In this document: positions 1 through 64,000 of the stretch, in pieces
How the letters are laid out: every line of letters starts with the position of its first letter
How positions within the stretch are numbered: position 1 is the stretch's first letter
From: Mariniflexile sp. TRM1-10
GTDB taxonomy: Bacteria; Bacteroidota; Bacteroidia; Flavobacteriales; Flavobacteriaceae
Direction: 5' to 3'
Length of the DNA stretch: 64,000 bases
Assembly (NCBI RefSeq): GCF_003425985.1
Contig: NZ_CP022985.1
Span: forward strand, 409,501-473,500
Notes under the pieces: generated by a model
Database searches by the model: none
Seen by the model: the letters and a program-made list of their open reading frames with translations, nothing else
Told to the model about the DNA's origin: nothing
Position numbers and translations under genes: made by a program

Positions 1-817
1 AACAGACACCTGTTCCAGAAGTATCCCCCATATTGCCATATACCATAGCTTGAACATTTACGGCTGTTCCCCAGTCTTCTGGGTATCCATGCATGTTTCT
101 GTAATAAATAGCACGATCCCCATTCCAACTATTGAATACCGCTATGATAGCCCCCCAAAGCTGTTCCCATGGATCTGTTGGGAAATCATGACCCGTTTGC
201 TTTTTTACTGCTTCCTTAAAATCAGAAACTAAATCTTTTAAATCCTGAACAGAAAATTCCGTATCTAAGCGGATCCCTCTTTTTTCTTTAAGGGTTTCCA
301 TAATTTCTTCAAAAGGATCTATATCTTCCTTAGAAGCTGGTTTCATCCCAAGCACTACACCGCCATACATTTGAATAAAACGGCGATAAGAATCCCATGC
401 AAAATGGTCATTTCCTGTTTTCTTAGCCAATCCTTTAATAACCTCATCATTTATTCCAAGATTTAAAACGGTATCCATCATCCCTGGCATAGAAGCTCTG
501 GCTCCTGAACGTACCGATACCAATAAAGGGTTTACTTTATCGCCAAATTTAGCAGTCATTTGAGATTCAATATTCGCAATTGATTCTTCTATATCTTCTT
601 TTATTAAATCTACAACAGCCTCTTTTCCTAATAAATTATATTCGGTACATACATCCGTAGTGATTGTAAAACCAGGGGGCACAGGAATTCCAATCGAACT
701 CATTTCAGCTAAATTAGCGCCTTTACCTCCTAATAAATTTTTCATGTTGCTATTTCCATCAGCAGTTTTGTTTCCAAATCTGTAAACTCTTTTTTTTGCT
801 TCTTGTAGTAGTTCCAT
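1..817 (-). CDS. ppdK: Pyruvate, phosphate dikinase, N-terminal part (gene runs off the window)
   Basis: PPDK interconverts pyruvate, ATP and phosphate with PEP, AMP and diphosphate in the cytoplasm. The ~272 visible residues start at the ATG at 817-815 and read METGLLQ-less: the first residues are MELLQEAKKRVYRFG, followed by the nucleotide-binding-domain motifs LLGGKGANLAEM, GIPVPPGFTITT, SVRSGARASMPGMMDTVLNLG and HGYPEDWGTAV typical of the family. The frame is open to base 1, so the swivelling phosphohistidine and PEP domains are outside the window. The gene is divergent from the acyl-CoA ligase. A palindromic Crp/Fnr-like site at 889-902 sits 36.5 bp from a -7-like box on this strand, which suggests induction when oxygen is low, where diphosphate-saving glycolysis or PEP recycling would fit. 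Confidence 0.93.
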   Translation of the reverse strand, partial: MELLQEAKKRVYRFGNKTADGNSNMKNLLGGKGANLAEMSSIGIPVPPGFTITTDVCTEYNLLGKEAVVDLIKEDIEESIANIESQMTAKFGDKVNPLLVSVRSGARASMPGMMDTVLNLGINDEVIKGLAKKTGNDHFAWDSYRRFIQMYGGVVLGMKPASKEDIDPFEEIMETLKEKRGIRLDTEFSVQDLKDLVSDFKEAVKKQTGHDFPTDPWEQLWGAIIAVFNSWNGDRAIYYRNMHGYPEDWGTAVNVQAMVYGNMGDTSGTGVC

Positions 818-888
818 AACAAATAATTTATAAATTAAAAAAATATAGATATGACCTCTAAAGTTACATTGTAAAAAGGGTAATTTCA

Positions 889-902
889 ATGATATAAATC
901 AT
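889..902 (-). promoter_or_regulatory. Crp/Fnr-like box (ppdK promoter)
   Basis: The sequence ATGATATAAATCAT fits ATGAY-N4-RTCAT. On the minus strand TAACTTTA (866-859), one mismatch from the -7 box TAnnTTTG, ends exactly 36.5 bp from the palindrome centre, the same geometry as at the usp, ccoI, ccoS and hemN sites. The predicted start of transcription is near 854, about 35 nt before the ppdK ATG. Confidence 0.6.
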
Positions 903-963
903 ATTATCATTAAGTATTAATATATTTTACCTTAGATAAAAAAAACAGATTTAAATAAGCAAA

Positions 964-993
964 TTTGTAAATTACTTTTAATTTCTTACTTTG
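964..993 (+). promoter_or_regulatory. Putative promoter of the acyl-CoA ligase gene
   Basis: TTTG at 964-967 and TTACTTTG at 986-993 (close to TAnnTTTG) are 18 bp apart and lie 26 bp before the ATG. This matches the Bacteroidota -33/-7 layout but with one deviation in the -7 box. Confidence 0.35.
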
Positions 994-1018
994 CATCATA
1001 CAAATTACCAAGGAACCA

Positions 1019-2788
1019 ATGATGAATGTTACCAGGATTTTCGATTTCCCTTATTATCAGCTTGAAACCTATAATTTAAACAAGGCTTTCACTACAAAAT
1101 ATGACGGTGAATGGAAATCAATTTCTACTCAGGAATTTATTAATCAAGCGAATGCTATTAGTCGAGGTTTGCTTCGCTTAGGCGTAAAACCAAACGATAA
1201 AATTGCTGTTATTTCTTCGACGAATCGAACCGAATGGAATGTTCTGGATATAGGTGTACTACAAACGGGTGCACAAAACGTACCTATTTACCCAACCATT
1301 GCTTCGGAAGACTATGAATATATTCTGAATCATTCAGAATCCATATATTGCTTTGTTTCTGATGTTGAAGTTCTTGAAAAGTTAAACGTCATAAAAAGTA
1401 AAACAAACTTAAAAAACATATATACTTTTGATGCTATTGAAGGTGAAAACCATTGGACCGATGTTTTAAAACTAGGTGAAGACACTAGCAATCAAACAGA
1501 AGTTGAAGCAACTAAGGACAGCGTAAAACCTTCCGATTTGGCAACCCTAATTTACACCTCGGGAACTACAGGAAGACCAAAAGGCGTCATGCTTTCCCAT
1601 AACAACTTAGTTTCAAACGTACTGGACAGCAAAAAACGGGTACCATTTCGTTATGGAAAATCCAAAGCTTTAAGCTTCCTTCCCATCTGCCATGTTTTTG
1701 AACGTATGATTCTGTACTTATATATATACTGCGGTGTCGAAATTTATTTTGCAGAATCTATTGAAAAAATGGGCGACAACCTTAAAGAAGTTGGTCCGAA
1801 TGTTATGACAGCTGTTCCCCGACTTTACGAAAAGGTATATGATAAAATTGTAGCAAAAGGCGCCGATTTAACAGGCATTAAAAAAATGCTGTTCTTTTGG
1901 GCTTTAAATTTGGGCTTAAAATTTGAGCCCTACGGAAAAAATGGCTGGTGGTACGAATTTCAGTTAAAAATAGCTAGAAAACTCATTTTTAGCAAATGGA
2001 AAGCAGGCTTGGGTGGCCATTTAGAAATTATGGTTTCTGGTAGTGCAGCGCTACAAACAAGGTTAACCCGTGTTTTTGCAGCAGCTGATTTACCTATTAT
2101 GGAAGGGTACGGACTTACCGAAACCTCGCCCGTAATTTCAGTAAACGATATGAGAAGCGGTGGTTTTAGAATTGGAACCGTTGGAAAAACAATTGATAAT
2201 GTTGAAGTTAAAATTGCTGAAGATGGCGAAATTCTTGTAAAAGGTCCTAATGTCATGATAGGCTATTTCAAAGACCCCGAAAAAACAGCAGAAGTAATGA
2301 CGGGCGATTACTTTCATACAGGAGATATTGGCGAATTTGATGCTGATGGCTTTTTAAAAATCACAGACCGCAAAAAGGAAATGTTTAAAACCTCTGGTGG
2401 AAAATATGTAGCTCCAGCACTTATTGAAAATCAATTTAAACAATCGCGTTTTATAGAGCAAATCATGGTTATTGGTGATGGCGAAAAAATGCCTGCCGCT
2501 TTAATACAACTTAACTTCGATTTTGTTAAAGAATGGGCAAGAAAACACCATATTGCTTTTAACAATAGTAGCGACCTTATTAGAAACCCAAAACTATTGG
2601 AACGCATACAAAGCGAAATAGATAAAGCCAACACCAACTTTGGTAATTGGGAGCAAATAAAGAAATTTGAAATAACACCAGATGTGTGGTCTATAGATGC
2701 AGGACACTTAACTCCTACCATGAAATTAAAGCGTAAAGTGATTAAAGAAAAATACGCTGACCTTATCGAAAAAATTTATAGACCTTAG
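1019..2788 (+). CDS. Long-chain fatty acid--CoA ligase (AMP-forming)
   Basis: This 589-residue enzyme should activate long-chain fatty acids to acyl-CoA with ATP, feeding the beta-oxidation operon that starts just downstream. The AMP-binding P-loop IYTSGTTGRPKG is at residues 178-189, the GYGLTETSP motif at about 363, the YFHTGD motif at about 433, and the C-terminal lysine region TPTMKLKRKVI near 570. This layout and length match FadD15/ACSL-type ligases common in Bacteroidota. Two consecutive ATGs occur (1019 and 1022); the first is used here. It reads alone, with a candidate promoter at 964-993. Substrate chain length cannot be read from the sequence. Confidence 0.9.
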   Translation: MMNVTRIFDFPYYQLETYNLNKAFTTKYDGEWKSISTQEFINQANAISRGLLRLGVKPNDKIAVISSTNRTEWNVLDIGVLQTGAQNVPIYPTIASEDYEYILNHSESIYCFVSDVEVLEKLNVIKSKTNLKNIYTFDAIEGENHWTDVLKLGEDTSNQTEVEATKDSVKPSDLATLIYTSGTTGRPKGVMLSHNNLVSNVLDSKKRVPFRYGKSKALSFLPICHVFERMILYLYIYCGVEIYFAESIEKMGDNLKEVGPNVMTAVPRLYEKVYDKIVAKGADLTGIKKMLFFWALNLGLKFEPYGKNGWWYEFQLKIARKLIFSKWKAGLGGHLEIMVSGSAALQTRLTRVFAAADLPIMEGYGLTETSPVISVNDMRSGGFRIGTVGKTIDNVEVKIAEDGEILVKGPNVMIGYFKDPEKTAEVMTGDYFHTGDIGEFDADGFLKITDRKKEMFKTSGGKYVAPALIENQFKQSRFIEQIMVIGDGEKMPAALIQLNFDFVKEWARKHHIAFNNSSDLIRNPKLLERIQSEIDKANTNFGNWEQIKKFEITPDVWSIDAGHLTPTMKLKRKVIKEKYADLIEKIYRP

Positions 2789-2815
2789 TTACATATCTTA
2801 AATAAGCTTAAAAAT

Positions 2816-2978
2816 GAACTCGTTTAAAACTTTTCACAATTGGCTAAAAAATAGTCCTTTAGCACTCGTTTTTTTGCCTTTTCTTCCTTCCATAGCCCTG
2901 CTATGCAACTCAAAAAAGCCTTCAACCGAGCACTAAATAACTGATTTTCGCTTCAATCAAAAAATTTTAAACGAGTTC
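2816..2978. repeat. Palindromic intergenic element with 14-bp inverted ends
   Basis: GAACTCGTTTAAAA (2816-2829) is repeated in inverse at 2965-2978. A central hairpin CATAGC-CCT-GCTATG lies at 2891-2905; read on the other strand it has the same AGG loop and the same stem length as the hairpin in the repeat at 58506-58669, with a compensatory change. I place it in the same superfamily as the repeats at 37441 and 48329, although the ends differ. No coding potential is seen. Confidence 0.65.
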
Positions 2979-3005
2979 AATCAAAAAAACGTCATAATTT
3001 TTCTT

Positions 3006-3031
3006 AATATATTATGCATGCATAATATATT
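3006..3031. promoter_or_regulatory. 26-bp perfect palindrome, probable MarR operator
   Basis: The sequence from 3006 to 3031 is identical to its own reverse complement, centred on TGCATGCA. It sits immediately upstream of a TATATTTG -7 box (3036-3043) and 31 bp before the marR start codon, so a bound dimer would cover the -33 region. MarR proteins commonly autoregulate from such palindromes. Confidence 0.7.
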
Positions 3032-3035
3032 TTCA

Positions 3036-3043
3036 TATATTTG
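3036..3043 (+). promoter_or_regulatory. -7 box of the marR-fad operon
   Basis: TATATTTG matches the Bacteroidota consensus TAnnTTTG exactly. It places transcription start near 3048, which rules out the upstream in-frame ATG at 3018 as the marR start and supports 3063. Confidence 0.55.
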
Positions 3044-3062
3044 GACTATCCAACCAAAAAAA

Positions 3063-3509
3063 ATGAAAGAGAAAACAATTGATTATATGTTACGGACCAC
3101 ATGGCTTGCTGTTCAGAAAATGTATAATGAAGAAGCTGCAAAATTTGGCAGCACCATGGCTACTGGCTTTACATTATTGAGTATAGACCCAGAAAAAGGA
3201 ACAGCATCTACAGCCTTAGGCCCAAAAATGGGGATGGAAGCTACCAGTTTGTCAAGAATATTAAAAACAATGGAAGCAAAAGGATTGATAGAACGTCATC
3301 CTAATCCTGAAGATGGCAGAGGTGTTATTATCCGTCTTACTGATTTTGGACGTGAAAAAAGAGCCCATTCCAAAGAAAAAGTTTTAATCTTCAATGAAAG
3401 CATCAAAAAAAATGTTTCAGAAGAGAAATTAAACCATTTCTATGAAGTTACCGAAATGATTAACGACATGATTTTAAACAAAAAAATATACGATCAAAAC
3501 GATAAGTAA
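3063..3509 (+). CDS. MarR-family transcriptional regulator of the beta-oxidation operon
   Basis: This 148-residue protein has a MarR winged-helix core: MGMEATSLSRILKTMEAKGLI is the recognition-helix region (split here as MGMEATSLSRI and LKTMEAKGLI) and the wing follows as RHPNPEDGRGVIIRLTDFG. An in-frame ATG at 3018 would add 15 residues, but it lies inside the operator palindrome and upstream of the -7 box, so 3063 is preferred. The gene is 5 bp from fadN and is the first of the operon marR-fadN-fadA-(four-helix gene)-fadE. It probably represses its own operon and is released by acyl-CoA or fatty acid; the ligand is inference. Confidence 0.85.
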   Translation: MKEKTIDYMLRTTWLAVQKMYNEEAAKFGSTMATGFTLLSIDPEKGTASTALGPKMGMEATSLSRILKTMEAKGLIERHPNPEDGRGVIIRLTDFGREKRAHSKEKVLIFNESIKKNVSEEKLNHFYEVTEMINDMILNKKIYDQNDK

Positions 3510-3514
3510 TTAAA

Positions 3515-5908
3515 ATGAGCAAACGAAGAATTAAAAAAGTGGCCATTATTGGCTCTGGAATTATGGGAAGCGGTATTGCATGTCATTTCGCAAATATTGG
3601 TGTAGATGTGTTGTTGCTCGATATAGTTCCCAGAGAATTAAATGATGCCGAAAAAGCAAAAGGATTAACACTTAACGACAAAATAGTAAGAAACCGATTG
3701 GTAAATGAAGCGTTGGCAGCTGCATTAAAATCGAAACCCTCTCCTATTTATCATTCAAGTTTTGCCAGTAGAATTACTACGGGTAATTTAGAAGATGATA
3801 TTGCTAAAGTGTCCCAAGTAGATTGGATTATGGAAGTTGTTGTTGAACGATTGGACATTAAAAAAAGTGTTTTTGAAAAGCTAGACAAATATAGAACTCC
3901 AGGCACTTTAATTACTTCCAACACTTCAGGCATTCCTATTCATTTTATGAGTGAAGGACGCAGTGAGGATTTTCAAAAGCATTTCTGCGGCACACACTTT
4001 TTCAATCCTGCCCGGTATTTAAAGCTATTTGAAATTATTCCTGGACCTAAAACTGATGCTTCAGTTTTAGACTTTTTAAATGGTTACGGCGAACAATTTT
4101 TAGGAAAAACATCGGTAATCGCCAAAGACACACCGGCATTTATAGGAAACCGTATTGGGATTTTTGGTATTCAAAGCTTATTCCATCAAGTAAAATCATT
4201 AGGCCTAACGGTTGAAGAAATTGATAAACTAACAGGTCCCGTTATTGGACGTCCAAAATCGGCAACCTTTAGAACTGTCGATGTGGTTGGATTAGATACC
4301 TTGGTGCATGTTGCCAATGGTATTTATGAAAATTGTCCTAATGATGAAGCCCACGAACTTTTCAAACTACCCGATTTCATCCATACCATGATGGAAAAAA
4401 AATGGTTAGGAAGCAAAACAGGACAAGGATTTTATAAAAAGGAAGGTAAAGATATTTTAGCATTAGACTTAAATACACTAGAATACAAACCCTCAAAAAA
4501 AGCAAACTTTGCAACTTTAGAACTTACAAAAACCATTGATAAAGTTATCGACCGTTTTAAAGTTTTGGTTTCGGGAAAAGACAAGGCAGGCGATTTTTAC
4601 AGAAAAAATTTCGCTTCAATGTTCGCTTATGTATCACATCGAATTCCAGAAATCACAAACGAATTATATAAGATAGATGATGCCATGAAAGCTGGCTTTG
4701 GTTGGGAACATGGTCCGTTTCAAATTTGGGATGCCATAGGTGTAGAAAAAGGCATAGAAATAATGAAAGCCGAAGGTTTAGAACCTGCCGCTTGGGTAAA
4801 TGAGATGTTAGCTTCAGGAAACACCTCGTTCTACTCTGTAAAAAATGGTGCTACATATTTTTATGATATCCCGAAAAAATCGCAAGAAAAAATACCTGGT
4901 CAAGATGCCTTCATCATTTTAGATAACATTCGAAAATCCAAAGAAGTATTTAAAAATACAGGCGTTGTGATTGAAGATTTGGGCGATGGTATTTTAAACT
5001 GCGAATTCCAATCAAAAATGAACACCATTGGTGGCGATGTGTTGGCAGGACTAAATAAAGCTATAGACATTGCTGAAAAAGATTTTGCTGGTTTGGTTAT
5101 CGGTAACCAAGCAGCAAACTTCTCGGTTGGTGCCAATATAGGCATGATTTTCATGATGGCTGTCGAGCAAGAATATGATGAACTTAATGCCGCCATTAAA
5201 TATTTTCAAGACACCATGATGCGTATGCGTTATTCGGCAATCCCTACCATTGCAGCGCCTCATGGTATGACGCTGGGTGGTGGTTGCGAGCTATCGATGC
5301 ATGCTGATAAAGTTGTGGCTGCTGCCGAAACTTATATTGGTTTGGTTGAGTTTGGAGTTGGCGTTATTCCAGGTGGTGGTGGCTCAAAAGAAATGGCTTT
5401 ACGAACATCCGACACCTTTAGAAAAGGCGATGTAGAATTGAATACGCTACAAGAATATTTCTTAACCATTGGTATGGCAAAAGTGGCAACATCGGCTTAC
5501 GAAGCGTTCGATATGGGTGTACTTCAAAAAGGAAAAGATGTGGTAGTTGTTAACAAAGATCGCCAAATAGCTACCGCAAAAGCTTATGCTAAATTAATGG
5601 CAGAAACTGGCTATACACAACCCATAAAGCGTACCGATGTTAAAGTACTTGGTAAACAAGCTTTAGGTATGTTTTTAGTGGGCACCGATTCCATGGAAGC
5701 ATCTAACTTTATAAGTGAACACGATCATAAAATCGCCAACAAATTAGCCTATGTGATGGCAGGTGGCGATTTATCGGAACCTACTTTAGTAAGCGAACAA
5801 TATTTACTAGACCTAGAACGTGAAGCCTTTTTAAGTTTATGTACAGAGCGTAAAACCTTAGAGCGTATTCAACACATGCTGAAAACTGGGAAACCACTTC
5901 GCAACTAG
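3515..5908 (+). CDS. fadN: 3-hydroxyacyl-CoA dehydrogenase / enoyl-CoA hydratase (FadN type)
   Basis: This bifunctional beta-oxidation enzyme hydrates enoyl-CoA and oxidises 3-hydroxyacyl-CoA with NAD. The 797 residues run in the order NAD-binding Rossmann domain (VAIIGSGIMGSG, residues 9-20), two dehydrogenase C-terminal domains (the second around GFGWEHGPFQIWDAIG), then a crotonase domain from about residue 480 with GGGCELSMHADKVV and EFGVGVIPGGGG. Dehydrogenase-first order and length match Bacillus FadN rather than E. coli FadB, where the hydratase comes first. It follows marR by 5 bp and precedes fadA, giving a marR-fadN-fadA-fadE order like Bacillus fadNAE. The stop codon is directly followed by a GC-rich hairpin repeat. 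Confidence 0.93.
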   Translation: MSKRRIKKVAIIGSGIMGSGIACHFANIGVDVLLLDIVPRELNDAEKAKGLTLNDKIVRNRLVNEALAAALKSKPSPIYHSSFASRITTGNLEDDIAKVSQVDWIMEVVVERLDIKKSVFEKLDKYRTPGTLITSNTSGIPIHFMSEGRSEDFQKHFCGTHFFNPARYLKLFEIIPGPKTDASVLDFLNGYGEQFLGKTSVIAKDTPAFIGNRIGIFGIQSLFHQVKSLGLTVEEIDKLTGPVIGRPKSATFRTVDVVGLDTLVHVANGIYENCPNDEAHELFKLPDFIHTMMEKKWLGSKTGQGFYKKEGKDILALDLNTLEYKPSKKANFATLELTKTIDKVIDRFKVLVSGKDKAGDFYRKNFASMFAYVSHRIPEITNELYKIDDAMKAGFGWEHGPFQIWDAIGVEKGIEIMKAEGLEPAAWVNEMLASGNTSFYSVKNGATYFYDIPKKSQEKIPGQDAFIILDNIRKSKEVFKNTGVVIEDLGDGILNCEFQSKMNTIGGDVLAGLNKAIDIAEKDFAGLVIGNQAANFSVGANIGMIFMMAVEQEYDELNAAIKYFQDTMMRMRYSAIPTIAAPHGMTLGGGCELSMHADKVVAAAETYIGLVEFGVGVIPGGGGSKEMALRTSDTFRKGDVELNTLQEYFLTIGMAKVATSAYEAFDMGVLQKGKDVVVVNKDRQIATAKAYAKLMAETGYTQPIKRTDVKVLGKQALGMFLVGTDSMEASNFISEHDHKIANKLAYVMAGGDLSEPTLVSEQYLLDLEREAFLSLCTERKTLERIQHMLKTGKPLRN

Positions 5909-6019
5909 TCCCCTCCTAACCTCCCCAAAGGGGAGGGACTTGGAAACTAAAAATAATGTATAATTAAAATATACCCGTTAAAATCCCCTCTCCTTCGGAG
6001 AGGGTTAGGGAGAGGAAAA
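5909..6019. repeat. Two-part GC-rich hairpin repeat before fadA
   Basis: The first part (5909-5940) contains the hairpin CCTCCCC-AAA-GGGGAGG at 5920-5936. The second part (5986-6019) contains CCCTCTCC-TTC-GGAGAGGG and is identical over 34 bases to 29211-29244 in the cco cluster. Its end, GGGAGAGGAAAA, lies directly before the fadA ATG and looks like its ribosome binding site. Confidence 0.8.
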
Positions 6020-7210
6020 ATGAAACAAGCATATATAGTAAAAGCATACAGAACCGCCGTTGGCAAAGCACCAAAGGGTGTCTTTCGCTTTAAAAGAGCA
6101 GATGAATTAGGTGCTGAAACCATCCAGTACATGATGAAAGAATTACCTAACCTTGATGTAAAACGTATTGACGACGTTATTGTTGGTAATGCCATGCCAG
6201 AAGGCGCACAAGGTCTAAACATGGCACGATTTATTTCATTAATTGGACTAAACAGCGTTGATGTACCCGGGGTAACGGTAAACCGATTTTGTTCTTCAGG
6301 CATTGAAACTATCGCTATCGCTGCAGCAAAAATTCAAACGGGAATGGCCGATTGCATTATTGCAGGTGGCTCAGAAAGCATGAGCTCGGTGCCTATGACT
6401 GGCTTTAAACCCGAATTGAATTATGATACTGTAAAAGCTGGACATGAAGATTACTACTGGGGTATGGGAAACACTGCTGAAGCTGTTGCCAACCAATTTA
6501 AAGTATCTCGTGAAGACCAAGATGCGTTTGCTTACAACTCTCATATGAAGGCATTGAAAGCTTTAGCTGAAAATAGATTCCAAGACCAAATTGTTCCTAT
6601 AAATGTGGAGCAAATTTATATTGACGACAACGGAAAAAAAGCAACAAAATCTTATACTGTAACTAAAGATGAAGGGCCTCGTGCTGGAACTAGTCTAGAC
6701 GCACTGGCTAAATTAAAACCTGTATTTGCTGCTGGTGGAAGTGTCACAGCAGGAAACTCATCACAAATGAGCGACGGTGCTGCTTTTGTAATGGTTATGA
6801 GTGAAGATATGGTAAAAGAATTAAACCTCGAACCCATTGCCCGTTTAGTAAGTTATGCTGCTGTTGGCGTAGAACCTCGTATTATGGGTATTGGCCCCGT
6901 TAAAGCGATTCCAAAAGCATTAAATTTTGTAGGATTACAACAAAAAGATTTAGAACTTATTGAATTAAACGAAGCTTTTGCATCACAATCGTTAGCCGTC
7001 ATTCGAGAGTTAAGTTTAAACCCAGATATTGTGAATGTAAACGGAGGCGCTATTGCCTTAGGGCATCCACTTGGTTGTACGGGTACTAAACTGTCTGTGC
7101 AATTATTTGACGAAATGCGCAAACGTAACATGAAAAACAAATATGGCGCTGTTACCATGTGCGTTGGTACAGGACAAGGTGCTTGTGGTATTTTTGAATT
7201 CCTTAGTTAA
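6020..7210 (+). CDS. fadA: Acetyl-CoA acyltransferase (3-ketoacyl-CoA thiolase)
   Basis: The 396-residue thiolase cleaves 3-ketoacyl-CoA with CoA at the last step of each beta-oxidation round. The nucleophilic cysteine is C91 in VNRFCSSGIE, the base histidine lies near residue 348 in GGAIALGHPLGCTG, and the second cysteine near 381 in MCVGTGQGACG. The start ATG at 6020 abuts the repeat-derived purine-rich GGGAGAGG, a rare strong ribosome binding site for this phylum. It lies between fadN and fadE in one transcription direction; the thiolase and FadN probably form a complex, as in other bacteria. Confidence 0.94.
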   Translation: MKQAYIVKAYRTAVGKAPKGVFRFKRADELGAETIQYMMKELPNLDVKRIDDVIVGNAMPEGAQGLNMARFISLIGLNSVDVPGVTVNRFCSSGIETIAIAAAKIQTGMADCIIAGGSESMSSVPMTGFKPELNYDTVKAGHEDYYWGMGNTAEAVANQFKVSREDQDAFAYNSHMKALKALAENRFQDQIVPINVEQIYIDDNGKKATKSYTVTKDEGPRAGTSLDALAKLKPVFAAGGSVTAGNSSQMSDGAAFVMVMSEDMVKELNLEPIARLVSYAAVGVEPRIMGIGPVKAIPKALNFVGLQQKDLELIELNEAFASQSLAVIRELSLNPDIVNVNGGAIALGHPLGCTGTKLSVQLFDEMRKRNMKNKYGAVTMCVGTGQGACGIFEFLS

Positions 7211-7241
7211 GAATCAAGATTTTAAGATCCAAGAATCAAGA
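7211..7241 (+). repeat. Left flank of the four-helix gene: two GAATCAAGA copies
   Basis: GAATCAAGA occurs at 7211-7219, right after the fadA stop codon, and at 7233-7241. The same 9-mer occurs twice in inverted orientation after the small gene (7618-7633), so the gene is bracketed by inverted repeats. Confidence 0.7.
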
Positions 7242-7256
7242 CACCAAAAAAAGACT

Positions 7257-7610
7257 ATGCATAATTTTAAGAAATTAAAAATTTGGGATGAAAGTATGTT
7301 ACTTGTTTCAGAATCATACAAGCTCACTCGTACTCTTCCTGAATTTGAAGCTTATGGGTTAACGAGTCAAATGAATCGATGTGCAGTTTCTATTCCTTCT
7401 AATATTTCTGAAGGCTCTAGTAAAAGCTCAGATAAACATTTTAATAAATATTTAGAAGATAGTTTAGGTTCAGCCTTTGAATGGGAAACACAACTTAATA
7501 TTGCATATAATAAGAGATATCTTTCGAAAGAAAAATTTAATGAATTAGAACAAAAAATTAAACAAATACAAAAAATGATTTCAGGATTCCAATCTGGACT
7601 AAAATTATAG
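7257..7610 (+). CDS. Four-helix-bundle protein (S23/IVP family)
   Basis: The 117-residue protein begins MHNFKKLKIWDESMLLVSES and contains YGLTSQMNRCAVSIPSNISEG and a KYLEDSLGSAFEWETQL helix, the hallmarks of the four-helix-bundle family first seen in 23S rRNA intervening sequences. The family is all-helical and its cellular role is unknown. The longer frame from 7143 overlaps fadA; the ATG at 7257 matches relatives. It stands between fadA and fadE inside the operon, flanked by inverted GAATCAAGA repeats, which looks like an insertion into an established operon rather than a beta-oxidation gene. It would still be co-transcribed with fadE. Confidence 0.85.
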   Translation: MHNFKKLKIWDESMLLVSESYKLTRTLPEFEAYGLTSQMNRCAVSIPSNISEGSSKSSDKHFNKYLEDSLGSAFEWETQLNIAYNKRYLSKEKFNELEQKIKQIQKMISGFQSGLKL

Positions 7611-7617
7611 TCTAGGT

Positions 7618-7633
7618 TCTTGATTCTTGATTC
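7618..7633 (-). repeat. Right flank of the four-helix gene: two inverted GAATCAAGA copies
   Basis: TCTTGATTC at 7618-7626 and again at 7625-7633 are the inverse of the 9-mer found on the left side. They end 16 bp before the fadE ATG. Confidence 0.7.
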
Positions 7634-7649
7634 TATAAATCTAAAGAAA

Positions 7650-9455
7650 ATGGAAGAAAAAGATATTTTAAGAGGCGGTCAGTTTTTAGTTAAAGAAACA
7701 AACTGCGAAGACATATTCACGCCTGAAGACTTTTCGGAAGAACAATTGATGATGAAAGAGGCTGTTACCGAATTTGTTGACAGGGAAATTTGGCCAAACA
7801 AACCTCGCTTTGAAGCTAAAGATTATGCCTTAACAGAATCTTGCATGCAAAAAGCTGGTGAAATGGGGTTTTTAAGCGTTTCTGTTCCCACTGAATATGG
7901 TGGTATGGGTATGGGGTTTGTAGATACCATGTTGGTATGTGATTATATTTCTGGTGCTACCGGTTCTTTTAGTACCGCTTTTGGTGCGCATACAGGTATT
8001 GGTACTTTACCTATACTATTATATGGCACCGAAGAACAAAAGCAAAAGTATATTCCAAAATTGGCAACCGGAGAATGGTTTGGTTCTTACTGTTTAACTG
8101 AACCTAGTGCTGGTAGTGATGCCAATTCAGGTAAAACAAAAGCTGTTTTATCTGCCGATGGAAAATCATATAGCATTACGGGGCAAAAAATGTGGATTTC
8201 CAATGCTGGGTTTTGTAGTTTAATGATTGTTTTTGCAAGAATTGAAGACGATAAATACATTACGGGATTTATTGTTGAATACGATAAAAACAACCCTAAC
8301 GGGATTACCATGGGTGAAGAAGAACACAAATTAGGTATCCGTGCGTCTTCAACAAGACAGGTGTTTTTTAATGATACCGTTGTTCCAGTTGAAAATATGT
8401 TGTCAACCAGAGGCAATGGTTTTAAAATAGCCATGAATGCCTTAAACGTTGGTAGAATTAAATTAGCCGCCGCTTGTTTGGATGCGCAACGTCGTGTTAT
8501 AACAGAATCGGTTAAATATGCTAATGAACGTATTCAATTTAACACACCAATTTCCAGTTTTGGGGCTATTCGTCAAAAAATAGCAGAAATGGCAACCAAT
8601 TGTTGGGTTGGGGAAACTGCTAGTTATCGTGCAGCTAAAAATATTGAAGACCGTATTATTCTTCGTCAGAATAACGGAAAAGACACCCACCAAGAAGCCG
8701 AATTAAAAGCCGTTGAAGAGTATGCCATTGAATGTTCTATACTAAAAGTAGCTGTTTCTGAATTTACACAACGGTGTACCGATGAAGGCATTCAAATTTT
8801 TGGAGGCATGGGATTCTCTGAAGAAACACCTATTGAATCGGCTTGGAGAGATGCCCGTATTGCCAGAATCTATGAAGGCACCAACGAAATTAACCGCATG
8901 TTAAGTATAGGGATGCTTATTAAAAAAGCCATGAAAGGGCACCTGGATTTATTAGGACCAGCAACTGCTGTTGCTAATGAACTAACAGGTATCCCATCAT
9001 TTGACACGCCTGATTTTTCAGAATTATTTTCAGAAGAAAAAAGTATTATAGTCAATCTTAAAAAATTATTTTTAATGGTTGCAGGAGCGGCTTTACAGAA
9101 ATATGGTGAGGAAATTGAAAAACGTCAACAACTCATGTTGGCTGCTTCAGATATTTTAATTCAAATATACTTAGCTGAATCTGCTATTCTACGTGCTGAA
9201 AAAATAGCTAAAAAAGAAGGTGAAGAAAAAGCTAAAGAACAAATAGCTATGGCAAAATTAAATTTATTCCATGCTATTGATGTTATTGAAACTGCAGGCA
9301 AACACTCCATCATTTCATTCTCAACTGGTGATGAGCAACGTATGATGCTAATGGGTTTAAAACGCTATATTAAATACGTAAATATGCCAAACATTATAGA
9401 ATTAAGAAATATTATAGCAAGTAAAGTTATTAAAGAAAACAAATACTGCTTTTAA
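7650..9455 (+). CDS. fadE: Acyl-CoA dehydrogenase, long form
   Basis: This flavoenzyme catalyses the first beta-oxidation step, acyl-CoA to trans-2-enoyl-CoA. From the ATG at 7650 it has 601 residues; an ATG at 7620 lies in the repeat flank and is rejected. The flavin-site signature LTEPSAGSDANSG, the second signature GGMGFSEETPIESAWRDARI and the catalytic glutamate in IYEGTNEINR are visible. A C-terminal extension of about 170 residues beyond the core fold is typical of FadE of Bacillus (about 594 residues) and mitochondrial VLCAD. It is the last gene of the fad operon, closed by a strong terminator at 9480. Confidence 0.92.
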   Translation: MEEKDILRGGQFLVKETNCEDIFTPEDFSEEQLMMKEAVTEFVDREIWPNKPRFEAKDYALTESCMQKAGEMGFLSVSVPTEYGGMGMGFVDTMLVCDYISGATGSFSTAFGAHTGIGTLPILLYGTEEQKQKYIPKLATGEWFGSYCLTEPSAGSDANSGKTKAVLSADGKSYSITGQKMWISNAGFCSLMIVFARIEDDKYITGFIVEYDKNNPNGITMGEEEHKLGIRASSTRQVFFNDTVVPVENMLSTRGNGFKIAMNALNVGRIKLAAACLDAQRRVITESVKYANERIQFNTPISSFGAIRQKIAEMATNCWVGETASYRAAKNIEDRIILRQNNGKDTHQEAELKAVEEYAIECSILKVAVSEFTQRCTDEGIQIFGGMGFSEETPIESAWRDARIARIYEGTNEINRMLSIGMLIKKAMKGHLDLLGPATAVANELTGIPSFDTPDFSELFSEEKSIIVNLKKLFLMVAGAALQKYGEEIEKRQQLMLAASDILIQIYLAESAILRAEKIAKKEGEEKAKEQIAMAKLNLFHAIDVIETAGKHSIISFSTGDEQRMMLMGLKRYIKYVNMPNIIELRNIIASKVIKENKYCF

Positions 9456-9479
9456 TAAATAGTGACTGACTCAATTCTT

Positions 9480-9516
9480 AAAGCGTTTCAAAAATATATT
9501 TTTTGAAACGCTTTTT
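9480..9516 (+). terminator. Intrinsic terminator of the fad operon
   Basis: AAAGCGTTTCAAAAA (9480-9494), a 5-nt loop and the exact complement (9500-9514) followed by Ts make a 15-bp hairpin 24 bp after the fadE stop codon. Confidence 0.9.
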
Positions 9517-9520
9517 AATT

Positions 9521-9796
9521 TTAAAGTGGTTTTAAACTTTTCAATTGAAGCAGGACGGAGCGTGAAAAAATAACCCAGTGGGTTATTTTAGCAAACGAGC
9601 CAGCCAGCGCAATGGCAATTTTGTCCAATTAAAGCCTTTTTCGAGTTAGGGCCGAGCGTAAAGAAAAGGTTTAGTAAACCTTTTTAGAGAAGGAGCCAGC
9701 TTGTCGCGTTGGAAAAGCTACGGAAAGAAAAAAGATGTAGAGTGGGCAAAAAAGGGCGATTTTTTAGCCAATTAGAAAAGTTTAAACCACTTTTAA
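9521..9796. repeat. 276-bp palindromic element with two covarying internal hairpins
   Basis: AAAGTGGTTTTAAACTTTTC at 9523-9542 faces its complement, less one T, at 9775-9795. Inside are two related units. Each has GAGCGT-AAA, an A-rich hairpin with a single G at its tip (9567-9589 and 9664-9684), then a GAGCCAGC motif. The hairpins have different stems (TAACCCA/TGGGTTA against GGTTTA/TAAACC) but the same length. Together with the terminator this fills the gap between fadE and the next gene; no coding frame was found. Confidence 0.65.
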
Positions 9797-9818
9797 GTAT
9801 TTTAGTAAAAAATATCAA

Positions 9819-10289
9819 ATGAAAAAATTAAGTATTCTTATTCTGCTTTTTATATCTACTGCAATTTATGCGCAAAAGGAGCAAGTACTTGAGCCAAAAT
9901 TAGAAAACATAGCTTGGATTTCGGGCAATTGGAAAGGCGAAGCATTTGGAGGATTAACCGAAGAAAACTGGAGCGAACCATCGGGCGACTCGATGATGGC
10001 AACCTTCAAATTAATAGTAAACAATAAAGTTACTTTTTACGAAATAGAAATAATTAGGGAAGTAAATAACACATTAATACTTCAGATAAAACATTTTAAT
10101 AACGATTTGAAAGGTTGGGAAGCAAAAGATGAAACAGTCGATTTTCCATTAAAGGAAATAACAGCAAACAAAGTGGCTTTTGAAGGCATGGTTTTTGAAA
10201 AGATTAATGCCAATGAAATGAATGTTTTTGTAGATCTACAACAGGAAAATGGCACTGTTGAAACTGTAAAATTCAATTATAAAAAGTAA
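9819..10289 (+). CDS. Exported small protein, DUF6265-like
   Basis: The 156 residues begin with a signal peptide (MKKLSILILLFISTAIYAQ) and continue with LENIAWISGNWKGE and EENWSEPSGDSMMATFK, the pattern of a small lipocalin-like beta-barrel family annotated as DUF6265 in Bacteroidota. No cysteine lipobox is seen, so it is probably periplasmic. It is 7 bp upstream of the M28 peptidase gene and likely shares its transcript. The biochemical function is unknown, and the family name is from memory of the motif, not from a search. Confidence 0.7.
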   Translation: MKKLSILILLFISTAIYAQKEQVLEPKLENIAWISGNWKGEAFGGLTEENWSEPSGDSMMATFKLIVNNKVTFYEIEIIREVNNTLILQIKHFNNDLKGWEAKDETVDFPLKEITANKVAFEGMVFEKINANEMNVFVDLQQENGTVETVKFNYKK

Positions 10290-10296
10290 AAAATCC

Positions 10297-11625
10297 ATGA
10301 AATTTCAAAATCTATTAATGTTATTCCTATTCTGTGTAGTTTCATATGCGCAAACTCCTCAAGATCTATATAACATCATAGATGCTGTTTCTGAAAAACG
10401 CCTTGAAAAAGATATCCAGACACTTGTAAATTTTGGCACACGCAACACTTTTAGTGACACGGTGTCAAATACACGAGGCATTGGAGCTGCTAGACGCTGG
10501 ATAAAACAGGAATTTGAAACCATTTCCAGTAATTGCGATGATTGCCTTCAGGTTTTTTATCAAAAGGATTTTGTGACTAAAAAAGGCAATAATAGAGTGC
10601 CTCATGATGCTTGGGTAGTGAATGTAGTCGCTATTCAAAAAGGCATAAAGTATCCAAACCGATATATTATTATGAGTGGAGATATAGACTCTCGTGCTAG
10701 TAATACCATGGATTTTATTACAGATGCACCCGGAGCTAACGACAATGCTTCTGGTATGGCAGGAACGATGGAAGCTGCCAGAGTATTATCCAAATACAAA
10801 TTTGAAAATAGCATTATATATGTTGGACTTTCGGGAGAGGAACAAGGTTTGTTTGGCGGTGCTGGATTGGCCAACTATGCAAAAGAACATCACTGGGATA
10901 TTGTTGGAGTTTTCAATAATGATATGATTGGAAATATTAAAGGATTGGATGGAATTATTGATAATAGGACGTTTAGAATTTTTTCGGAACCTGTTCCACC
11001 AACAGAAACAGAACGGGAACGACAACTAAGACGCTTTTATGGTGGTGAAGTTGATGGGATTTCCAGACAACTAGCCAGATATGTTTATAAAACCACAAAA
11101 ACGTATATGCCGGAAATGAACCCGATGATGGTTTACAGATTGGATAGGTTTGGTCGTGGCGGACATCATCGTCCGTTTAATGATTTAGGTTTTTCAGGGA
11201 TCAGAATTATGGAAGCTCACGAAAATTACGACCAACAGCATCAAGATATTAGAGAAGAAAACGGTATTAAATATGGTGATATTATTGAACATGTAAATTT
11301 TGATTATGTTAAAAAGCTAACTGCTGTAAATGCCATTAACTTAGCAAGTTTAGCATCTGCGCCACCACCACCAAAAAATGTTTCTATTGGTGGTGCCGTA
11401 GAACCTTCGGCAAAATTGAAATGGAATAAGGTAGATGGTGCGGTTGGCTATAAAATCTATTGGAGAGATACTACCTCGCCTACTTGGGATTATAGTAGAT
11501 ATGTCGGTGAAGTTTCCGAATTCACATTAGATGGTATTGTTGTTGATAACTATTTTTTTGGCATAGCATCCGTTGGAGAAAATGGCTTTGAAAGTGTTGT
11601 GGTTTTCCCAAATACTGTATTTTAG
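10297..11625 (+). CDS. M28-family zinc aminopeptidase, exported, with C-terminal fibronectin-like domain
   Basis: A 442-residue exported metallopeptidase. The signal peptide ends at about SYAQ (residue 19). The di-zinc site is visible as GANDNASGMAG (bridging Asp), SGEEQGLFGG (catalytic and ligand Glu), FNNDMIGN (Asp) and a late histidine in RIMEAHENYDQQHQD. From about residue 355 a fibronectin-III-like domain (KLKWNKVDGAVGYKIYWRD) follows. It probably trims N-terminal residues of peptides in the periplasm or at the cell surface. It forms a run with the preceding small exported protein and the M1 peptidase 21 bp downstream, suggesting an extracellular peptide-use cluster. Confidence 0.87.
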   Translation: MKFQNLLMLFLFCVVSYAQTPQDLYNIIDAVSEKRLEKDIQTLVNFGTRNTFSDTVSNTRGIGAARRWIKQEFETISSNCDDCLQVFYQKDFVTKKGNNRVPHDAWVVNVVAIQKGIKYPNRYIIMSGDIDSRASNTMDFITDAPGANDNASGMAGTMEAARVLSKYKFENSIIYVGLSGEEQGLFGGAGLANYAKEHHWDIVGVFNNDMIGNIKGLDGIIDNRTFRIFSEPVPPTETERERQLRRFYGGEVDGISRQLARYVYKTTKTYMPEMNPMMVYRLDRFGRGGHHRPFNDLGFSGIRIMEAHENYDQQHQDIREENGIKYGDIIEHVNFDYVKKLTAVNAINLASLASAPPPPKNVSIGGAVEPSAKLKWNKVDGAVGYKIYWRDTTSPTWDYSRYVGEVSEFTLDGIVVDNYFFGIASVGENGFESVVVFPNTVF

Positions 11626-11646
11626 AACATTAATTATTTTAAATAT

Positions 11647-13296
11647 ATGATGAGACGTTTATTAGTAATATGGGCGATTGTTTTATTAGCTTCAACTGCA
11701 AAAGTGCAAGCTCAAGGTTTACTTTCAGAAAAAAACAATTTCACCAGACAAGATACACTAAGAGGAAGCATCACTCCAGAACGTGTTTGGTGGGACTTAA
11801 CTTATTATCATTTAGACATTAAAGTAAAGCCAGATGAAAAATATATTTCTGGAAAGAACACCATTCAATACAAAGTACTCGAAAACAATTCGGTGATGCA
11901 AATTGATTTGCAACCACCATTAAAAATCACAAAGGCAGTCCAAAACAACAAAGAGTTAGACATAAGGCATGATGGCAATGCACATTTTATAACTTTAAAA
12001 GACCCTCAAAAGGTAAATGATATTAATAGTATCGATGTCCATTATGAAGGCCATCCAAGAGAAGCCGTAAGAGCACCTTGGGATGGTGGTATCTCTTGGA
12101 AAAAAGACGAAAACGGTAATCATTTTATAGCATCTTCTTGCCAAGGTTTGGGTGCCAGTGTTTGGTGGCCATGCAAAGACCACATGTACGATGAAGTAGA
12201 TAGCATGCTTATTAGCGTTAATGTGCCCAGCAAGCTTATGGATGTATCTAATGGCAGGTTAAGAAGTGTAGAACAATATGGAGATACAAAAACCTATCAT
12301 TGGATTGTAAAAAACCCAATAAACAATTACGGTGTAAATATCAATATTGGTGATTATGCGCATTTCTCAGAAGTATTTGATGGCGAAAATGGAAATTTAG
12401 ATATGGATTATTATGTTTTAAAAGATAATTTAGAAAAAGCTAAAGTCCATTTTAAAGATGCACCCAAAATGATGAAGGCTTTTGAACATTGGTTTGGTCC
12501 ATATCCTTTTTATAAAGATGGCTACAAATTAGTTGAAGTGCCTTATTTAGGGATGGAACATCAAAGCTCGGTTACTTATGGTAACAAATACATGCAAGGT
12601 TATTTAGGAAAAGATTTATCGGGTACAGGTTGGGGATTAAAATTCGATTTCATTATCATACACGAATCTGGCCACGAATGGTTTGCAAATAATATAACCT
12701 ATATCGATATTGCAGATATGTGGATTCATGAAAGCTTTACAAATTATTCTGAAAGTTTATTTTTGGAATACTATTATGGCAAAGAAGCGGGTGCAGAATA
12801 TGTTATAGGCACTAGAAAAGGTATACAAAATGACCGCCCTATTATAGGTTACTATCATGTAAATACGGAAGGTTCTGCAGATATGTACCCAAAGGGAGGA
12901 AATATGCTACACACCTTACGGCAATTAGTAGAAGATGATGAAAAATGGCGACAAATTTTGCGTGGCTTAAACAGAACTTTTTATCATCAAACGGTCACCA
13001 CGCAACAAATTGAAAATTATATGAGCGAGAAAACCGGTATTGATTTGACCGAGTTTTTCAATCAGTATTTAAGAACCACAAAAATTCCAACTTTAGAATA
13101 TACCATAAAAAATAAGGAATTAAAATATAGATGGACAAATATTATAGACAAATTTGATATGCCTATTCAAGTATCTATTGATGGTCAAGAAGAATGGTTA
13201 TTCCCAAAAGCCGAATGGAAAACAAAAATTTTAGACAGTAAAAATGTGTCATTTGAAATAGACCCAGACTTTTATGTTGAAACAAAAAAGCTTTAA
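11647..13296 (+). CDS. M1-family zinc metallopeptidase, exported
   Basis: The 549-residue protein starts with a signal peptide (ending VQAQ, about residue 23). The gluzincin motif is IIHESGHEWFANN with the third zinc ligand in WIHESFTNYSE 18 residues on. The substrate-binding loop reads YLGMEHQSS instead of the usual GxMEN, a variant common in bacterial M1 peptidases. It lacks the long C-terminal ERAP-like domain of PepN and ends with a compact helical/beta part. It follows the M28 gene by 21 bp and precedes a YdeI-like gene by 5 bp. Confidence 0.88.
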   Translation: MMRRLLVIWAIVLLASTAKVQAQGLLSEKNNFTRQDTLRGSITPERVWWDLTYYHLDIKVKPDEKYISGKNTIQYKVLENNSVMQIDLQPPLKITKAVQNNKELDIRHDGNAHFITLKDPQKVNDINSIDVHYEGHPREAVRAPWDGGISWKKDENGNHFIASSCQGLGASVWWPCKDHMYDEVDSMLISVNVPSKLMDVSNGRLRSVEQYGDTKTYHWIVKNPINNYGVNINIGDYAHFSEVFDGENGNLDMDYYVLKDNLEKAKVHFKDAPKMMKAFEHWFGPYPFYKDGYKLVEVPYLGMEHQSSVTYGNKYMQGYLGKDLSGTGWGLKFDFIIIHESGHEWFANNITYIDIADMWIHESFTNYSESLFLEYYYGKEAGAEYVIGTRKGIQNDRPIIGYYHVNTEGSADMYPKGGNMLHTLRQLVEDDEKWRQILRGLNRTFYHQTVTTQQIENYMSEKTGIDLTEFFNQYLRTTKIPTLEYTIKNKELKYRWTNIIDKFDMPIQVSIDGQEEWLFPKAEWKTKILDSKNVSFEIDPDFYVETKKL

Positions 13297-13301
13297 TTCT
13301 T

Positions 13302-13874
13302 TTGGAACTACCCGAATTATATTTTAAAACAGATAAAGAGTGGCGTGATTGGTTGCACAAAAATCATAAATCATACAAAGGTGCTTATTTAATATTTTAT
13401 AAAGTTCAGCATGAAAATGACAGCATGCGTTGGGAAGAAGCGGTTAAAGTAGCTCTATGCTATGGGTGGATAGATTCTACAGTAAAAAGTTTGGGAGATG
13501 GTAAGCGAAGGCAATATTTTACACCCAGAAACCCCAAAAGTGTCTGGAGTGCATTAAACAAAAAGTATATTGAAGAATTAATTGCTAATGATTTGATGCA
13601 CGAAAGTGGATTAAAAACTATTGGGATAGCAAAAGAAAATGGTAATTGGACCGTTTTAGATGCTGTTGAAAATGGTATCGTTCCTAACGACTTACAATTA
13701 CAATTTGATAAAAATCCAGTAGCCTTTTCTAATTATCAAAACTTTGCTCCTTCTTACAGGAAAAGTTATCTCTATTGGTTAAATCAAGCCAAAAGAGAAG
13801 ACACCAGAAAAAAGCGCATCACCGAAATCATTCAGTTATGCGCTAATAATATTAAAAGCAGAAGCGATTGGTAA
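13302..13874 (+). CDS. YdeI/OmpD-associated (OmdA) family protein
   Basis: The 190-residue protein contains EAVKVALCYGWIDSTVKSL and RRQYFTPRNPKSVWSALN, hallmarks of the YdeI/OmdA family linked to bacteriocin or peptide resistance in enterobacteria, with a C-terminal FAPSYRKSYLYWLNQAKREDT segment. No ATG lies near the N-terminus; the TTG at 13302, 5 bp after the peptidase stop, gives the expected first residues MELPELYFKTDKEW. It is cytoplasmic by sequence. Its role here is unknown. Confidence 0.8.
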   Translation: MELPELYFKTDKEWRDWLHKNHKSYKGAYLIFYKVQHENDSMRWEEAVKVALCYGWIDSTVKSLGDGKRRQYFTPRNPKSVWSALNKKYIEELIANDLMHESGLKTIGIAKENGNWTVLDAVENGIVPNDLQLQFDKNPVAFSNYQNFAPSYRKSYLYWLNQAKREDTRKKRITEIIQLCANNIKSRSDW

Positions 13875-13877
13875 TCT

Positions 13878-15161
13878 CTAATGTGAATATATATTTGATT
13901 CCATTGAACGTAAATTGATGGAATTATTAAATATCTCAAGGATACGTTTCGCGATACCTGTCCATCCAAAATTACGGCGTGCAAACCTAGCTCCTTCTAC
14001 AGACAATTCATTTCGCAATTTAGGGTATAAAAGAGGCATTGATAACATGGCTCCAAATTCTATTGGGCGATGAGGATCTGCAAATAGCGCTTGATGCCCA
14101 AAATCAATTAAATCGTATAAGCCTCCATGAACCGTTACAACACTAGGTGTACCACATGCCATCGCTTCAATAGCGACCATTCCAAAAGGCTCGTACCTAG
14201 AGGGCATGGCGAAAATATTTGCGGATCTATAAACATTGGCTAAATCTTCATCTTCTACATAATTTTTCCATTTTATTTTATCTAATACACCTAACTCACC
14301 TGCCAATTTTTTAAGCTTTTCCAAGCCTTCCATATCTTGAGCAGATTGATCGCCACCAATCGCCGCAACCAAACGTGCTTCCGGACAAAGTTGCATTACC
14401 GTTGGCAAAGCCTGTAAAAGAAGATCGTAACCTTTGTTATGTGCCATACGACCAAGAGCAAGAATATCATTAGGATGGATATCATACTTAGAACGAACCT
14501 TGTCATTTTCTTTGGAAGGTACTGGAAAAAAGCGATTTTCATCAATTCCTGGAGGAATCATACCACAATTCCGAGGTAACATATCATATTGTTTAGTAAG
14601 TAAATCTACCTGTGGTAGTGTGGTCGCAATAACATAATTGCACATTTGATACACAAAATATTCTTTTCGAATACGCTCTTTAAAACGGTAAGTTTTCTCC
14701 ATTTCTTTTTCGTCCATATCACTACCCATCGTATGCCGTTTCCACCATCCAAGAGAATGTGGTGTATGTACATGCGAGATCCCCAACTCTTCAGCAATTT
14801 TCTGTCCAGCCCAACCGGCATCCCAATAATGGGTGTAAACAATATCATATTTTTTTTGTTCCTTTTTAATTGCTGTTAAACAATTGGTCACAAACTTTTT
14901 TAAGTGATCGTGCATATCTTCTTTTCGGATAAACTTTTTTCCGCCAAAAGGAATACGCCATACACTAAAATTCTCATCTACGATATCATATTCTGGTTGA
15001 TTTTCAAATTGACGAGTCACTAAATCTACTCGTTTCCCCAACCTACTAAAGCGTTCTGCTAGTTCTAAAACATATACCACCTGCCCACCGGTATCTGGTT
15101 TTCCTAATTCGGCATGGGCGCCGACATAACCATGTAAAGAGATCATTAATATAGATTTCAT
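13878..15161 (-). CDS. Sucrose-phosphate-synthase-like glycosyltransferase (GT4)
   Basis: The 427-residue GT-B enzyme begins MKSILMISLHGYVG and carries ELGKPDTGGQVVYVLELA, the N-terminal signature of sucrose synthases and sucrose-phosphate synthases. The nucleotide-sugar motif with two spaced glutamates is SRYEPFGMVAIEAMACGTPS. It likely transfers glucose (or mannose) from NDP-sugar to a hexose phosphate. The upstream gene on the same strand encodes a sucrose-phosphatase-like domain, which would remove that phosphate. Mannosylfructose-phosphate synthase is the main alternative; donor and acceptor cannot be settled by reading. It is convergent with the YdeI-like gene, with a 3-bp gap. Confidence 0.8.
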   Translation of the reverse strand: MKSILMISLHGYVGAHAELGKPDTGGQVVYVLELAERFSRLGKRVDLVTRQFENQPEYDIVDENFSVWRIPFGGKKFIRKEDMHDHLKKFVTNCLTAIKKEQKKYDIVYTHYWDAGWAGQKIAEELGISHVHTPHSLGWWKRHTMGSDMDEKEMEKTYRFKERIRKEYFVYQMCNYVIATTLPQVDLLTKQYDMLPRNCGMIPPGIDENRFFPVPSKENDKVRSKYDIHPNDILALGRMAHNKGYDLLLQALPTVMQLCPEARLVAAIGGDQSAQDMEGLEKLKKLAGELGVLDKIKWKNYVEDEDLANVYRSANIFAMPSRYEPFGMVAIEAMACGTPSVVTVHGGLYDLIDFGHQALFADPHRPIEFGAMLSMPLLYPKLRNELSVEGARFARRNFGWTGIAKRILEIFNNSINLRSMESNIYSH

Positions 15162-15192
15162 ATGTAAATATTTATTGTTTTTTAAAGGTTAT

Positions 15193-15214
15193 ACCTGCCT
15201 GCCGGCAGGCAGGT
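15193..15214. repeat. 22-bp perfect palindrome
   Basis: ACCTGCCTGCC followed directly by its reverse complement. It lies between the two sugar-metabolism genes and is a GC-rich motif of a kind scattered through many Flavobacteriaceae genomes. Confidence 0.75.
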
Positions 15215-15300
15215 GTTATCGCTCTATTTTCATTGGTGTTCGATGATTATCAATTGCGTTTCCAAATCATGGCGATTTCATAATTTTAATTTTAGTTTTA

Positions 15301-15316
15301 AGAGACTGTTTAAATT
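15301..15316 (+). repeat. Solo end of the AGARRCTGTTTAAA repeat family
   Basis: AGAGACTGTTTAAATT matches the ends of the complete repeats at 37441, 48329 and 58506. Only this end is present. The stop codon of the downstream-reading minus-strand gene (15312-15310) lies inside it. Confidence 0.5.
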
Positions 15317-17394
15317 ATTTTTAAATCATGGCATGCAGAAATATATTGTGCTGCAGACCATGCCTGGTAGGATTTACCCATGGGCTTTCCGGTAATTCCG
15401 TGTGCCCATTCTGTAAATTCCCATGCTTCATTTACTCCTTCTTTATTGATTAAAGCTAGTTTATGCAATTCGGCTATTGCCATTTCTTTTAAGCCAAGTT
15501 TATTTATGAATTTAACCCAAAAACCACCCACAAAAGGCCATATACCTCCATTGTGATAGTGGTTTGGTAAATTTAAAAGGTTCACTGTATAATAAGGCCG
15601 CCAGTCTGGATCTCCCGGGCTTACAACGGGATACACATTCGCCACAGGAAAAGGCTCGTTAACACCTACTCCTAGCATAAAACGTAAAGTTTGATGTGCT
15701 TTATCTGCGTCAATTGTACCGTGTAAAAAAGCAAGTACATTGCCTAAAATATCGCAACGCCAACTAAAATCAAACGGTGTTACTTGAGCAATCAAATATG
15801 TAGTATCCCCTAAACTAAATTGCCTTTCAGCAAAAGAAAACGATTGAAATAATTTTTGTTGTGTAGAAGGCCAAAAATTTTGAAGTATTTCCTTTTTTAT
15901 AACTTGAGACCAACGAATATACTCCCCAGCTTGCTCATAATCACCTAACATTTCCAACATACGACCAAAACATACATTGGCTCTATACCATAATATTTCA
16001 TCATATAGAATGTTATAACTCCTCCCAAACAAATCAGTCCAATCCCCTGCTTCCGGTATTTCCAGTAACGCATCGTTATTACCATCATGTGCACCAAGCC
16101 ATCGCATGGTTTCTTTTATATCTGAAACATGGTCCCTTAAAAAAGCAATATCCTTTGTTACATTCACATATTCGAAAAAGGCAATGACAACCCAAAGTCC
16201 GCTATCAATGGAACAAATACCTCCTACTCCAGAATAATCCGGTACATTATCTTTTATGCGTACATTGGAAGGAATTTGTCCACTACGCGAAATATGCTCC
16301 ATTAAGGTTAGTAGTGTTTGGCGTTGACATTTGTGGATTTCTTTATCATGTAATAAAGGAAGTGACCCTATAACAGTTATAGCTCCATCTCTAGCCCAAA
16401 CGCTATGATAATTTTCGTCGGTGCCATTAGGCACATTATCCTTCATGGAACACGCCGAAAAACCAAGTGGTGTGATATTTTTTCGTAATGCTTCAATGGC
16501 TTTATCATAGCCTTCGCGTATCAAAGCTATTTTTTCATCTTCATCTTCATGAGCAGCTGCATTGTTTAGTTCCTTTTTTATAAAAAAATCATCGGAATGA
16601 TCTTCATTATTCGTATTTATAGCATCTTCAGGCAAGATACCATAATAAACCAAACCTTCTATAATACCATTACTATAGTCGCTTTCGGAATGATACACTT
16701 GTCGGTGCTTGGTATATTTATAGAGTTCTTCATGGGCATTGGCGACTACAATACCTTTTACATCTTCCATATCGAACATGGCGCAATCGTTTCCACTATC
16801 GCCAGCCACTAACGTACTATGCGATTCTACATCTAATTTGTTTAATAACCACTGCAATGCGTTGCCTTTGTTGGCCCACTTTGGTAAAATATCTAAAAAT
16901 TTTTCGCCCGAATAAACAACATTAACATGCATTTTTGCGCTTGCAAAAACTTCTTCTATATTATCTATAAGCTCTGGGCCAGCATCGTGTAAATAATAAC
17001 TTCGTTTATAAGCATGTTGAAATTTAGTAGGCTGCTCACTTATGGGATAATTAATATTACTGATAAGTTCTTCAACAGCTTCCAAATCCCAACCCTCATC
17101 TAGAACGTCATTAAACTCTTTAACTATAGATTTATTTTTATAGTCGTAAATAAGCGTTCCCACACCAGCTATTATATAATGTGGCTCGGGTAAAACCCCC
17201 TTTTTTATTAGGTTTAGAACATCGTCGATTAACCGTCCTGAATTATAGGTTAATAAAACCTCAGAATCTGGTTTATAGGTATTCCATATAGTAGTAAAAT
17301 TAGTTTTAAGGGTATGAAACTCTAATAATGTATTATCCACATCAAAGGATAATAATTTGATATCATGTTGTTTATTACTTTTTTTTACATCCAT
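15310..17394 (-). CDS. Fusion: sucrose-phosphatase-like HAD domain + GH100-like (alpha/alpha)6 hydrolase domain
   Basis: Two enzymes in one 694-residue chain. Residues 1-265 form a HAD phosphatase of the S6PP type: FDVDNTL with D18 and D20, LLTYNSGR, KGNALQWLL and GDSGNDCAMFD. After an acidic linker, residues ~300-694 form an (alpha/alpha)6 barrel with NYHSVWARDGAITVIGS, EAGDWTDLFGR and YHNGGIWPFVGGFW, resembling neutral/alkaline invertases (GH100) and the amylo-glucosidase group. With the adjacent synthase-like glycosyltransferase it could make, dephosphorylate and cleave a sucrose-like disaccharide. The C-terminus and stop codon lie at a repeat fragment. Whether the hydrolase acts on the product of its own pathway is inference. 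Confidence 0.8.
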   Translation of the reverse strand: MDVKKSNKQHDIKLLSFDVDNTLLEFHTLKTNFTTIWNTYKPDSEVLLTYNSGRLIDDVLNLIKKGVLPEPHYIIAGVGTLIYDYKNKSIVKEFNDVLDEGWDLEAVEELISNINYPISEQPTKFQHAYKRSYYLHDAGPELIDNIEEVFASAKMHVNVVYSGEKFLDILPKWANKGNALQWLLNKLDVESHSTLVAGDSGNDCAMFDMEDVKGIVVANAHEELYKYTKHRQVYHSESDYSNGIIEGLVYYGILPEDAINTNNEDHSDDFFIKKELNNAAAHEDEDEKIALIREGYDKAIEALRKNITPLGFSACSMKDNVPNGTDENYHSVWARDGAITVIGSLPLLHDKEIHKCQRQTLLTLMEHISRSGQIPSNVRIKDNVPDYSGVGGICSIDSGLWVVIAFFEYVNVTKDIAFLRDHVSDIKETMRWLGAHDGNNDALLEIPEAGDWTDLFGRSYNILYDEILWYRANVCFGRMLEMLGDYEQAGEYIRWSQVIKKEILQNFWPSTQQKLFQSFSFAERQFSLGDTTYLIAQVTPFDFSWRCDILGNVLAFLHGTIDADKAHQTLRFMLGVGVNEPFPVANVYPVVSPGDPDWRPYYTVNLLNLPNHYHNGGIWPFVGGFWVKFINKLGLKEMAIAELHKLALINKEGVNEAWEFTEWAHGITGKPMGKSYQAWSAAQYISACHDLKII

Positions 17395-17632
17395 ATTTTA
17401 TTGTGATAATATATTAAATTATACAGGTTAAGTGCCAAACGCCCTTGACGCGGTGTTATATCCCAATATACAAAAAATTAAATTTATCATCGAAAATCAC
17501 TTCTTAAATAGTGAGAAAAAACGTATAAATATAAAACAAAATAAAAGTTTATATTATCAAAAATGAAAATAAGATTGACGCAAATAAGAAAATGACATCA
17601 GAATACTGAGTAATAAAGGAAAGTCATAAAAA

Positions 17633-17660
17633 AGGCTTAAAATCAAATTATTTTAAGCCT
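17633..17660 (-). terminator. Terminator of the MoxR-like gene
   Basis: AGGCTTAAAAT (17633-17643) pairs with ATTTTAAGCCT (17650-17660); on the minus strand a T run follows. It lies 36 bp after the stop codon. The rest of the 17395-17696 gap shows only AT-rich sequence that should hold the promoter of the fusion gene. Confidence 0.85.
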
Positions 17661-17696
17661 GTTCCAAAAAAATAAAATAGTTAAAAGCTTATTTCG

Positions 17697-19163
17697 TCAA
17701 ATACCACTTATAAAACTACCATAAGGATCTTTAAATTGAGTGCCTTCTGTAAACCTGAATTTACTGAGTAACTTAAATTCAACCAATGCCCAAAGCACAA
17801 ACTCCTTCATAAAATAGGAATCTTCTTTTCTTAAATTTGGTTGGTATATCCCCAGTAAATCATCTAAAGAAGAAATGGCATCCAGTATATTTTTGTATTC
17901 TTTATCCCTGATTTCGTCCAATAATTCAAAACCGTCACTTTGATTGAAAAACCAAGATACAATGTCGTCATAAGGACTTTCCTCTTCTTGTTTTTTTAGT
18001 TTTTCTATTTTAGGAAAAAGCTTTGGAAATAAACTTTTAACCGCTTCACCAATTAAATTATACGCAACTATGGCAGCTCCCTCCTGTTCGCCTTCATAAA
18101 CCAACTCAACCTTTCCGGTAACAGATGGAATGATGCCCACAAAATCGCTTAAACGCACCGTGGTTTTATCGTCTCCCGATTTTAAAGCGCGTCGTTCGGC
18201 TGTACTTAATAAATTCTCAAAGGCTGTAATACTTAATCTGGCACTCACACCACTTTTTGCATCTATATAGTCACTTTTTCTGGCTTCAAATACAATTTGT
18301 TCTAACAAATCTTTAGCTAAATCTGGTACTGTAACAGACGCTGTTTGACTTTCTAAAACCTTAGCTTCTTGAGCCGTAATTAGCTTTGCAGTTTCTATAT
18401 CTGCTGGATAATGGGTTAAAATTTGAGACCCAATCCGATCTTTTAATGGGGTTACAATACTTCCTCTGTTTGTATAGTCCTCAGGATTTGCGGTAAATAA
18501 AAACTGAATATCCAACGGTAACCTCAACTTAAAACCTCTAATTTGAACATCGCCTTCTTGCAAAATATTAAATAAAGCGACTTGAATTCTTGCTTGTAAA
18601 TCCGGTAACTCATTAATGACGAAAATACAACGATTGGCTCTAGGTATCATCCCGTAGTGAATGACGCGATCATCGGCATAACTCAGTTTTAAATTGGCTG
18701 CTTTAATCGGATCCACATCACCAATAATATCTGCCACCGTAACATCTGGTGTTGCTAACTTTTCAGCAAAACGTTCGCTTCTGTGCAACCACGAAATGGG
18801 TGTATCATCTCCTTTTTCATTAATTAATTCTTTGGCATACCTTGATATAGGCTGAAAGGGATCGTCATTAATTTCAGAACCTTCCACATACGGAATGTAT
18901 TCATCTAATAAATTCAACATTAACCGTGCTAAACGTGTTTTTGCTTGTCCACGCAAACCCAACAAATTAATATTATGACGCGATAAAATGGCCCGTTCCA
19001 ACTCAGGAATTACGGTGTTTTCATAACCATGAACACCTTCAAAAGTGGTTTCATTATTTTTTATTCTCTGAATGAGATTATCCCGCAATTCATCTTTTAT
19101 AGATTTACTTTTATAGCCTATTTTTTTTAAGTCGCCTAGTGTCTTAATATCCTTTATTTCCAT
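17697..19163 (-). CDS. MoxR/ChlI-like AAA+ ATPase
   Basis: A 488-residue AAA+ protein of the Mg-chelatase/MoxR type. Walker A reads GLRGQAKTRLAR, Walker B CIFVINELPDL with the second acidic residue displaced, sensor LFTANPEDYTNRG, and the arginine-finger region LKDRIGSQILTHYP. The C-terminal third (from about 330) is helical. Its partner is the VWA-domain gene directly upstream on the same strand, the ChlI/ChlD- or MoxR/VWA-type pairing used for chaperone-like insertion of metals or cofactors. No chelatase large subunit (ChlH) is near, so chlorophyll-type chelation is unlikely. Confidence 0.85.
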   Translation of the reverse strand: MEIKDIKTLGDLKKIGYKSKSIKDELRDNLIQRIKNNETTFEGVHGYENTVIPELERAILSRHNINLLGLRGQAKTRLARLMLNLLDEYIPYVEGSEINDDPFQPISRYAKELINEKGDDTPISWLHRSERFAEKLATPDVTVADIIGDVDPIKAANLKLSYADDRVIHYGMIPRANRCIFVINELPDLQARIQVALFNILQEGDVQIRGFKLRLPLDIQFLFTANPEDYTNRGSIVTPLKDRIGSQILTHYPADIETAKLITAQEAKVLESQTASVTVPDLAKDLLEQIVFEARKSDYIDAKSGVSARLSITAFENLLSTAERRALKSGDDKTTVRLSDFVGIIPSVTGKVELVYEGEQEGAAIVAYNLIGEAVKSLFPKLFPKIEKLKKQEEESPYDDIVSWFFNQSDGFELLDEIRDKEYKNILDAISSLDDLLGIYQPNLRKEDSYFMKEFVLWALVEFKLLSKFRFTEGTQFKDPYGSFISGI

Positions 19164-19194
19164 AGTTTCATTTTAATTTCAAAAATCATATGAG

Positions 19195-19253
19195 TAACTT
19201 TTAACTCATAACTTTTAACTCATAACTTATAACTTATAACTCATAACTTATAA
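19195..19253. repeat. Degenerate tandem repeat of TAACTCATAACTT units
   Basis: About five imperfect copies of a 9-13 bp unit (TAACTTTTAACTCA, TAACTTATAACT) fill the 92-bp gap between the ATPase and VWA genes. Confidence 0.75.
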
Positions 19254-19255
19254 TC

Positions 19256-20383
19256 CTATCCCCTTATCCTCTTTTTTCTATTAGTTTCATAATCTTCAAA
19301 AATCATTTCACCCAAGCCTTTTAATCCAGTATAAAATGCTTTTCCTTGGTTGGCATAAGTAAACTCTCGTACAAATTGCATTAAATAAGGATCTTTAGCA
19401 ATCATAAAAGTTGTTATGGGAATGTGCAACCGTCTGGCTTGTTGTGCCATAGCGTAACACTTATTGGTAATAAATGGATTTAACCCAACACTGTCTTTAT
19501 AATAGTGGCCATCTGGCATACGCACACAACTTGGCTTCCCATCGGTTATCATAAAAATCTGTTTATTGGTATTTCGCTTTCTTCTAAGTAAATCCATAGC
19601 CAACTGTAAACCATCGACGGTATTTGTGTGGTAAGGACCGACTTTTAGATAGGGCAAATCCTTGATTTCTATCTGCCACGCATCGTTACCAAACACTAAA
19701 ATATCCAATGTGTCTTTGGGGTAACGTGTGGTGATTAATTCTGCCAAAGCCATGGCTACTTTCTTTGCTGGTGTAATTCTATCTTCACCATAAAGTATCA
19801 TGCTGTGGCTAATATCAATCATTAATACAGTACTCATTTGGGATTTATGGAGTGTATCTTCTACAACCAAATCATCTTCTGAAATACTAAAATTTCCAAT
19901 ACCATGATTTATTTGGGCGTTCTTCAAACTTTCGGTCATAGAAACTTTATCTAAAGCATCTCCAAATTGATAGGTTCTAAAATCGCCCGTATGCTCATCG
20001 CCAATACCAGGACTCTTACTTTTATGGTTGCCTTGACCACTGCGTTTTATATTGCCAAAAATCTGGTCGAGTGCTTGTTGACGAATGGCACGTTCTGTTT
20101 TAGCAGTAATTGCCATGCCTCCATTTCCATTGGGATCTATTTTCTCTCTTATATAACCTTTCTTTTTAAGGTCTTCTATAAAATCATCAATGGTATAATC
20201 TGGAGTTGTTAATTCGTATTCTTTGTCTAATTCCCGCAACCAATCCATGGCTTCGTCAAAATCGCCAGATGTGTGCGTAATAAGCTCTTTAAAAATATCA
20301 AAAAGTTTATCGAAGGGTGCCTGTTCTGGAGCTTCGTATTTTTTGAAAACGAAACCCTTTCTTGAAGTCGTGTATTTTGTCAT
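19256..20383 (-). CDS. VWA-domain protein, partner of the MoxR-like ATPase
   Basis: The 375-residue protein has a C-terminal von Willebrand A domain whose metal-dependent adhesion site reads VLMIDISHSM (DxSxS), with a following threonine in the TNTVDGLQ segment and aspartate in FMITDGKPS. The N-terminal ~170 residues are charged and helical. An ATG 10 codons further up (20413) exists, but MTKYTTSRKGFVFKKYEAPE from 20383 looks like the native start. The gene precedes the ATPase in the same direction, so the two are likely co-transcribed and act together. No signal peptide or membrane segment is seen, so it is cytoplasmic. Confidence 0.85.
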   Translation of the reverse strand: MTKYTTSRKGFVFKKYEAPEQAPFDKLFDIFKELITHTSGDFDEAMDWLRELDKEYELTTPDYTIDDFIEDLKKKGYIREKIDPNGNGGMAITAKTERAIRQQALDQIFGNIKRSGQGNHKSKSPGIGDEHTGDFRTYQFGDALDKVSMTESLKNAQINHGIGNFSISEDDLVVEDTLHKSQMSTVLMIDISHSMILYGEDRITPAKKVAMALAELITTRYPKDTLDILVFGNDAWQIEIKDLPYLKVGPYHTNTVDGLQLAMDLLRRKRNTNKQIFMITDGKPSCVRMPDGHYYKDSVGLNPFITNKCYAMAQQARRLHIPITTFMIAKDPYLMQFVREFTYANQGKAFYTGLKGLGEMIFEDYETNRKKRIRG

Positions 20384-20470
20384 AGCTGTATAAAAATACT
20401 GTTTTTTATACAAAAATGAAGATACTTTAATCAGATTTATCTATTCTTTAACATGTGAAAATTATAGATG

Positions 20471-21148
20471 TTATTCAACACGTTTTAAGCCCTCTAGATT
20501 TTCAATTCGTATTTGTTTTCCAACAACAGAAATTAAGGCTTCTTTTTTAAATTGCGATAAAACCCGAATGGCAGACTCGGTTGCTGTACCAACAATGTTT
20601 GCAAAATCTTCGCGGGATAATAGGATACTTAAGGTTTTATCTGGATTCACACCAAAACTATCATGAATATAAACCAAGGTTTCTGCTAAACGCTGCCGTA
20701 CCGATTTTTGAGCCATATTCACAATAATATTATCTGCTTCTTTTAAATCGTGAGCCATTTCCTTTAAAACATCAAATGAAAACTTTGGGTTATTTTGTAA
20801 ATTGTTAATTATTTCTCTTTTAGGAATAAAACAAACTTCCATATTGTTTAAGGCTACTGCTTGTAAATTTGAAACCTCGTCGGTAATAAGGGAACGCTGG
20901 CCTAATAATTGGCCTTTTACAACCATTTTTACTATTTGGTCCTTACCATTTTCGCTTAGCTTAGACAATTTACAAATACCTTCTTTTACACAATAAACAC
21001 CGTTAATAGATTCGCCTTCATCAAAAATAATTTCACCTTTTTTAATAAACTTAGAGGTTTTACAACCTGAAATTCGAACAAGCTCTTCTTTAGTTAAAGA
21101 TTTAAGCGCGTTGAATTGTTTAATAATACATTGTTCACACTTTCCCAT
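20471..21148 (-). CDS. Crp/Fnr-family regulator, Fnr-like with N-terminal cysteines
   Basis: The 225-residue protein has a cyclic-nucleotide-binding-type beta-roll (residues ~25-130), a dimer helix, and a winged helix with LSREDFANIVGTATESAIR as recognition region. It starts MGKCEQC (C4, C7) and has further cysteines at C29 and C106, a set that could bind an iron-sulfur cluster like Fnr, although the spacing differs from E. coli Fnr (C20, C23, C29, C122). The ESxxR recognition helix suits TGA-containing half-sites such as those found upstream of usp, ccoI, ccoS and hemN. It is therefore one of two candidate regulators of those promoters. Confidence 0.88.
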   Translation of the reverse strand: MGKCEQCIIKQFNALKSLTKEELVRISGCKTSKFIKKGEIIFDEGESINGVYCVKEGICKLSKLSENGKDQIVKMVVKGQLLGQRSLITDEVSNLQAVALNNMEVCFIPKREIINNLQNNPKFSFDVLKEMAHDLKEADNIIVNMAQKSVRQRLAETLVYIHDSFGVNPDKTLSILLSREDFANIVGTATESAIRVLSQFKKEALISVVGKQIRIENLEGLKRVE

Positions 21149-21200
21149 TCTTGTTGATTGAAGGTTATAAAAACATTATAAGATTTGTTAAGCCATCATT

Positions 21201-22040
21201 TTAATGTAATACTAAAAAAGGCACATCTTTATAATAACTAATTTCATTGACGGTTGGATGAAATAAAATGAGCTGGAAATAATTTAAATTCTTCGCCAAC
21301 ATGGTTATTAAATTAATTCCTCTTTCATCTACAAACTGCTGCACGGCATTCTCTATATGTTTATTAGTTAAAAAATGAAAGCTACGGGTGTAATTAGTAA
21401 AATAATCATCTAAATATTCCTTGTTTTTTTGTTGGTCTTCGTTAAGCTCCAAACCATATTTATTTACATGTAACACATTAACCGTTGCATTATTTACTTC
21501 AATAATATCCAGTATGGGCTGCAACGTCTCTGGTCGGTAAAAAATGGAGAAATCGGTTGGAAATGCAATCTCTTTGAGTTCTGTATACTTGGCATTTTCC
21601 GGCACAACCATGGTTGTACATTTTACTTTTGTAATAACATTTCCCGCATTGGTGCCTATGGCTATTTTTTTTAAACCCGAAGCACCTTTTGTTCCCATTA
21701 CAATAAGATTAATTCTATTTTTAACGACTTGTTCCCTAATGGAATCGACGAGATAATTACTATCTGAAATTATAAAAAACCGATGCTTAGGATTTCTTGG
21801 AAGATTGTCGTAAATCCGCTTTAAAGTTTCCTGCAATAACTTTTTTGGGGATTTTGTTAAAGTTTCAGAAGCAACACTTTTATTTTGCACGCCAGCACTT
21901 CCACTAGTTACTAATGTACCAGCTGTATTAACGTGTAATAAATAAAAGTTACAGGACGATTTACTGAAAAATTTGAGTGCATAATCTATAGCATTCCATG
22001 CATTTTCAGAAAAATCTGTTGGTATTAAAATATTCTTCAT
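21201..22040 (-). CDS. Tandem universal stress protein
   Basis: A 279-residue protein with two UspA domains. The first is MKNILIPTDFSENAWNAIDYA with the nucleotide-binding tail LIVMGTKGASGLKKIAIGTN; the second, from about residue 145, is degenerate. The ATG at 22040 is used, since the extra 12 residues from 22076 are unlike the family. A TACTTTTG -7 box at 22069-22062 and a Crp/Fnr-like palindrome at 22092-22105 precede it with the same spacing as the cbb3 oxidase promoters. That suggests induction on oxygen limitation, as for anaerobic Usp proteins of other bacteria. Confidence 0.87.
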   Translation of the reverse strand: MKNILIPTDFSENAWNAIDYALKFFSKSSCNFYLLHVNTAGTLVTSGSAGVQNKSVASETLTKSPKKLLQETLKRIYDNLPRNPKHRFFIISDSNYLVDSIREQVVKNRINLIVMGTKGASGLKKIAIGTNAGNVITKVKCTTMVVPENAKYTELKEIAFPTDFSIFYRPETLQPILDIIEVNNATVNVLHVNKYGLELNEDQQKNKEYLDDYFTNYTRSFHFLTNKHIENAVQQFVDERGINLITMLAKNLNYFQLILFHPTVNEISYYKDVPFLVLH

Positions 22041-22091
22041 GCCTATTTGTCTTCTAAGAAACAAAAGTAAAGGCATGGGCTTTAACTAAAT

Positions 22092-22105
22092 ATGACCAAA
22101 ATCAT
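22092..22105 (-). promoter_or_regulatory. Crp/Fnr-like box (usp promoter)
   Basis: ATGACCAAAATCAT fits ATGAY-N4-RTCAT. On the minus strand the perfect -7 box TACTTTTG (22069-22062) ends 36.5 bp from its centre. Confidence 0.7.
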
Positions 22106-22140
22106 AATTGGTTTTTATTTGAATAAAAAAAGAACCAAAG

Positions 22141-22161
22141 GATAAAATTTAAACAGTCTCT
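22141..22161 (+). repeat. Solo right end of the palindromic repeat family
   Basis: The 21 bases match 37581-37601 with one change (GATAAAATTTAAACAG then TCTCT against TTTCT). The stop codon of the REC-Crp gene (22163-22161) begins on its last base. Confidence 0.65.
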
Positions 22162-23216
22162 TAGCTTATTTGCTGTAGTTTATTAATATCTAAAATTTTA
22201 ATATTTCTACCTTCAATTTCAATAATACCCAAATCCTTAAAGCCTGAAAGTGTTCTTATTAGGCTCTCTATGGCTACACCTGCAACACTAGCTAAATCGT
22301 TTCTGGAAATTCTAATAGAATCATTGGGTTTATGGTTAAGCTTTTCGGCAAATTTCAGTATGGTGGTAGCCGTTCTTCTCTTAACCGAACTGTATGCCAT
22401 TTGTAACAATTGTTCTTTTACAACCGTTAAATCGTCCGTTAACAACTGTATGAGTTCCAAAGTGACATTATGGTTGGTATTGAGCACATTTTTCAATTCA
22501 TTTTTAGAAAGTGCCACCAATTCCGAATCTTTTATAGCTGTTGCCGTTTCTTGATAGGGCGTGTTCTGTGTAAAGGAGGTATAACCAAACAAATCATCTT
22601 CTTTATATAGAGCCGTTGTTAAATCCTTACCTTGTTCGTCCAGTTTGTGGCATTTAACCAATCCTTTTGATATTAAAAATATATTATTGGAATTTTGCCC
22701 TTCTTCGTAAATAATATCACCTTTAGCATAGCTTATTTCATTGCCGTTATCATCAAAAAAGTTTTTGAGGTCATTAAGTGTTCTAAGTTCATCCTCTTGA
22801 TTAGAAATAGAATTTTTTTGAGCTTCGAAACTTCTGTCTTTTAAAATAGCGGCCTTAGCTAACCTACTTTCAATGGCACTTATTAATTCTTCTTCTTCAA
22901 AAGGTTTGGTGATGTAATCGTCTGCGCCTAAATCCATACCTTTTCTAACATCTTTACGCTCTGTTTTTGCAGAGAGAAATATAAAAGGAATGTGTTTGGT
23001 TTTTTCATTTTCAGCCAAGGCCTCCAAAACACCATAACCATCAAGTTCGGGCATCATAATGTCACACACAATAATATCTGGAAAATCCTTTCTTGCCATG
23101 TCCAAACCAATTTTACCGTTTGGAGCTGTGATAACATTATAATCGGACAGTTCTAATAATTCCGCTGTATTTTCCCTTAAAATAACATCGTCTTCTATCA
23201 GTAATATTTTCTTCAT
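22161..23216 (-). CDS. Response regulator fused to a Crp/Fnr-type DNA-binding module (REC-Crp)
   Basis: The 351 residues join a receiver domain (1-120; phospho-acceptor D52 in VCDIMMPELDG, K104 in ITKPFEEEE) to a cyclic-nucleotide-type sensor domain (~150-265) and a Crp winged helix (~285-345; ISRNDLASVAGVAIESLIR). This fusion lets a histidine kinase drive a Crp-like factor directly. Its start codon overlaps the stop of the kinase gene by 4 bp (ATGA), so the two are translationally coupled partners. The recognition helix is similar to that of the Fnr-like protein at 20471, so both may read the same sites. Confidence 0.9.
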   Translation of the reverse strand: MKKILLIEDDVILRENTAELLELSDYNVITAPNGKIGLDMARKDFPDIIVCDIMMPELDGYGVLEALAENEKTKHIPFIFLSAKTERKDVRKGMDLGADDYITKPFEEEELISAIESRLAKAAILKDRSFEAQKNSISNQEDELRTLNDLKNFFDDNGNEISYAKGDIIYEEGQNSNNIFLISKGLVKCHKLDEQGKDLTTALYKEDDLFGYTSFTQNTPYQETATAIKDSELVALSKNELKNVLNTNHNVTLELIQLLTDDLTVVKEQLLQMAYSSVKRRTATTILKFAEKLNHKPNDSIRISRNDLASVAGVAIESLIRTLSGFKDLGIIEIEGRNIKILDINKLQQIS

Positions 23217-24457
23217 TGTTTCACTTTATTTGGTAATATAAATGTAAAGTCGCTTCCCATATTTTCTTCACTAGTAAAGCTTATTGTGCCTCCTAAATTT
23301 TCTAAATGGCTTTTTACAATATTCAGCCCAATGCCAGTTCCTTGGGTAAGCAGTGCATTTTCAGCCCTAAAATAACGATTAAATATGTTTTTTTGATCGT
23401 TAAGGGGAATTCCAATACCATTATCCTTAATCTTAAACGTGGTATTTTTATCATTCTGCTTTATTTGAATATCTACCAAGGTGTTTTCTGATGAGTATTT
23501 AATGGCATTATGTACCAAGTTGGACAATGCCAACTCTACAATTTTTTCATCTTGAAACATGGAGTAATCATCAATATTTTCAGGATATTTTATTTCTTGG
23601 CCTTCTTTTAAAAGCATATTGGCGTTATATACCACTTCATTAACAATTTTGCTTATTTTAAACGTGCTGAATTTATAATTAATTTTACCGGTATCTAATT
23701 TTTCAATGGATAAGAAATCATTTAAAATATTATTAAGATAATGCACTTTGTCTGAAATGGTTTTTATGTGCTTATCCCTTCTCTCTTGTTGTTCGGTCAA
23801 CTTATATTTACTCAACAACATAGCCGAAGTTAAAATACCACTTAAAGGCGTTTTAAACTCATGGGAGACTAACGATAAAAATTTTGTTTTTAATTCGTTG
23901 AGTTCCTTTTCCTTTTTAAGAGCGTTTTTTATTTTATTTTGGGCCTCAATCCGTTTTTTAATTTCGGCATCTCGTTCTTTGTTTACAATTTTTAATTCTT
24001 CTACAGTATCACTTAAAGTCTTTGTACGCTCACTAACCTTTTTTTCCAATTGATCGTTTAGTTCCAGCAATTCAAGCTCTTGTTGCTTGCGTATAGAAAT
24101 ATCTATAACCAATGCCATTACAAACGATTCCCCATTAATTTCCAAAGGATTTAAACCTGCCTCTACAGGAAATGAGTTGCCGTTTTTGTGAGCCCCAAAC
24201 AAATCACGCCCACGTCCCATTTGCCTACTTTCCTTATGATCCATAAAACCTTCTACATGGGCAGCATGGCCAGCATGGTATTTTTGTGGAATTAACACAT
24301 TAAGATGTTGGCCTATAAGTTCATCTTTATTGTAACCAAACATGCGCTCTGCTGAAGCATTTGTTTCAACAATATGTTGCTGATTGTTTACTACAATAAC
24401 ACCTTCTGACACAGCTTCAAAAAGCACATTAAAAACATCTTTGTCGTTCTGATACAT
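23213..24457 (-). CDS. PAS-domain sensor histidine kinase
   Basis: A 414-residue soluble kinase: PAS domain (residues ~8-122), coiled-coil (~125-185), HisKA with phospho-acceptor H199 in FLSLVSHEFKTPL, and an ATPase domain with IKDNGIGIP and GTGIGLNIVK. No membrane segment is visible, so it senses a cytoplasmic signal. In the PAS domain, PQKYHAGHAAHVEGF places H64 where FixL has its haem-ligand histidine, and MGRGRDLFG has an arginine at the FixL oxygen-site position; both are also seen in haem-free PAS domains, so haem binding is only a hypothesis. It is co-transcribed with the REC-Crp regulator. Confidence 0.88.
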   Translation of the reverse strand: MYQNDKDVFNVLFEAVSEGVIVVNNQQHIVETNASAERMFGYNKDELIGQHLNVLIPQKYHAGHAAHVEGFMDHKESRQMGRGRDLFGAHKNGNSFPVEAGLNPLEINGESFVMALVIDISIRKQQELELLELNDQLEKKVSERTKTLSDTVEELKIVNKERDAEIKKRIEAQNKIKNALKKEKELNELKTKFLSLVSHEFKTPLSGILTSAMLLSKYKLTEQQERRDKHIKTISDKVHYLNNILNDFLSIEKLDTGKINYKFSTFKISKIVNEVVYNANMLLKEGQEIKYPENIDDYSMFQDEKIVELALSNLVHNAIKYSSENTLVDIQIKQNDKNTTFKIKDNGIGIPLNDQKNIFNRYFRAENALLTQGTGIGLNIVKSHLENLGGTISFTSEENMGSDFTFILPNKVKQ

Positions 24458-24569
24458 TTAATTATATAACATTTAAAATTTTTATTTACTAAAATAAAAC
24501 CTACTTAAAATGGAAGCTTGGTAAAAATACTTAAAACCTCGTAAATCAAATAAAACAGTGTATGTTTTT

Positions 24570-25535
24570 TTAAATAATCCCTATTTTTTTTGAATGTGCT
24601 ATAGCTTGATTGCTAAATTTAAAATAACAAACCGATACACCTAAACTTTCAATATTTTCAAGGATTTTAACAATTTTGGTTTTTGTTTTAGATGTTTTTC
24701 TTATGTAAATGGCTTTTATGTTTTTTGGGAAGACTTTACTAATTTCTTCATAAATATAAGGATCCTTTTGGCTATCGTCCCCAAGCAATACATATTGCAA
24801 ATGTGGATAAAATGAAATAATTTCTTTTATTTTAACAAATTTATGATTGTGACTACCACGCCCTGTAAAGAGAAAATCTGAAATTCCTGCCTTTATATCT
24901 TTTAGTTTAATAACCGCTTTTGGTAGCTCATGCAATCTTGCAAAAGCATCAATAAATTCATATAAGTTCCATTCACTGCTCGACACATAAAAAAAGGAGT
25001 TGGAAGCTACTTCGTTGGTTTGCCCTGCAATGCTTAAGGCTTTATAATGTTGCACGACATCTTCAAAAATTTTTCTGTTGTTAATGTTTCTAAATAAAAG
25101 CACATATATTTTTTTAAAAAAACTTTTGCTATGTGATATAAGAAAGGTGTCATCTATGTCCGAAATAATGCCAAGTTTGCTATTAAAAGGTTTTAAAATC
25201 TCCCCAACATTCACAATGCCAAAATTGTGAAGTTTACAAATCACTTCATAAGGATGCCAGCCACTTTCAAGTGGTTCGTTGAATGGCAGCGTAAATCTAA
25301 AAAAACCGTCATTTAAAGTTTTTGTCGTTATCTCAAGGTTTTTAAATTTTAAAGTCACTACAGCGTTTGGATAGGGTTTTATTCTAAACATATGAATAAT
25401 GGAAACCGCATGCCTAATACCTTTATTATCAAGTCGGTATTTATCTGGAGCCCATGATTGAAATACATGCCCAGAAACAACAAGTTCCACATCATTTACA
25501 TAACCTCTATATAATTTTAAATCAAGTTTTACCAA
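24570..25535 (-). CDS. App1-family phosphatidate phosphatase-like protein (DUF2183)
   Basis: The 321-residue protein carries the App1 catalytic signature KLGIISDIDDTFLISHSKS (HAD-type DxDxT near residue 120), then GRGSHNHKFVKIKEI and LLGDDSQKDPYIYEEI, as in yeast App1 phosphatidate phosphatase. The N-terminal ~110 residues form a beta-rich domain. It is divergently transcribed from a diacylglycerol-kinase-family gene 63 bp away. The two enzymes catalyse opposite reactions between diacylglycerol and phosphatidate, so they may tune the same lipid pool. The substrate of this bacterial protein is inferred from the family. Confidence 0.82.
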   Translation of the reverse strand: MVKLDLKLYRGYVNDVELVVSGHVFQSWAPDKYRLDNKGIRHAVSIIHMFRIKPYPNAVVTLKFKNLEITTKTLNDGFFRFTLPFNEPLESGWHPYEVICKLHNFGIVNVGEILKPFNSKLGIISDIDDTFLISHSKSFFKKIYVLLFRNINNRKIFEDVVQHYKALSIAGQTNEVASNSFFYVSSSEWNLYEFIDAFARLHELPKAVIKLKDIKAGISDFLFTGRGSHNHKFVKIKEIISFYPHLQYVLLGDDSQKDPYIYEEISKVFPKNIKAIYIRKTSKTKTKIVKILENIESLGVSVCYFKFSNQAIAHSKKIGII

Positions 25536-25598
25536 ATCAGAATTTATTTACTTAATTGACCCACAAATTACTTAATTTTAAACAATTATAAAGGTTTT

Positions 25599-26486
25599 AT
25601 GAAATCAAAAATAAAATTGCTATTGGTTATCAATCCGATTTCAGGAGGTTCTGAAAAAGGTGTAATTACTAAAGACATACAAAATATCGTTCTAAATCAG
25701 CATGCGACATTAGAAACCTACCAAACCACAGGCGATAATGATGAAAAACATATTAAAGACATTGTAGAAAAAAAATCCATTGATAGGATTTTGGTTGCAG
25801 GTGGAGACGGCACCATACAGCTAGTTGCAAAAGCTATTCTAGAATCAAACATACCTCTCGGCATTATTCCTGCTGGGTCTGCTAACGGATTAGCATCCAA
25901 TTTCAACTTACCGGACAACCTCGAAGAACAAGTTAAAATTGTCTTAGGGAATCATTTTATTAATATGGACGTTATTTCAGTAAACAACCATCTTTGCCTT
26001 CATATTGCTGATATTGGTATTAATGCCCTTTTAATTAAAAACTACGAAAACTCGTCTATGAGAGGGAAATTAGGGTATGCCCTTCAAACCATTCCTACGC
26101 TTGTAGAATCTGATTTGCCCTATCGTTTTTCAATAGAAATAAACGGAAAAGAAATACAAAAAGCAGGCATCATGATAGCCATTGCAAACGCCAATCAATT
26201 TGGTACTGGAGCTGTTATTAATCCCGATGGAAAAATCGATGATGCTATTTTTGAAGTGTTGCTTTTCAGAAAAATGAATGTCATCGATATTTTAAACACC
26301 CTAAGTGAAACGTCTTTAAGAGATCCTGAATTTGTAGAGTGCTTCGCTACAAAAAAAGTAGTGATACACTGCAAGAAAAAAATACCTCTTCAAGTTGATG
26401 GCGAATACATTGGTGAAGTTAACACTATTGAGGCCAGCATAGTACCTTCAAAAATAAAAATTATGTTGCCAAGAAAAACAGTTTAA
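25599..26486 (+). CDS. Diacylglycerol-kinase-family lipid kinase (YegS/DgkB-like)
   Basis: A 295-residue soluble lipid kinase. The nucleotide site is NPISGGSEKG and VAGGDGTIQLVAKAIL (GGDGT), the next motif is IIPAGSANGLASNF, and the C-terminal beta domain contains NANQFGTGAVINPDGKIDD and VDGEYIG. It phosphorylates a diacylglycerol-like or related lipid with ATP at the membrane. It is divergent from the App1-like phosphatase. It shares no operon with the cco genes that follow, since the ccoI promoter lies between them. Confidence 0.87.
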   Translation: MKSKIKLLLVINPISGGSEKGVITKDIQNIVLNQHATLETYQTTGDNDEKHIKDIVEKKSIDRILVAGGDGTIQLVAKAILESNIPLGIIPAGSANGLASNFNLPDNLEEQVKIVLGNHFINMDVISVNNHLCLHIADIGINALLIKNYENSSMRGKLGYALQTIPTLVESDLPYRFSIEINGKEIQKAGIMIAIANANQFGTGAVINPDGKIDDAIFEVLLFRKMNVIDILNTLSETSLRDPEFVECFATKKVVIHCKKKIPLQVDGEYIGEVNTIEASIVPSKIKIMLPRKTV

Positions 26487-26543
26487 ATTAATTTTCAATT
26501 TGTTGGTGACACTTTTCTTAGGCCCTTACGGTTCTTTAAAAAC

Positions 26544-26557
26544 ATGACTAATATCAT
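26544..26557 (+). promoter_or_regulatory. Crp/Fnr-like box (ccoI promoter)
   Basis: ATGACTAATATCAT fits ATGAY-N4-RTCAT, and its surroundings match the ccoS site (ACATGAC at the left, TCATATTTTAA at the right). GAAATTTG at 26580-26587, one mismatch from TAnnTTTG, ends 36.5 bp from the centre. The predicted transcription start is near 26592. Confidence 0.65.
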
Positions 26558-26588
26558 ATTTTAAAGATACATCAATTTTGAAATTTGC

Positions 26589-26758
26589 CCTAGTGTTAAG
26601 TTAAGTGTAATGTGTCGGTTAAGTCGCTGCTATTTTTTTCTTTTACAAGGCTAAAAAAAACATAGCATAGCCGTAGCTACGGTACGTTTTTTTAACGCAG
26701 TAAAAGGGAAAAAGAACAAGACTTGGGTCGGCTAAATTATGCTTAACTTAACACTAGG
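26589..26758. repeat. 170-bp palindromic element in the ccoI leader
   Basis: CCTAGTGTTAAGTTAAG at 26589-26605 is repeated exactly in inverse at 26742-26758. The middle holds CCGTAGCTACGG, itself a palindrome, flanked by A- and T-rich tracts. It starts just before the predicted ccoI transcription start, so almost the whole element should be transcribed as 5' leader ending 21 bp before the start codon. Confidence 0.8.
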
Positions 26759-26779
26759 TATAAATAGAGCAAATATTAA

Positions 26780-29197
26780 ATGGACAAACACACCTGTTTT
26801 CACTGCGGTTTAGACGCATCAACACAAGACATTGTTTATGATGAAAAAACATTTTGTTGTGAAGGTTGCAAAACCGTCTATCAAATTTTTTCTGAAAACG
26901 ATTTAACTTGTTACTACGATTTACAAACCGCTCCTGGAGCAACACCCAAAGATATTGAGGGCAAATACAACTTTTTAGAGAACATCAAAATAATTGAACA
27001 ATTACTGGAATTTAATGATGGTTCCACCCAAATTATATCACTTTACATTCCGCACATCCATTGCAGTTCCTGTATTTGGATTCTTGAAAACCTCAACAAA
27101 TTAAACCCTTCCATAAGTGCTTCTGTTGTAAACTTTGGCAAAAAAACCGTTCGGGTGACTTTTAATGCCGAAACCCTGTCGCTAAAAAACCTGGTTACGT
27201 TATTAAGTACTATTGGTTACGAGCCTTTCATTAGTTTAGATGATTACAGTGTTGGCAAAAAACATATTGATAGGTCTTTAATTTATAAACTTGGTGTTGC
27301 CGGTTTTGCTTTTGGAAACGTGATGTTTTTATCGTTTCCAGAGTATTTTGAAGTGGGCGAATTTTGGCTCGAGCAATTTAAACCCCTCTTTAGATGGCTT
27401 ATGTTTGCTTTTTCTGTACCAGTTGTATTTTATTCGTCGCAAGATTATTTTATTTCGGCTTACAAAGGACTTCGGTCTAAAATTTTAAATATTGATGTTC
27501 CTATAGCCCTAGGTGTTTCAGTTTTATTTATTAGAAGTACTATTGAAATTATTTTCGATTTAGGGTCTGGGTTTTTCGATAGTTTAACCGGACTTATTTT
27601 CTTTTTATTACTTGGGAAATTCTTTCAGCAAAAAACCTATGCCTTTTTATCGTTTGAGCGCGATTATAAATCCTATTTTCCTATTGGCATTACAAAAATT
27701 ACTCCGGAAGGAAACGAAGAATCCATACAAGTTTATGATATTGAAAAGGGCGACCGCCTTTTAATTAGAAATGAAGAACTCATTCCTGTTGATTGTATTT
27801 TAATAAAAGGAAACGCACGAATAGATTATAGTTTTGTAACGGGCGAATCCAAAACGGTTAGTAAACAATCGGGCGACAAACTTTTTGCAGGCGGCAAACA
27901 ACTCAACGGCACTATTGAAGTTGATGTTTTAAAATCGGTTGAACAAAGCTATTTAACACAACTTTGGAGTAACGATGTGTTTAAAAAAGACAAATCATTG
28001 GCATTTACAAATATTACCAACCAAATAAGTAAGCGGTTTACCATAAGCATTTTAATAATCGCGGTATTAGCCACTTCATTTTGGTTAATAGTGGACTCCA
28101 GCAAGGCCATAAATGTTTTTACATCGGTGCTCATCATTGCCTGTCCTTGCGCCTTGGCTTTGGCTGCTCCCTTTACTTTTGGTAATGTACTTCGCATTTT
28201 GGGCAAGAAAAAATTCTACTTAAAAAATGCCAGCGTTATTGAACAATTGGCTAAAATAGACACCATCATTTTTGATAAAACAGGAACCATTACCGCCAAT
28301 AAAGAAACGTCCATCGCCTATGAAGGCATCTCGCTTTCTAAAGATGAAGAAATGTTACTAAAAAGCACGTTGAGAGGTTCTAATCATCCTTTAAGCAGAT
28401 CGTTGTACCATCTTTTAAACGAAAACAACATCCTCACTTTAGATAGCTATGAAGAACATTTAGGTAAAGGCATTGAAGCGCAATATAAACAAGATTCCAT
28501 AAAGATTGGTTCGGCGCCTTTTGTAGGCCACACTTCTGAAACGGCTACATTAAACACAGCCGTTCATATAAGCAGTAACAACACGTATAAAGGAAAATTC
28601 ACGTTTTATAATGCGTATCGAAAAGGATTGTCCCAACTATTCAACAAACTAAAACAAGATTATGATTTGGTGATTCTCTCAGGCGACAACGAAGGGGAAA
28701 AAGACAATCTTACCAAGTTGCTTCCAACAAAAACCAAGTTGTTGTTCAACCAAAAACCAGAAGACAAACTGGAATATATTAAATACCATCAAAGTGAAGG
28801 CGCCAAGGTATTGATGATTGGTGATGGTTTAAATGATGCCGGTGCCTTAGCGCAGAGTGATGTTGGTATTGCCCTTTCAGAAAATGTGAATGTATTCTCT
28901 CCCGCTTGCGATGCTATTTTGGACGCATCAAAATTCAACGAATTATATCACTATATAAAAGTGTCAAAATCGGCTATCAACATCATTAAATGGAGTTTTT
29001 TATTGTCGTTCCTATACAACTGCATCGGACTTTACTTTGCGGTTACAGGCCAATTAGAACCCGTTGTAGCCGCTATTTTAATGCCTTTAAGTTCTATTAG
29101 CATTGTTGCTTTTACAACCATTTGCACAAACAATATTCCCCACCTAGCCTACCCAAAGGGGAGGAAACCATTGTCCAAAAATGTTGAGGATGAGTAA
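26780..29197 (+). CDS. ccoI: Cu-transporting P-type ATPase for cbb3 oxidase assembly
   Basis: The 805-residue ATPase (CcoI/FixI) exports copper needed for the CuB centre of cbb3 oxidase. The N-terminus has a cysteine-rich domain (CFHCG, CCEGC) typical of this subgroup, then a heavy-metal domain with HCSSC, the membrane CPC motif in IACPCALALAAPF, the phosphorylation site IIFDKTGTIT and the hinge MIGDGLNDAGAL. It is the first gene of the cco cluster. The last ~20 residues (from NNIPHLAYPKGRK) are encoded by sequence resembling the hairpin repeat at 5911-5940, so the tail seems to have been replaced by repeat insertion. Confidence 0.92.
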   Translation: MDKHTCFHCGLDASTQDIVYDEKTFCCEGCKTVYQIFSENDLTCYYDLQTAPGATPKDIEGKYNFLENIKIIEQLLEFNDGSTQIISLYIPHIHCSSCIWILENLNKLNPSISASVVNFGKKTVRVTFNAETLSLKNLVTLLSTIGYEPFISLDDYSVGKKHIDRSLIYKLGVAGFAFGNVMFLSFPEYFEVGEFWLEQFKPLFRWLMFAFSVPVVFYSSQDYFISAYKGLRSKILNIDVPIALGVSVLFIRSTIEIIFDLGSGFFDSLTGLIFFLLLGKFFQQKTYAFLSFERDYKSYFPIGITKITPEGNEESIQVYDIEKGDRLLIRNEELIPVDCILIKGNARIDYSFVTGESKTVSKQSGDKLFAGGKQLNGTIEVDVLKSVEQSYLTQLWSNDVFKKDKSLAFTNITNQISKRFTISILIIAVLATSFWLIVDSSKAINVFTSVLIIACPCALALAAPFTFGNVLRILGKKKFYLKNASVIEQLAKIDTIIFDKTGTITANKETSIAYEGISLSKDEEMLLKSTLRGSNHPLSRSLYHLLNENNILTLDSYEEHLGKGIEAQYKQDSIKIGSAPFVGHTSETATLNTAVHISSNNTYKGKFTFYNAYRKGLSQLFNKLKQDYDLVILSGDNEGEKDNLTKLLPTKTKLLFNQKPEDKLEYIKYHQSEGAKVLMIGDGLNDAGALAQSDVGIALSENVNVFSPACDAILDASKFNELYHYIKVSKSAINIIKWSFLLSFLYNCIGLYFAVTGQLEPVVAAILMPLSSISIVAFTTICTNNIPHLAYPKGRKPLSKNVEDE

Positions 29198-29244
29198 GCA
29201 CATAACAGTTCCCTCTCCTTCGGAGAGGGTTAGGGAGAGGAAAA
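29147..29244. repeat. Second copy of the two-part hairpin repeat
   Basis: 29147-29176 resembles 5911-5940 and is read as the ccoI C-terminus. 29211-29244 is identical over 34 bases to 5986-6019 upstream of fadA, including the hairpin CCCTCTCC-TTC-GGAGAGGG. The two parts occur in the same order and orientation at both loci. Confidence 0.8.
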
Positions 29245-29252
29245 AATCAAAC

Positions 29253-29266
29253 ATGACAAATGTCAT
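29253..29266 (+). promoter_or_regulatory. Crp/Fnr-like box (ccoS-NO-Q-P promoter)
   Basis: ATGACAAATGTCAT has fully complementary 6-bp arms. A perfect -7 box TAATTTTG at 29289-29296 ends 36.5 bp from its centre, predicting transcription from about 29301, 16 nt before ccoS. Confidence 0.75.
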
Positions 29267-29316
29267 ATTTTAAGAAATCCTATGAAAGTAATTTTGAACC
29301 ATAACTTCAAGTAGGT

Positions 29317-29502
29317 ATGAGTGTTATTTATGTCTTATTAACGATTAGCATTGTTGTGGCAGTTGGCTTTTTCATCGCTTTTATAGTAGCGATAAGAAAC
29401 GGACAGTTCGACGATAGTTACACCCCATCCGTTCGCATGCTATTTGAAGATGAACTGATTAAAGAAAAACCTAAAAAATCAATACTAACCAAAAAAGATT
29501 AA
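29317..29502 (+). CDS. ccoS: cbb3 oxidase maturation protein CcoS
   Basis: A 61-residue single-pass membrane protein: a hydrophobic stretch at residues 3-26 followed by [19 protein letters not shown], the conserved CcoS tail. CcoS is needed to load haem and copper into CcoN. It is 11 bp upstream of ccoNO and is the first gene after a Crp/Fnr-like promoter site. Confidence 0.9.
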
Positions 29503-29513
29503 CAATCACAACT

Positions 29514-31697
29514 ATGGACATCCAGCAATTTCACTACGATAATAAAATCGTTAAAAACTTTATCTATGCCACCATGCTTTGGGGGGTTGTAGGTATGTTG
29601 GTAGGCTTACTTCTTGCATTTCTGTTTTTATTCCCAAACTTAACCGATGGTATTTCGTGGCTAAGTTTTGGCCGTTTACGACCATTACATACCAATGCCG
29701 TTATTTTCGCCTTCGTGGGTAACGCTATTTTTGCTGGAGTTTACTATTCTTCGCAACGTTTACTTAAAGCCAGAATGTTTAGTGATGTATTAAGCAAAAT
29801 CAATTTCTGGGGATGGCAACTTATCATTGTAGGAGCTGCCATAACGTTACCATTAGGCTACACATCATCTAAAGAATATGCCGAATTGGAATGGCCCTTT
29901 GATATTGCTATCGCTTTTGTATGGGTCGTTTTTGGATGGAATTTAATAGGTACCATCTTAAAAAGAAGACAGCGCCATTTATATGTTGCTCTTTGGTTTT
30001 ACATAGCCACGTTTGTAACCGTGGCCGTATTACATATTTTTAACAGTTTGGAACTTCCCGTAAGTGCTTTAAAAAGCTACTCCGTTTACGCCGGGGTACA
30101 AGATGCCTTGGTACAATGGTGGTACGGGCATAATGCCGTAGCATTCTTTTTAACCACACCGTTTTTAGGATTGATGTACTATTTCGTACCAAAAGCAGCT
30201 AACAGACCTATCTATTCTTACAGGCTTTCCATAGTTCACTTTTGGTCGTTAATCTTCATCTATATTTGGGCAGGACCTCACCATTTATTATATACCGCTT
30301 TACCAGAATGGGCACAAAATTTAGGTGTGGCGTTTTCGGTGATGTTGTTAATGCCATCTTGGGGTGGTATGATAAATGGGTTGTTAACACTACGTGGTGC
30401 TTGGGATAAAGTACGTGTTGATCCTGTTTTAAAATTCATGGTCGTTGCTATCACAGGTTATGGTATGGCAACGTTTGAAGGCCCTACATTATCCCTTAAA
30501 AACGTGAATGCTATTGCACATTTTACCGATTGGATTATTGCCCACGTACACGTTGGTGCCCTAGCGTGGAATGGATTCTTAACATTTGGTATGATTTATT
30601 ATTTAATACCAAGACTTTTTAAAACTAAATTATACTCTATTGGATTAGCAAATCTACATTTCTGGATTGGTACTTTAGGTATTATTATGTACGCACTGCC
30701 CATGTACGTAGCTGGATTTACCCAAGCCAGTATGTGGAAACAATTTAACCCAGATGGTACTTTAACTTACGGAAACTTTTTAGAAACCGTTACTGAAATC
30801 ATGCCTATGTACTGGATGCGTGCTATTGGTGGTACTCTATTCATTACCGGAATGCTCATTATGATCTATAATGTGATTGTAACCATAAAACAAGGTAGTA
30901 AGGCTGAAGACGAATTAGCCGAAGCCGCTGCACTAGAACGTGTTACCAAAAAACGTACTTCTGGTGAAGGTTGGCACTCTTGGTTAGAGCGCAGACCTAT
31001 ACAATTAACCATTTTAGCGACTATAGCCATATTAATTGGCGGTATTATACAAATTGTACCGACCATCATGGTAAAATCCAACATACCGACCATTGCCAGC
31101 GTCAAACCATACACACCATTAGAGCTGGAAGGACGCGACATTTACATCCGCGAAGGCTGTGTGGGGTGTCATTCCCAAATGATTCGTCCGTTTAGAAGCG
31201 AGGTAGAACGCTATGGCGAATACTCAAAAGCTGGTGAATATGTTTACGACCATCCCTTTTTATGGGGCAGTAAACGTACTGGGCCCGATTTACATAGAAT
31301 TGGTGGGAAATATTCCGATAACTGGCACTTTAACCATATGTACGACCCACAAAGTACTTCATCTGGTTCCATCATGCCTCGCTACCCTTGGTTGATTAAA
31401 AATGAATTGGATAAATCGCAAACTGAAGCCAAAATGAAAGCAATGGTGTCGTTAGGTGTCCCGTATTCCGAGGAAGATATAGCCAATGCTCAAGACAATA
31501 TGCTGAAACAAGGAACTAAAATTGAGAAAAACCTCTATAGCGATCCTGATTTTGTGAATGCTTATGAAGCAGATAAAACATATGCTAAAGATAATGACGA
31601 GTCTTTTATTGAAATGAAAAACAGGGAAATCGTAGCCGTTATAGCCTATTTACAACGCTTAGGAACAGACATCAAAGTAGAAACAGCTATAAAGTAA
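29514..31697 (+). CDS. ccoNO: Fused cbb3 cytochrome c oxidase subunits I and II
   Basis: The 727-residue protein joins the catalytic haem-copper subunit CcoN (residues ~1-470, about 12 membrane spans; haem and CuB histidines in [26 protein letters not shown] and IAHVHVGAL) to the mono-haem cytochrome c subunit CcoO (haem site EGCVGCHSQ near 545, axial methionine in SSGSIMPRY). The fusion is the normal form in Bacteroidota. The oxidase has high oxygen affinity and pumps protons, so it serves respiration at low oxygen. Confidence 0.95.
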
Positions 31698-31718
31698 TTG
31701 GTAGTATATGGCAATAAC

Positions 31719-31795
31719 CCATCAACCATCAACCATCAACCATCAACCATCAACCATCAACCATTAACCATCAACCAAAAACCAAAAACCATTAA
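31719..31795 (+). repeat. Heptanucleotide tandem repeat, (CCATCAA)n, 11 units
   Basis: Six perfect CCATCAA units are followed by five variant units (CCATTAA, CCAAAAA). It fills the gap between ccoNO and ccoQ. Copy number would change the distance between the two genes but no reading frame. Confidence 0.92.
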
Positions 31796-31800
31796 ATACC

Positions 31801-31986
31801 ATGTTAAAATTCGTAAAAAATCATATGGACAGTATTTCAGGAATAGAAATATACCCTATTATATCATTACTAATATTTTTCACTTTTTTCGTATTGCTTT
31901 TTTGGTGGGTATATACAGCAAAAAAAGAGTACCTAAAAACAGTTAGCAACTTGCCATTAGACAACCAAAACGACGATTTATTATGA
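31801..31986 (+). CDS. ccoQ: cbb3 oxidase subunit CcoQ
   Basis: The 61-residue protein has one membrane span (PIISLLIFFTFFVLLFWWVY, residues ~19-38) and a short polar tail with KKEYL, as in CcoQ/FixQ, which stabilises the oxidase. The ATG at 31801 follows the heptamer repeat. A longer overlapping frame from 31698 that runs through the repeat is not a gene. Its stop codon overlaps the ccoP start by 4 bp. Confidence 0.85.
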   Translation: MLKFVKNHMDSISGIEIYPIISLLIFFTFFVLLFWWVYTAKKEYLKTVSNLPLDNQNDDLL

Positions 31987-32915
31987 GAAACTTAATACCA
32001 TCTTGGATACGCGTTCCTATTGTATTCTTCATCATCTTCGGATTAACAGAATATGTTATCGATTCAGGTGAAAAACCTGCATTTATAAAATACCCTGCCG
32101 TATTGCTATTCCTTTTTCTGGTACTGCTTATCCTTATTGCTATTGAAGCCATAGTTAGTGCTTTAGAAAATGTGATGCTCTATAAGCTAGATGAAGAAGC
32201 AAAAGCACGCTTTTTGGCCGAAAAAGAAAGCGTTTATAAATTTACGTGGCTAAAAAACACTTATAAAAAGCTTTTAGGTTCTAAACCTATTGAAGAAGAA
32301 AGCGAAATTATCTTAGACCACAATTACGATGGTATAAAAGAGCTAGACAATGCTTTACCGCCATGGTGGCTGTATGGCTTTTACATATCTATTATATTTG
32401 GAGCCGTATATTTGTTAAGATACCATGTATTTAATGGGGCCAACCAGTACGATGAACTAGAAACCGAATTAGCTGATGCACAAACTGCCATTGAAGCCTA
32501 CAAAAAAACGGCTAAAGATTTGGTAGATGCCAATACCGTAACTTTACTTACCGATACTGCCGATTTAAGTGCAGGCAAAACCATTTTCGAAACCAATTGT
32601 ATTGCTTGTCACATGGCAGATGGCGGAGGTGGTATTGGTCCAAACCTAACCGACCAACATTGGATTTTAGGTGGTGACATTAAAAGTGTATTTCATACCA
32701 TTTCTGAAGGCGGACGTTCCGGCAAAGGGATGATTGCTTGGAAAGCACAACTAAAACCACTTGAAATGGCACAAGTTGCCAGCTATGTTTTAGCATTTCA
32801 AGGCACTACGCCTGCCAATCCAAAAGAACCAGAAGGCGACCTTTGGGGAGAAAACACTTTAGAAACCCCTGCTGAAACGGCAACAGATTCAATACAAGCA
32901 GTGACTAATCAATAA
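31983..32915 (+). CDS. ccoP: cbb3 oxidase diheme-type subunit III homologue, single haem
   Basis: The 310-residue subunit has membrane spans at ~10-60 and ~122-142, then one c-type haem domain (NCIACHMADGGGG at ~208, axial methionine in GKGMIAWK). Proteobacterial CcoP carries two haems; only one CxxCH is visible here, as usual for Bacteroidota. It passes electrons from cytochrome c toward CcoO. It is translationally coupled to ccoQ. Confidence 0.92.
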   Translation: MRNLIPSWIRVPIVFFIIFGLTEYVIDSGEKPAFIKYPAVLLFLFLVLLILIAIEAIVSALENVMLYKLDEEAKARFLAEKESVYKFTWLKNTYKKLLGSKPIEEESEIILDHNYDGIKELDNALPPWWLYGFYISIIFGAVYLLRYHVFNGANQYDELETELADAQTAIEAYKKTAKDLVDANTVTLLTDTADLSAGKTIFETNCIACHMADGGGGIGPNLTDQHWILGGDIKSVFHTISEGGRSGKGMIAWKAQLKPLEMAQVASYVLAFQGTTPANPKEPEGDLWGENTLETPAETATDSIQAVTNQ

Positions 32916-32920
32916 TAACC

Positions 32921-32950
32921 AAACCTGTCAATTTAAACGTTGGCAGGTTT
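32921..32950 (+). terminator. Hairpin between ccoP and ccoG (attenuator or partial terminator)
   Basis: AAACCTGTCAA (32921-32931) pairs with TTGGCAGGTTT (32940-32950), 11 bp with one G-T pair and an 8-nt loop. There is no long T run. It may lower transcription into ccoG. Confidence 0.55.
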
Positions 32951-32963
32951 AAATTACCAAATC

Positions 32964-34388
32964 TTGGAAACACCAGAAAACGAAGTATTTAGAGATTCCA
33001 TTAGTACCGTAACCAATGAGGGTAAGCGTGCTTGGGTATTTCCTAAAAAACCTAGTGGAAAGTTCTATACATACAGAAAATGGGTCAGTTATATCCTGCT
33101 GGTATTTTTACTAACGGCTCCATTTTTAAAAATAAATGGCAACCAATTTTTAATGTTCAATGTTTTAGAACGCCGTTTTAATATTTTCGGGTTTCCATTT
33201 TGGCCACAAGATTTCCACCTGTTTGTAATTTCAATGATCATTGGTGTGGTATTTATTACGCTATTTACGGTTGTCTTTGGACGCATTTTTTGCGGTTGGA
33301 TTTGTCCGCAAACCATTTTTATGGAAATGGTGTTCAGACGTATAGAATATTGGATTGAAGGCGACAGAGGCAAACAAATACGTTTATCCAAACAATCTTG
33401 GAATGCCGAAAAAATAAGAAAAAAAGGGTTGAAACTGATTATTTTCCTATTCATTTCCTTCCTAATCGCAAATGTGTTTTTAGCGTATTTAATAGGCAGT
33501 GATAAACTAATAAGTTATATAACCGATAATCCTCTTAACCATATAAGCACCCTCATATCCTTACTCATTTTTACGGCTGTATTTTATTTTGTCTTTGCGT
33601 GGTTTAGAGAACAGGTTTGCGTTATTGCCTGTCCTTATGGTAGGTTACAAGGCGTATTGTTAGATAACAAATCGATTGTGGTGGCTTACGACCACAAACG
33701 TGGAGAAGGTGAAAAAGGCAGAAAGAAAATCAGGAAAAATGAAGATAGACATGCTTTGGGATATGGAGATTGTATAGACTGTTTTCAATGTGTGCATGTA
33801 TGTCCAACAGGTATTGATATTAGAAACGGCACCCAATTAGAATGTGTGAATTGTACCGCTTGTATTGACGAATGTGATAGCATCATGGACAGTGTTAACT
33901 TACCTAAAGGTTTGATAAGATACGCCAGTGAAGATAATATCGAGAAAAAAACACCCTTTAAACTCACAGCAAGAATGAAGGGTTATATGGCCGTCCTCAC
34001 TATTTTAGTTGGCTTGCTAATAGGGATGCTATTTTTAAGGAATGATGTAGAAGCCACTGTTTTAAGATTACCAGGACAGCTATTTGAACATAAAGAAAAC
34101 AACATTATCAGTAATGTGTTTACTTATAAGCTGATAAATAAAACGACGAATGATATTGAAGACGTGAGCTTTAAATTATTGTCCCATAAAGGCACCTTAA
34201 AGTTGGTGGCAACTAGCAATAGTTTTACGGTTCCTAAGTCTGGTATTGCCAAAGGAACCTTGTTTGTTGAAATTAATAATGCGGTTTTAACTGGCGATAG
34301 GAACAAAATAAAAATTGGCGTTTATCAAGGCGACACATTAATTGAAACCACAACGGCTAATTTTTTAGGACCTAGGAGTTATAGGTAG
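32964..34388 (+). CDS. ccoG: cbb3 oxidase accessory ferredoxin-type protein CcoG
   Basis: The membrane protein has cysteine clusters CGWICPQ, VCVIACPYG, CIDCFQCVHVCPTG and CVNCTACIDEC for two 4Fe-4S clusters, and a C-terminal immunoglobulin-like domain. CcoG is thought to reduce copper during CuB assembly. No ATG is available. A TTG at 32964 gives the native-looking METPENEVFRDSI; the TTG at 32940 lies inside the intercistronic hairpin and is less likely. Length is 474 residues. Confidence 0.9.
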   Translation: METPENEVFRDSISTVTNEGKRAWVFPKKPSGKFYTYRKWVSYILLVFLLTAPFLKINGNQFLMFNVLERRFNIFGFPFWPQDFHLFVISMIIGVVFITLFTVVFGRIFCGWICPQTIFMEMVFRRIEYWIEGDRGKQIRLSKQSWNAEKIRKKGLKLIIFLFISFLIANVFLAYLIGSDKLISYITDNPLNHISTLISLLIFTAVFYFVFAWFREQVCVIACPYGRLQGVLLDNKSIVVAYDHKRGEGEKGRKKIRKNEDRHALGYGDCIDCFQCVHVCPTGIDIRNGTQLECVNCTACIDECDSIMDSVNLPKGLIRYASEDNIEKKTPFKLTARMKGYMAVLTILVGLLIGMLFLRNDVEATVLRLPGQLFEHKENNIISNVFTYKLINKTTNDIEDVSFKLLSHKGTLKLVATSNSFTVPKSGIAKGTLFVEINNAVLTGDRNKIKIGVYQGDTLIETTTANFLGPRSYR

Positions 34389-34508
34389 TTTTGGGTATTG
34401 GGCACTGGGCACTGGGTCTTGGAAAAAGGGCATGCTAAAAAAGTAATAATGAGATCCTGAAACAAGTTCAGGATGACAAGACTAATAGATTTCCTCCTTC
34501 GAGGAAAT
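34389..34508. repeat. Intergenic repeats: low-complexity tract and two hairpins
   Basis: A GGGCACT/GGGTATT-rich tract is followed by ATCCTGAA-loop-TTCAGGAT (34454-34474) and ATTTCCTC-CTTC-GAGGAAAT (34489-34508). The ATG at 34507 sits in the second hairpin, so the fixH start further down is preferred. A similar CCTCCTTCGAGG hairpin lies before ddl at 42885-42899. Confidence 0.7.
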
Positions 34509-34527
34509 GAAAAAAAAATATAACAAG

Positions 34528-34974
34528 ATGAAAATAAATTGGGGAACAGGTATTGTATTGGCTTTTATAGGCTTTATAAGCTTTATTATGTATTTTATTA
34601 TCACTTTGAATGTGAATGATAAGTACAACCACGACTTGGTTACCGAAGATTATTATGCCGAGGAACTAAGCTACCAAAACGATATTGATAAATTAAACAA
34701 TGCCAAAAATTTGGATAAAAATATAAGTTACGAACGCACTGATAAAGGTTTACTTATTGTGTTTCCTAAAAATATAGATTTTAGTAAAATTTCAGGAAAT
34801 GTGTTCCTATATAGACCATCTAACAAACAATTAGACTTTGATACTACTATATCACTGTCTAAACCTTATTTGCTCATACCTGACAAACGTTTGGTAGGTG
34901 GTCGTTGGAACATTAAAGTGGATTGGCAATACAACAACGAATTGTATTTGTACAAAGAAATAATAAATTATTAA
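34528..34974 (+). CDS. ccoH: FixH/CcoH family protein
   Basis: From ATG 34528 (MKINWGTGIVLAF) the protein has 148 residues: one N-terminal membrane span (residues ~6-27) and a periplasmic domain with DLVTEDYYAEELSYQNDIDKL, the FixH signature. It takes part in cbb3 oxidase assembly or stability. The ATG at 34507 lies in a hairpin repeat and adds seven residues unlike the family. It is 2 bp upstream of the next gene. Confidence 0.87.
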   Translation: MKINWGTGIVLAFIGFISFIMYFIITLNVNDKYNHDLVTEDYYAEELSYQNDIDKLNNAKNLDKNISYERTDKGLLIVFPKNIDFSKISGNVFLYRPSNKQLDFDTTISLSKPYLLIPDKRLVGGRWNIKVDWQYNNELYLYKEIINY

Positions 34975-34976
34975 TT

Positions 34977-35678
34977 ATGCTTATTTCAGCTTTTGTTTTA
35001 GGTTTACTAGGAAGTTTTCATTGTGTTGGCATGTGCGGACCTATTGCTTTCATGCTTCCCGTAGACAGAACAAATGCTTATAAAAAACTATCTCAAATAA
35101 CTATTTATCACTTTGGCAGATTATTGGCTTACAGTATTATAGGCTTGGTTTTCGGACTTGTTGGCAAAAGCTTTTACCTATTTGGTTTTCAGCAACAATT
35201 ATCGATTGCCATTGGTATTTTAATGATTGTTTTTGTTATAATTCCACAACATACTTTTAACAAATACCGTGTTTCTAAACCCATCTACAAACTTATAAGT
35301 AAAGTTAAATCAGCCTTAGGCAGCGCCTTAAAGAAAAAAACAGCAGACACCTTTTTAACGATTGGTTTTCTTAATGGCTTTTTACCTTGTGGGTTGGTTT
35401 ATATGGCAGTATTTGCTGCTATCGCCAGTGGTAATGCTTTAAGTGGTAGTTTGTATATGGCCATTTTTGGACTGGGAACTATCCCGTTAATGACGACAGC
35501 TATTTATTTCAGTCATTTTTTAAAGGGAAATATACGACAAAAAATACAAAAAGCCATTCCTGTTTTTGTGGTACTTATTGGTATTCTGTTTATACTCCGG
35601 GGCTTAGGCTTAGGTATTCCTTACATCTCGCCTGCTCCTATTGGTGATATGGTCTCAAGCCAAATAAATTGCCATTAA
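34977..35678 (+). CDS. TauE/SafE-like (UreH-type) membrane protein of the cco cluster
   Basis: A 233-residue polytopic protein with ~6 spans and the start MLISAFVLGLLGSFHCVGMCGPIAFMLP, whose HCxGMCGP motif is typical of the UreH/SafE-like proteins at the end of Bacteroidota cco clusters. GFLNGFLPCGLVYMAV is the second conserved half. The cysteines suggest handling of copper or thiols during oxidase maturation, which is inference. The longer frame from 34923 overlaps fixH and is rejected. Confidence 0.85.
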   Translation: MLISAFVLGLLGSFHCVGMCGPIAFMLPVDRTNAYKKLSQITIYHFGRLLAYSIIGLVFGLVGKSFYLFGFQQQLSIAIGILMIVFVIIPQHTFNKYRVSKPIYKLISKVKSALGSALKKKTADTFLTIGFLNGFLPCGLVYMAVFAAIASGNALSGSLYMAIFGLGTIPLMTTAIYFSHFLKGNIRQKIQKAIPVFVVLIGILFILRGLGLGIPYISPAPIGDMVSSQINCH

Positions 35679-35737
35679 ACCCAGGTTATACAAAAAAGAG
35701 GCTGTCTAAAAGTCCTTTAAATTTAATTTGTCAGGTT

Positions 35738-35960
35738 GAGACTTTTGTTAAAGTTTTTAACTAGCGAATGCGATGACGTATTTTGTGCAAGTTTAACAAA
35801 AAGTCACAATATTTCCGAGGCACAGCGTAGTGTTTATATACCTGTGGTTGAGTATGGTTTTCAGAAAATAGGGGTAGCGATTATGGTGCTTATTTATAAT
35901 AATGCCCGAATGGTAGTCTAGCAAGCATAAAAATTTTCTGGGTGTGATTTTAAAAAATAA
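35738..35960 (+). ncRNA. Candidate bridge RNA region of the IS110 element
   Basis: IS110 recombinases use a bridge RNA encoded in the non-coding end. Upstream of the transposase, GACTTTTGTTAAA (from ~35740) pairs with TTTAACAAAAAGTC (to ~35805) around a 40-nt loop, and a further hairpin with GGTGCTTATT/AATAATGCCC lies near 35895-35915. This is the larger of the two non-coding ends, as in the IS621 group. Position and structure are inferred only. Confidence 0.35.
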
Positions 35961-35966
35961 TGTAGG

Positions 35967-37274
35967 ATGAAAAAAATCAGGAAAAACGCAGGAGGGATCG
36001 ATATCGGAGCCAAAAAAATCTTCATAGGTCTTGAAGATAAGGAGGTTCGCAGTTTTGATACCTTCACATCAGATCTGGAACAGGCGGTATCTTACTTAGA
36101 GGAAAACAATGTAACCTCAGTGGCCATGGAAGCCACGGGAGTGTATTGGGTCATCCTCTATGATATATTGAAGGCAAGAGGCATCGATGTATGGTTGGTG
36201 GATGGCAGGAGCACAAAACAAGTTCCAGGCAGAAAGACCGATGTAAAGGACTGTCAATGGATACAGCAATTGCACAGCTATGGTTTGTTGAACCGTTGTT
36301 TTGTTGCAGATGAACTGGTACATGAACTAAGGAGCTATCAACGCCTGCGCGAAGATCACATCCGTAGTGCTGCTATGCATATTAACCATATGCAAAAAGC
36401 ACTGACCCTGATGAACGTTCGGCTAAAAGAAGTTCTGGACCAAGTTCACGGGGTAAGTGGATTGAAAATAATCAGGGCGATCTTAAAGGGCGAAAGGGAT
36501 CCCGGGGTTTTGGTAAAGCTATGCCATGGGAGTGTGTTGAAAACAAAAAAGGAACTGATCCTTAAATCCTTGAAAGGGCACTACAATGAAGCAGGGCTAT
36601 TTGCTTTGGGCCAAGCAGTGGTGTGCTATGATTTTTATCAACAACAAATTGCCGGTTGTGATCTGAAAATGGAAGAAGTCCTTAAAAAGATGGGGGCAAA
36701 CCGGCCTAAAGTATCAAATAAGGCAACTCCACGAAAAAACGTGAGGCACCACAAACCAAATATAGAAGGAATGGACCGTTATCTATTGCAAATATTTGAA
36801 GGCAAAGATGCTACGGTCCTACCCGGTATAACAGATTATAATTGGATGCAGCTCCTATCGGAAATAGGGACTGATTTACATAAATGGAAAACAGAAAAGC
36901 ATTTTACTTCCTGGTTGGGACTGGCGCCAAAACAGCACCATTCGGGCAAGATGAAAAAAAACTATAAGGCTAAAGGACAACCAAAGGCCGGCCTGATATT
37001 TAAGCAAGCGGCCACGAGCCTGCTCAACAGCAAGAAAATTGCATTGGGTGCTTTTGGCAGAAAGATAAGGGCAAAGAAAGGGGCATCACCGGCAATAAAG
37101 GCAATGGCAAGAAAACTGGCAGAGCTCTATTGGAAGCTATTTGTTAAAGGACTGTCATATGTAGAGAAGGGAATCAAAGATTATGAGGAGAAGATCTTGT
37201 TTAATAAACAAAAGAACATTATGAAAATGGCAAGAGAACTTGGTTTGTCAATTAGCTATAAAACAGCGGTTTAG
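35967..37274 (+). CDS. IS110-family transposase
   Basis: The 435-residue recombinase has the N-terminal RuvC-like DEDD domain, with D12 (GGIDIGAKK), E55 (AMEATGVYW), D92 and D95 (GRKTDVKDCQW), and the C-terminal Transposase_20 domain (LPGITDYNWMQLLSEIG, LGLAPKQHHSGK). All catalytic acidic residues are present and the frame is intact, so the element may be active. It cuts and rejoins DNA without conventional terminal inverted repeats, guided by a bridge RNA. Its base composition is richer in G and C than neighbouring genes, in keeping with recent arrival. Confidence 0.95.
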   Translation: MKKIRKNAGGIDIGAKKIFIGLEDKEVRSFDTFTSDLEQAVSYLEENNVTSVAMEATGVYWVILYDILKARGIDVWLVDGRSTKQVPGRKTDVKDCQWIQQLHSYGLLNRCFVADELVHELRSYQRLREDHIRSAAMHINHMQKALTLMNVRLKEVLDQVHGVSGLKIIRAILKGERDPGVLVKLCHGSVLKTKKELILKSLKGHYNEAGLFALGQAVVCYDFYQQQIAGCDLKMEEVLKKMGANRPKVSNKATPRKNVRHHKPNIEGMDRYLLQIFEGKDATVLPGITDYNWMQLLSEIGTDLHKWKTEKHFTSWLGLAPKQHHSGKMKKNYKAKGQPKAGLIFKQAATSLLNSKKIALGAFGRKIRAKKGASPAIKAMARKLAELYWKLFVKGLSYVEKGIKDYEEKILFNKQKNIMKMARELGLSISYKTAV

Positions 37275-37440
37275 CAAATACGTCAATGGTAGCTTGTCGA
37301 AACCGATATTGGTTATCAGTAGGTTAAAATATTTCGACAAAGCCTGTGCTGAGCTTGTCAAAGTGCTCAATATGAGATAGAACTAGACTTTTAGACAGCC
37401 TCTTTAATAGAAAAAAACACTAAATAATTAAAATATACTA

Positions 37441-37601
37441 AGAAACTGTTTAAGTTTTGTTTATTGATGCTTTTTTGAATTATTTTTGGGTCAGATGAGG
37501 CGGATTTTTTTTTAATAGCAGAGCTATTAGAAAAAAATTCAACGAAATATGGGTCAAAAAGAAGCAAAAAATGGCTTTTAGATAAAATTTAAACAGTTTC
37601 T
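37441..37601. repeat. Palindromic repeat, AGAAACTG family, copy 1
   Basis: The ends AGAAACTGTTTAA and TTAAACAGTTTCT are inverted. The centre has AATAGC-AGA-GCTATT (37514-37528), then TTCAACGAAATATGGGTC. It is nearly identical to 48329-48486. Its right end supplies two bases of the TAG stop codon of the usp gene (37602-37600). Confidence 0.9.
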
Positions 37602-38433
37602 AAATCTTAAAGGTTATTACAGGGAATTCAGCATGGTTTGCAACATCTTCACCTATACTGCCTTCTAAAAAATGTGCCAATCCTTTTTTACCATGTGTAG
37701 GTATGGCTATAATATCAGCTCCTACTTTTGATGCAAAGTTTATAATGCCAGCTTCAACAGTATAATCAGACACATAATGCACTTCGCTCATTCTATCTAG
37801 GTTTCTATCGGCTTTGGCGAAAAAATTAACCACACTTTTTTCAATTTCCGCAGAAGTTTTAAAACGTTCGTTGGGTAAATTCACGTAAACCATATATACT
37901 TTAGAGTTCATTTTATTGAACATTTTAATAGCATTGATATACGGTTTTATGGATTCTTCTGAAAAATCGCAAGCAAAAACCACTGTTTCAAAATTAATAT
38001 CTTCTAACCTGTTTTTTACAACCAATACAGGAATATCGGCATTTCTAACGACACGTTCTGTATTGGAACCAACAAAAAATTCCTTAACACCACTAGAGCC
38101 ATGAGACCCCATAACAATAAGGTCGGCATCATTTTTTTGAGCCACATCATTAACCTCACTAAAAACCTTAAAATGCTTGATTATTGGTGTTACTTTCACA
38201 CCTTTTAAATAGTCTTTCTCTAAAAAGGTTTCAAACTTTTGTTCAGATAGCTTGAAAAAATAAGCTGCCTTTTCATATTGAAGACCATCAGATGCAGATA
38301 GCATAATATCGGACATTTCCAACATGTGCAGTACCAATATCTCGGCGTTGTATTTTTTTGCAAGTTTTGCTGCAACATGTAATGCATATTCTGAATGTTC
38401 AGAAAAATCTACTGGTACAATAATTTTTTTCAT
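37600..38433 (-). CDS. Tandem universal stress protein
   Basis: A 277-residue double UspA protein. The first domain starts MKKIIVPVDFSEHSEYALHV and has LIVMGSHGSSGVKEFFVGSN; the second ends ADIIAIPTHGKKGLAHFLEGS, so both nucleotide-binding tails are preserved, unlike in the protein at 21201. The ATG at 38433 is chosen; the 23 extra residues from 38502 are not family-like. Its stop codon overlaps the end of a palindromic repeat. It lies between the cco cluster and hemN. No Crp/Fnr-like box was found in its 160-bp upstream gap. Confidence 0.87.
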   Translation of the reverse strand: MKKIIVPVDFSEHSEYALHVAAKLAKKYNAEILVLHMLEMSDIMLSASDGLQYEKAAYFFKLSEQKFETFLEKDYLKGVKVTPIIKHFKVFSEVNDVAQKNDADLIVMGSHGSSGVKEFFVGSNTERVVRNADIPVLVVKNRLEDINFETVVFACDFSEESIKPYINAIKMFNKMNSKVYMVYVNLPNERFKTSAEIEKSVVNFFAKADRNLDRMSEVHYVSDYTVEAGIINFASKVGADIIAIPTHGKKGLAHFLEGSIGEDVANHAEFPVITFKI

Positions 38434-38594
38434 CTGTTTATATTTATTTTTTAATCTAAATAATTCCCTGAAGGCTCTACCACGAAAATAGTCTATTTTC
38501 AAGAAATTTTTATTTGGCAGACGGAACGCCCTTCATAATCATCTCGTGCGTGTAAATGCCATTCTCATGGGTGCTTTATTATGCTTATTTTAAA

Positions 38595-39968
38595 TTATAC
38601 AGTCATGGAAAACAACTGCGTATCGGGTTGTTTTCGTTGTAAAAGCAAATCGAAAGCCATACAAATGTTTCTAACAAATGGTTGGCCTTTTTTAGTAACC
38701 TCAATAGTATTTGAACCGATATTGAGTAATCCGTCGTTTTCCATTTCCTTTAATTTAATAAGGACTTCGGGAAGTTCTTTAAAATAAAGTGAATGACCAG
38801 ACCATGTTGTTTTAAACTGGCACATCAAGTTAAGTATATGTTTTCGAATAACCAAATCCTCTTCATTTAAAATATGCCCTCTGTAAACCGGCAAAATATT
38901 TTCGTTTAACAAATGGTAATAAGCTTCAATGCCTTTTTCATTTTGGGAAAACCCATACCAACTATCACTTATGGCTGATACGCCCAAACCAATCATAGCT
39001 TGGGTTTTTGATGGAGTATAACCCATAAAATTTCTATGTAAATCGCCATTTTGCATCGATTTATAAAGTGAATCGGTTTGCAATGCAAAATGATCCATAC
39101 CAATTTCGTGATAGCCGACTTCGGCAAGCAATTGCTTACCTAACTCATATTGCTGTCTTTTTAAATCTGCCGATGGTAAATCGGAATCATTAAACCCACG
39201 TTGTCCATTTCCTTTTATCCAAGGCACATGGGCATAGCTATAAAAAGCCAACCTATCGGGCAACAAAGCCTTGGTTTTTAAAATAGTTTCCCTTACATGC
39301 TCTAACGTTTGAAATGGCAAACCGAAAATAATATCATGGCCAACAGATGTGTATCCTACGTCTCTTGCCATTTCCGTAGCACGTTTTACGTTTTCAAAAG
39401 GTTGCATTCTATGAATGGCTTTTTGCACCGTTTCGTTATAATCTTGCACACCATAACTTACCCGTCTAAAACCTACACTGTAAAGCGCTTCTAAATGTGC
39501 TCTTGTCGTATTGTTTGGGTGTCCTTCAAAACTAAACTCATGTCCATCGGCAACTAGAGCGGTTTTTAAAATGCCTTTTATAAGTAGGGTTAAATTTTCT
39601 GGACTAAAAAAAGTGGGGGTACCGCCACCAAGGTGCAACTCTTTAATTATTGGTTTTTCATCAAACAATTCTAAATATAGTTGCCATTCTTTTAAAACCG
39701 CATCTATATAAGGTCTTTCTACACCGTGTTGCTTGGTTATACGCTTATTGCATCCACAAAACGTGCATAAGCTTTCGCAGTAAGGCAAATGAATATACAA
39801 ACTTATGCCTTCTTTGGCATTACTTTCCTTAAAAGATTTTATCAACGAAGTTTTCCAATTTTTTAAAGAAAATGTATTCTGATTCCAATATGGAACTGTT
39901 GGATAGCTTGTATAACGAGGCCCCGCAATATTATATTTATTTACTAATGAACTTAACATACCTGACAT
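38595..39968 (-). CDS. hemN: Oxygen-independent coproporphyrinogen III oxidase
   Basis: A 457-residue radical SAM enzyme that decarboxylates coproporphyrinogen III to protoporphyrinogen IX without oxygen. The cluster cysteines are C64, C68 and C71 in YCESLCTFCGC, with C73 of the HemN pattern. GGGTPTFF and the C-terminal HemN domain follow. The -7 box TATTTTTG (39984-39977) predicts transcription from ~39972, so the leader is nearly absent for this ATG; the in-frame ATG at 39959 (MLSSLVNKYN) would fit better and also matches relatives. Control by the box at 40007 fits need for haem at low oxygen. Confidence 0.93.
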   Translation of the reverse strand: MSGMLSSLVNKYNIAGPRYTSYPTVPYWNQNTFSLKNWKTSLIKSFKESNAKEGISLYIHLPYCESLCTFCGCNKRITKQHGVERPYIDAVLKEWQLYLELFDEKPIIKELHLGGGTPTFFSPENLTLLIKGILKTALVADGHEFSFEGHPNNTTRAHLEALYSVGFRRVSYGVQDYNETVQKAIHRMQPFENVKRATEMARDVGYTSVGHDIIFGLPFQTLEHVRETILKTKALLPDRLAFYSYAHVPWIKGNGQRGFNDSDLPSADLKRQQYELGKQLLAEVGYHEIGMDHFALQTDSLYKSMQNGDLHRNFMGYTPSKTQAMIGLGVSAISDSWYGFSQNEKGIEAYYHLLNENILPVYRGHILNEEDLVIRKHILNLMCQFKTTWSGHSLYFKELPEVLIKLKEMENDGLLNIGSNTIEVTKKGQPFVRNICMAFDLLLQRKQPDTQLFSMTV

Positions 39969-40006
39969 TTATGTATCAAAAATATACAGATGCGTTTGTT
40001 AAATAT

Positions 40007-40020
40007 ATGATATATATCAT
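40007..40020 (-). promoter_or_regulatory. Crp/Fnr-like box (hemN promoter)
   Basis: ATGATATATATCAT is a perfect 14-bp palindrome. On the minus strand TATTTTTG (39984-39977), a perfect -7 box, ends 36.5 bp from the centre. On the plus side no -7 box lies at this spacing, so it serves hemN rather than the superoxide dismutase gene. Confidence 0.72.
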
Positions 40021-40028
40021 GTATAACA

Positions 40029-40060
40029 TTTGCAATTCGTATATTAGTGTTTTAACTTTC
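40029..40060 (+). promoter_or_regulatory. Putative sodC promoter
   Basis: TTTG (40029-40032) and TAACTTTC (40053-40060), one base off TAnnTTTG, are 20 bp apart and 23 bp before the start codon. Confidence 0.35.
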
Positions 40061-40082
40061 TTAAAATAAAAATCATCAAAAA

Positions 40083-40652
40083 ATGAAAAATTTAAGTATA
40101 CTATTAATCTCTTTATCCCTAAGCATCATTTCTTGTAAAAACGAGAAAAAAAATACTGAAACCACTGAAGATGAAACTATTGAAAGCCAAGTAGTAGAAC
40201 CTAAAAGTATTACTGTAGAATTATCGGCTAAAAGCGAAAGTAACGTTAGCGGAACCGTTGTTTTTACTGATAAAAATGGTACTGTAAGCATGTTGGCTAC
40301 CGCAAGCGGATTAGAACCTGGCTCACATGCTATACATATACACGAATCGTCAGACTGTTCGTCACCCGACGGAAAATCTGCAGGAGGCCATTGGAACCCA
40401 ACAAACCAACCACATGGAAAATGGGGTGCTGAAACAGGTTACCATAAAGGCGATATTGGAAATTTTACTGCCGATGAAAACGGTAATGCCAGTATTTCTA
40501 TTTCAACAGATGAATGGTGCATTGGTTGTGGCGATGAAACCAAAGACATTATTGGCAAAGGCATTATTGTACATGCCGGCGTTGACGACTTTACAACTCA
40601 ACCAACTGGTGATGCTGGTGGGCGTGTAAGCTGCGGTGGCATCATTGAATAA
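40083..40652 (+). CDS. sodC: Cu/Zn superoxide dismutase, lipoprotein
   Basis: The 189-residue protein has a lipoprotein signal with C18 (LSIISCKNEKK), an acidic linker, and a Cu/Zn SOD barrel: copper ligands in HAIHIHESSDC, zinc ligands in GGHWNP and HGKWG, and the last copper histidine in IIVHAGVDDF; the conserved disulfide partner is in GRVSCGGI. It removes superoxide outside the inner membrane. It is divergent from hemN and ends at a hairpin terminator. Confidence 0.93.
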   Translation: MKNLSILLISLSLSIISCKNEKKNTETTEDETIESQVVEPKSITVELSAKSESNVSGTVVFTDKNGTVSMLATASGLEPGSHAIHIHESSDCSSPDGKSAGGHWNPTNQPHGKWGAETGYHKGDIGNFTADENGNASISISTDEWCIGCGDETKDIIGKGIIVHAGVDDFTTQPTGDAGGRVSCGGIIE

Positions 40653-40671
40653 AATAAACATAAAAACAGCT

Positions 40672-40706
40672 ATATAAAAGCTACCCTAATAAAGTAGCTT
40701 TTATAT
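40672..40706 (+). terminator. Terminator after sodC
   Basis: ATATAAAAGCTAC (40672-40684) pairs over 13 bp with 40694-40706, 9-nt loop, U-rich on both sides, so it could work in both directions. Confidence 0.8.
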
Positions 40707-41039
40707 TTATAATATTGTTGTCCAATAAAACTTTTATAATTCTCTGCAAACACAGTAATAATGACTTTTTAAGGAGATTATTAATTTGTGTCCTTTTTTT
40801 TGTAATGATAAGTTGATTTGTGATTATTAAAAACAGACATGCAAATATCAATTTGTTGTCATTTAGTCTATTTTCTTTATTCTATGTTCTTTTAGGATAC
40901 GGTCTTGAACCTTTAATCAAACACTAACGATTTATAATATTGTCATGATACCGATATAACTGAAGAACATACTCTTGGTGCTATATAATTGTTATTTCTG
41001 AAAAGCAATTGAATTTGCTAGTTTGACTATTGAAGAAGT
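40707..41039. other. 333-bp intergenic region without recognised content
   Basis: AT-rich sequence between the sodC terminator and the 3' end of rluD. No frame, hairpin of note, repeat or tRNA was seen; the spacer separates two genes that converge. Confidence 0.6.
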
Positions 41040-42083
41040 TTATTCTTCTGCGCCTTGGTGTTTTGAATAAGTACGCCATTTTTCAATACATTGTACCATA
41101 TCGTCTGGAATTGGCGTATCAAAACTCATAAATTTACCTGTTTTTGGATGTACAAACCCCAATGTTTTTGCATGTAGCGCTTGTCTTGGCAACACTTTAA
41201 AGCAATTATCCACAAACTGTTTGTATTTGGTAAACGTCGTGCCTTTTAATACTTTTTCCCCACCATAACGTTCATCGTTAAACAAGGTATGCCCTATGTG
41301 TTTCATATGAACACGGATTTGGTGTGTACGTCCTGTTTCGAGTTTGCATGACACCAAAGTGACATAACCCAAACGCTCTATGACTTTATAATGCGTCACA
41401 GCAGGCTTTCCTTTATCGGCATCATCACCAAGATAGACTGTATTTTGTAATCGGTTTTTAGGATGACGCCCAATATTGCCTTCAATCGTGCCTTCCTCTT
41501 CTTCAATATTTCCCCAAACAATGGCAACATATTCACGTTCACTGGTCTTTTCAGCAAATTGCAATGACAAATGTGTCATCGCTTGTTCGGTTTTTGCTAT
41601 AACTAAAAGTCCACTGGTATCTTTATCTATTCTATGTACCAAACCGGGGCGTTCACTTGAATTGTTTGGCAAGTTTTCAAACCTATAAATCAATGCATTT
41701 ATAAGCGTCCCCGAATAATTTCCATGCCCAGGATGTACTACCATACCTGCTGGTTTGTTTACAACCAATAGCTCATCGTCTTCATAAACGATGTCAAGTG
41801 GAATATCTTCACCAACCAACAAATTTTCGTGAGGTGGATGCGTAAATAACACCCTAATTTTATCGAAAGGTTTTACTTTGTAATTTGATTTTACGGGAAC
41901 TCCGTTCACAAAAATACTTCCGTTTTTGGCAGCAGCTTGAATTTTGTTACGAGTGGCGTTTTCAACAAAATTCATTAAGTATTTATCAATTCGCAGTGGC
42001 TTCTGCCCTTTTTCCACATCAAAAGCATGATGCTCGTAAAGGTCACTTTCATCTTCTAAAAATTCTGGGGTATAATCTTCCAT
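41040..42083 (-). CDS. rluD: 23S rRNA pseudouridine synthase, RluD type
   Basis: The 347-residue enzyme has an S4 RNA-binding domain (residues ~25-85) and an RluA-type catalytic domain with PGLVHRIDKDTSGLLVIAK carrying the catalytic aspartate. RluD makes the pseudouridines of 23S rRNA helix 69. It follows the PASTA gene on the same strand, 44 bp apart, the usual Bacteroidota order. Distinction from RluC rests on the N-terminal S4 domain, length and context. Confidence 0.88.
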   Translation of the reverse strand: MEDYTPEFLEDESDLYEHHAFDVEKGQKPLRIDKYLMNFVENATRNKIQAAAKNGSIFVNGVPVKSNYKVKPFDKIRVLFTHPPHENLLVGEDIPLDIVYEDDELLVVNKPAGMVVHPGHGNYSGTLINALIYRFENLPNNSSERPGLVHRIDKDTSGLLVIAKTEQAMTHLSLQFAEKTSEREYVAIVWGNIEEEEGTIEGNIGRHPKNRLQNTVYLGDDADKGKPAVTHYKVIERLGYVTLVSCKLETGRTHQIRVHMKHIGHTLFNDERYGGEKVLKGTTFTKYKQFVDNCFKVLPRQALHAKTLGFVHPKTGKFMSFDTPIPDDMVQCIEKWRTYSKHQGAEE

Positions 42084-42127
42084 GTAATATATTAACTGCG
42101 ATACACCACAGCAATTTTCTAAATAAT

Positions 42128-42757
42128 TTAATTTAAACCTTCCGAAGGGATACTATCGCCAGATTCATTTGAAGGTTCCCCCTCATCACCAGACATTCCC
42201 GAAGATGGTCTATTACCATTCCCAATAACCAAATCTATCGCAGTTGTTTTTGATAACTTATCCCCAGGTTTTATTTTTTCGCCTTTATATGTCATTTCTA
42301 AAACCAAGTCTTTAGCAATATTATCAACATAAGTAAGCTTTCCTACTTTAAAACCTACTGCTTCTAAAGTTGGTTTTGCTTGTCTAAAGGTGCGCTCTTT
42401 TAAATCTGGAACTGTAATTTTTCGGTATCCAGAAGGGTTTACAGTAATATATATTTTGCGGTCTTCTTTTACTTTGGCACCTGCAGCAGGCGCTTGGTCT
42501 ATAACAGAAAATTTCGGATAATCGGGGTTGTAATTAGCCGAATCCTGAACTTGCATTTCTAAATTATTCTCGTCTAATTCTATCGCTGCAACACTTAAAG
42601 ATTTACCTTTTAAATCGGGCACGGTTTCAAATTTACCATGGTTTGTTGTATAGCTTAGCCATCGTAAAATGATAAAACTTAACACCACTATGGCTCCCAT
42701 TGCTAATAATAATTGTTTGAAAAACACTTTACTGGTTAGAAATTTAATAACGCTCAT
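42128..42757 (-). CDS. PASTA-domain membrane protein
   Basis: A 209-residue single-pass protein with a membrane span at ~13-30 and two PASTA domains (from TVPDLKGKSLSVAAIEL and TVPDLKERTFRQAKPTLEAV). There is no kinase or penicillin-binding domain. PASTA modules bind peptidoglycan fragments or beta-lactam-like ligands. The gene is divergent from ddl and upstream of rluD, so a cell-envelope role is likely but unproven. Confidence 0.87.
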   Translation of the reverse strand: MSVIKFLTSKVFFKQLLLAMGAIVVLSFIILRWLSYTTNHGKFETVPDLKGKSLSVAAIELDENNLEMQVQDSANYNPDYPKFSVIDQAPAAGAKVKEDRKIYITVNPSGYRKITVPDLKERTFRQAKPTLEAVGFKVGKLTYVDNIAKDLVLEMTYKGEKIKPGDKLSKTTAIDLVIGNGNRPSSGMSGDEGEPSNESGDSIPSEGLN

Positions 42758-42914
42758 GTATAAAATTTTCGATTAGGCAAATATATAAAAACAGAACTGT
42801 TTTTTCTTTTGCAATTTAAGTGATATTTTAGCTTAACTAATAATAGATACGTTTTATTATAATTTTTAGACTAAAAAAAGATCCCTCCTTCGAGGGAATG
42901 ACAAAATATAATTT

Positions 42915-43892
42915 ATGAAAAAAAATATTGCTATCATTATGGGAGGTTATTCAAGCGAATACCAAATCTCATTAAAAAGCGGGCAAGTGGTTTACGAAAC
43001 CCTAGATGCTTCAAAATACAACGCTTATAGAATCCATATTTTTAAAGAAAAGTGGGTATATGTTGATAGTGATAATAAAGAATTCCCTATTGATAAAAAC
43101 GATTTTTCAGTGACTATAAACAACTCCAAAGTCACATTCGATTGTGTGTTTAATGCCATTCATGGTTCTCCGGGGGAAGACGGGTTTATGCAAGCGTATT
43201 TTAAACTACTAAACATACCACAAACAAGTTGCGATATGTATCAAGCGGCATTAACCTTTAATAAACGTGATTGTTTAAGTGTTTTAAAACCCTATGGCAT
43301 AAAAACTGCCGAATCCTTTTATATAAATTTAGGCGATACCATTAACGAAGATGCCATTATTGCCAAAGTTGGGTTACCTTGTTTTGTTAAAGCCAACAAA
43401 GCAGGAAGTAGTTTTGGCGTAACCAAAGTGCACAAAAAAGAAGCTATTAAAAATGCCATTGAAGTGGCGTTTAAAGAAGATGATGAAATTATCATTGAAT
43501 CGTTTTTAGATGGCACCGAAGTATCGGTAGGTGTTATAAACTTTAAAGGCGAAACCAAAGTTTTACCAATTACAGAGATTGTTAGTGAAAATGATTTTTT
43601 CGATTACGAAGCTAAGTACTTAGGAAAATCACAGGAAATAACTCCTGCCCGATTAACTCATGATGAAGAAACAAAAGTTACAGCCATTGCAAAAAAAGTG
43701 TACGAGGTTTTAAAAATGAAAGGTTTTAGCCGAAGCGAATATATTTTCAAAAATGGTGAGCCCCATTTATTAGAAGTAAACACCGTACCCGGATTAACCT
43801 TGGCTAGTATTTTACCTCAACAAGCCGCGGCAGCAGGTATTACTTTAGTAGAATTATTTGATAATGCTATTGCCGAAGCTTTAAAAAATTAA
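42915..43892 (+). CDS. ddl: D-alanine--D-alanine ligase
   Basis: The 325-residue ATP-grasp enzyme makes D-Ala-D-Ala for peptidoglycan. N-terminal MGGYSSEYQISLKSG, HGSPGEDGFMQAYF, KANKAGSSFGVTKV and the metal-site LLEVNTVPGLT are visible. It is preceded by a CCCTCCTTCGAGGG hairpin repeat (42885-42899) and sits between the PASTA/rluD pair and coaD. Confidence 0.94.
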   Translation: MKKNIAIIMGGYSSEYQISLKSGQVVYETLDASKYNAYRIHIFKEKWVYVDSDNKEFPIDKNDFSVTINNSKVTFDCVFNAIHGSPGEDGFMQAYFKLLNIPQTSCDMYQAALTFNKRDCLSVLKPYGIKTAESFYINLGDTINEDAIIAKVGLPCFVKANKAGSSFGVTKVHKKEAIKNAIEVAFKEDDEIIIESFLDGTEVSVGVINFKGETKVLPITEIVSENDFFDYEAKYLGKSQEITPARLTHDEETKVTAIAKKVYEVLKMKGFSRSEYIFKNGEPHLLEVNTVPGLTLASILPQQAAAAGITLVELFDNAIAEALKN

Positions 43893-43900
43893 TATAATAA

Positions 43901-44037
43901 TAATGCGAATCAGGGGTTGGGTTTTCAAGAATATTAATATTCAACAAGTTCAGGTCTAATCTCTTGCAAAGTTCAAAACTTAGGAAAAGCTATTTCCCTG
44001 ATTCACAAGGCTCATTTTAAACCCTTGATTCTCATTA
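43901..44037. repeat. Imperfect palindromic element between ddl and coaD
   Basis: TAATGCGAATCAGGGGTT (43901-43918) faces AACCCTTGATTCTCATTA (44020-44037), inverted with three differences. GAATATTAATATTC (43929-43942) is a perfect internal palindrome. Confidence 0.55.
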
Positions 44038-44049
44038 ATAATTATTGAC

Positions 44050-44057
44050 TATATTTG
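44050..44057 (+). promoter_or_regulatory. -7 box of coaD
   Basis: TATATTTG matches TAnnTTTG; TTG at 44025-44027 is a possible -33 element. The start codon is 37 bp on. Confidence 0.45.
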
Positions 44058-44094
44058 ATATCAGTCATTCAAACAATAAAAACAAAAATTTGGA

Positions 44095-44550
44095 ATGAAA
44101 CGAGCCATATTTCCTGGGTCTTTTGACCCCTTAACATTAGGACATTACGATATTATAAAACGTGGCGTTACCCTTTTCGATGAAGTCATTGTGGCAATTG
44201 GTGTGAATTCCGATAAAAAATACATGTTCTCTCTTGAAGAACGAAAAGTGTTTATTGAAAATGCTTTTTCAGGCGAACCTAAAGTAAAAGTAGTAACTTA
44301 CAAAGGGTTAACCGTTGATTTCTGTAAAGAAATTGAAGCTGGTTTTATTTTACGTGGTTTACGAAACCCTGCCGATTTTGAGTTTGAAAAAGCCATAGCC
44401 CACGCCAACAGGAGCTTAGCTACCATTGAAACAGTATTTTTACTAACCTCGTCAAGAACATCGTTTATATCGTCTTCAATAGTGCGTGATGTTATTAAAA
44501 ACAATGGCGACTATACCAAGTTTGTGCCTGATAGTGTGAGGGTGAAATAG
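44095..44550 (+). CDS. coaD: Pantetheine-phosphate adenylyltransferase
   Basis: The 151-residue enzyme joins phosphopantetheine and ATP to dephospho-CoA. It has FPGSFDPLTLGHYDII with the nucleotidyltransferase TxGH motif, GLRNPADFEFEKAIA, and the C-terminal FISSSIVRDV motif. Hexameric cytoplasmic protein by family. A -7 box at 44050 gives it its own promoter. Confidence 0.95.
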   Translation: MKRAIFPGSFDPLTLGHYDIIKRGVTLFDEVIVAIGVNSDKKYMFSLEERKVFIENAFSGEPKVKVVTYKGLTVDFCKEIEAGFILRGLRNPADFEFEKAIAHANRSLATIETVFLLTSSRTSFISSSIVRDVIKNNGDYTKFVPDSVRVK

Positions 44551-44664
44551 GTTCTGGGTTTTGGGTTCTGGGTTTACAGGCTGGAATATTACATCGAACT
44601 CATAAACTTTGTATCTCTGAAGCTATGTAGCTCAGAAACTTTTCAACTTTGAAACTCTGAAACT

Positions 44665-46329
44665 TTAAAACTTATACTCCGATAAAGATTTTGGGAATTT
44701 TTCTGGATTTTCGGCTAAATAATAACGAGGGTCGTCTACAGCTTCAACAATAACTTCCCTAAATTTAGGACTCGCTTTATAGAGCAACACTTTACAATCT
44801 TCACTTAAATGCTTCAATTTTATTGTTTTTCCTTCGGCTTCATATTTATTCACCAAATTAAAAATAGCTTCTAAGGCCGAATGGTCACTAACGCGCGATT
44901 CAACAAAGTCTATTTCCACATTTTCGGGATCGTTTTTTATATCAAATTTTTCATTAAAAGCCTGAATGGAACCAAAAAACAAAGGGCCCCAAATTTCGTA
45001 GGTTTTGGTTTTTCCATCTTCAGAAAAACGCTTTCTTGCTCTAATTTTTTTGGCATTTTCCCAAGCAAAAACTAAAGCCGAAATAATAACCCCAACAAAA
45101 ACGGCAATTGCCAAATCGTAAATAACAGTTACCGCAGATACTATTACCAACACAAAAGCATCCGATTTTGGTATTTTTCTAATAATTCTAAAACTGGACC
45201 ACGCAAAAGTTTCTATAACCATCATAAACATAACCCCCACTAATGCCGCAATGGGCACTTGTTCAATATATTTATCGGCAAATAAGATAAATGTCAGTAG
45301 CGTTACTGCCATCATAATTCCCGATAGCCTTCCACGACCACCTGCATTAATATTTATAACTGTTTGCCCAATCATACCACAACCACCTGTACCGCCAAAT
45401 AAACCGCTTACCATATTACCAGCTCCCTGTGCCAAACATTCTCTATTTCCGTTTCCTCTTGTTTCGGTTAATTCATCAACCAAATTCATGGTCATTAATG
45501 ATTCAATTAACCCTACCGATGCCGCTAAAAAAGCATAAGGTAATATAAACATAAGTGTATCTATATTAAAAGGCAAATATTCCCAAAGCTGTAAATTGGG
45601 TGTTGGAAATTCGCCTTTTAAACCGCTTCCTCCGCCTTCAATAATATAAGAACCCACAGTACTTACTTCAATACCCCCAAAAACCACAATAGCTGTAGTA
45701 ACAAGAATAGCCGTTAAAGCTGCTGGAATTTTGGTGGCTAATTTTGGCAACAACCAAATAACGCCCATGGTAAGCAATACCAAACCTAGCATAACGTATA
45801 GTTCTGTACCATGCATAGGGATACTACTATATGACTTTACACCTTCTGTGGATATTTCTAATTCTTTATGGGAAAACATACGCACTTGAGCTAGAAAAAT
45901 AACAATAGCCAATCCATTAACGAACCCCATCATTACTGAATGAGGAATGAGTCTTACAAACTTTCCTAATTTAAACAAACCAGCACCTATTTGGAACACA
46001 CCCATTAATACAACAGCAGCCAGTAAATAGAAGTAACCCATGTTTTCCACAGGCGTGTCGAACAACAAGCCTTTGGCATGCCCTTCTGAAATTAAATGCA
46101 CAAAAATAACTGCAACCGCACCTGCTGCACCTGAAATTAAACCGGGTCTGCCTCCAAAAACAGCTGTAATTAAGCCTATAATGAAAGCGCCTGAAAGTGC
46201 CACCAAAGAATCTATTTGAGCCACAAAGGCAAAGGCAACTACTTCGGGAATCATGGCCAAAGATGTTGTAATACCTGCCAAAACATCATCTTTAGCATTT
46301 GGCATTATCTTCCTTACAAATTCTGTCAT
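44665..46329 (-). CDS. SulP-family anion transporter with STAS domain
   Basis: A 554-residue membrane protein with ~12 spans and a C-terminal STAS domain (~445-540). The start DVLAGITTSLAMIPEVVAFAF is the SulP substrate-site helix, and AQGAGNMVSGLFGGTGGCGMIGQT is the second conserved helix. SulP proteins carry sulfate, bicarbonate or dicarboxylates; the Bacteroidota clade is often annotated as bicarbonate or sulfate transporter, and the substrate is not readable. Flanked by coaD (convergent) and the NUDIX gene. Confidence 0.9.
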   Translation of the reverse strand: MTEFVRKIMPNAKDDVLAGITTSLAMIPEVVAFAFVAQIDSLVALSGAFIIGLITAVFGGRPGLISGAAGAVAVIFVHLISEGHAKGLLFDTPVENMGYFYLLAAVVLMGVFQIGAGLFKLGKFVRLIPHSVMMGFVNGLAIVIFLAQVRMFSHKELEISTEGVKSYSSIPMHGTELYVMLGLVLLTMGVIWLLPKLATKIPAALTAILVTTAIVVFGGIEVSTVGSYIIEGGGSGLKGEFPTPNLQLWEYLPFNIDTLMFILPYAFLAASVGLIESLMTMNLVDELTETRGNGNRECLAQGAGNMVSGLFGGTGGCGMIGQTVININAGGRGRLSGIMMAVTLLTFILFADKYIEQVPIAALVGVMFMMVIETFAWSSFRIIRKIPKSDAFVLVIVSAVTVIYDLAIAVFVGVIISALVFAWENAKKIRARKRFSEDGKTKTYEIWGPLFFGSIQAFNEKFDIKNDPENVEIDFVESRVSDHSALEAIFNLVNKYEAEGKTIKLKHLSEDCKVLLYKASPKFREVIVEAVDDPRYYLAENPEKFPKSLSEYKF

Positions 46330-46440
46330 GGTTATTTTTAAGGAGCAAATTTATTACCAATAAATAAGTATATCCAGTAGAAACCTATTTTTAAGCCTTA
46401 AATTGTACTAAATCGTTTGAGTAGGACACAAGGCTCCTTT

Positions 46441-47022
46441 CTAAATTAAGCCTTTTATATTGGCATAGGAGTTTGTAAGCGCATCAAAAACCTGTTCTTG
46501 GTTTAACCATTCTACTTTGGTAATACCTTCTTCTTCTTGGGCATATAAATTGCCTTCAAAACTGGTTTTCATTTCAAACCAATAGGTTACCTTTATTTTA
46601 TGGTTTCCATTACGCTTAAAAATATGGTAAGTAGTTTCTAGGGGTTTGGTAATTTCCAATCCAGCAACACCTGTTTCTTCCGTAACTTCACGAATGGCCG
46701 TTTTTTCAATAGATTCATTGCCTTCAATTTTACCTTTTGGCAAGTCCCATTTATCATTTCTATATATAAATAAAATCTCGTCGTTACCGTTGTACACCTT
46801 GCCGCCACCGGCAACCACATTAGGCAATTTTCTTAAAAACTTTTTTAAAAGCTTTTCGCCATTTTTATGAATAAGGCGTACTTCCTCTAGTTTGGTCGTA
46901 TTAAGCTCTTTTATAACCTTACCTATATTTACGGTATTTAGTAAATAGTTTTTAAAATTAGTTTCTTGCTCAACAACTGTGGTTAAAATTATAGGTTTAT
47001 CGCCAACAAAAATTTTGTACAT
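46441..47022 (-). CDS. NUDIX hydrolase
   Basis: A 193-residue protein with a canonical Nudix box, GKIEGNESIEKTAIREVTEETG (shown as GKIEGNESIEKT plus AIREVTEETG), preceded by YRNDKWDLPKG. The ~65-residue N-terminal extension is not part of the Nudix fold. It hydrolyses a nucleoside-diphosphate derivative, identity unknown. It is divergent from pyrE with a hairpin (47047-47081) between them. Confidence 0.86.
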   Translation of the reverse strand: MYKIFVGDKPIILTTVVEQETNFKNYLLNTVNIGKVIKELNTTKLEEVRLIHKNGEKLLKKFLRKLPNVVAGGGKVYNGNDEILFIYRNDKWDLPKGKIEGNESIEKTAIREVTEETGVAGLEITKPLETTYHIFKRNGNHKIKVTYWFEMKTSFEGNLYAQEEEGITKVEWLNQEQVFDALTNSYANIKGLI

Positions 47023-47205
47023 GCTTTACTTTAATAATGAACTCAATCTTGACTTTTTTGATTGAAACGAAAAAATCAAGACGATTTCAATTACACTTTG
47101 GTAAAAATATCATTTTTAGTTACAAACTAGACATTGTTGAAAAAAATATTTTTATTCAATGCATCACTGCAACATAAAATTAAATTTATGTTTATTTTTG
47201 CCTTT

Positions 47206-47850
47206 ATGATTTTTAACAAAGATACCGCTAGAAAAACTGCCGAAGTTTTATTGCAAGTTAATGCTATAAAGCTCAGCCCACAGAAGCCTTTTACTTGGGC
47301 TTCTGGATGGAAATCGCCTATTTATTGCGATAACCGTATTGTATTATCGTTTCCGCCCATTCGAAATTACATTCGTGAAACCATGGCGAAACAAATTGAA
47401 AAACAGTATGGAAAACCCGATGTTATTGCTGGTATTGCTACCGGAGCCATTGGCATTGGCATGTTGGTTGCCGAATATATGGGACTGCCCTTTATTTATG
47501 TAAGACCTGACGCTAAAAGCCATGGACGCCAAAACCAAATAGAAGGTTTTATTGAACACGGCCAAAATGTTGTTGTTGTTGAAGATTTAATAAGTACTGG
47601 CGGAAGCAGTTTAAATGCCGTAAAAGCTTTAAAAGAGGCCCATGTAAATGTAAAAGGCATGATTGCCATCTTTACTTATGGATTTGATGTGTCGATTAAG
47701 AATTTCGAAAAAGAAAACATCAAACTACAAACCTTAAGCGACTATAACAGCCTACTTGAACAGGCATTGAAAACCAATTACATCTCTGAAAAAGAATTAA
47801 AAACCTTATTGGAATGGAACACCAACCCAAGTGAATGGAACGCTAATTGA
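47206..47850 (+). CDS. pyrE: Orotate phosphoribosyltransferase
   Basis: The enzyme converts orotate and PRPP to OMP in pyrimidine synthesis. From ATG 47206 (MIFNKDTARKTAEVL) it has 214 residues with FTWASGWKSPIYCDNR and the PRPP motif VVVVEDLISTGGSS. The frame is open further up to 47134, but those 24 residues are hydrophobic and unlike the family. TATTTTTG at 47193-47200 is a perfect -7 box so near the start that the message may be almost leaderless. It is followed by an SRPBCC gene, 72 bp on. Confidence 0.93.
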   Translation: MIFNKDTARKTAEVLLQVNAIKLSPQKPFTWASGWKSPIYCDNRIVLSFPPIRNYIRETMAKQIEKQYGKPDVIAGIATGAIGIGMLVAEYMGLPFIYVRPDAKSHGRQNQIEGFIEHGQNVVVVEDLISTGGSSLNAVKALKEAHVNVKGMIAIFTYGFDVSIKNFEKENIKLQTLSDYNSLLEQALKTNYISEKELKTLLEWNTNPSEWNAN

Positions 47851-47922
47851 TATACATGTGAGGTTGTGAAGTCGTTTAGTCGAAAATAACTTCAATCAGC
47901 TTAACAAAAAACAAATAAAAAG

Positions 47923-48318
47923 ATGAAATTAGAATCTCCAAAAATAAGCGTTAGCAAATCTCCAGAAAGTGTTTTTGACTTTTTAACGGATGTTAAAAAT
48001 TTTGAATCACTAATGCCAGAAAACATTAGTAAATTTGAAGTTTTAAACGAGGATACCTTTGTATTTGCTCTAAAAGGCATGCCAGAAATAATTTTAAAAA
48101 AGAAAGAAGTTGTGCCACCTAATAAAATAGTTTTAGGTGCCGCTGGCGGAAAAATAGACTTTTCGCTTATTGGTAATATCACAAAAATAGACGAGACTTC
48201 TTGCGAAGTGCAATTAGAATTTTCGGGTGACTTTAACCCCATGATGGCTATGATGATTAAAGGTCCCATAAGCAAATTTATAGAAACACTTGCTACAAGC
48301 ATTCCTAAAGTTATTTAG
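47923..48318 (+). CDS. SRPBCC (START-like) family protein
   Basis: A 131-residue protein with the Bet v1-like/START fold pattern: KISVSKSPESVFDFLTDVKNFESLMP at the start, an alternating beta pattern, and a C-terminal helix (ISKFIETLATSI). Such proteins bind small hydrophobic ligands. The usual place behind pyrE in Flavobacteriaceae and the lack of catalytic residues leave its function open. A repeat element starts 11 bp after its stop codon. Confidence 0.8.
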   Translation: MKLESPKISVSKSPESVFDFLTDVKNFESLMPENISKFEVLNEDTFVFALKGMPEIILKKKEVVPPNKIVLGAAGGKIDFSLIGNITKIDETSCEVQLEFSGDFNPMMAMMIKGPISKFIETLATSIPKVI

Positions 48319-48328
48319 ACAGTCACTT

Positions 48329-48486
48329 AGAAACTGTTTAAGTTTTGTTTATTGATGCTTTTTTGAATTATTTTTGGATCAGATGAGACGGATTTTTTTA
48401 ATAGCAGAGCTATTAGAAAAAAATTCAACGAAATATGGGTCAAAAAGAAACAAAAATGGCTTTTAGATAAAATTTAAACAGTTTCT
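48329..48486. repeat. Palindromic repeat, AGAAACTG family, copy 2
   Basis: 158 bp, nearly identical to 37441-37601, with hairpin AATAGC-AGA-GCTATT at 48400-48414. Its last base is the first base of the birA stop codon (48488-48486). Confidence 0.9.
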
Positions 48487-49217
48487 TAATATAAAAGAGT
48501 AATTGTTTTTAAATCGAATTCTTTTATAACAGCATCTTCAAGCAACACTTGAAGATTTCCAGAATTTGAAATTCCTTTTATAAAACCAGAAAACACCAAA
48601 CCTTCGGCATCTTGAAATGTTGAAGGTTTATTTTTTCTAAAAAGAGATGCTTCATATTTTGCTTTTAAAACATCTACTTGTCCTTTCTTCAATATATTAA
48701 AATAATGTTTTAAATTGTTGATGACAGCCTGTGTCACTTCATCTAAATCATAAATACGCCCAGAGATGAGTCTCAAAGAAGATGCTTTAGGCAAATTATC
48801 AAATTCAACTTGATTAACATTTAGCCCAATTCCAATAATAGAACTGCTGAAATTATTTTGTTTAATCACATTTTCTATTAAAATACCACATATTTTCTTG
48901 TTTTCTGACAAAATGTCGTTAGGCCATTTTACGCTTAATTTAGTAATAGAAAAAAATCTTAAGGTCTTTAATATCGCCAGTGAAGTGACAATACTTATAT
49001 AGAATGGATGCTCTAAATCATATCCCAAAACATCCTTATACACGCTGAATGTGAGGTTTTTAGACGACTCCGAGCTCCAAACCGTACCCATTTGCCCTCT
49101 TCCATTCGTTTGTTCCTTAGCCACTACAGCTGTATAATCGGCAACACACTCGTTGGTGCAAAGTGTTTTTAAATAACTATTTGTAGAATCGGTGGCATTA
49201 AGTTTGATTATATGCAT
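48486..49217 (-). CDS. birA: Biotin--[acetyl-CoA-carboxylase] ligase
   Basis: The 243-residue enzyme attaches biotin to acyl-CoA carboxylase carrier protein. AKEQTNGRGQMGTVWSS is the biotinyl-AMP loop and SVKWPNDILSENKKICGIL the following signature. It has no N-terminal DNA-binding domain, so it is the non-repressor type. It is divergent from rsfS. Its stop codon abuts a palindromic repeat. Confidence 0.92.
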   Translation of the reverse strand: MHIIKLNATDSTNSYLKTLCTNECVADYTAVVAKEQTNGRGQMGTVWSSESSKNLTFSVYKDVLGYDLEHPFYISIVTSLAILKTLRFFSITKLSVKWPNDILSENKKICGILIENVIKQNNFSSSIIGIGLNVNQVEFDNLPKASSLRLISGRIYDLDEVTQAVINNLKHYFNILKKGQVDVLKAKYEASLFRKNKPSTFQDAEGLVFSGFIKGISNSGNLQVLLEDAVIKEFDLKTITLLY

Positions 49218-49284
49218 TAAAATAGTTATTATTAGTCAATAAAATCTTATGATAATTTTAAGCCATAAAGAACTAAAAAAATAA

Positions 49285-49292
49285 TAACTTTG
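49285..49292 (+). promoter_or_regulatory. -7 box of the rsfS-ftsH operon
   Basis: TAACTTTG is an exact TAnnTTTG match, 21 bp before the rsfS start. Confidence 0.6.
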
Positions 49293-49312
49293 CAAAAATT
49301 TAAAAAATTTTA

Positions 49313-49684
49313 ATGGCGAAAAAAGATATAAGTGCAGACCAATTAATATCGGTTATAATTAGTGGCATTGAAGACGTTAAAGGAAAAGAAATAAATATTC
49401 TTGATTTAAGAGAGATTGAAAATACGGTTTGCGATTATTTTATAATTTGCGAAGGAACTTCAAACACGCAAGTTAACGCTATAGTTAATTCTGTTCAGAA
49501 AAAAGTAAGCAAAGAACTTAAGGATCATCCTTGGCACACAGAAGGTATGGATAATGCCGAATGGGTACTTATGGATTATGTTAATGTTGTGGTACATGTG
49601 TTTCAAAAACAAATAAGACAGTACTATGACATTGAAAGCCTTTGGGGTGATGCAAAAACAACAGTTATACAAACTAGTTATTAA
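49313..49684 (+). CDS. rsfS: Ribosome silencing factor RsfS
   Basis: A 123-residue protein that binds ribosomal protein L14 and blocks subunit joining in slow growth. DYFIICEGTSNTQVNAI and HVFQKQIRQYYDIESLWGDA are the family signatures. It is 9 bp upstream of ftsH, the conserved Bacteroidota arrangement. Confidence 0.94.
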   Translation: MAKKDISADQLISVIISGIEDVKGKEINILDLREIENTVCDYFIICEGTSNTQVNAIVNSVQKKVSKELKDHPWHTEGMDNAEWVLMDYVNVVVHVFQKQIRQYYDIESLWGDAKTTVIQTSY

Positions 49685-49693
49685 AAATTAAGG

Positions 49694-51631
49694 ATGGCAA
49701 ACGATAAAAAAAAAATAAATGAGAACAAACCAAAATTCAGTCCCTACTGGATTTACGGTATATTAATAGCCCTGTTTCTAGGGTTTCAATTGTTCAGCAA
49801 CAACTCTTATCAAGATGGAAGTGCTACAACTCCTTCAGAATTTTTTAAATTTTTGGAAGCTGGTGATGTTGCTCAAGTTGATATTATAAAAAACACGCGA
49901 GTAGCTAAAGTTTATTTAACTTCAGAAGCGGAGAATAAAGAGATTCATAAAAAATCGAAACCTACAACATTTCTTCCATCTGCCACAAAATTGCCAAACT
50001 ATAAATTTGAGTTTGGTGATCTTCAAAATTTTGAAAACCAGTTAAATGAAGTTGCTAAGGATTTACCTAGTAAACCTATTATAAAATTTGATACTGAAAC
50101 CGATAATTGGGGCAGCCTTTTAATGAGCATTTTGCCTTTTATTTTACTTATTGCAGTATGGATTTTTATTATGCGCCGTATGTCTGGTGGTGCTGGAGGT
50201 GGTGCTGGAGGTCAGATATTCAATATAGGAAAATCAAAAGCCAAACTTTTTGATCAAAATACCGAAGTAAAAACGACTTTTAAAGATGTAGCAGGTCTAG
50301 AAGGTGCTAAAGAAGAAGTTCAGGAAATTGTAGATTTCCTTAAGTTCCCTGAAAAATACACCTCTTTAGGAGGGAAAATACCAAAAGGCGCACTTCTTGT
50401 AGGACCTCCAGGAACAGGGAAAACCTTATTAGCGAGAGCGGTTGCGGGCGAGGCTAAAGTACCTTTCTTTTCACTATCCGGCTCCGATTTTGTTGAAATG
50501 TTTGTGGGTGTTGGTGCTTCTCGTGTTCGAGATTTATTCAAACAAGCTAAAGAAAAATCACCTTCAATTATATTTATTGATGAAATTGATGCCATTGGTC
50601 GTGCCAGAGGAAAAAACGCCATGTCTGGAAGTAATGATGAACGTGAGAACACCTTAAATCAATTACTGACGGAAATGGATGGTTTTGGTACAAATACCAA
50701 TGTTATCGTACTTGCCGCAACCAACAGAGCCGATATTTTAGATACCGCTTTAATGCGTGCAGGTCGTTTTGATAGACAAATTTATGTTGATTTACCAGAC
50801 GTTCGTGAGCGCAAGGAAATTTTTGAAGTGCATTTAAGACCTCTTAAAAAAGCAAAAGACTTAGACCTTGATTTCTTATCAAAACAAACGCCAGGGTTCT
50901 CTGGTGCCGATATTGCAAATGTTTGTAACGAAGCCGCTTTAATAGCTGCAAGGAAAGGCAAAAAGTCTGTTGACAAACAAGATTTTCTTGATGCCGTAGA
51001 TAGAATTATTGGTGGTTTAGAAAAGAAAAATAAAATTATTACCCCAAGTGAAAAAAGAGCCGTGGCATTCCACGAAGCGGGTCATGCCGTAGTTAGTTGG
51101 ATGTTAGAACATGCTGCACCATTGGTTAAAGTTACCATTGTACCACGTGGACGTTCTTTAGGTGCTGCATGGTATTTGCCAGAAGAACGTTTAATTGTTC
51201 ACCCAGAACAAATGCTGGACGAAATGTGTGCTGCTTTAGGTGGTCGCGCTGCCGAAAAGGTTATTTTCAATAAAATATCTACAGGTGCATTAAGCGATTT
51301 AGAAAAAGTAACCAAACAAGCAAGAGCCATGGTTACCATTTATGGGCTAAGTGACAAAATTGGCAACTTAACCTATTACGATTCTTCTGGGCAAAACGAA
51401 TATGGTTTTACAAAACCATATAGCGAACAAACAGCAGAATTAATAGACAAAGAGATTTCAGACATTATTGAAACACAATATAAACGTGCTATTAAATTAC
51501 TTGAAGATAACAGAGATAAACTTACAGAACTAGCAGAAGTTCTTCTTGAAAAAGAGGTTATTTTTAAAGACAACTTAGAGAAAATATTTGGTGAACGTGC
51601 TTTTCAAAAAGAAGACGTTGATAATCAATAA
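49694..51631 (+). CDS. ftsH: ATP-dependent zinc metalloprotease FtsH
   Basis: The 645-residue membrane AAA+ protease degrades misfolded membrane and short-lived cytosolic proteins. Two membrane spans (residues ~17-37 and ~138-160) flank a periplasmic domain; Walker [12 protein letters not shown] is at ~237, Walker B IIFIDEID follows, the SRH ends AGRFDRQ, and the zinc site HEAGH lies at ~460. It lies behind rsfS and ends at a strong hairpin terminator (51667). Confidence 0.96.
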
Positions 51632-51666
51632 AACAAGTTATCGACTATAATGTTTAGATAATTAGT

Positions 51667-51707
51667 AAAAATCTTAAATTAAACACGTGTTTAGTTTAAG
51701 ATTTTTT
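51667..51707 (+). terminator. Strong terminator after ftsH
   Basis: AAAATCTTAAA at the left and TTTAAGATTTTTT at the right enclose AAACACGTGTTT, a perfect 12-bp palindrome, so the stem is about 17 bp. Confidence 0.88.
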
Positions 51708-51714
51708 ATATTTG
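51707..51714 (+). promoter_or_regulatory. -7 box of the LUD-cdsA-psd-ACBP operon
   Basis: TATATTTG overlaps the end of the ftsH terminator and lies 39 bp before the LUD gene start. Confidence 0.5.
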
Positions 51715-51753
51715 ATAACCTCAAAAAGAATTATATTAATAGCAGCTTACTAA

Positions 51754-52362
51754 ATGAGCCTTTTTAGAAAAATTTTCGGACTGAAACCAGATCAATCAGA
51801 TGAAGGAGTAAAGTCTTCTGAAAGAGGCAAATACATGCCTGAAATAAAACTGCCAATTGACGAAAAGTTTACCATAAACTTTAAAGGTAATGGCGGAAAG
51901 TTTTTGTATTGTGAAAATTTAAATGAAATATTCCAGAATTTACAACACATTGTTGAGGAAAACAATTGGGACGACAAGGAAACACTGATATTGGACGAGA
52001 ATATAAAAGATAAATTTAAAGACTCCAATTTAAAGCCTACTACTAACATTAGCAATTCCACTATTTTTTTAACTACTTGTGAAAATTTAATTGCAAACGA
52101 TGGTTCCCTGCTTATTTCCTCAAAACAAATTTTCGAAAAAAAATTACCTGAATTACCTGCTAACTTTATTGTTTTTGCAACAACAAGTCAGATCGTCGAA
52201 AATATTGGTGAAGGCTTAAGAGGTATAAAGGCTAAAAACAAACAAAAAATTCCAACAAACATTACAACCATAAAACATTTTAAATCTAACGACGAAAAAG
52301 ATTTTTTAAGCTATGGAAGTAGTGCCAAAAACCTATACCTACTTCTTTTAGAAGACTTATAA
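51754..52362 (+). CDS. LUD-domain protein (LutC/YkgG-like)
   Basis: A 202-residue protein with the LUD fold seen in the C subunit of lactate-utilisation complexes: a mixed alpha/beta core with SNSTIFLTTCENLIANDGSLLIS and FIVFATTSQIVENIGEGLRGI. The iron-sulfur partners LutA and LutB are not in this window, and the gene ends 1 bp before cdsA, so a role in lactate oxidation is doubtful. The family link is clear, the function unknown. Confidence 0.78.
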   Translation: MSLFRKIFGLKPDQSDEGVKSSERGKYMPEIKLPIDEKFTINFKGNGGKFLYCENLNEIFQNLQHIVEENNWDDKETLILDENIKDKFKDSNLKPTTNISNSTIFLTTCENLIANDGSLLISSKQIFEKKLPELPANFIVFATTSQIVENIGEGLRGIKAKNKQKIPTNITTIKHFKSNDEKDFLSYGSSAKNLYLLLLEDL

Positions 52363-52363
52363 G

Positions 52364-53185
52364 ATGAAAGAAATTCTTATTCGATCACTTTCTGGTTTAC
52401 TCTATGTCTTGCTTTTAATTCTGTGTTTAAGCCATCTACAATCACTAATTGCTTTGTTTTTTGTGTTTGGCATTGTTTGTTTAGCCGAATTTAAAAAGCT
52501 CATCCAGCTTAAAAACATCATCCCGTATTTTATATTTGGTGTCCTATATGCTTTTTTTGTGTATTGGCAGCTCATTTTAAATACAAATGCCGGTATCGAC
52601 GAAGCTATTCAAATACTAATGGTACTAACTATATTTATTGAATTGTTTTTAATTAAAGACTTGTTTTCAGAAAAAACAACACCACTATTTACTTCTAAAC
52701 AATTTATATTAACCACCTTTTACATTTCAAGCGCTTTTGTTTTTTTAGTTTTAATAGCCGATTATCATGAAAACTACAATCCGAACATTCTATTAGGAGC
52801 TTTTATTTTAGTATGGGTGAACGATTCTTTTGCTTATTTAATTGGTAAAAATTTTGGTAAACAAAAGCTTTTCGAAAAAATTTCACCAAAAAAAACAGTA
52901 GAAGGTTTTCTAGGAGGTTTGCTTTTTTCGTGCATAGCAAGTTATTTTATTGCTACCTTTACACAAACTTTAGATTTTACAAGTTGGCTTATTTTAGGTA
53001 TCATTATAACCGTATTTGGTACGTTGGGCGACTTAATAGAATCTAAGTTCAAAAGACAAGCAAACGTAAAGGACAGTGGTACTATAATGCCTGGTCACGG
53101 TGGCTTGTTGGATCGATTGGACAGCATTATTTTTGCTGCTCCTTTTATTTATTTATTTTTAAGAATTTTACACTATGTTTCATAA
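52364..53185 (+). CDS. cdsA: Phosphatidate cytidylyltransferase
   Basis: The 273-residue membrane enzyme makes CDP-diacylglycerol from phosphatidate and CTP. It has ~8 spans and the C-terminal signature GDLIESKFKRQANVKDSGT followed by MPGHGGLLDRLDS. It overlaps psd by 11 bp, so the two steps toward phosphatidylethanolamine are translated together. Confidence 0.94.
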   Translation: MKEILIRSLSGLLYVLLLILCLSHLQSLIALFFVFGIVCLAEFKKLIQLKNIIPYFIFGVLYAFFVYWQLILNTNAGIDEAIQILMVLTIFIELFLIKDLFSEKTTPLFTSKQFILTTFYISSAFVFLVLIADYHENYNPNILLGAFILVWVNDSFAYLIGKNFGKQKLFEKISPKKTVEGFLGGLLFSCIASYFIATFTQTLDFTSWLILGIIITVFGTLGDLIESKFKRQANVKDSGTIMPGHGGLLDRLDSIIFAAPFIYLFLRILHYVS

Positions 53186-53831
53186 AGAAGGACATAAAAT
53201 AATATTTCTAACATTTGTATTTGTTGTTGGCTGTTCTTTATTGGCCGACAGTTTCATACCCATAACTTGGTTACGAACCATTGTTTTAAGTGTGTTATTA
53301 ATATTTTTAATACTTATTCTTCAATTTTTCAGAAACCCAAAACGTCGTACTGCTTTAAATAACAAAAGTGTTGTGTCTCCTGTTGACGGTAAAGTCGTTG
53401 TTATTGAAGAAGTTTTTGAAAAAGAATATTTTAACGACAAACGTTTACAGGTAAGTGTTTTTATGTCTCCAATAAATGTTCATGTTACACGTTACCCTAT
53501 TAGCGGCAATGTGATATTTAGTAAATACCATCCTGGCAAATATTTAGTTGCATGGCATCCTAAAGCTAGCGAAGAAAACGAACGTACTACAGTTGTTGTT
53601 GAAAATGAAACTTATGGCAAAGTATTATACAGACAAATAGCCGGAGCTTTGGCAAAACGTATTGTGAACTATGCTAAAATAAACGATAAAGTAATCCAAG
53701 GTGGTGAGTCTGGATTTATAAAATTTGGTTCAAGGGTTGATTTATTTTTACCAATAGGAACAAAAATAAAAGTACAACTTAACCAAAAAGTTCGAGGAGG
53801 TGAAAGTATTATTGCAGAAACAAATGACTGA
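53175..53831 (+). CDS. psd: Phosphatidylserine decarboxylase proenzyme, short type
   Basis: The 218-residue proenzyme yields phosphatidylethanolamine. After an N-terminal membrane hairpin (residues ~9-50) come VSPVDGKVVVIEE, HVTRYPISGNV and, near the end, KFGSRVDLFLP, whose Gly-Ser bond is the self-cleavage site giving the pyruvoyl group. It overlaps cdsA (11 bp) and the acyl-CoA-binding gene (8 bp). Confidence 0.93.
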   Translation: MFHKEGHKIIFLTFVFVVGCSLLADSFIPITWLRTIVLSVLLIFLILILQFFRNPKRRTALNNKSVVSPVDGKVVVIEEVFEKEYFNDKRLQVSVFMSPINVHVTRYPISGNVIFSKYHPGKYLVAWHPKASEENERTTVVVENETYGKVLYRQIAGALAKRIVNYAKINDKVIQGGESGFIKFGSRVDLFLPIGTKIKVQLNQKVRGGESIIAETND

Positions 53832-54090
53832 TGAAGAATTAGAAATAGAATTTCTAGATGCGGTTGAACGTGTAAATGCCTACACCGAACCTTTTCCTGC
53901 CGATGTGCTTCTAAACCTGTATGCCTATTACAAAAAAGCCACCAATAATTACAGTCGCCCTGGCAGTAAAAAAGCCATTATAAATGCTTTTAAAACCAAT
54001 GCATTGTTTCAAGCAAAAGATATTTCCCAAAACGAAGCGAAACGCTTGTATATCGACTTAGTAAATAAGTATTTTTTGTACGGAAGATAA
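53824..54090 (+). CDS. Acyl-CoA-binding protein
   Basis: An 88-residue protein of the ACBP fold: EFLDAVERVNAYTEPFPADVL, LNLYAYYKKATNNYSRP and KAIINAFKTNALFQAKD correspond to the four helices and the acyl-CoA-binding YxxxKQAT/K positions. The ATG at 53824 lies inside the end of psd; the frame is open upstream, but residues before it are not ACBP-like. It probably buffers acyl-CoA for phospholipid synthesis. It is the last gene of the overlapping operon and converges on argS. Confidence 0.87.
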   Translation: MTDEELEIEFLDAVERVNAYTEPFPADVLLNLYAYYKKATNNYSRPGSKKAIINAFKTNALFQAKDISQNEAKRLYIDLVNKYFLYGR

Positions 54091-54117
54091 AAAGTTCATT
54101 TCACCAAATACTATTTG

Positions 54118-55893
54118 TTACATACGTTCAGGTACCTGTATTCCCAAAACGCTAAACGCGTTTTTAATAGTCTGTGCTACTTTATTTGATAGCTGTACCC
54201 TAAACACTTTTTCATTTTCATTATCTGCGCCTAAAATAGAAACATTTTGATAAAACGAATTAAATTCTTTTACCAAGTCGTATGTATAATTAGCAACCAA
54301 TGCCGGACTGTGTTGTGAAGCTGCATTTTGAATAATCTCAGGAAACAATTCTAATTGCTTTAATAGTTCTTTTTCTTTTGCATGAAGCGGTATATCTATA
54401 TTAACAGATAAATCAAAATCTGCTTTTCTTAAAATAGCCTGAATTCTTGCATAAGTATATTGAATGAAGGGCCCTGTATTGCCTTGAAAATCGATAGATT
54501 CCTTGGGGTCGAACAAAATACGTTTTTTAGGATCGACTTTAAGAATATAATATTTTAAAGCACCTAAGCCAATGGTTTTATATAACGCTTGCTTTTCTTT
54601 TTCACTATAACCATCCAATTTCCCTAACTCTTCCGATATTTCGCCTGCTGTTGAAGCCATTTCATCAATTAAATCATCGGCATCAACCACGGTTCCTTCC
54701 CTGCTTTTCATTTTTCCACTAGGTAAATCAACCATACCGTAACTTAAATGATATAGGTTTTTAGCCCATTCAAACCCTAACTTTTTCAAAATTAAGAACA
54801 GTACTTGGAAATGGTAATCTTGCTCGTTACCCACGGTATAAACCATACCGCCTACATCTGGAAAATCTTTAATTCGTTGTATAGCTGTACCGATATCTTG
54901 CGTCATATAAACGGCTGTGCCGTCTGAACGTTGCACTATTTTTTTATCCAAGCCATCTTCGGTTAAATCGCACCAAACCGAACCATCAGTTTCTTGTATA
55001 AACACACCCGACCTTAAGCCTTCGGCAACAAATTCCTTCCCTAATAAGTAGGTATCACTTTCGTAATATAGGGTATCAAAATCAACGCCTAAATTTTTAT
55101 AAGTTTCGGCGAAACCATCATATACCCAACCATTCATTTTTTTCCAAAGCGCTACGGTTTCTTCATCGCCAGCTTCCCATTCTTGAAGCATGTTTTGAGC
55201 TTCCAACAAAAGTGGGGCGCTTTTTTTGGCTTCATCCTCAGTTTTACCAGAAGCTTTTAGCATTTCTATCTCTTTCTTATATTCTTGGTCAAACTTCACA
55301 TAATAATTACCTACCAATTTATCGCCTTTTAAACCAGTACTTTTTGGAGTTTCTCCGTTACCAAAAAGCTTCCAAGCCAACATGCTTTTACAAATATGAA
55401 TGCCTCGGTCGTTTATAATTTGCGTTTTATAAACTTTTTTACCTGATGCTTTTAAAATTTCAGCGACACTATACCCTAAAAGGTTGTTTCGAACATGTCC
55501 TAAATGCAAGGGTTTGTTGGTATTTGGCGACGAATATTCAACCATAATAGCTTTATCGTCTGCTTCTGGTGATACAAAACCATAGGTTTTTTCATCTTTA
55601 ATACTATTAAAAAAGTTTAAATAATAAGCATCGCTAATTTCAATGTTTAAAAACCCTTTTACAACATTAAATGCCTTAACCTCTACAACTTTTTCCACTA
55701 AATAATTACCAATGGTTTCGCCAATTTGAACTGGATTTCCTTTAATAAAACGCAACATGGGGAATATTACCACGGTAATATCTCCCGCAAATTCTTTTCT
55801 CGTGGCTTGAAATTCCACCGATTCCAATTGCATATTAAAAGATGCTAAAACGGCTTGTTTTACTTGGTTTGATAAAGTTTCTTGAAGGCTCAT
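54118..55893 (-). CDS. argS: Arginyl-tRNA synthetase
   Basis: The 591-residue class I synthetase charges tRNA-Arg. The HIGH motif is LHLGHVRNNLLG, the KMSKS position reads GKMKSREGT, and the C-terminal DALR anticodon domain ends in VLGIQVPERM. The N-terminal Add-1 domain occupies the first ~90 residues. It stands alone, convergent with the lipid operon. Confidence 0.95.
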   Translation of the reverse strand: MSLQETLSNQVKQAVLASFNMQLESVEFQATRKEFAGDITVVIFPMLRFIKGNPVQIGETIGNYLVEKVVEVKAFNVVKGFLNIEISDAYYLNFFNSIKDEKTYGFVSPEADDKAIMVEYSSPNTNKPLHLGHVRNNLLGYSVAEILKASGKKVYKTQIINDRGIHICKSMLAWKLFGNGETPKSTGLKGDKLVGNYYVKFDQEYKKEIEMLKASGKTEDEAKKSAPLLLEAQNMLQEWEAGDEETVALWKKMNGWVYDGFAETYKNLGVDFDTLYYESDTYLLGKEFVAEGLRSGVFIQETDGSVWCDLTEDGLDKKIVQRSDGTAVYMTQDIGTAIQRIKDFPDVGGMVYTVGNEQDYHFQVLFLILKKLGFEWAKNLYHLSYGMVDLPSGKMKSREGTVVDADDLIDEMASTAGEISEELGKLDGYSEKEKQALYKTIGLGALKYYILKVDPKKRILFDPKESIDFQGNTGPFIQYTYARIQAILRKADFDLSVNIDIPLHAKEKELLKQLELFPEIIQNAASQHSPALVANYTYDLVKEFNSFYQNVSILGADNENEKVFRVQLSNKVAQTIKNAFSVLGIQVPERM

Positions 55894-56001
55894 TAATAGT
55901 GTGTTTTTTAGGAGAGCAAAGATAAAACTTTTATTAAAGGATTATTGCAAAATTTGGTTTATTAAAAACAAGGTAAATAGTTCCTACCATCCAAGTAAAA
56001 T

Positions 56002-56177
56002 GCATCATCAAAAACCTTCAAAAAAGCCATTAAAATAGATGTGCATTTTGTCGATAAAAGTGCTCTTTTTCCATGATTTTTGCCGTTAATCTATTCGTCG
56101 GATTTTTGCCTCTTTTTGGTATATCCTTTTATCTAATTTATTGGTAGAAAAACGCAGAAATTAGATTTTGATGATGC
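56002..56177. repeat. Inverted-repeat element in the argS / kinase intergenic region
   Basis: GCATCATCAAAA at 56002-56013 is repeated exactly in inverse at 56166-56177. The interior is AT-rich with several T tracts. The 441-bp gap between argS and the next gene otherwise contains only AT-rich sequence. Confidence 0.5.
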
Positions 56178-56334
56178 TTTTTCTAACTTTTGTTAAGTAA
56201 AGCTATTAATCATCCATTCAACGGATTTTTTTTAACCAACTAAAAAACATTACAGCTTAATAGGTAATACTTATTTCCCTCAAATAAGACATACTTAATT
56301 ATGGTTTTATTACTTGTTGTAATATAATGCTAGT

Positions 56335-58389
56335 ATGAGGAAAATAATTATTTTAATTATTCTTTTATCTGTATTCTTAGGTTTCTCTCAAACCAAAGAG
56401 TTGGATAGTCTTTACATACAACTTGCTTATGAAACCCAAGATTCTTTAAAAATAAAAACCTCTTTAAAGCTTATTAAATCACTTTATGAGATTGAGGATT
56501 ATGATAAGGCTTTAAAATATACTATTGAAAGCGAAAAACTTTCAACCAATCTAAATTACACAAAAGGCATTGCCGAAACAACCTATTTTAAATCGCTTAT
56601 TTACGCTCAAAAAGGAGACTATATTAATGCCATAAGTGGCTATGAAAAAGCTAAAGAACTATTTAAACATTTAAATGATGCCCTCGGGATTGCAAAAGTT
56701 AACAACAGTATTGGCTTTATAGAAATTAAACGTGGTAATTATTCCAAAGGATTACAATATTCGCTGTCAGCCATTAAAGAATTAGAAAAACAAAATCTTA
56801 AAAAAGACCTTAGTTTGGCTTATAGCAATTTAGCAAAAGCATATCAAAATATAGATGCCATTGATAGAGCTATAGCATTTAACTTAAAAGCTGTAGAAGT
56901 TCAAACACAATTAAACGATAATACTGCACTTACGCAATCGTACCACCAGTTAGCGGAACTATATTCATCTAAAAACGAAAACAGAAAAGCTATTGAATAT
57001 TACCAAAAGATTTTGGATGGTAAAACGACAAATATAGACTCTCTACAAGCTATTATTTATCCAAAACTAGGTGCCGAATACTTAAAATTCAACGATTACG
57101 AAAAAGCATCTCAATACTTAATTGAGGGTTTAAATATTAACAGAAAGCTTAATAATCAAGAAGGCATATTATTGGCTTTAAATAGTCTTGGAGAATTAAA
57201 TTTACAAACCAACCGATTAGTTTTAGCCGAACAGCAACTTTATGAGGCGGGTGTTATTGCCAAAAGCATTAATAACAAACCGGAGTTACTTAAATATTAT
57301 AAATTAATGATTGCCTTAGACTCTACAAAAAACAAATTTGAAAGCGCTTTTATGTGGCAACGTGAGTATTATAATTTAAAAAGCAGCCTAAATAACTCCA
57401 ATAATTCAAAACATCCAGATTCGATTCAATTAGACTTCAATCCAGATTTTGAAAAAGAGTTGACAAACAACCTTACTGAAACTGACACCAGCAATTCCTA
57501 TATTGGTTTAAATGAAAAATCAGATAAGTTCAAATTGATTTTTTACGGACTTTTAGCAGCACTTGCCATTGTTTCTACCTTTTTAATATTAATTTATTTA
57601 AAGCGAAATAATAACATAAAATACACTCAAGAATTAGAAGAAAAAAATCTTAAAATTGAATTACAAAACGAAGCCTTTCAAGAGCAAACCAAGCATTTAG
57701 AAAACGTTAATAATGTAAAGGATAAATTGTTTTCAATTGTATCGCATGATTTAAAAGACTCGCTTTCTTCAATAAATGGCTTTATAGATTTATTAAAGGA
57801 TGGTTCTTTATCTAGAGAAGAATTCGATAATTTAATTCCAGAACTAAGTGAAAACGCCAACAATGCCTCGTTGTTGCTATTTAACTTATTAAATTGGTCT
57901 AAATCACAAATGCAATCATTAGAACCCAAACCAACATTGTTCGATGTTCAGGAGGTTTTTGAGGAAAAAATAAGGCTTATAGAACAACGCATGGAAAGTA
58001 AAGGCATCAAATTAATAGACCATTCGCTACGCGATTTTGCCTATGCCGATAGAAGTATGTTTGAGATAGTTATACAAAATTTGCTTGCCAATGCTTTAAA
58101 ATTTTGTAAAAATGGCGACACCATTACCATTTCAAACCACATAAGTAACGGTAGCTGTATTATTAGCATTGCCGATACAGGGGTTGGTATTTCTAAACAA
58201 AATATAGACAAATTATTTAAAAGCAGCTCGTTTACTACCGTAGGCACCAATAACGAAAAAGGCACAGGTTTAGGGTTATCAATTTGTAAAGAACTGGTAG
58301 AATTAAACAATGGTAAAATTTGGGTAGAAAGTACCGTTAATGTTGGTAGTACCTTTTACGTGCAATTACCAAAATCTAGACCGTCGTAG
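56335..58389 (+). CDS. TPR-containing sensor histidine kinase
   Basis: The 684-residue kinase has a signal peptide (to about FSQT), a periplasmic region of ~8 TPR repeats (~30-340; e.g. AIEYYQKIL), a membrane span (~398-424), a coiled coil, a HisKA domain with H in SIVSHDLKDSLSS at about 471, and an ATPase domain with IADTGVGIS and GTGLGLSICKEL. No response regulator is adjacent; such orphan TPR kinases are common in Bacteroidota. The signal is unknown. Confidence 0.88.
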   Translation: MRKIIILIILLSVFLGFSQTKELDSLYIQLAYETQDSLKIKTSLKLIKSLYEIEDYDKALKYTIESEKLSTNLNYTKGIAETTYFKSLIYAQKGDYINAISGYEKAKELFKHLNDALGIAKVNNSIGFIEIKRGNYSKGLQYSLSAIKELEKQNLKKDLSLAYSNLAKAYQNIDAIDRAIAFNLKAVEVQTQLNDNTALTQSYHQLAELYSSKNENRKAIEYYQKILDGKTTNIDSLQAIIYPKLGAEYLKFNDYEKASQYLIEGLNINRKLNNQEGILLALNSLGELNLQTNRLVLAEQQLYEAGVIAKSINNKPELLKYYKLMIALDSTKNKFESAFMWQREYYNLKSSLNNSNNSKHPDSIQLDFNPDFEKELTNNLTETDTSNSYIGLNEKSDKFKLIFYGLLAALAIVSTFLILIYLKRNNNIKYTQELEEKNLKIELQNEAFQEQTKHLENVNNVKDKLFSIVSHDLKDSLSSINGFIDLLKDGSLSREEFDNLIPELSENANNASLLLFNLLNWSKSQMQSLEPKPTLFDVQEVFEEKIRLIEQRMESKGIKLIDHSLRDFAYADRSMFEIVIQNLLANALKFCKNGDTITISNHISNGSCIISIADTGVGISKQNIDKLFKSSSFTTVGTNNEKGTGLGLSICKELVELNNGKIWVESTVNVGSTFYVQLPKSRPS

Positions 58390-58394
58390 TGTTT

Positions 58395-58490
58395 ATTTGG
58401 GCGTTACCCAAGGGTCGGGCTGTTCGTTGCAATCTTTTTGTTCGTGTCTCTCAAAAAGGATTTTCACTGCCATCCCTAACGCAAACCCAG
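58395..58490 (+). repeat. GGGCGTTACCC-type intergenic repeat
   Basis: Starts TTTGGGCGTTACCC and ends CCCTAACGCAAACCC, so the GCGTTA ends are inverted; the middle has AAAAAGGATTTTC. I recognise this kind of sequence as a recurrent intergenic repeat of Flavobacteriaceae, from memory. It begins 6 bp after the kinase stop codon. Confidence 0.55.
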
Positions 58491-58505
58491 TTTCAATTCA
58501 AATTA

Positions 58506-58669
58506 AGAGCCTGTTTAAATTTGTATCAATTGGATCTTCTATAGCTCATTTTTGATGCAAAATGAGGCGAAATCGAAGATAATGGCAGGGCCATTTGATG
58601 AGGTTTCAACGAAATTTGGCGCAAAAAGGGGTATAGAAGATCCAATTGATACAAATTTAAACAGGCTCT
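58506..58669. repeat. Palindromic repeat, AGAGCCTG subtype, 38-bp inverted ends
   Basis: Positions 58506-58543 and 58632-58669 are exact inverse copies, starting AGAGCCTGTTTAAATTTG. The core shares GAGGCGAAA and TTCAACGAAATTTGG with the 37441 and 48329 copies, and the hairpin AATGGC-AGG-GCCATT (58581-58595) shows a compensatory change. Its right end provides two bases of the ctlX stop codon. Confidence 0.9.
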
Positions 58670-59603
58670 AAGCTTTAGGCAAAAACACTTCAGCTATCAT
58701 ACAGCGTGCACTTCCACCACCACAAGCTTCAATAATATCCAAAGAACTGGAAAGTATATTGGTATGTTTTTTAAGCCTTTCTATTTGACTTGCAGTTAAA
58801 GAATCGTAAGCTGCTTGGCTCATCACTAAATACCGCTCATCATTAGCTCCCTTAACTTGTAACATATTACCAGCAAAATTATTGACCTGTGCTTCGGTAA
58901 TATCAATGATGTCTTTACCATCTTGCTTTAAATGGTCAATGACATTCTTACGCTCTTTTTTATCATCAATACTACTTAAACAAATAACCGCAAAGGTTTC
59001 CCCCACACACATCATAACATTGGTATGGTAAATGGCTTTTCGTTGCCCATTTACGGTTTGGTTTGCCGTAAAAATAACGGGCATGTATTCAAAATCTTCA
59101 CAAAATTCAATAAACAACTCTTCGTCAGCTCTGGGAGACAAGGCACAATAGGCTTTTCTGTTTACCCTGTCCAGCAATACACTTCCAGTGCCTTCAAGAA
59201 ACACACCTTCTTCCTCTGCATCTGTGTAGTCAAAAATATTTTTAATAACAAAGCCTGCATTTTCGACAGCTTCAAGCACATCTTCATTACGTTCCAAACG
59301 TCTGTTTTCTGCAAACATAGGGTACAAACCAACATTGCCATTTTCGTGAAACGACACCCAATTGTTTGGAAAAATAGCATCGGGCGTATCAAATTCATTA
59401 GTATCATTCACCACAATGACATTTACACCAACTCCACGAAGCTTTTCAACAAAGCCATCAAACTCTTGTTGCGCTTTGGCATTAACCGTTTGTGGCAATA
59501 TAGTATCTATTACTTTTTGGTAATAGTTGTTTACCGCCGTTTGTTCGTTCATCCTAAAATTTATAGGGCGAATCATTAAAATGGTGTTTGTAGTCTGTTG
59601 CAT
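58668..59603 (-). CDS. ctlX: Citrulline-utilisation-type hydrolase CtlX (amidinotransferase fold)
   Basis: The 311-residue enzyme belongs to the guanidino-group modifying superfamily. DAIFPNNWVSFHENG holds the substrate loop and EACGGGSARCMIAEVF the C-terminal catalytic cysteine, the pattern of CtlX proteins linked to citrulline use in Francisella. It likely hydrolyses citrulline or a related ureido or guanidino compound. A second superfamily member is two genes away on the same strand (60717). The stop codon lies on the repeat end. An internal ATG 9 codons on is an alternative start. Confidence 0.85.
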   Translation of the reverse strand: MQQTTNTILMIRPINFRMNEQTAVNNYYQKVIDTILPQTVNAKAQQEFDGFVEKLRGVGVNVIVVNDTNEFDTPDAIFPNNWVSFHENGNVGLYPMFAENRRLERNEDVLEAVENAGFVIKNIFDYTDAEEEGVFLEGTGSVLLDRVNRKAYCALSPRADEELFIEFCEDFEYMPVIFTANQTVNGQRKAIYHTNVMMCVGETFAVICLSSIDDKKERKNVIDHLKQDGKDIIDITEAQVNNFAGNMLQVKGANDERYLVMSQAAYDSLTASQIERLKKHTNILSSSLDIIEACGGGSARCMIAEVFLPKA

Positions 59604-59767
59604 AACATAATTTATATTACAAAAGTATAACTATTTATATAATGAACTCAGATTACTATCATTGCTTTTATGTTAAAAAAAATAATAACTTCGTTAATAA
59701 CCAATTTACTATTCTACCTTTATATTTAAGCGTTTTTAAATTTTCTCTTTGCATCTAAAAAATTAAA

Positions 59768-60709
59768 ATGAAAAAAACTATTTTATTAATTTTAATATGT
59801 ATGACCTCATTAATCATACAGGCTCAAGCTGATATTAAATTTTGGCGTGTTGATAATCTTTCCCAAATTGGCGAAAATAATGTACAGGTTATTGGAAACC
59901 CTAAGATCATAAATACGGAAATAGGCGATGTTGTTGAATTTAATGGTATTGGTGATGGCTTAATTGTAAACAACAATCCTGTAGCTGGAGCAACTGCATT
60001 TACTATTGAAATTATTTTTAAACCTTATACTGGCGGAGGTATAGAACAGCGGTTTCTTCATTTACAGCAAGACGACAATAATAGAATACTTATAGAATTG
60101 CGAAATAACGACCATATGAACTGGAGCCTTGATACGTTTATAAAATCGGGAAGTTCTAGTCAAGCATTATTAGATTACGCCTATGCTCACAATTTGAATG
60201 AATGGGTGCACGCAGCTTTAGTGTTTAAAGATGGCGGCATGGTGCATTATGTTAATGGAGAAAAAGAGCTGGAAGGCACCGTAAATTATCAAGTTGTAAA
60301 TTCTGGACAAACCTCATTAGGTGTTCGAATGAATCAGGTTTCATGGTTTAAAGGAGCTATCCATTCTGTAAAAGTAACTCATGATGCACTTAATCCTGAA
60401 GATTTTATGGAGATTGGACAAAATTTAAATGTAAAAAATGCTGAAGACAATCAATCGATGAGTCAAATTTTCCCCAACCCTATCCTATCATTTGGCCTAT
60501 TGAAATACCAACTAGCAGAATCTTCAAAAGTTTCTATTAAATTGATTAATGTCTATGGAGAAGAAATAGCGACTATTTTTGAAGGTTTTAAAAATACAGG
60601 TACCCATGAATTAGAAATTAATTGTAATAATTTAAATGCTGGGATATATTTTGTAGCGATTAATTACATGAACAGAAGCTCTGTTCAAAAAATTATTGTT
60701 ACAAATTAA
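59768..60709 (+). CDS. LamG-domain protein with type IX secretion C-terminal signal
   Basis: The 313-residue exported protein has a signal peptide (to about IIQAQA), a LamG/concanavalin-like domain (residues ~40-215; FTIEIIFKPYTGGG, WVHAALVFKDGGMVHYVNGE), and a C-terminal sorting domain with IFPNPI, LINVYGEEI and GIYFVAINY ending KIIVTN, the T9SS type A signal. It should be exported and anchored at or released from the surface, binding glycan or protein. It is the only gene on this strand between two hydrolase genes. Confidence 0.86.
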   Translation: MKKTILLILICMTSLIIQAQADIKFWRVDNLSQIGENNVQVIGNPKIINTEIGDVVEFNGIGDGLIVNNNPVAGATAFTIEIIFKPYTGGGIEQRFLHLQQDDNNRILIELRNNDHMNWSLDTFIKSGSSSQALLDYAYAHNLNEWVHAALVFKDGGMVHYVNGEKELEGTVNYQVVNSGQTSLGVRMNQVSWFKGAIHSVKVTHDALNPEDFMEIGQNLNVKNAEDNQSMSQIFPNPILSFGLLKYQLAESSKVSIKLINVYGEEIATIFEGFKNTGTHELEINCNNLNAGIYFVAINYMNRSSVQKIIVTN

Positions 60710-60716
60710 TTTAAAA

Positions 60717-61631
60717 TCAATCCCTAATTAAAGGCATGGTGGTACAACGCAACAAGCCTTCCTGTTTTGAAATTTCTGCATAAGGTACTTCTTCAACCGT
60801 AAACCCTTGTTGGCGCAACCATGTGTTTAGTCGTGTAAAGTTTTTTTCTGAGATGATAACATCTTCAGAAATTGAAAAAATATTACTGTTCATATCATAC
60901 ATTTCTTGTTTGGTAATTTCAAAAACATTCTCTTTTCCAAAGAAATTAACCAGCCAATTATACTCACGTTCTATTAAAAACCCATTTCTATGTATGATGG
61001 CTTTTCCTTTGCCTAAAGGTTGAAAACAGCAATCTAAATGCAGGGCATTTTCTTTGGCATTGGTGTTGGATTTTCTAAGTTCGAACGACTTGACCGTTTT
61101 CTCCGGAAACAATTCTTGTATGGCAATAACCGCATCCATATTGGTACGGGCTGTTATTAATTCAGGATAATCTTCACCAGAATAGGTCCCAATAAAAATA
61201 TAATCATTCCAAGGTACCACATCACCTCCTTCTACATGACATTCTGGTGGTAATACAATACGGTTTTTTCTATCAACTTGATTCCAAACATAGCGAATGG
61301 CTTCAATTTCAGGTTCTCTGTTTGGCAAAATATTAGCTCTAATAATTTTGTCTTCAATAACAAAGGCAATGTCACGCGAAAATATCTGGTTACAATCTTT
61401 AATAACTTGAGGTCTAAAAACCTGAACATCATACTTTTTAAAAACGGCTGCCACAGCATCCATTTCTAGAATCATATCAGCTTCTTGAGGATATGTGCCA
61501 GCCAATACATGTTCGATGCTTTTAGGATCATAACAATCCTCTACACGTGGTATGGGACCGTTACTTTCGGCAGTTCCTAAAATAACGGCTCTTAACCTTG
61601 AGATTTCGTTTTTTATATTGAGTTCTAGCAT
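60717..61631 (-). CDS. Arginine deiminase / dimethylargininase-like amidinohydrolase
   Basis: A 304-residue protein of the amidinotransferase/deiminase fold. FSRDIAFVIEDKIIRAN, ECHVEGGDVVPWNDYIFIGTYS (two parts of the catalytic Asp/His/Glu set) and the C-terminal nucleophile region GLLRCTTMPLIRD are visible. It probably acts on arginine or methylated arginine; exact substrate unknown. The ATG at 61631 is preferred over 61655, where the extra residues are atypical. Together with CtlX it suggests use of arginine-derived compounds. Confidence 0.82.
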   Translation of the reverse strand: MLELNIKNEISRLRAVILGTAESNGPIPRVEDCYDPKSIEHVLAGTYPQEADMILEMDAVAAVFKKYDVQVFRPQVIKDCNQIFSRDIAFVIEDKIIRANILPNREPEIEAIRYVWNQVDRKNRIVLPPECHVEGGDVVPWNDYIFIGTYSGEDYPELITARTNMDAVIAIQELFPEKTVKSFELRKSNTNAKENALHLDCCFQPLGKGKAIIHRNGFLIEREYNWLVNFFGKENVFEITKQEMYDMNSNIFSISEDVIISEKNFTRLNTWLRQQGFTVEEVPYAEISKQEGLLRCTTMPLIRD

Positions 61632-61646
61632 GGTGTAAATATAAAA

Positions 61647-61675
61647 AAGCTCCACAATGTTTAGTCATGGAGCTT
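61647..61675 (-). terminator. Terminator of gltA
   Basis: AAGCTCCA (61647-61654) pairs with TGGAGCTT (61668-61675); on the minus strand a T run follows. It lies between the gltA stop and the deiminase-like gene. Confidence 0.78.
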
Positions 61676-61696
61676 CTTATTTTTTTACACTAAAAA

Positions 61697-62983
61697 TTAT
61701 CTTTTTTCTATGGGTACAAAAGACCTTTCGGTAGCTCCTGTATAAATTTGTCTTGGCCTTCCAATTGGCTCTTTGCGTAAACGCATTTCACGCCATTGTG
61801 CAATCCAACCTGGCAAACGTCCTAATGCAAACATCACGGTAAACATATCGGTTGGTATGCCCATACCTCTATATATGATTCCTGAGTAGAAATCGACATT
61901 AGGATATAATTTTCTATCTACAAAATATTTGTCTTCCAAGGCTTCTTTTTCAAGTCCTTTAGCTATATCCAAAATAGGATCTTCGACACCTAAATCACTT
62001 AATACTTCATCCGCAGCTTTTTTAATGATCTTAGCACGTGGATCAAAGTTTTTGTAAACACGGTGACCAAAGCCCATTAAACGGAATGGATCTTCCTTGT
62101 CTTTCGCTTTAGCCATATACTTTTTAGTATCACCTCCATCTTCTTTTATGGCTTCAAGCATTTCTAATACAGCTTGGTTAGCACCACCATGAAGTGGTCC
62201 CCAAAGTGCTGAAATACCAGCAGATAGTGAAGCGAATAAACCTGCGTGCGATGAACCTACAATTCTAACGGTAGATGTAGAACAGTTTTGTTCGTGGTCG
62301 GCATGTAAAATCAATAATTTATCTAAAGCATCAACTAATATTTTGTTTTGTTTATAATCACCATTTGGTTTTTTAAACATCATTTTTAAAATATTTTCTA
62401 CATAACCTAAAGAATCGTCTCCGTAATCTAATGGCAATCCTAATTTTTTACGATAAGTCCAAGCTACCAACACTGGAAATTTACCCATTATTTTCACCAC
62501 AGATTTGTACATATCTGCCTCAGAATTTACATTTACTGAAGAAGGGTTAAATGCTGTTAATGCACTGGTTAATGAAGAAATAACCCCCATTGGGTGAGCA
62601 GATTTCGGAAATGCTTCTACAATTTTTTTCACATCTTCATCTACTACCGATTGTGCTTTTATATCGTTATGAAACTTTTCGTTTTGCTCTTTAGTTGGAA
62701 GTTCTCCAAAAATCAAAAGGTAAGCAACTTCTAAAAAATCGGCTTTTTCAGCCAACTCTTCAATAGAATATCCTCTGTATCTTAAAATGCCTTTTTCACC
62801 ATCCAAAAACGTAATAGCACTCTCGCAAGAACCTGTATTTTTATACCCCGGATCAATGGTAATTACACCTTCTGATGCGCTTCTAAAATTTGAAATATCA
62901 ATAGCTAGTTCCTTTTCTGTTCCTTCTATTACAGGAAGCTCTATTTTTTTTCCGTTGACTTCAATGGTCGCAGTATTTGCCAT
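61697..62983 (-). CDS. gltA: Citrate synthase
   Basis: The 428-residue type II citrate synthase condenses acetyl-CoA and oxaloacetate. LHADHEQNCSTSTVRIVGSS and SALWGPLHGGANQAVLEML hold the active-site histidines, GFGHRVYKNFDPRAKI the arginine and the last catalytic aspartate is in VDFYSGIIYRGMGI. The N-terminal beta domain is present, as in the hexameric Gram-negative enzyme. It lies downstream of eno in the same direction, but each has its own terminator. Confidence 0.96.
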   Translation of the reverse strand: MANTATIEVNGKKIELPVIEGTEKELAIDISNFRSASEGVITIDPGYKNTGSCESAITFLDGEKGILRYRGYSIEELAEKADFLEVAYLLIFGELPTKEQNEKFHNDIKAQSVVDEDVKKIVEAFPKSAHPMGVISSLTSALTAFNPSSVNVNSEADMYKSVVKIMGKFPVLVAWTYRKKLGLPLDYGDDSLGYVENILKMMFKKPNGDYKQNKILVDALDKLLILHADHEQNCSTSTVRIVGSSHAGLFASLSAGISALWGPLHGGANQAVLEMLEAIKEDGGDTKKYMAKAKDKEDPFRLMGFGHRVYKNFDPRAKIIKKAADEVLSDLGVEDPILDIAKGLEKEALEDKYFVDRKLYPNVDFYSGIIYRGMGIPTDMFTVMFALGRLPGWIAQWREMRLRKEPIGRPRQIYTGATERSFVPIEKR

Positions 62984-63106
62984 AAATGTGAATGATTTTT
63001 TAATTCTTAAATTGGATTGCTAATTTACGAAATATCCCCTTATTAATAGAAGTGTTGAAAGCAAAGATTTAATCATTTAACAAATTGTTTGAAATTAATG
63101 CAAAAA

Positions 63107-63139
63107 AAAAAGCGATTATTAAAATAATAACCGCTTTTT
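63107..63139 (-). terminator. Terminator of eno
   Basis: AAAAAGCG and TTATT pair with AATAA and CGCTTTTT across one mismatch; on the minus strand a run of about ten Ts follows, 18 bp after the enolase stop. Confidence 0.85.
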
Positions 63140-63156
63140 AAAAAAAATTAATTTTC

Positions 63157-64000
<844 letters not shown>

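Follow-up and report, generated by a model that had tools for sequence, protein, structure and literature searches.

The window, that is, the whole 64-kb stretch of DNA that was analysed, contains five palindromes of the form ATGAY-N4-RTCAT at one fixed distance from a Bacteroidota-type -7 promoter box, and we consider it probable that these are class II activator operators of a low-oxygen regulon of the Flavobacteriaceae, with two oxygen inputs acting on one operator. The Flavobacteriaceae are a large family whose members live in the sea, in fresh water and in soil, and for which no described Fnr or low-oxygen regulon was found in a literature that covered subscription journals thinly. In this family, the operator and its exact spacing would form a readable code for a probable low-oxygen regulon, with the sites marking genes that are probably switched on at low oxygen.

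Probable operators at a fixed distance from the promoter box

The five sites are the only perfect matches to ATGAY-N4-RTCAT in the window, and 100 dinucleotide shuffles of the window contained a mean of 0.30 matches and at most 2, so that 5 was never reached. At all five sites, 36.5 bp (gap 22) separate the centre of the palindrome from the final base of the 8-bp -7 box, and three of the boxes match TAnnTTTG perfectly and two have one mismatch. Positions, spacing and box quality are thus as the preliminary description had given them. The operators and their promoter elements are as follows:

889..902, minus strand: ppdK operator ATGATTTATATCAT; box 859-866 TAACTTTA; predicted start 854
22092..22105, minus strand: usp operator, between the receiver-Crp gene and usp; box 22062-22069 TACTTTTG; predicted start 22057
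26544..26557, plus strand: ccoI operator; box 26580-26587 GAAATTTG; predicted start 26592
29253..29266, plus strand: operator of ccoS and the downstream cco genes; box 29289-29296 TAATTTTG; predicted start 29301
40007..40020, minus strand: hemN operator; box 39977-39984 TATTTTTG; predicted start 39972

When the palindrome was relaxed to NTGAY-N4-RTCAN and combined with a box of at least five of the six letters of TAnnTTTG, the same five sites were the only matches in the window at gap 22, and the 89 other gaps had a mean of 0.29 and a maximum of 3. The preliminary description had named random spacing across the genome, and a comparison with related Flavobacteriaceae, among the points on which its proposal would be decided, and both came out in its favour. 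In the window's genome, 20 of the 45 ATGAY-N4-RTCAT palindromes have such a box (at least five of six letters) at gap 22, with a mean of 1.04 at other gaps; for the 40 palindromes outside the window, the number is 15, whereas the 89 other gaps average 0.81 and reach 5 at most. Among 59 other genera of the family, 206 places show the exact spacing versus 3.4 per other gap (backwards control 1), which makes this one spacing stand out 60-fold.

It is highly improbable that the sites are repressor sites or unrelated palindromes whose spacing results incidentally from AT-rich promoter sequence. Such an origin would agree with the 35% GC of the window and with the 25 of 45 genomic sites that lack the spacing (17 of them inside reading frames of at least 150 codons, the other 8 outside such frames and unexplained), but not with the excess of a single spacing across 59 genera, nor with the 214 places at gap 22 for the outer bases A..T alone versus 72 for the nine other outer-base combinations together. 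A chance origin of sites and spacing is rejected by the window shuffles and by the spacing counts in the genome, in the 59 genera and in the receiver-Crp loci described below.

Palindromes with any outer bases were also tried as one motif, which was weaker (backwards control 4 for the 72 places of the nine combinations). The GTGAC-N4-GTCAC matches at gap 22 suggest that another Crp/Fnr protein may use the same geometry. Nor is the geometry confined to the Flavobacteriaceae: in a sample of the phylum, both of two genomes from another family of the same order show it, as do 11 of 28 genomes from the remaining families of the class (16 of 53 places at gaps 8-36). Outside the class it occurs in only 5 of 149, and a single family (f21) accounts for 9 of those 11 places.

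The published promoter map of Flavobacterium psychrophilum places the TAnnTTTG box at -12 to -5, according to the accessible text (PMC9723704). Since the box of this mapped relative ends at -5 and the spacing is 36.5 bp, the site centres would lie at -41.5, which supports the class II position of the window operators relative to the predicted starts and puts the earlier claim of such a position on a firmer footing. A palindrome at a fixed distance from TAnnTTTG, the hallmark of a Bacteroidota-type class II Crp/Fnr-dependent promoter, is present here, and this indicates that class II geometry also applies to the polymerase of Bacteroidota and its -7 box.

Genes behind the probable operators

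The genes behind or beside the five operators are:

1..817, minus strand: 5' part of ppdK, pyruvate phosphate dikinase, cut by the window end (TIGR01828, 3.7e-108 on the 272-aa fragment)
20471..21148, minus strand: FNR-like regulator, 225 aa (cNMP_binding and HTH_Crp_2; Cys4/7/53/106)
21204..22040, minus strand: usp, universal stress protein, re-annotated from an internal ATG that follows the predicted transcription start
22161..23216, minus strand: receiver-Crp fusion regulator, 351 aa (Response_reg, cNMP_binding and HTH_Crp_2)
23213..24457, minus strand: PAS histidine kinase (its PAS domain is related to the heme domains of FixL/DosP, and His64 aligns with the FixL His)
26780..29197, plus strand: heavy-metal P-type ATPase, assigned as ccoI by its position next to the cco genes (TIGR01525, 342 bits, slightly below the cut-off of 346)
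29317..29502, plus strand: ccoS (FixS)
29514..34974, plus strand: ccoNO fusion, ccoP, ccoG (FixG) and ccoH (FixH)
38595..39968, minus strand: hemN, oxygen-independent coproporphyrinogen III oxidase (TIGR00538, above cut-off)

Since the predicted transcription start of usp, at 22057, is downstream of its first ATG (22076), translation probably begins at the internal ATG (MKNILIPTDF). The gene for the FNR-like protein is next behind usp, with the pair behind the operator, and may therefore itself be controlled from the usp operator. A 170-bp inverted-repeat element lies upstream of ccoI and abuts the ccoI box.

In the window's genome, the genes behind sites include those for cbb3 oxidase, hemN, cytochrome c, usp, pyruvate:ferredoxin oxidoreductase (PFOR) and pta, and in the relatives also pyruvate formate-lyase (PFL), nirK, feoB and a hibernation-factor domain. 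From the 206 sites in the relatives, we tallied 82 distinct sites in 33 genomes, taking as target the longest reading frame that starts at most 420 bp behind the box and naming it by its best blastp match among the frames of the window's genome; they comprise 13 cytochrome c, 10 hemN, 8 ccoNO, 7 thioredoxin-like and 5 usp genes. As had been proposed, such targets fit low-oxygen physiology, with cbb3 oxidase, hemN, PFL and PFOR behind sites here or in relatives, from which we infer the control itself.

That the regulators sense something other than oxygen, for example a carbon source or NO, seems quite unlikely to us. Genes of central metabolism (ppdK, methylmalonyl-CoA epimerase and nadA) are among the targets, and a meta-regulon study, in the part of its text available, places Flavobacteriales CRP/FNR homologs near MalR and predicts carbon sensing (PMC8510549). 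However, that search used a Bacteroides MalR matrix, the genes behind the sites encode cbb3 oxidase, HemN, PFL and PFOR, and in F. psychrophilum cbb3 oxidase and heme synthesis go up under oxygen limitation, as stated in the accessible text (PMC9723704). The Bacteroides MalR-like proteins belong to the same superfamily as the proteins found here, but the cysteines and the targets here point to oxygen rather than carbon.

A second cluster of sites at 3.80-3.85 Mb stands before genes for usp (four tested), Hsp20, BON, PfkB, a phosphoribosyltransferase, a P-type ATPase and the large subunit of ribonucleotide reductase. This cluster probably resembles the DosR regulon of mycobacteria in composition. 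It also shares usp, heat shock protein, BON and phosphofructokinase genes with the lxa locus of Burkholderia cenocepacia, which, as far as the available text describes it, contains six USPs, a heat shock protein, BON, phosphofructokinase and cytochrome c (PMC6127331). Both known systems differ from the cluster, which has a receiver-Crp protein as candidate regulator and promoters of Bacteroidota type.

Two candidate regulators

Beyond what the preliminary description contained, two candidate regulators are encoded in the window, the FNR-like protein and the receiver-Crp fusion, which has a FixL-type PAS kinase next to it. In the reading that we favour, a Crp/Fnr-type dimer would bind ATGAY-N4-RTCAT at -41.5 and recruit sigma-A polymerase to the TAnnTTTG -7 box. 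One input would come from the FNR-like protein with its iron-sulfur-type cysteine set, and the other from the FixL-type kinase, which would phosphorylate the receiver-Crp fusion, a putative combination of FixJ and FixK in one protein. The window's genome also encodes a second receiver-Crp protein and three further HTH_Crp_2 matches, which are possible binders as well.

In E. coli, FNR acts at class II operators at -41.5, with targets such as hemN and pfl, and the FNR half-site is TTGAT. The FNR-like protein shares the Crp/Fnr architecture of E. coli and Aliivibrio fischeri FNR, and its cysteines 4, 7, 53 and 106 are invariant in all 31 aligned rows (30 distinct). C4, C7 and C106 align with two N-terminal cysteines and the beta-roll cysteine of A. 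fischeri FNR, whereas the third N-terminal cysteine of the latter (QLC) corresponds to N, and the invariant Cys53 is extra. Residues 1-30 of the structure model have blocks at 47-59 pLDDT, too uncertain for the cysteine geometry. The FNR hallmarks of a TTGAT half-site and an E-x-x-S-R recognition helix are absent here; the outer base is A (ATGAY), the helix reads E-x-x-I-R, and the promoters have the Bacteroidota -7 box. The E, I and R are found in 31, 31 and 31 of 31 rows of the FNR-like alignment and in 31, 30 and 31 of 31 rows (30 distinct) for the receiver-Crp protein, so that these residues are common to both regulators.

FixL-type sensors have a heme-PAS domain with a proximal His, and the His and Arg of FixL both have roles in it. 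FixJ consists of a receiver joined to a LuxR-type HTH and acts through the separate FixK, and the FixL-FixJ-FixK system controls genes of the cbb3 oxidase and hemN type. The PAS domain of the kinase in the window is closest, among solved structures, to the heme domains of FixL and DosP (E 1e-15 to 1e-14), and the targets are of the same type. The difference is that the receiver and a Crp-type DNA-binding domain are here joined in a single protein, whose output is cNMP_binding and HTH_Crp_2 and lacks the LuxR-type HTH of FixJ.

The conserved module of kinase, receiver-Crp gene, site and usp was examined in 80 named receiver-Crp loci, the best 80 of 586 relatives, which therefore lean towards close relatives of the query; they are near relatives, several of one genus, and the 586 may share only the receiver domain. 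Within these best 80 of 586, the kinase is present in 78 loci and usp in 77, and a site with a gap-22 box lies directly behind the receiver-Crp gene in 71 if the core is relaxed to TGAY-N4-RTCA; the next-best gap occurs in 4 loci, and mononucleotide shuffles gave a mean of 0.025. A perfect palindrome is present in only 27 of the 79 testable loci from this set, 26 of them with the box. The FixL His is aligned in 73 of the 78 kinases from the same best 80 of 586, and the Arg is conserved in only 57.

Regulator content and the presence of sites

Genomes were classified by matches at E < 1e-40 to the two regulators. Sites are present in all 14 genomes with both (mean 6.7), in 23 of 25 with only the FNR-like protein (mean 3.2; in two FNR-class genomes, G020 and G043, the alignment begins only at residue 34-35), in 10 of 11 with only the receiver-Crp protein (mean 2.9), and in 3 of 10 with neither (mean 0.9). 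The exceptions are G020 and G026 (FNR relative) and G022 (receiver-Crp), which have no sites, and, among the genomes with neither, G048 with six sites (82% complete, 6% contaminated), G051 with two and G023 with one. Genomes with a single regulator mostly keep the site and those with neither are mostly without it, in line with the apparent use of one site by two kinds of oxygen-sensing regulator.

Alternatively, the FNR-like protein could be the sole user of the operator, with the receiver-Crp protein binding elsewhere and the adjacent site serving FNR because usp is an FNR target. The window's FNR gene does lie within the same cluster, and the hemN and ccoNO sites examined were all outside the receiver-Crp-only group, from which 12 sites were examined. 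We nevertheless regard this as unlikely, given that 10 of the 11 receiver-Crp genomes without an FNR ortholog at E < 1e-40 keep gap-22 sites (32 sites), that a site lies directly behind the receiver-Crp gene in most of the loci from the best 80 of 586 relatives, and that the recognition-helix residues are the same.

A more specific version of the shared-operator reading, which we put forward only tentatively, is that a FixL-type heme kinase signals to a fused FixJ/FixK-like receiver-Crp activator, which has its operator and promoter geometry in common with a cysteine-variant FNR. The same -41.5 sites, including those of a DosR/lxa-like survival island, would then be the common output of two oxygen sensors of different chemistry, and either regulator could be lost in evolution while the regulon persists. 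The family would offer a natural test case for how two oxygen-sensing regulators can swap control over one regulon. One and the same cytochrome c gene lies behind sites of both groups, at 4 of 12 sites from genomes with only the receiver-Crp protein and at 5 of 44 from the group with FNR only or neither.

Five operators and their spacing to the -7 box

The window contains five perfect ATGAY-N4-RTCAT palindromes and no others (shuffled sequences: mean 0.30, largest 2), at the same places as in the preliminary description. They point towards ppdK, usp, ccoI, ccoS and hemN, and all five are centred the reported 36.5 bp from the final base of their TAnnTTTG-like box, corresponding to 22 bases between palindrome and box (gap 22). 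Crp and Fnr act as class II activators from position -41.5. Because TAnnTTTG spans -12 to -5 in F. psychrophilum (accessible text of PMC9723704), the operator centre would also be placed at -41.5, in agreement with the earlier estimate.

The genome is a single contig of 4.86 Mb with 45 palindromes, compared to 23 for the pattern read backwards. With a box defined as at least five of six letters, 20 of the 45 have one at gap 22, while the 89 other gaps give a mean of 1.04 and a maximum of 5. The genome scan suggested in the preliminary description recovers the spacing at independent sites: outside the window, 15 of 40 palindromes are boxed (other gaps: mean 0.81, maximum 5). Reading frames of at least 150 codons enclose 17 of the 25 boxless sites and two of the 20 boxed sites, and offer no explanation for the remaining eight boxless ones. 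One boxed site, 3823160, lacks any reading frame in the next 350 bp; in that direction the next gene begins at 3823822. Base counts by eye across the 20 aligned sites revealed no prominent -33 TTG element between site and box.

Single palindromes flanked on both sides by gap-22 boxes occur in three genomes of the comparison sets (G000 3814376, G017 C2:256994-257067, G037 C12:17860-17933) and are possible divergent promoters sharing one operator. An element with 23-nt inverted ends (91%) at 26589-26758 lies immediately 3' of the ccoI -7 box and would form the beginning of the ccoI leader; the genome contains one other near-full copy (2099634-2099798, 90%), along with two partial matches that are shorter and weaker. 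A GC-rich inverted repeat (CCCTCTCCTTCGGAGAGGG) at 29200-29250, just ahead of the ccoS operator, is perhaps a terminator or a repeat 3' of ccoI. An IS110-type transposase gene (35967-37274) separates the cco genes from the hemN/usp pair.

Genes behind the sites

The targets of the 20 boxed sites include ppdK, a ccoI-like ATPase, ccoS-ccoNO, hemN, pyruvate:ferredoxin oxidoreductase, a cytochrome c, pta, a thioredoxin-like protein, a protein weakly matching YceI, and a ribonucleotide reductase large subunit with usp genes next in line. Others are usp, CBS-domain proteins, a TonB_C protein, mlaE, a WG-repeat protein, a PAS-domain protein with no kinase domain match, and some genes without known family. 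A second cluster at 3801518-3842466 has eight of nine sites boxed, the boxless member (3820218) being within a reading frame. This island carries usp (four of them Pfam-tested), Hsp20, BON, PfkB, phosphoribosyltransferase and P-type ATPase, along with another PAS kinase/receiver-Crp pair; in gene content it is similar to the B. cenocepacia lxa locus, as far as the accessible text describes it (PMC6127331).

Conservation in relatives

Scanning gaps 8-36 in 60 Flavobacteriaceae genera, the window's genome included, gave 313 places, 214 of them at gap 22. The comparison with relatives proposed earlier bears out the spacing, with 206 of 302 places at gap 22 versus 3.4 per other gap when the window's genome is excluded; the backwards pattern gave 43 places, one at gap 22, and nine other outer-base combinations together 72 at gap 22. 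The exact arrangement is present in 50 of the 60 genomes, this one among them. A phylum sample shows it in 17 of 18 additional family members, 2 of 2 genomes from elsewhere in the order, 11 of 28 from elsewhere in the class and 5 of 149 outside the class. Operator and spacing form a regulon code that is genuine and family-wide, and of a kind already known (Crp/Fnr class II).

Among 82 distinct sites in 33 relatives, the targets are cytochrome c (13), hemN (10), ccoNO (8), thioredoxin-like (7), usp (5), ccoI (2), pta (2), three singles, 28 others and four without a frame. Family tests of 11 of these 28 identified nadA, feoB, nirK, PFL, methylmalonyl-CoA epimerase, pyridine-nucleotide oxidoreductase, a hibernation-factor domain, cytochrome c and a ModE domain just under cut-off; two matched no family. 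A similar site recurs with gap 23, not 22, in four genomes of one genus (G080, G084, G228 and G232; sample label g61), apparently one orthologous promoter, as read by eye.

Candidate regulators

The genome has six HTH_Crp_2 matches, one under cut-off and one with an internal stop. Two of the six genes adjoin the window's sites and are listed here with a neighbouring PAS kinase gene:

20471..21148, minus strand, FNR-like protein (225 aa)
22161..23216, minus strand, receiver-Crp fusion (351 aa; Response_reg, cNMP_binding, HTH_Crp_2)
23213..24457, minus strand, PAS kinase preceding the receiver-Crp gene

Cys 4, 7, 53 and 106 of the FNR-like protein are present in 31 of 31 aligned rows (30 distinct), Cys29 in 21 and Cys59 in 23, and Cys 4, 7 and 106 match A. 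fischeri FNR. Flavobacteriales CRP/FNR homologs, which may or may not include this ortholog, have been predicted to be MalR-like carbon sensors (accessible text of PMC8510549); the targets and cysteines found here speak against such a role for the FNR-like protein. Among solved structures, the PAS domain of the kinase comes closest to the heme domains of FixL and DosP. The FNR-like and receiver-Crp proteins have recognition-helix residues E, I and R in common.

The receiver-Crp loci compared are the 80 best of 586 relatives; a kinase is found in 78 of them and usp in 77. Of the 78 kinases, 73 have the FixL His at the aligned position and 57 the Arg. The relaxed core TGAY-N4-RTCA with a box at gap 22 occurs in 71 of these 80 loci (next-best gap 4 loci; mononucleotide shuffles 0.025), and the perfect palindrome in 27 of 79, 26 of them boxed. 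The promoter-distal half-site is looser, since the outer bases in the 71 loci are A..T in 26, C..T in 38 and T..T in 7. Site numbers also differ between genomes with any regulator and those with none (rank test p 0.0002, kinship ignored, window's genome left out).

Table. Sites by regulator content
Regulators; genomes with sites; mean sites
Both; 14/14; 6.7
FNR only; 23/25; 3.2
Receiver-Crp only; 10/11; 2.9
Neither; 3/10; 0.9

What the sequences show is how site and box are arranged, how widely this is conserved and which genes follow; in the best reading, two oxygen inputs would act on one operator at -41.5. A putative Fe-S type FNR would activate from it, and a FixL-type kinase, presumably heme-binding, would phosphorylate the fused receiver-Crp to activate from the same position. 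The original idea of Crp/Fnr-like operators at a fixed spacing is upheld, and we infer binding and low-oxygen induction. As far as searches of the literature show, the operator variant and the regulator pairing are the new parts. In several genera, GTGAC-N4-GTCAC palindromes likewise sit at gap 22 ahead of TAnnTTTG, a possible sign of a second Crp/Fnr protein that shares this geometry.
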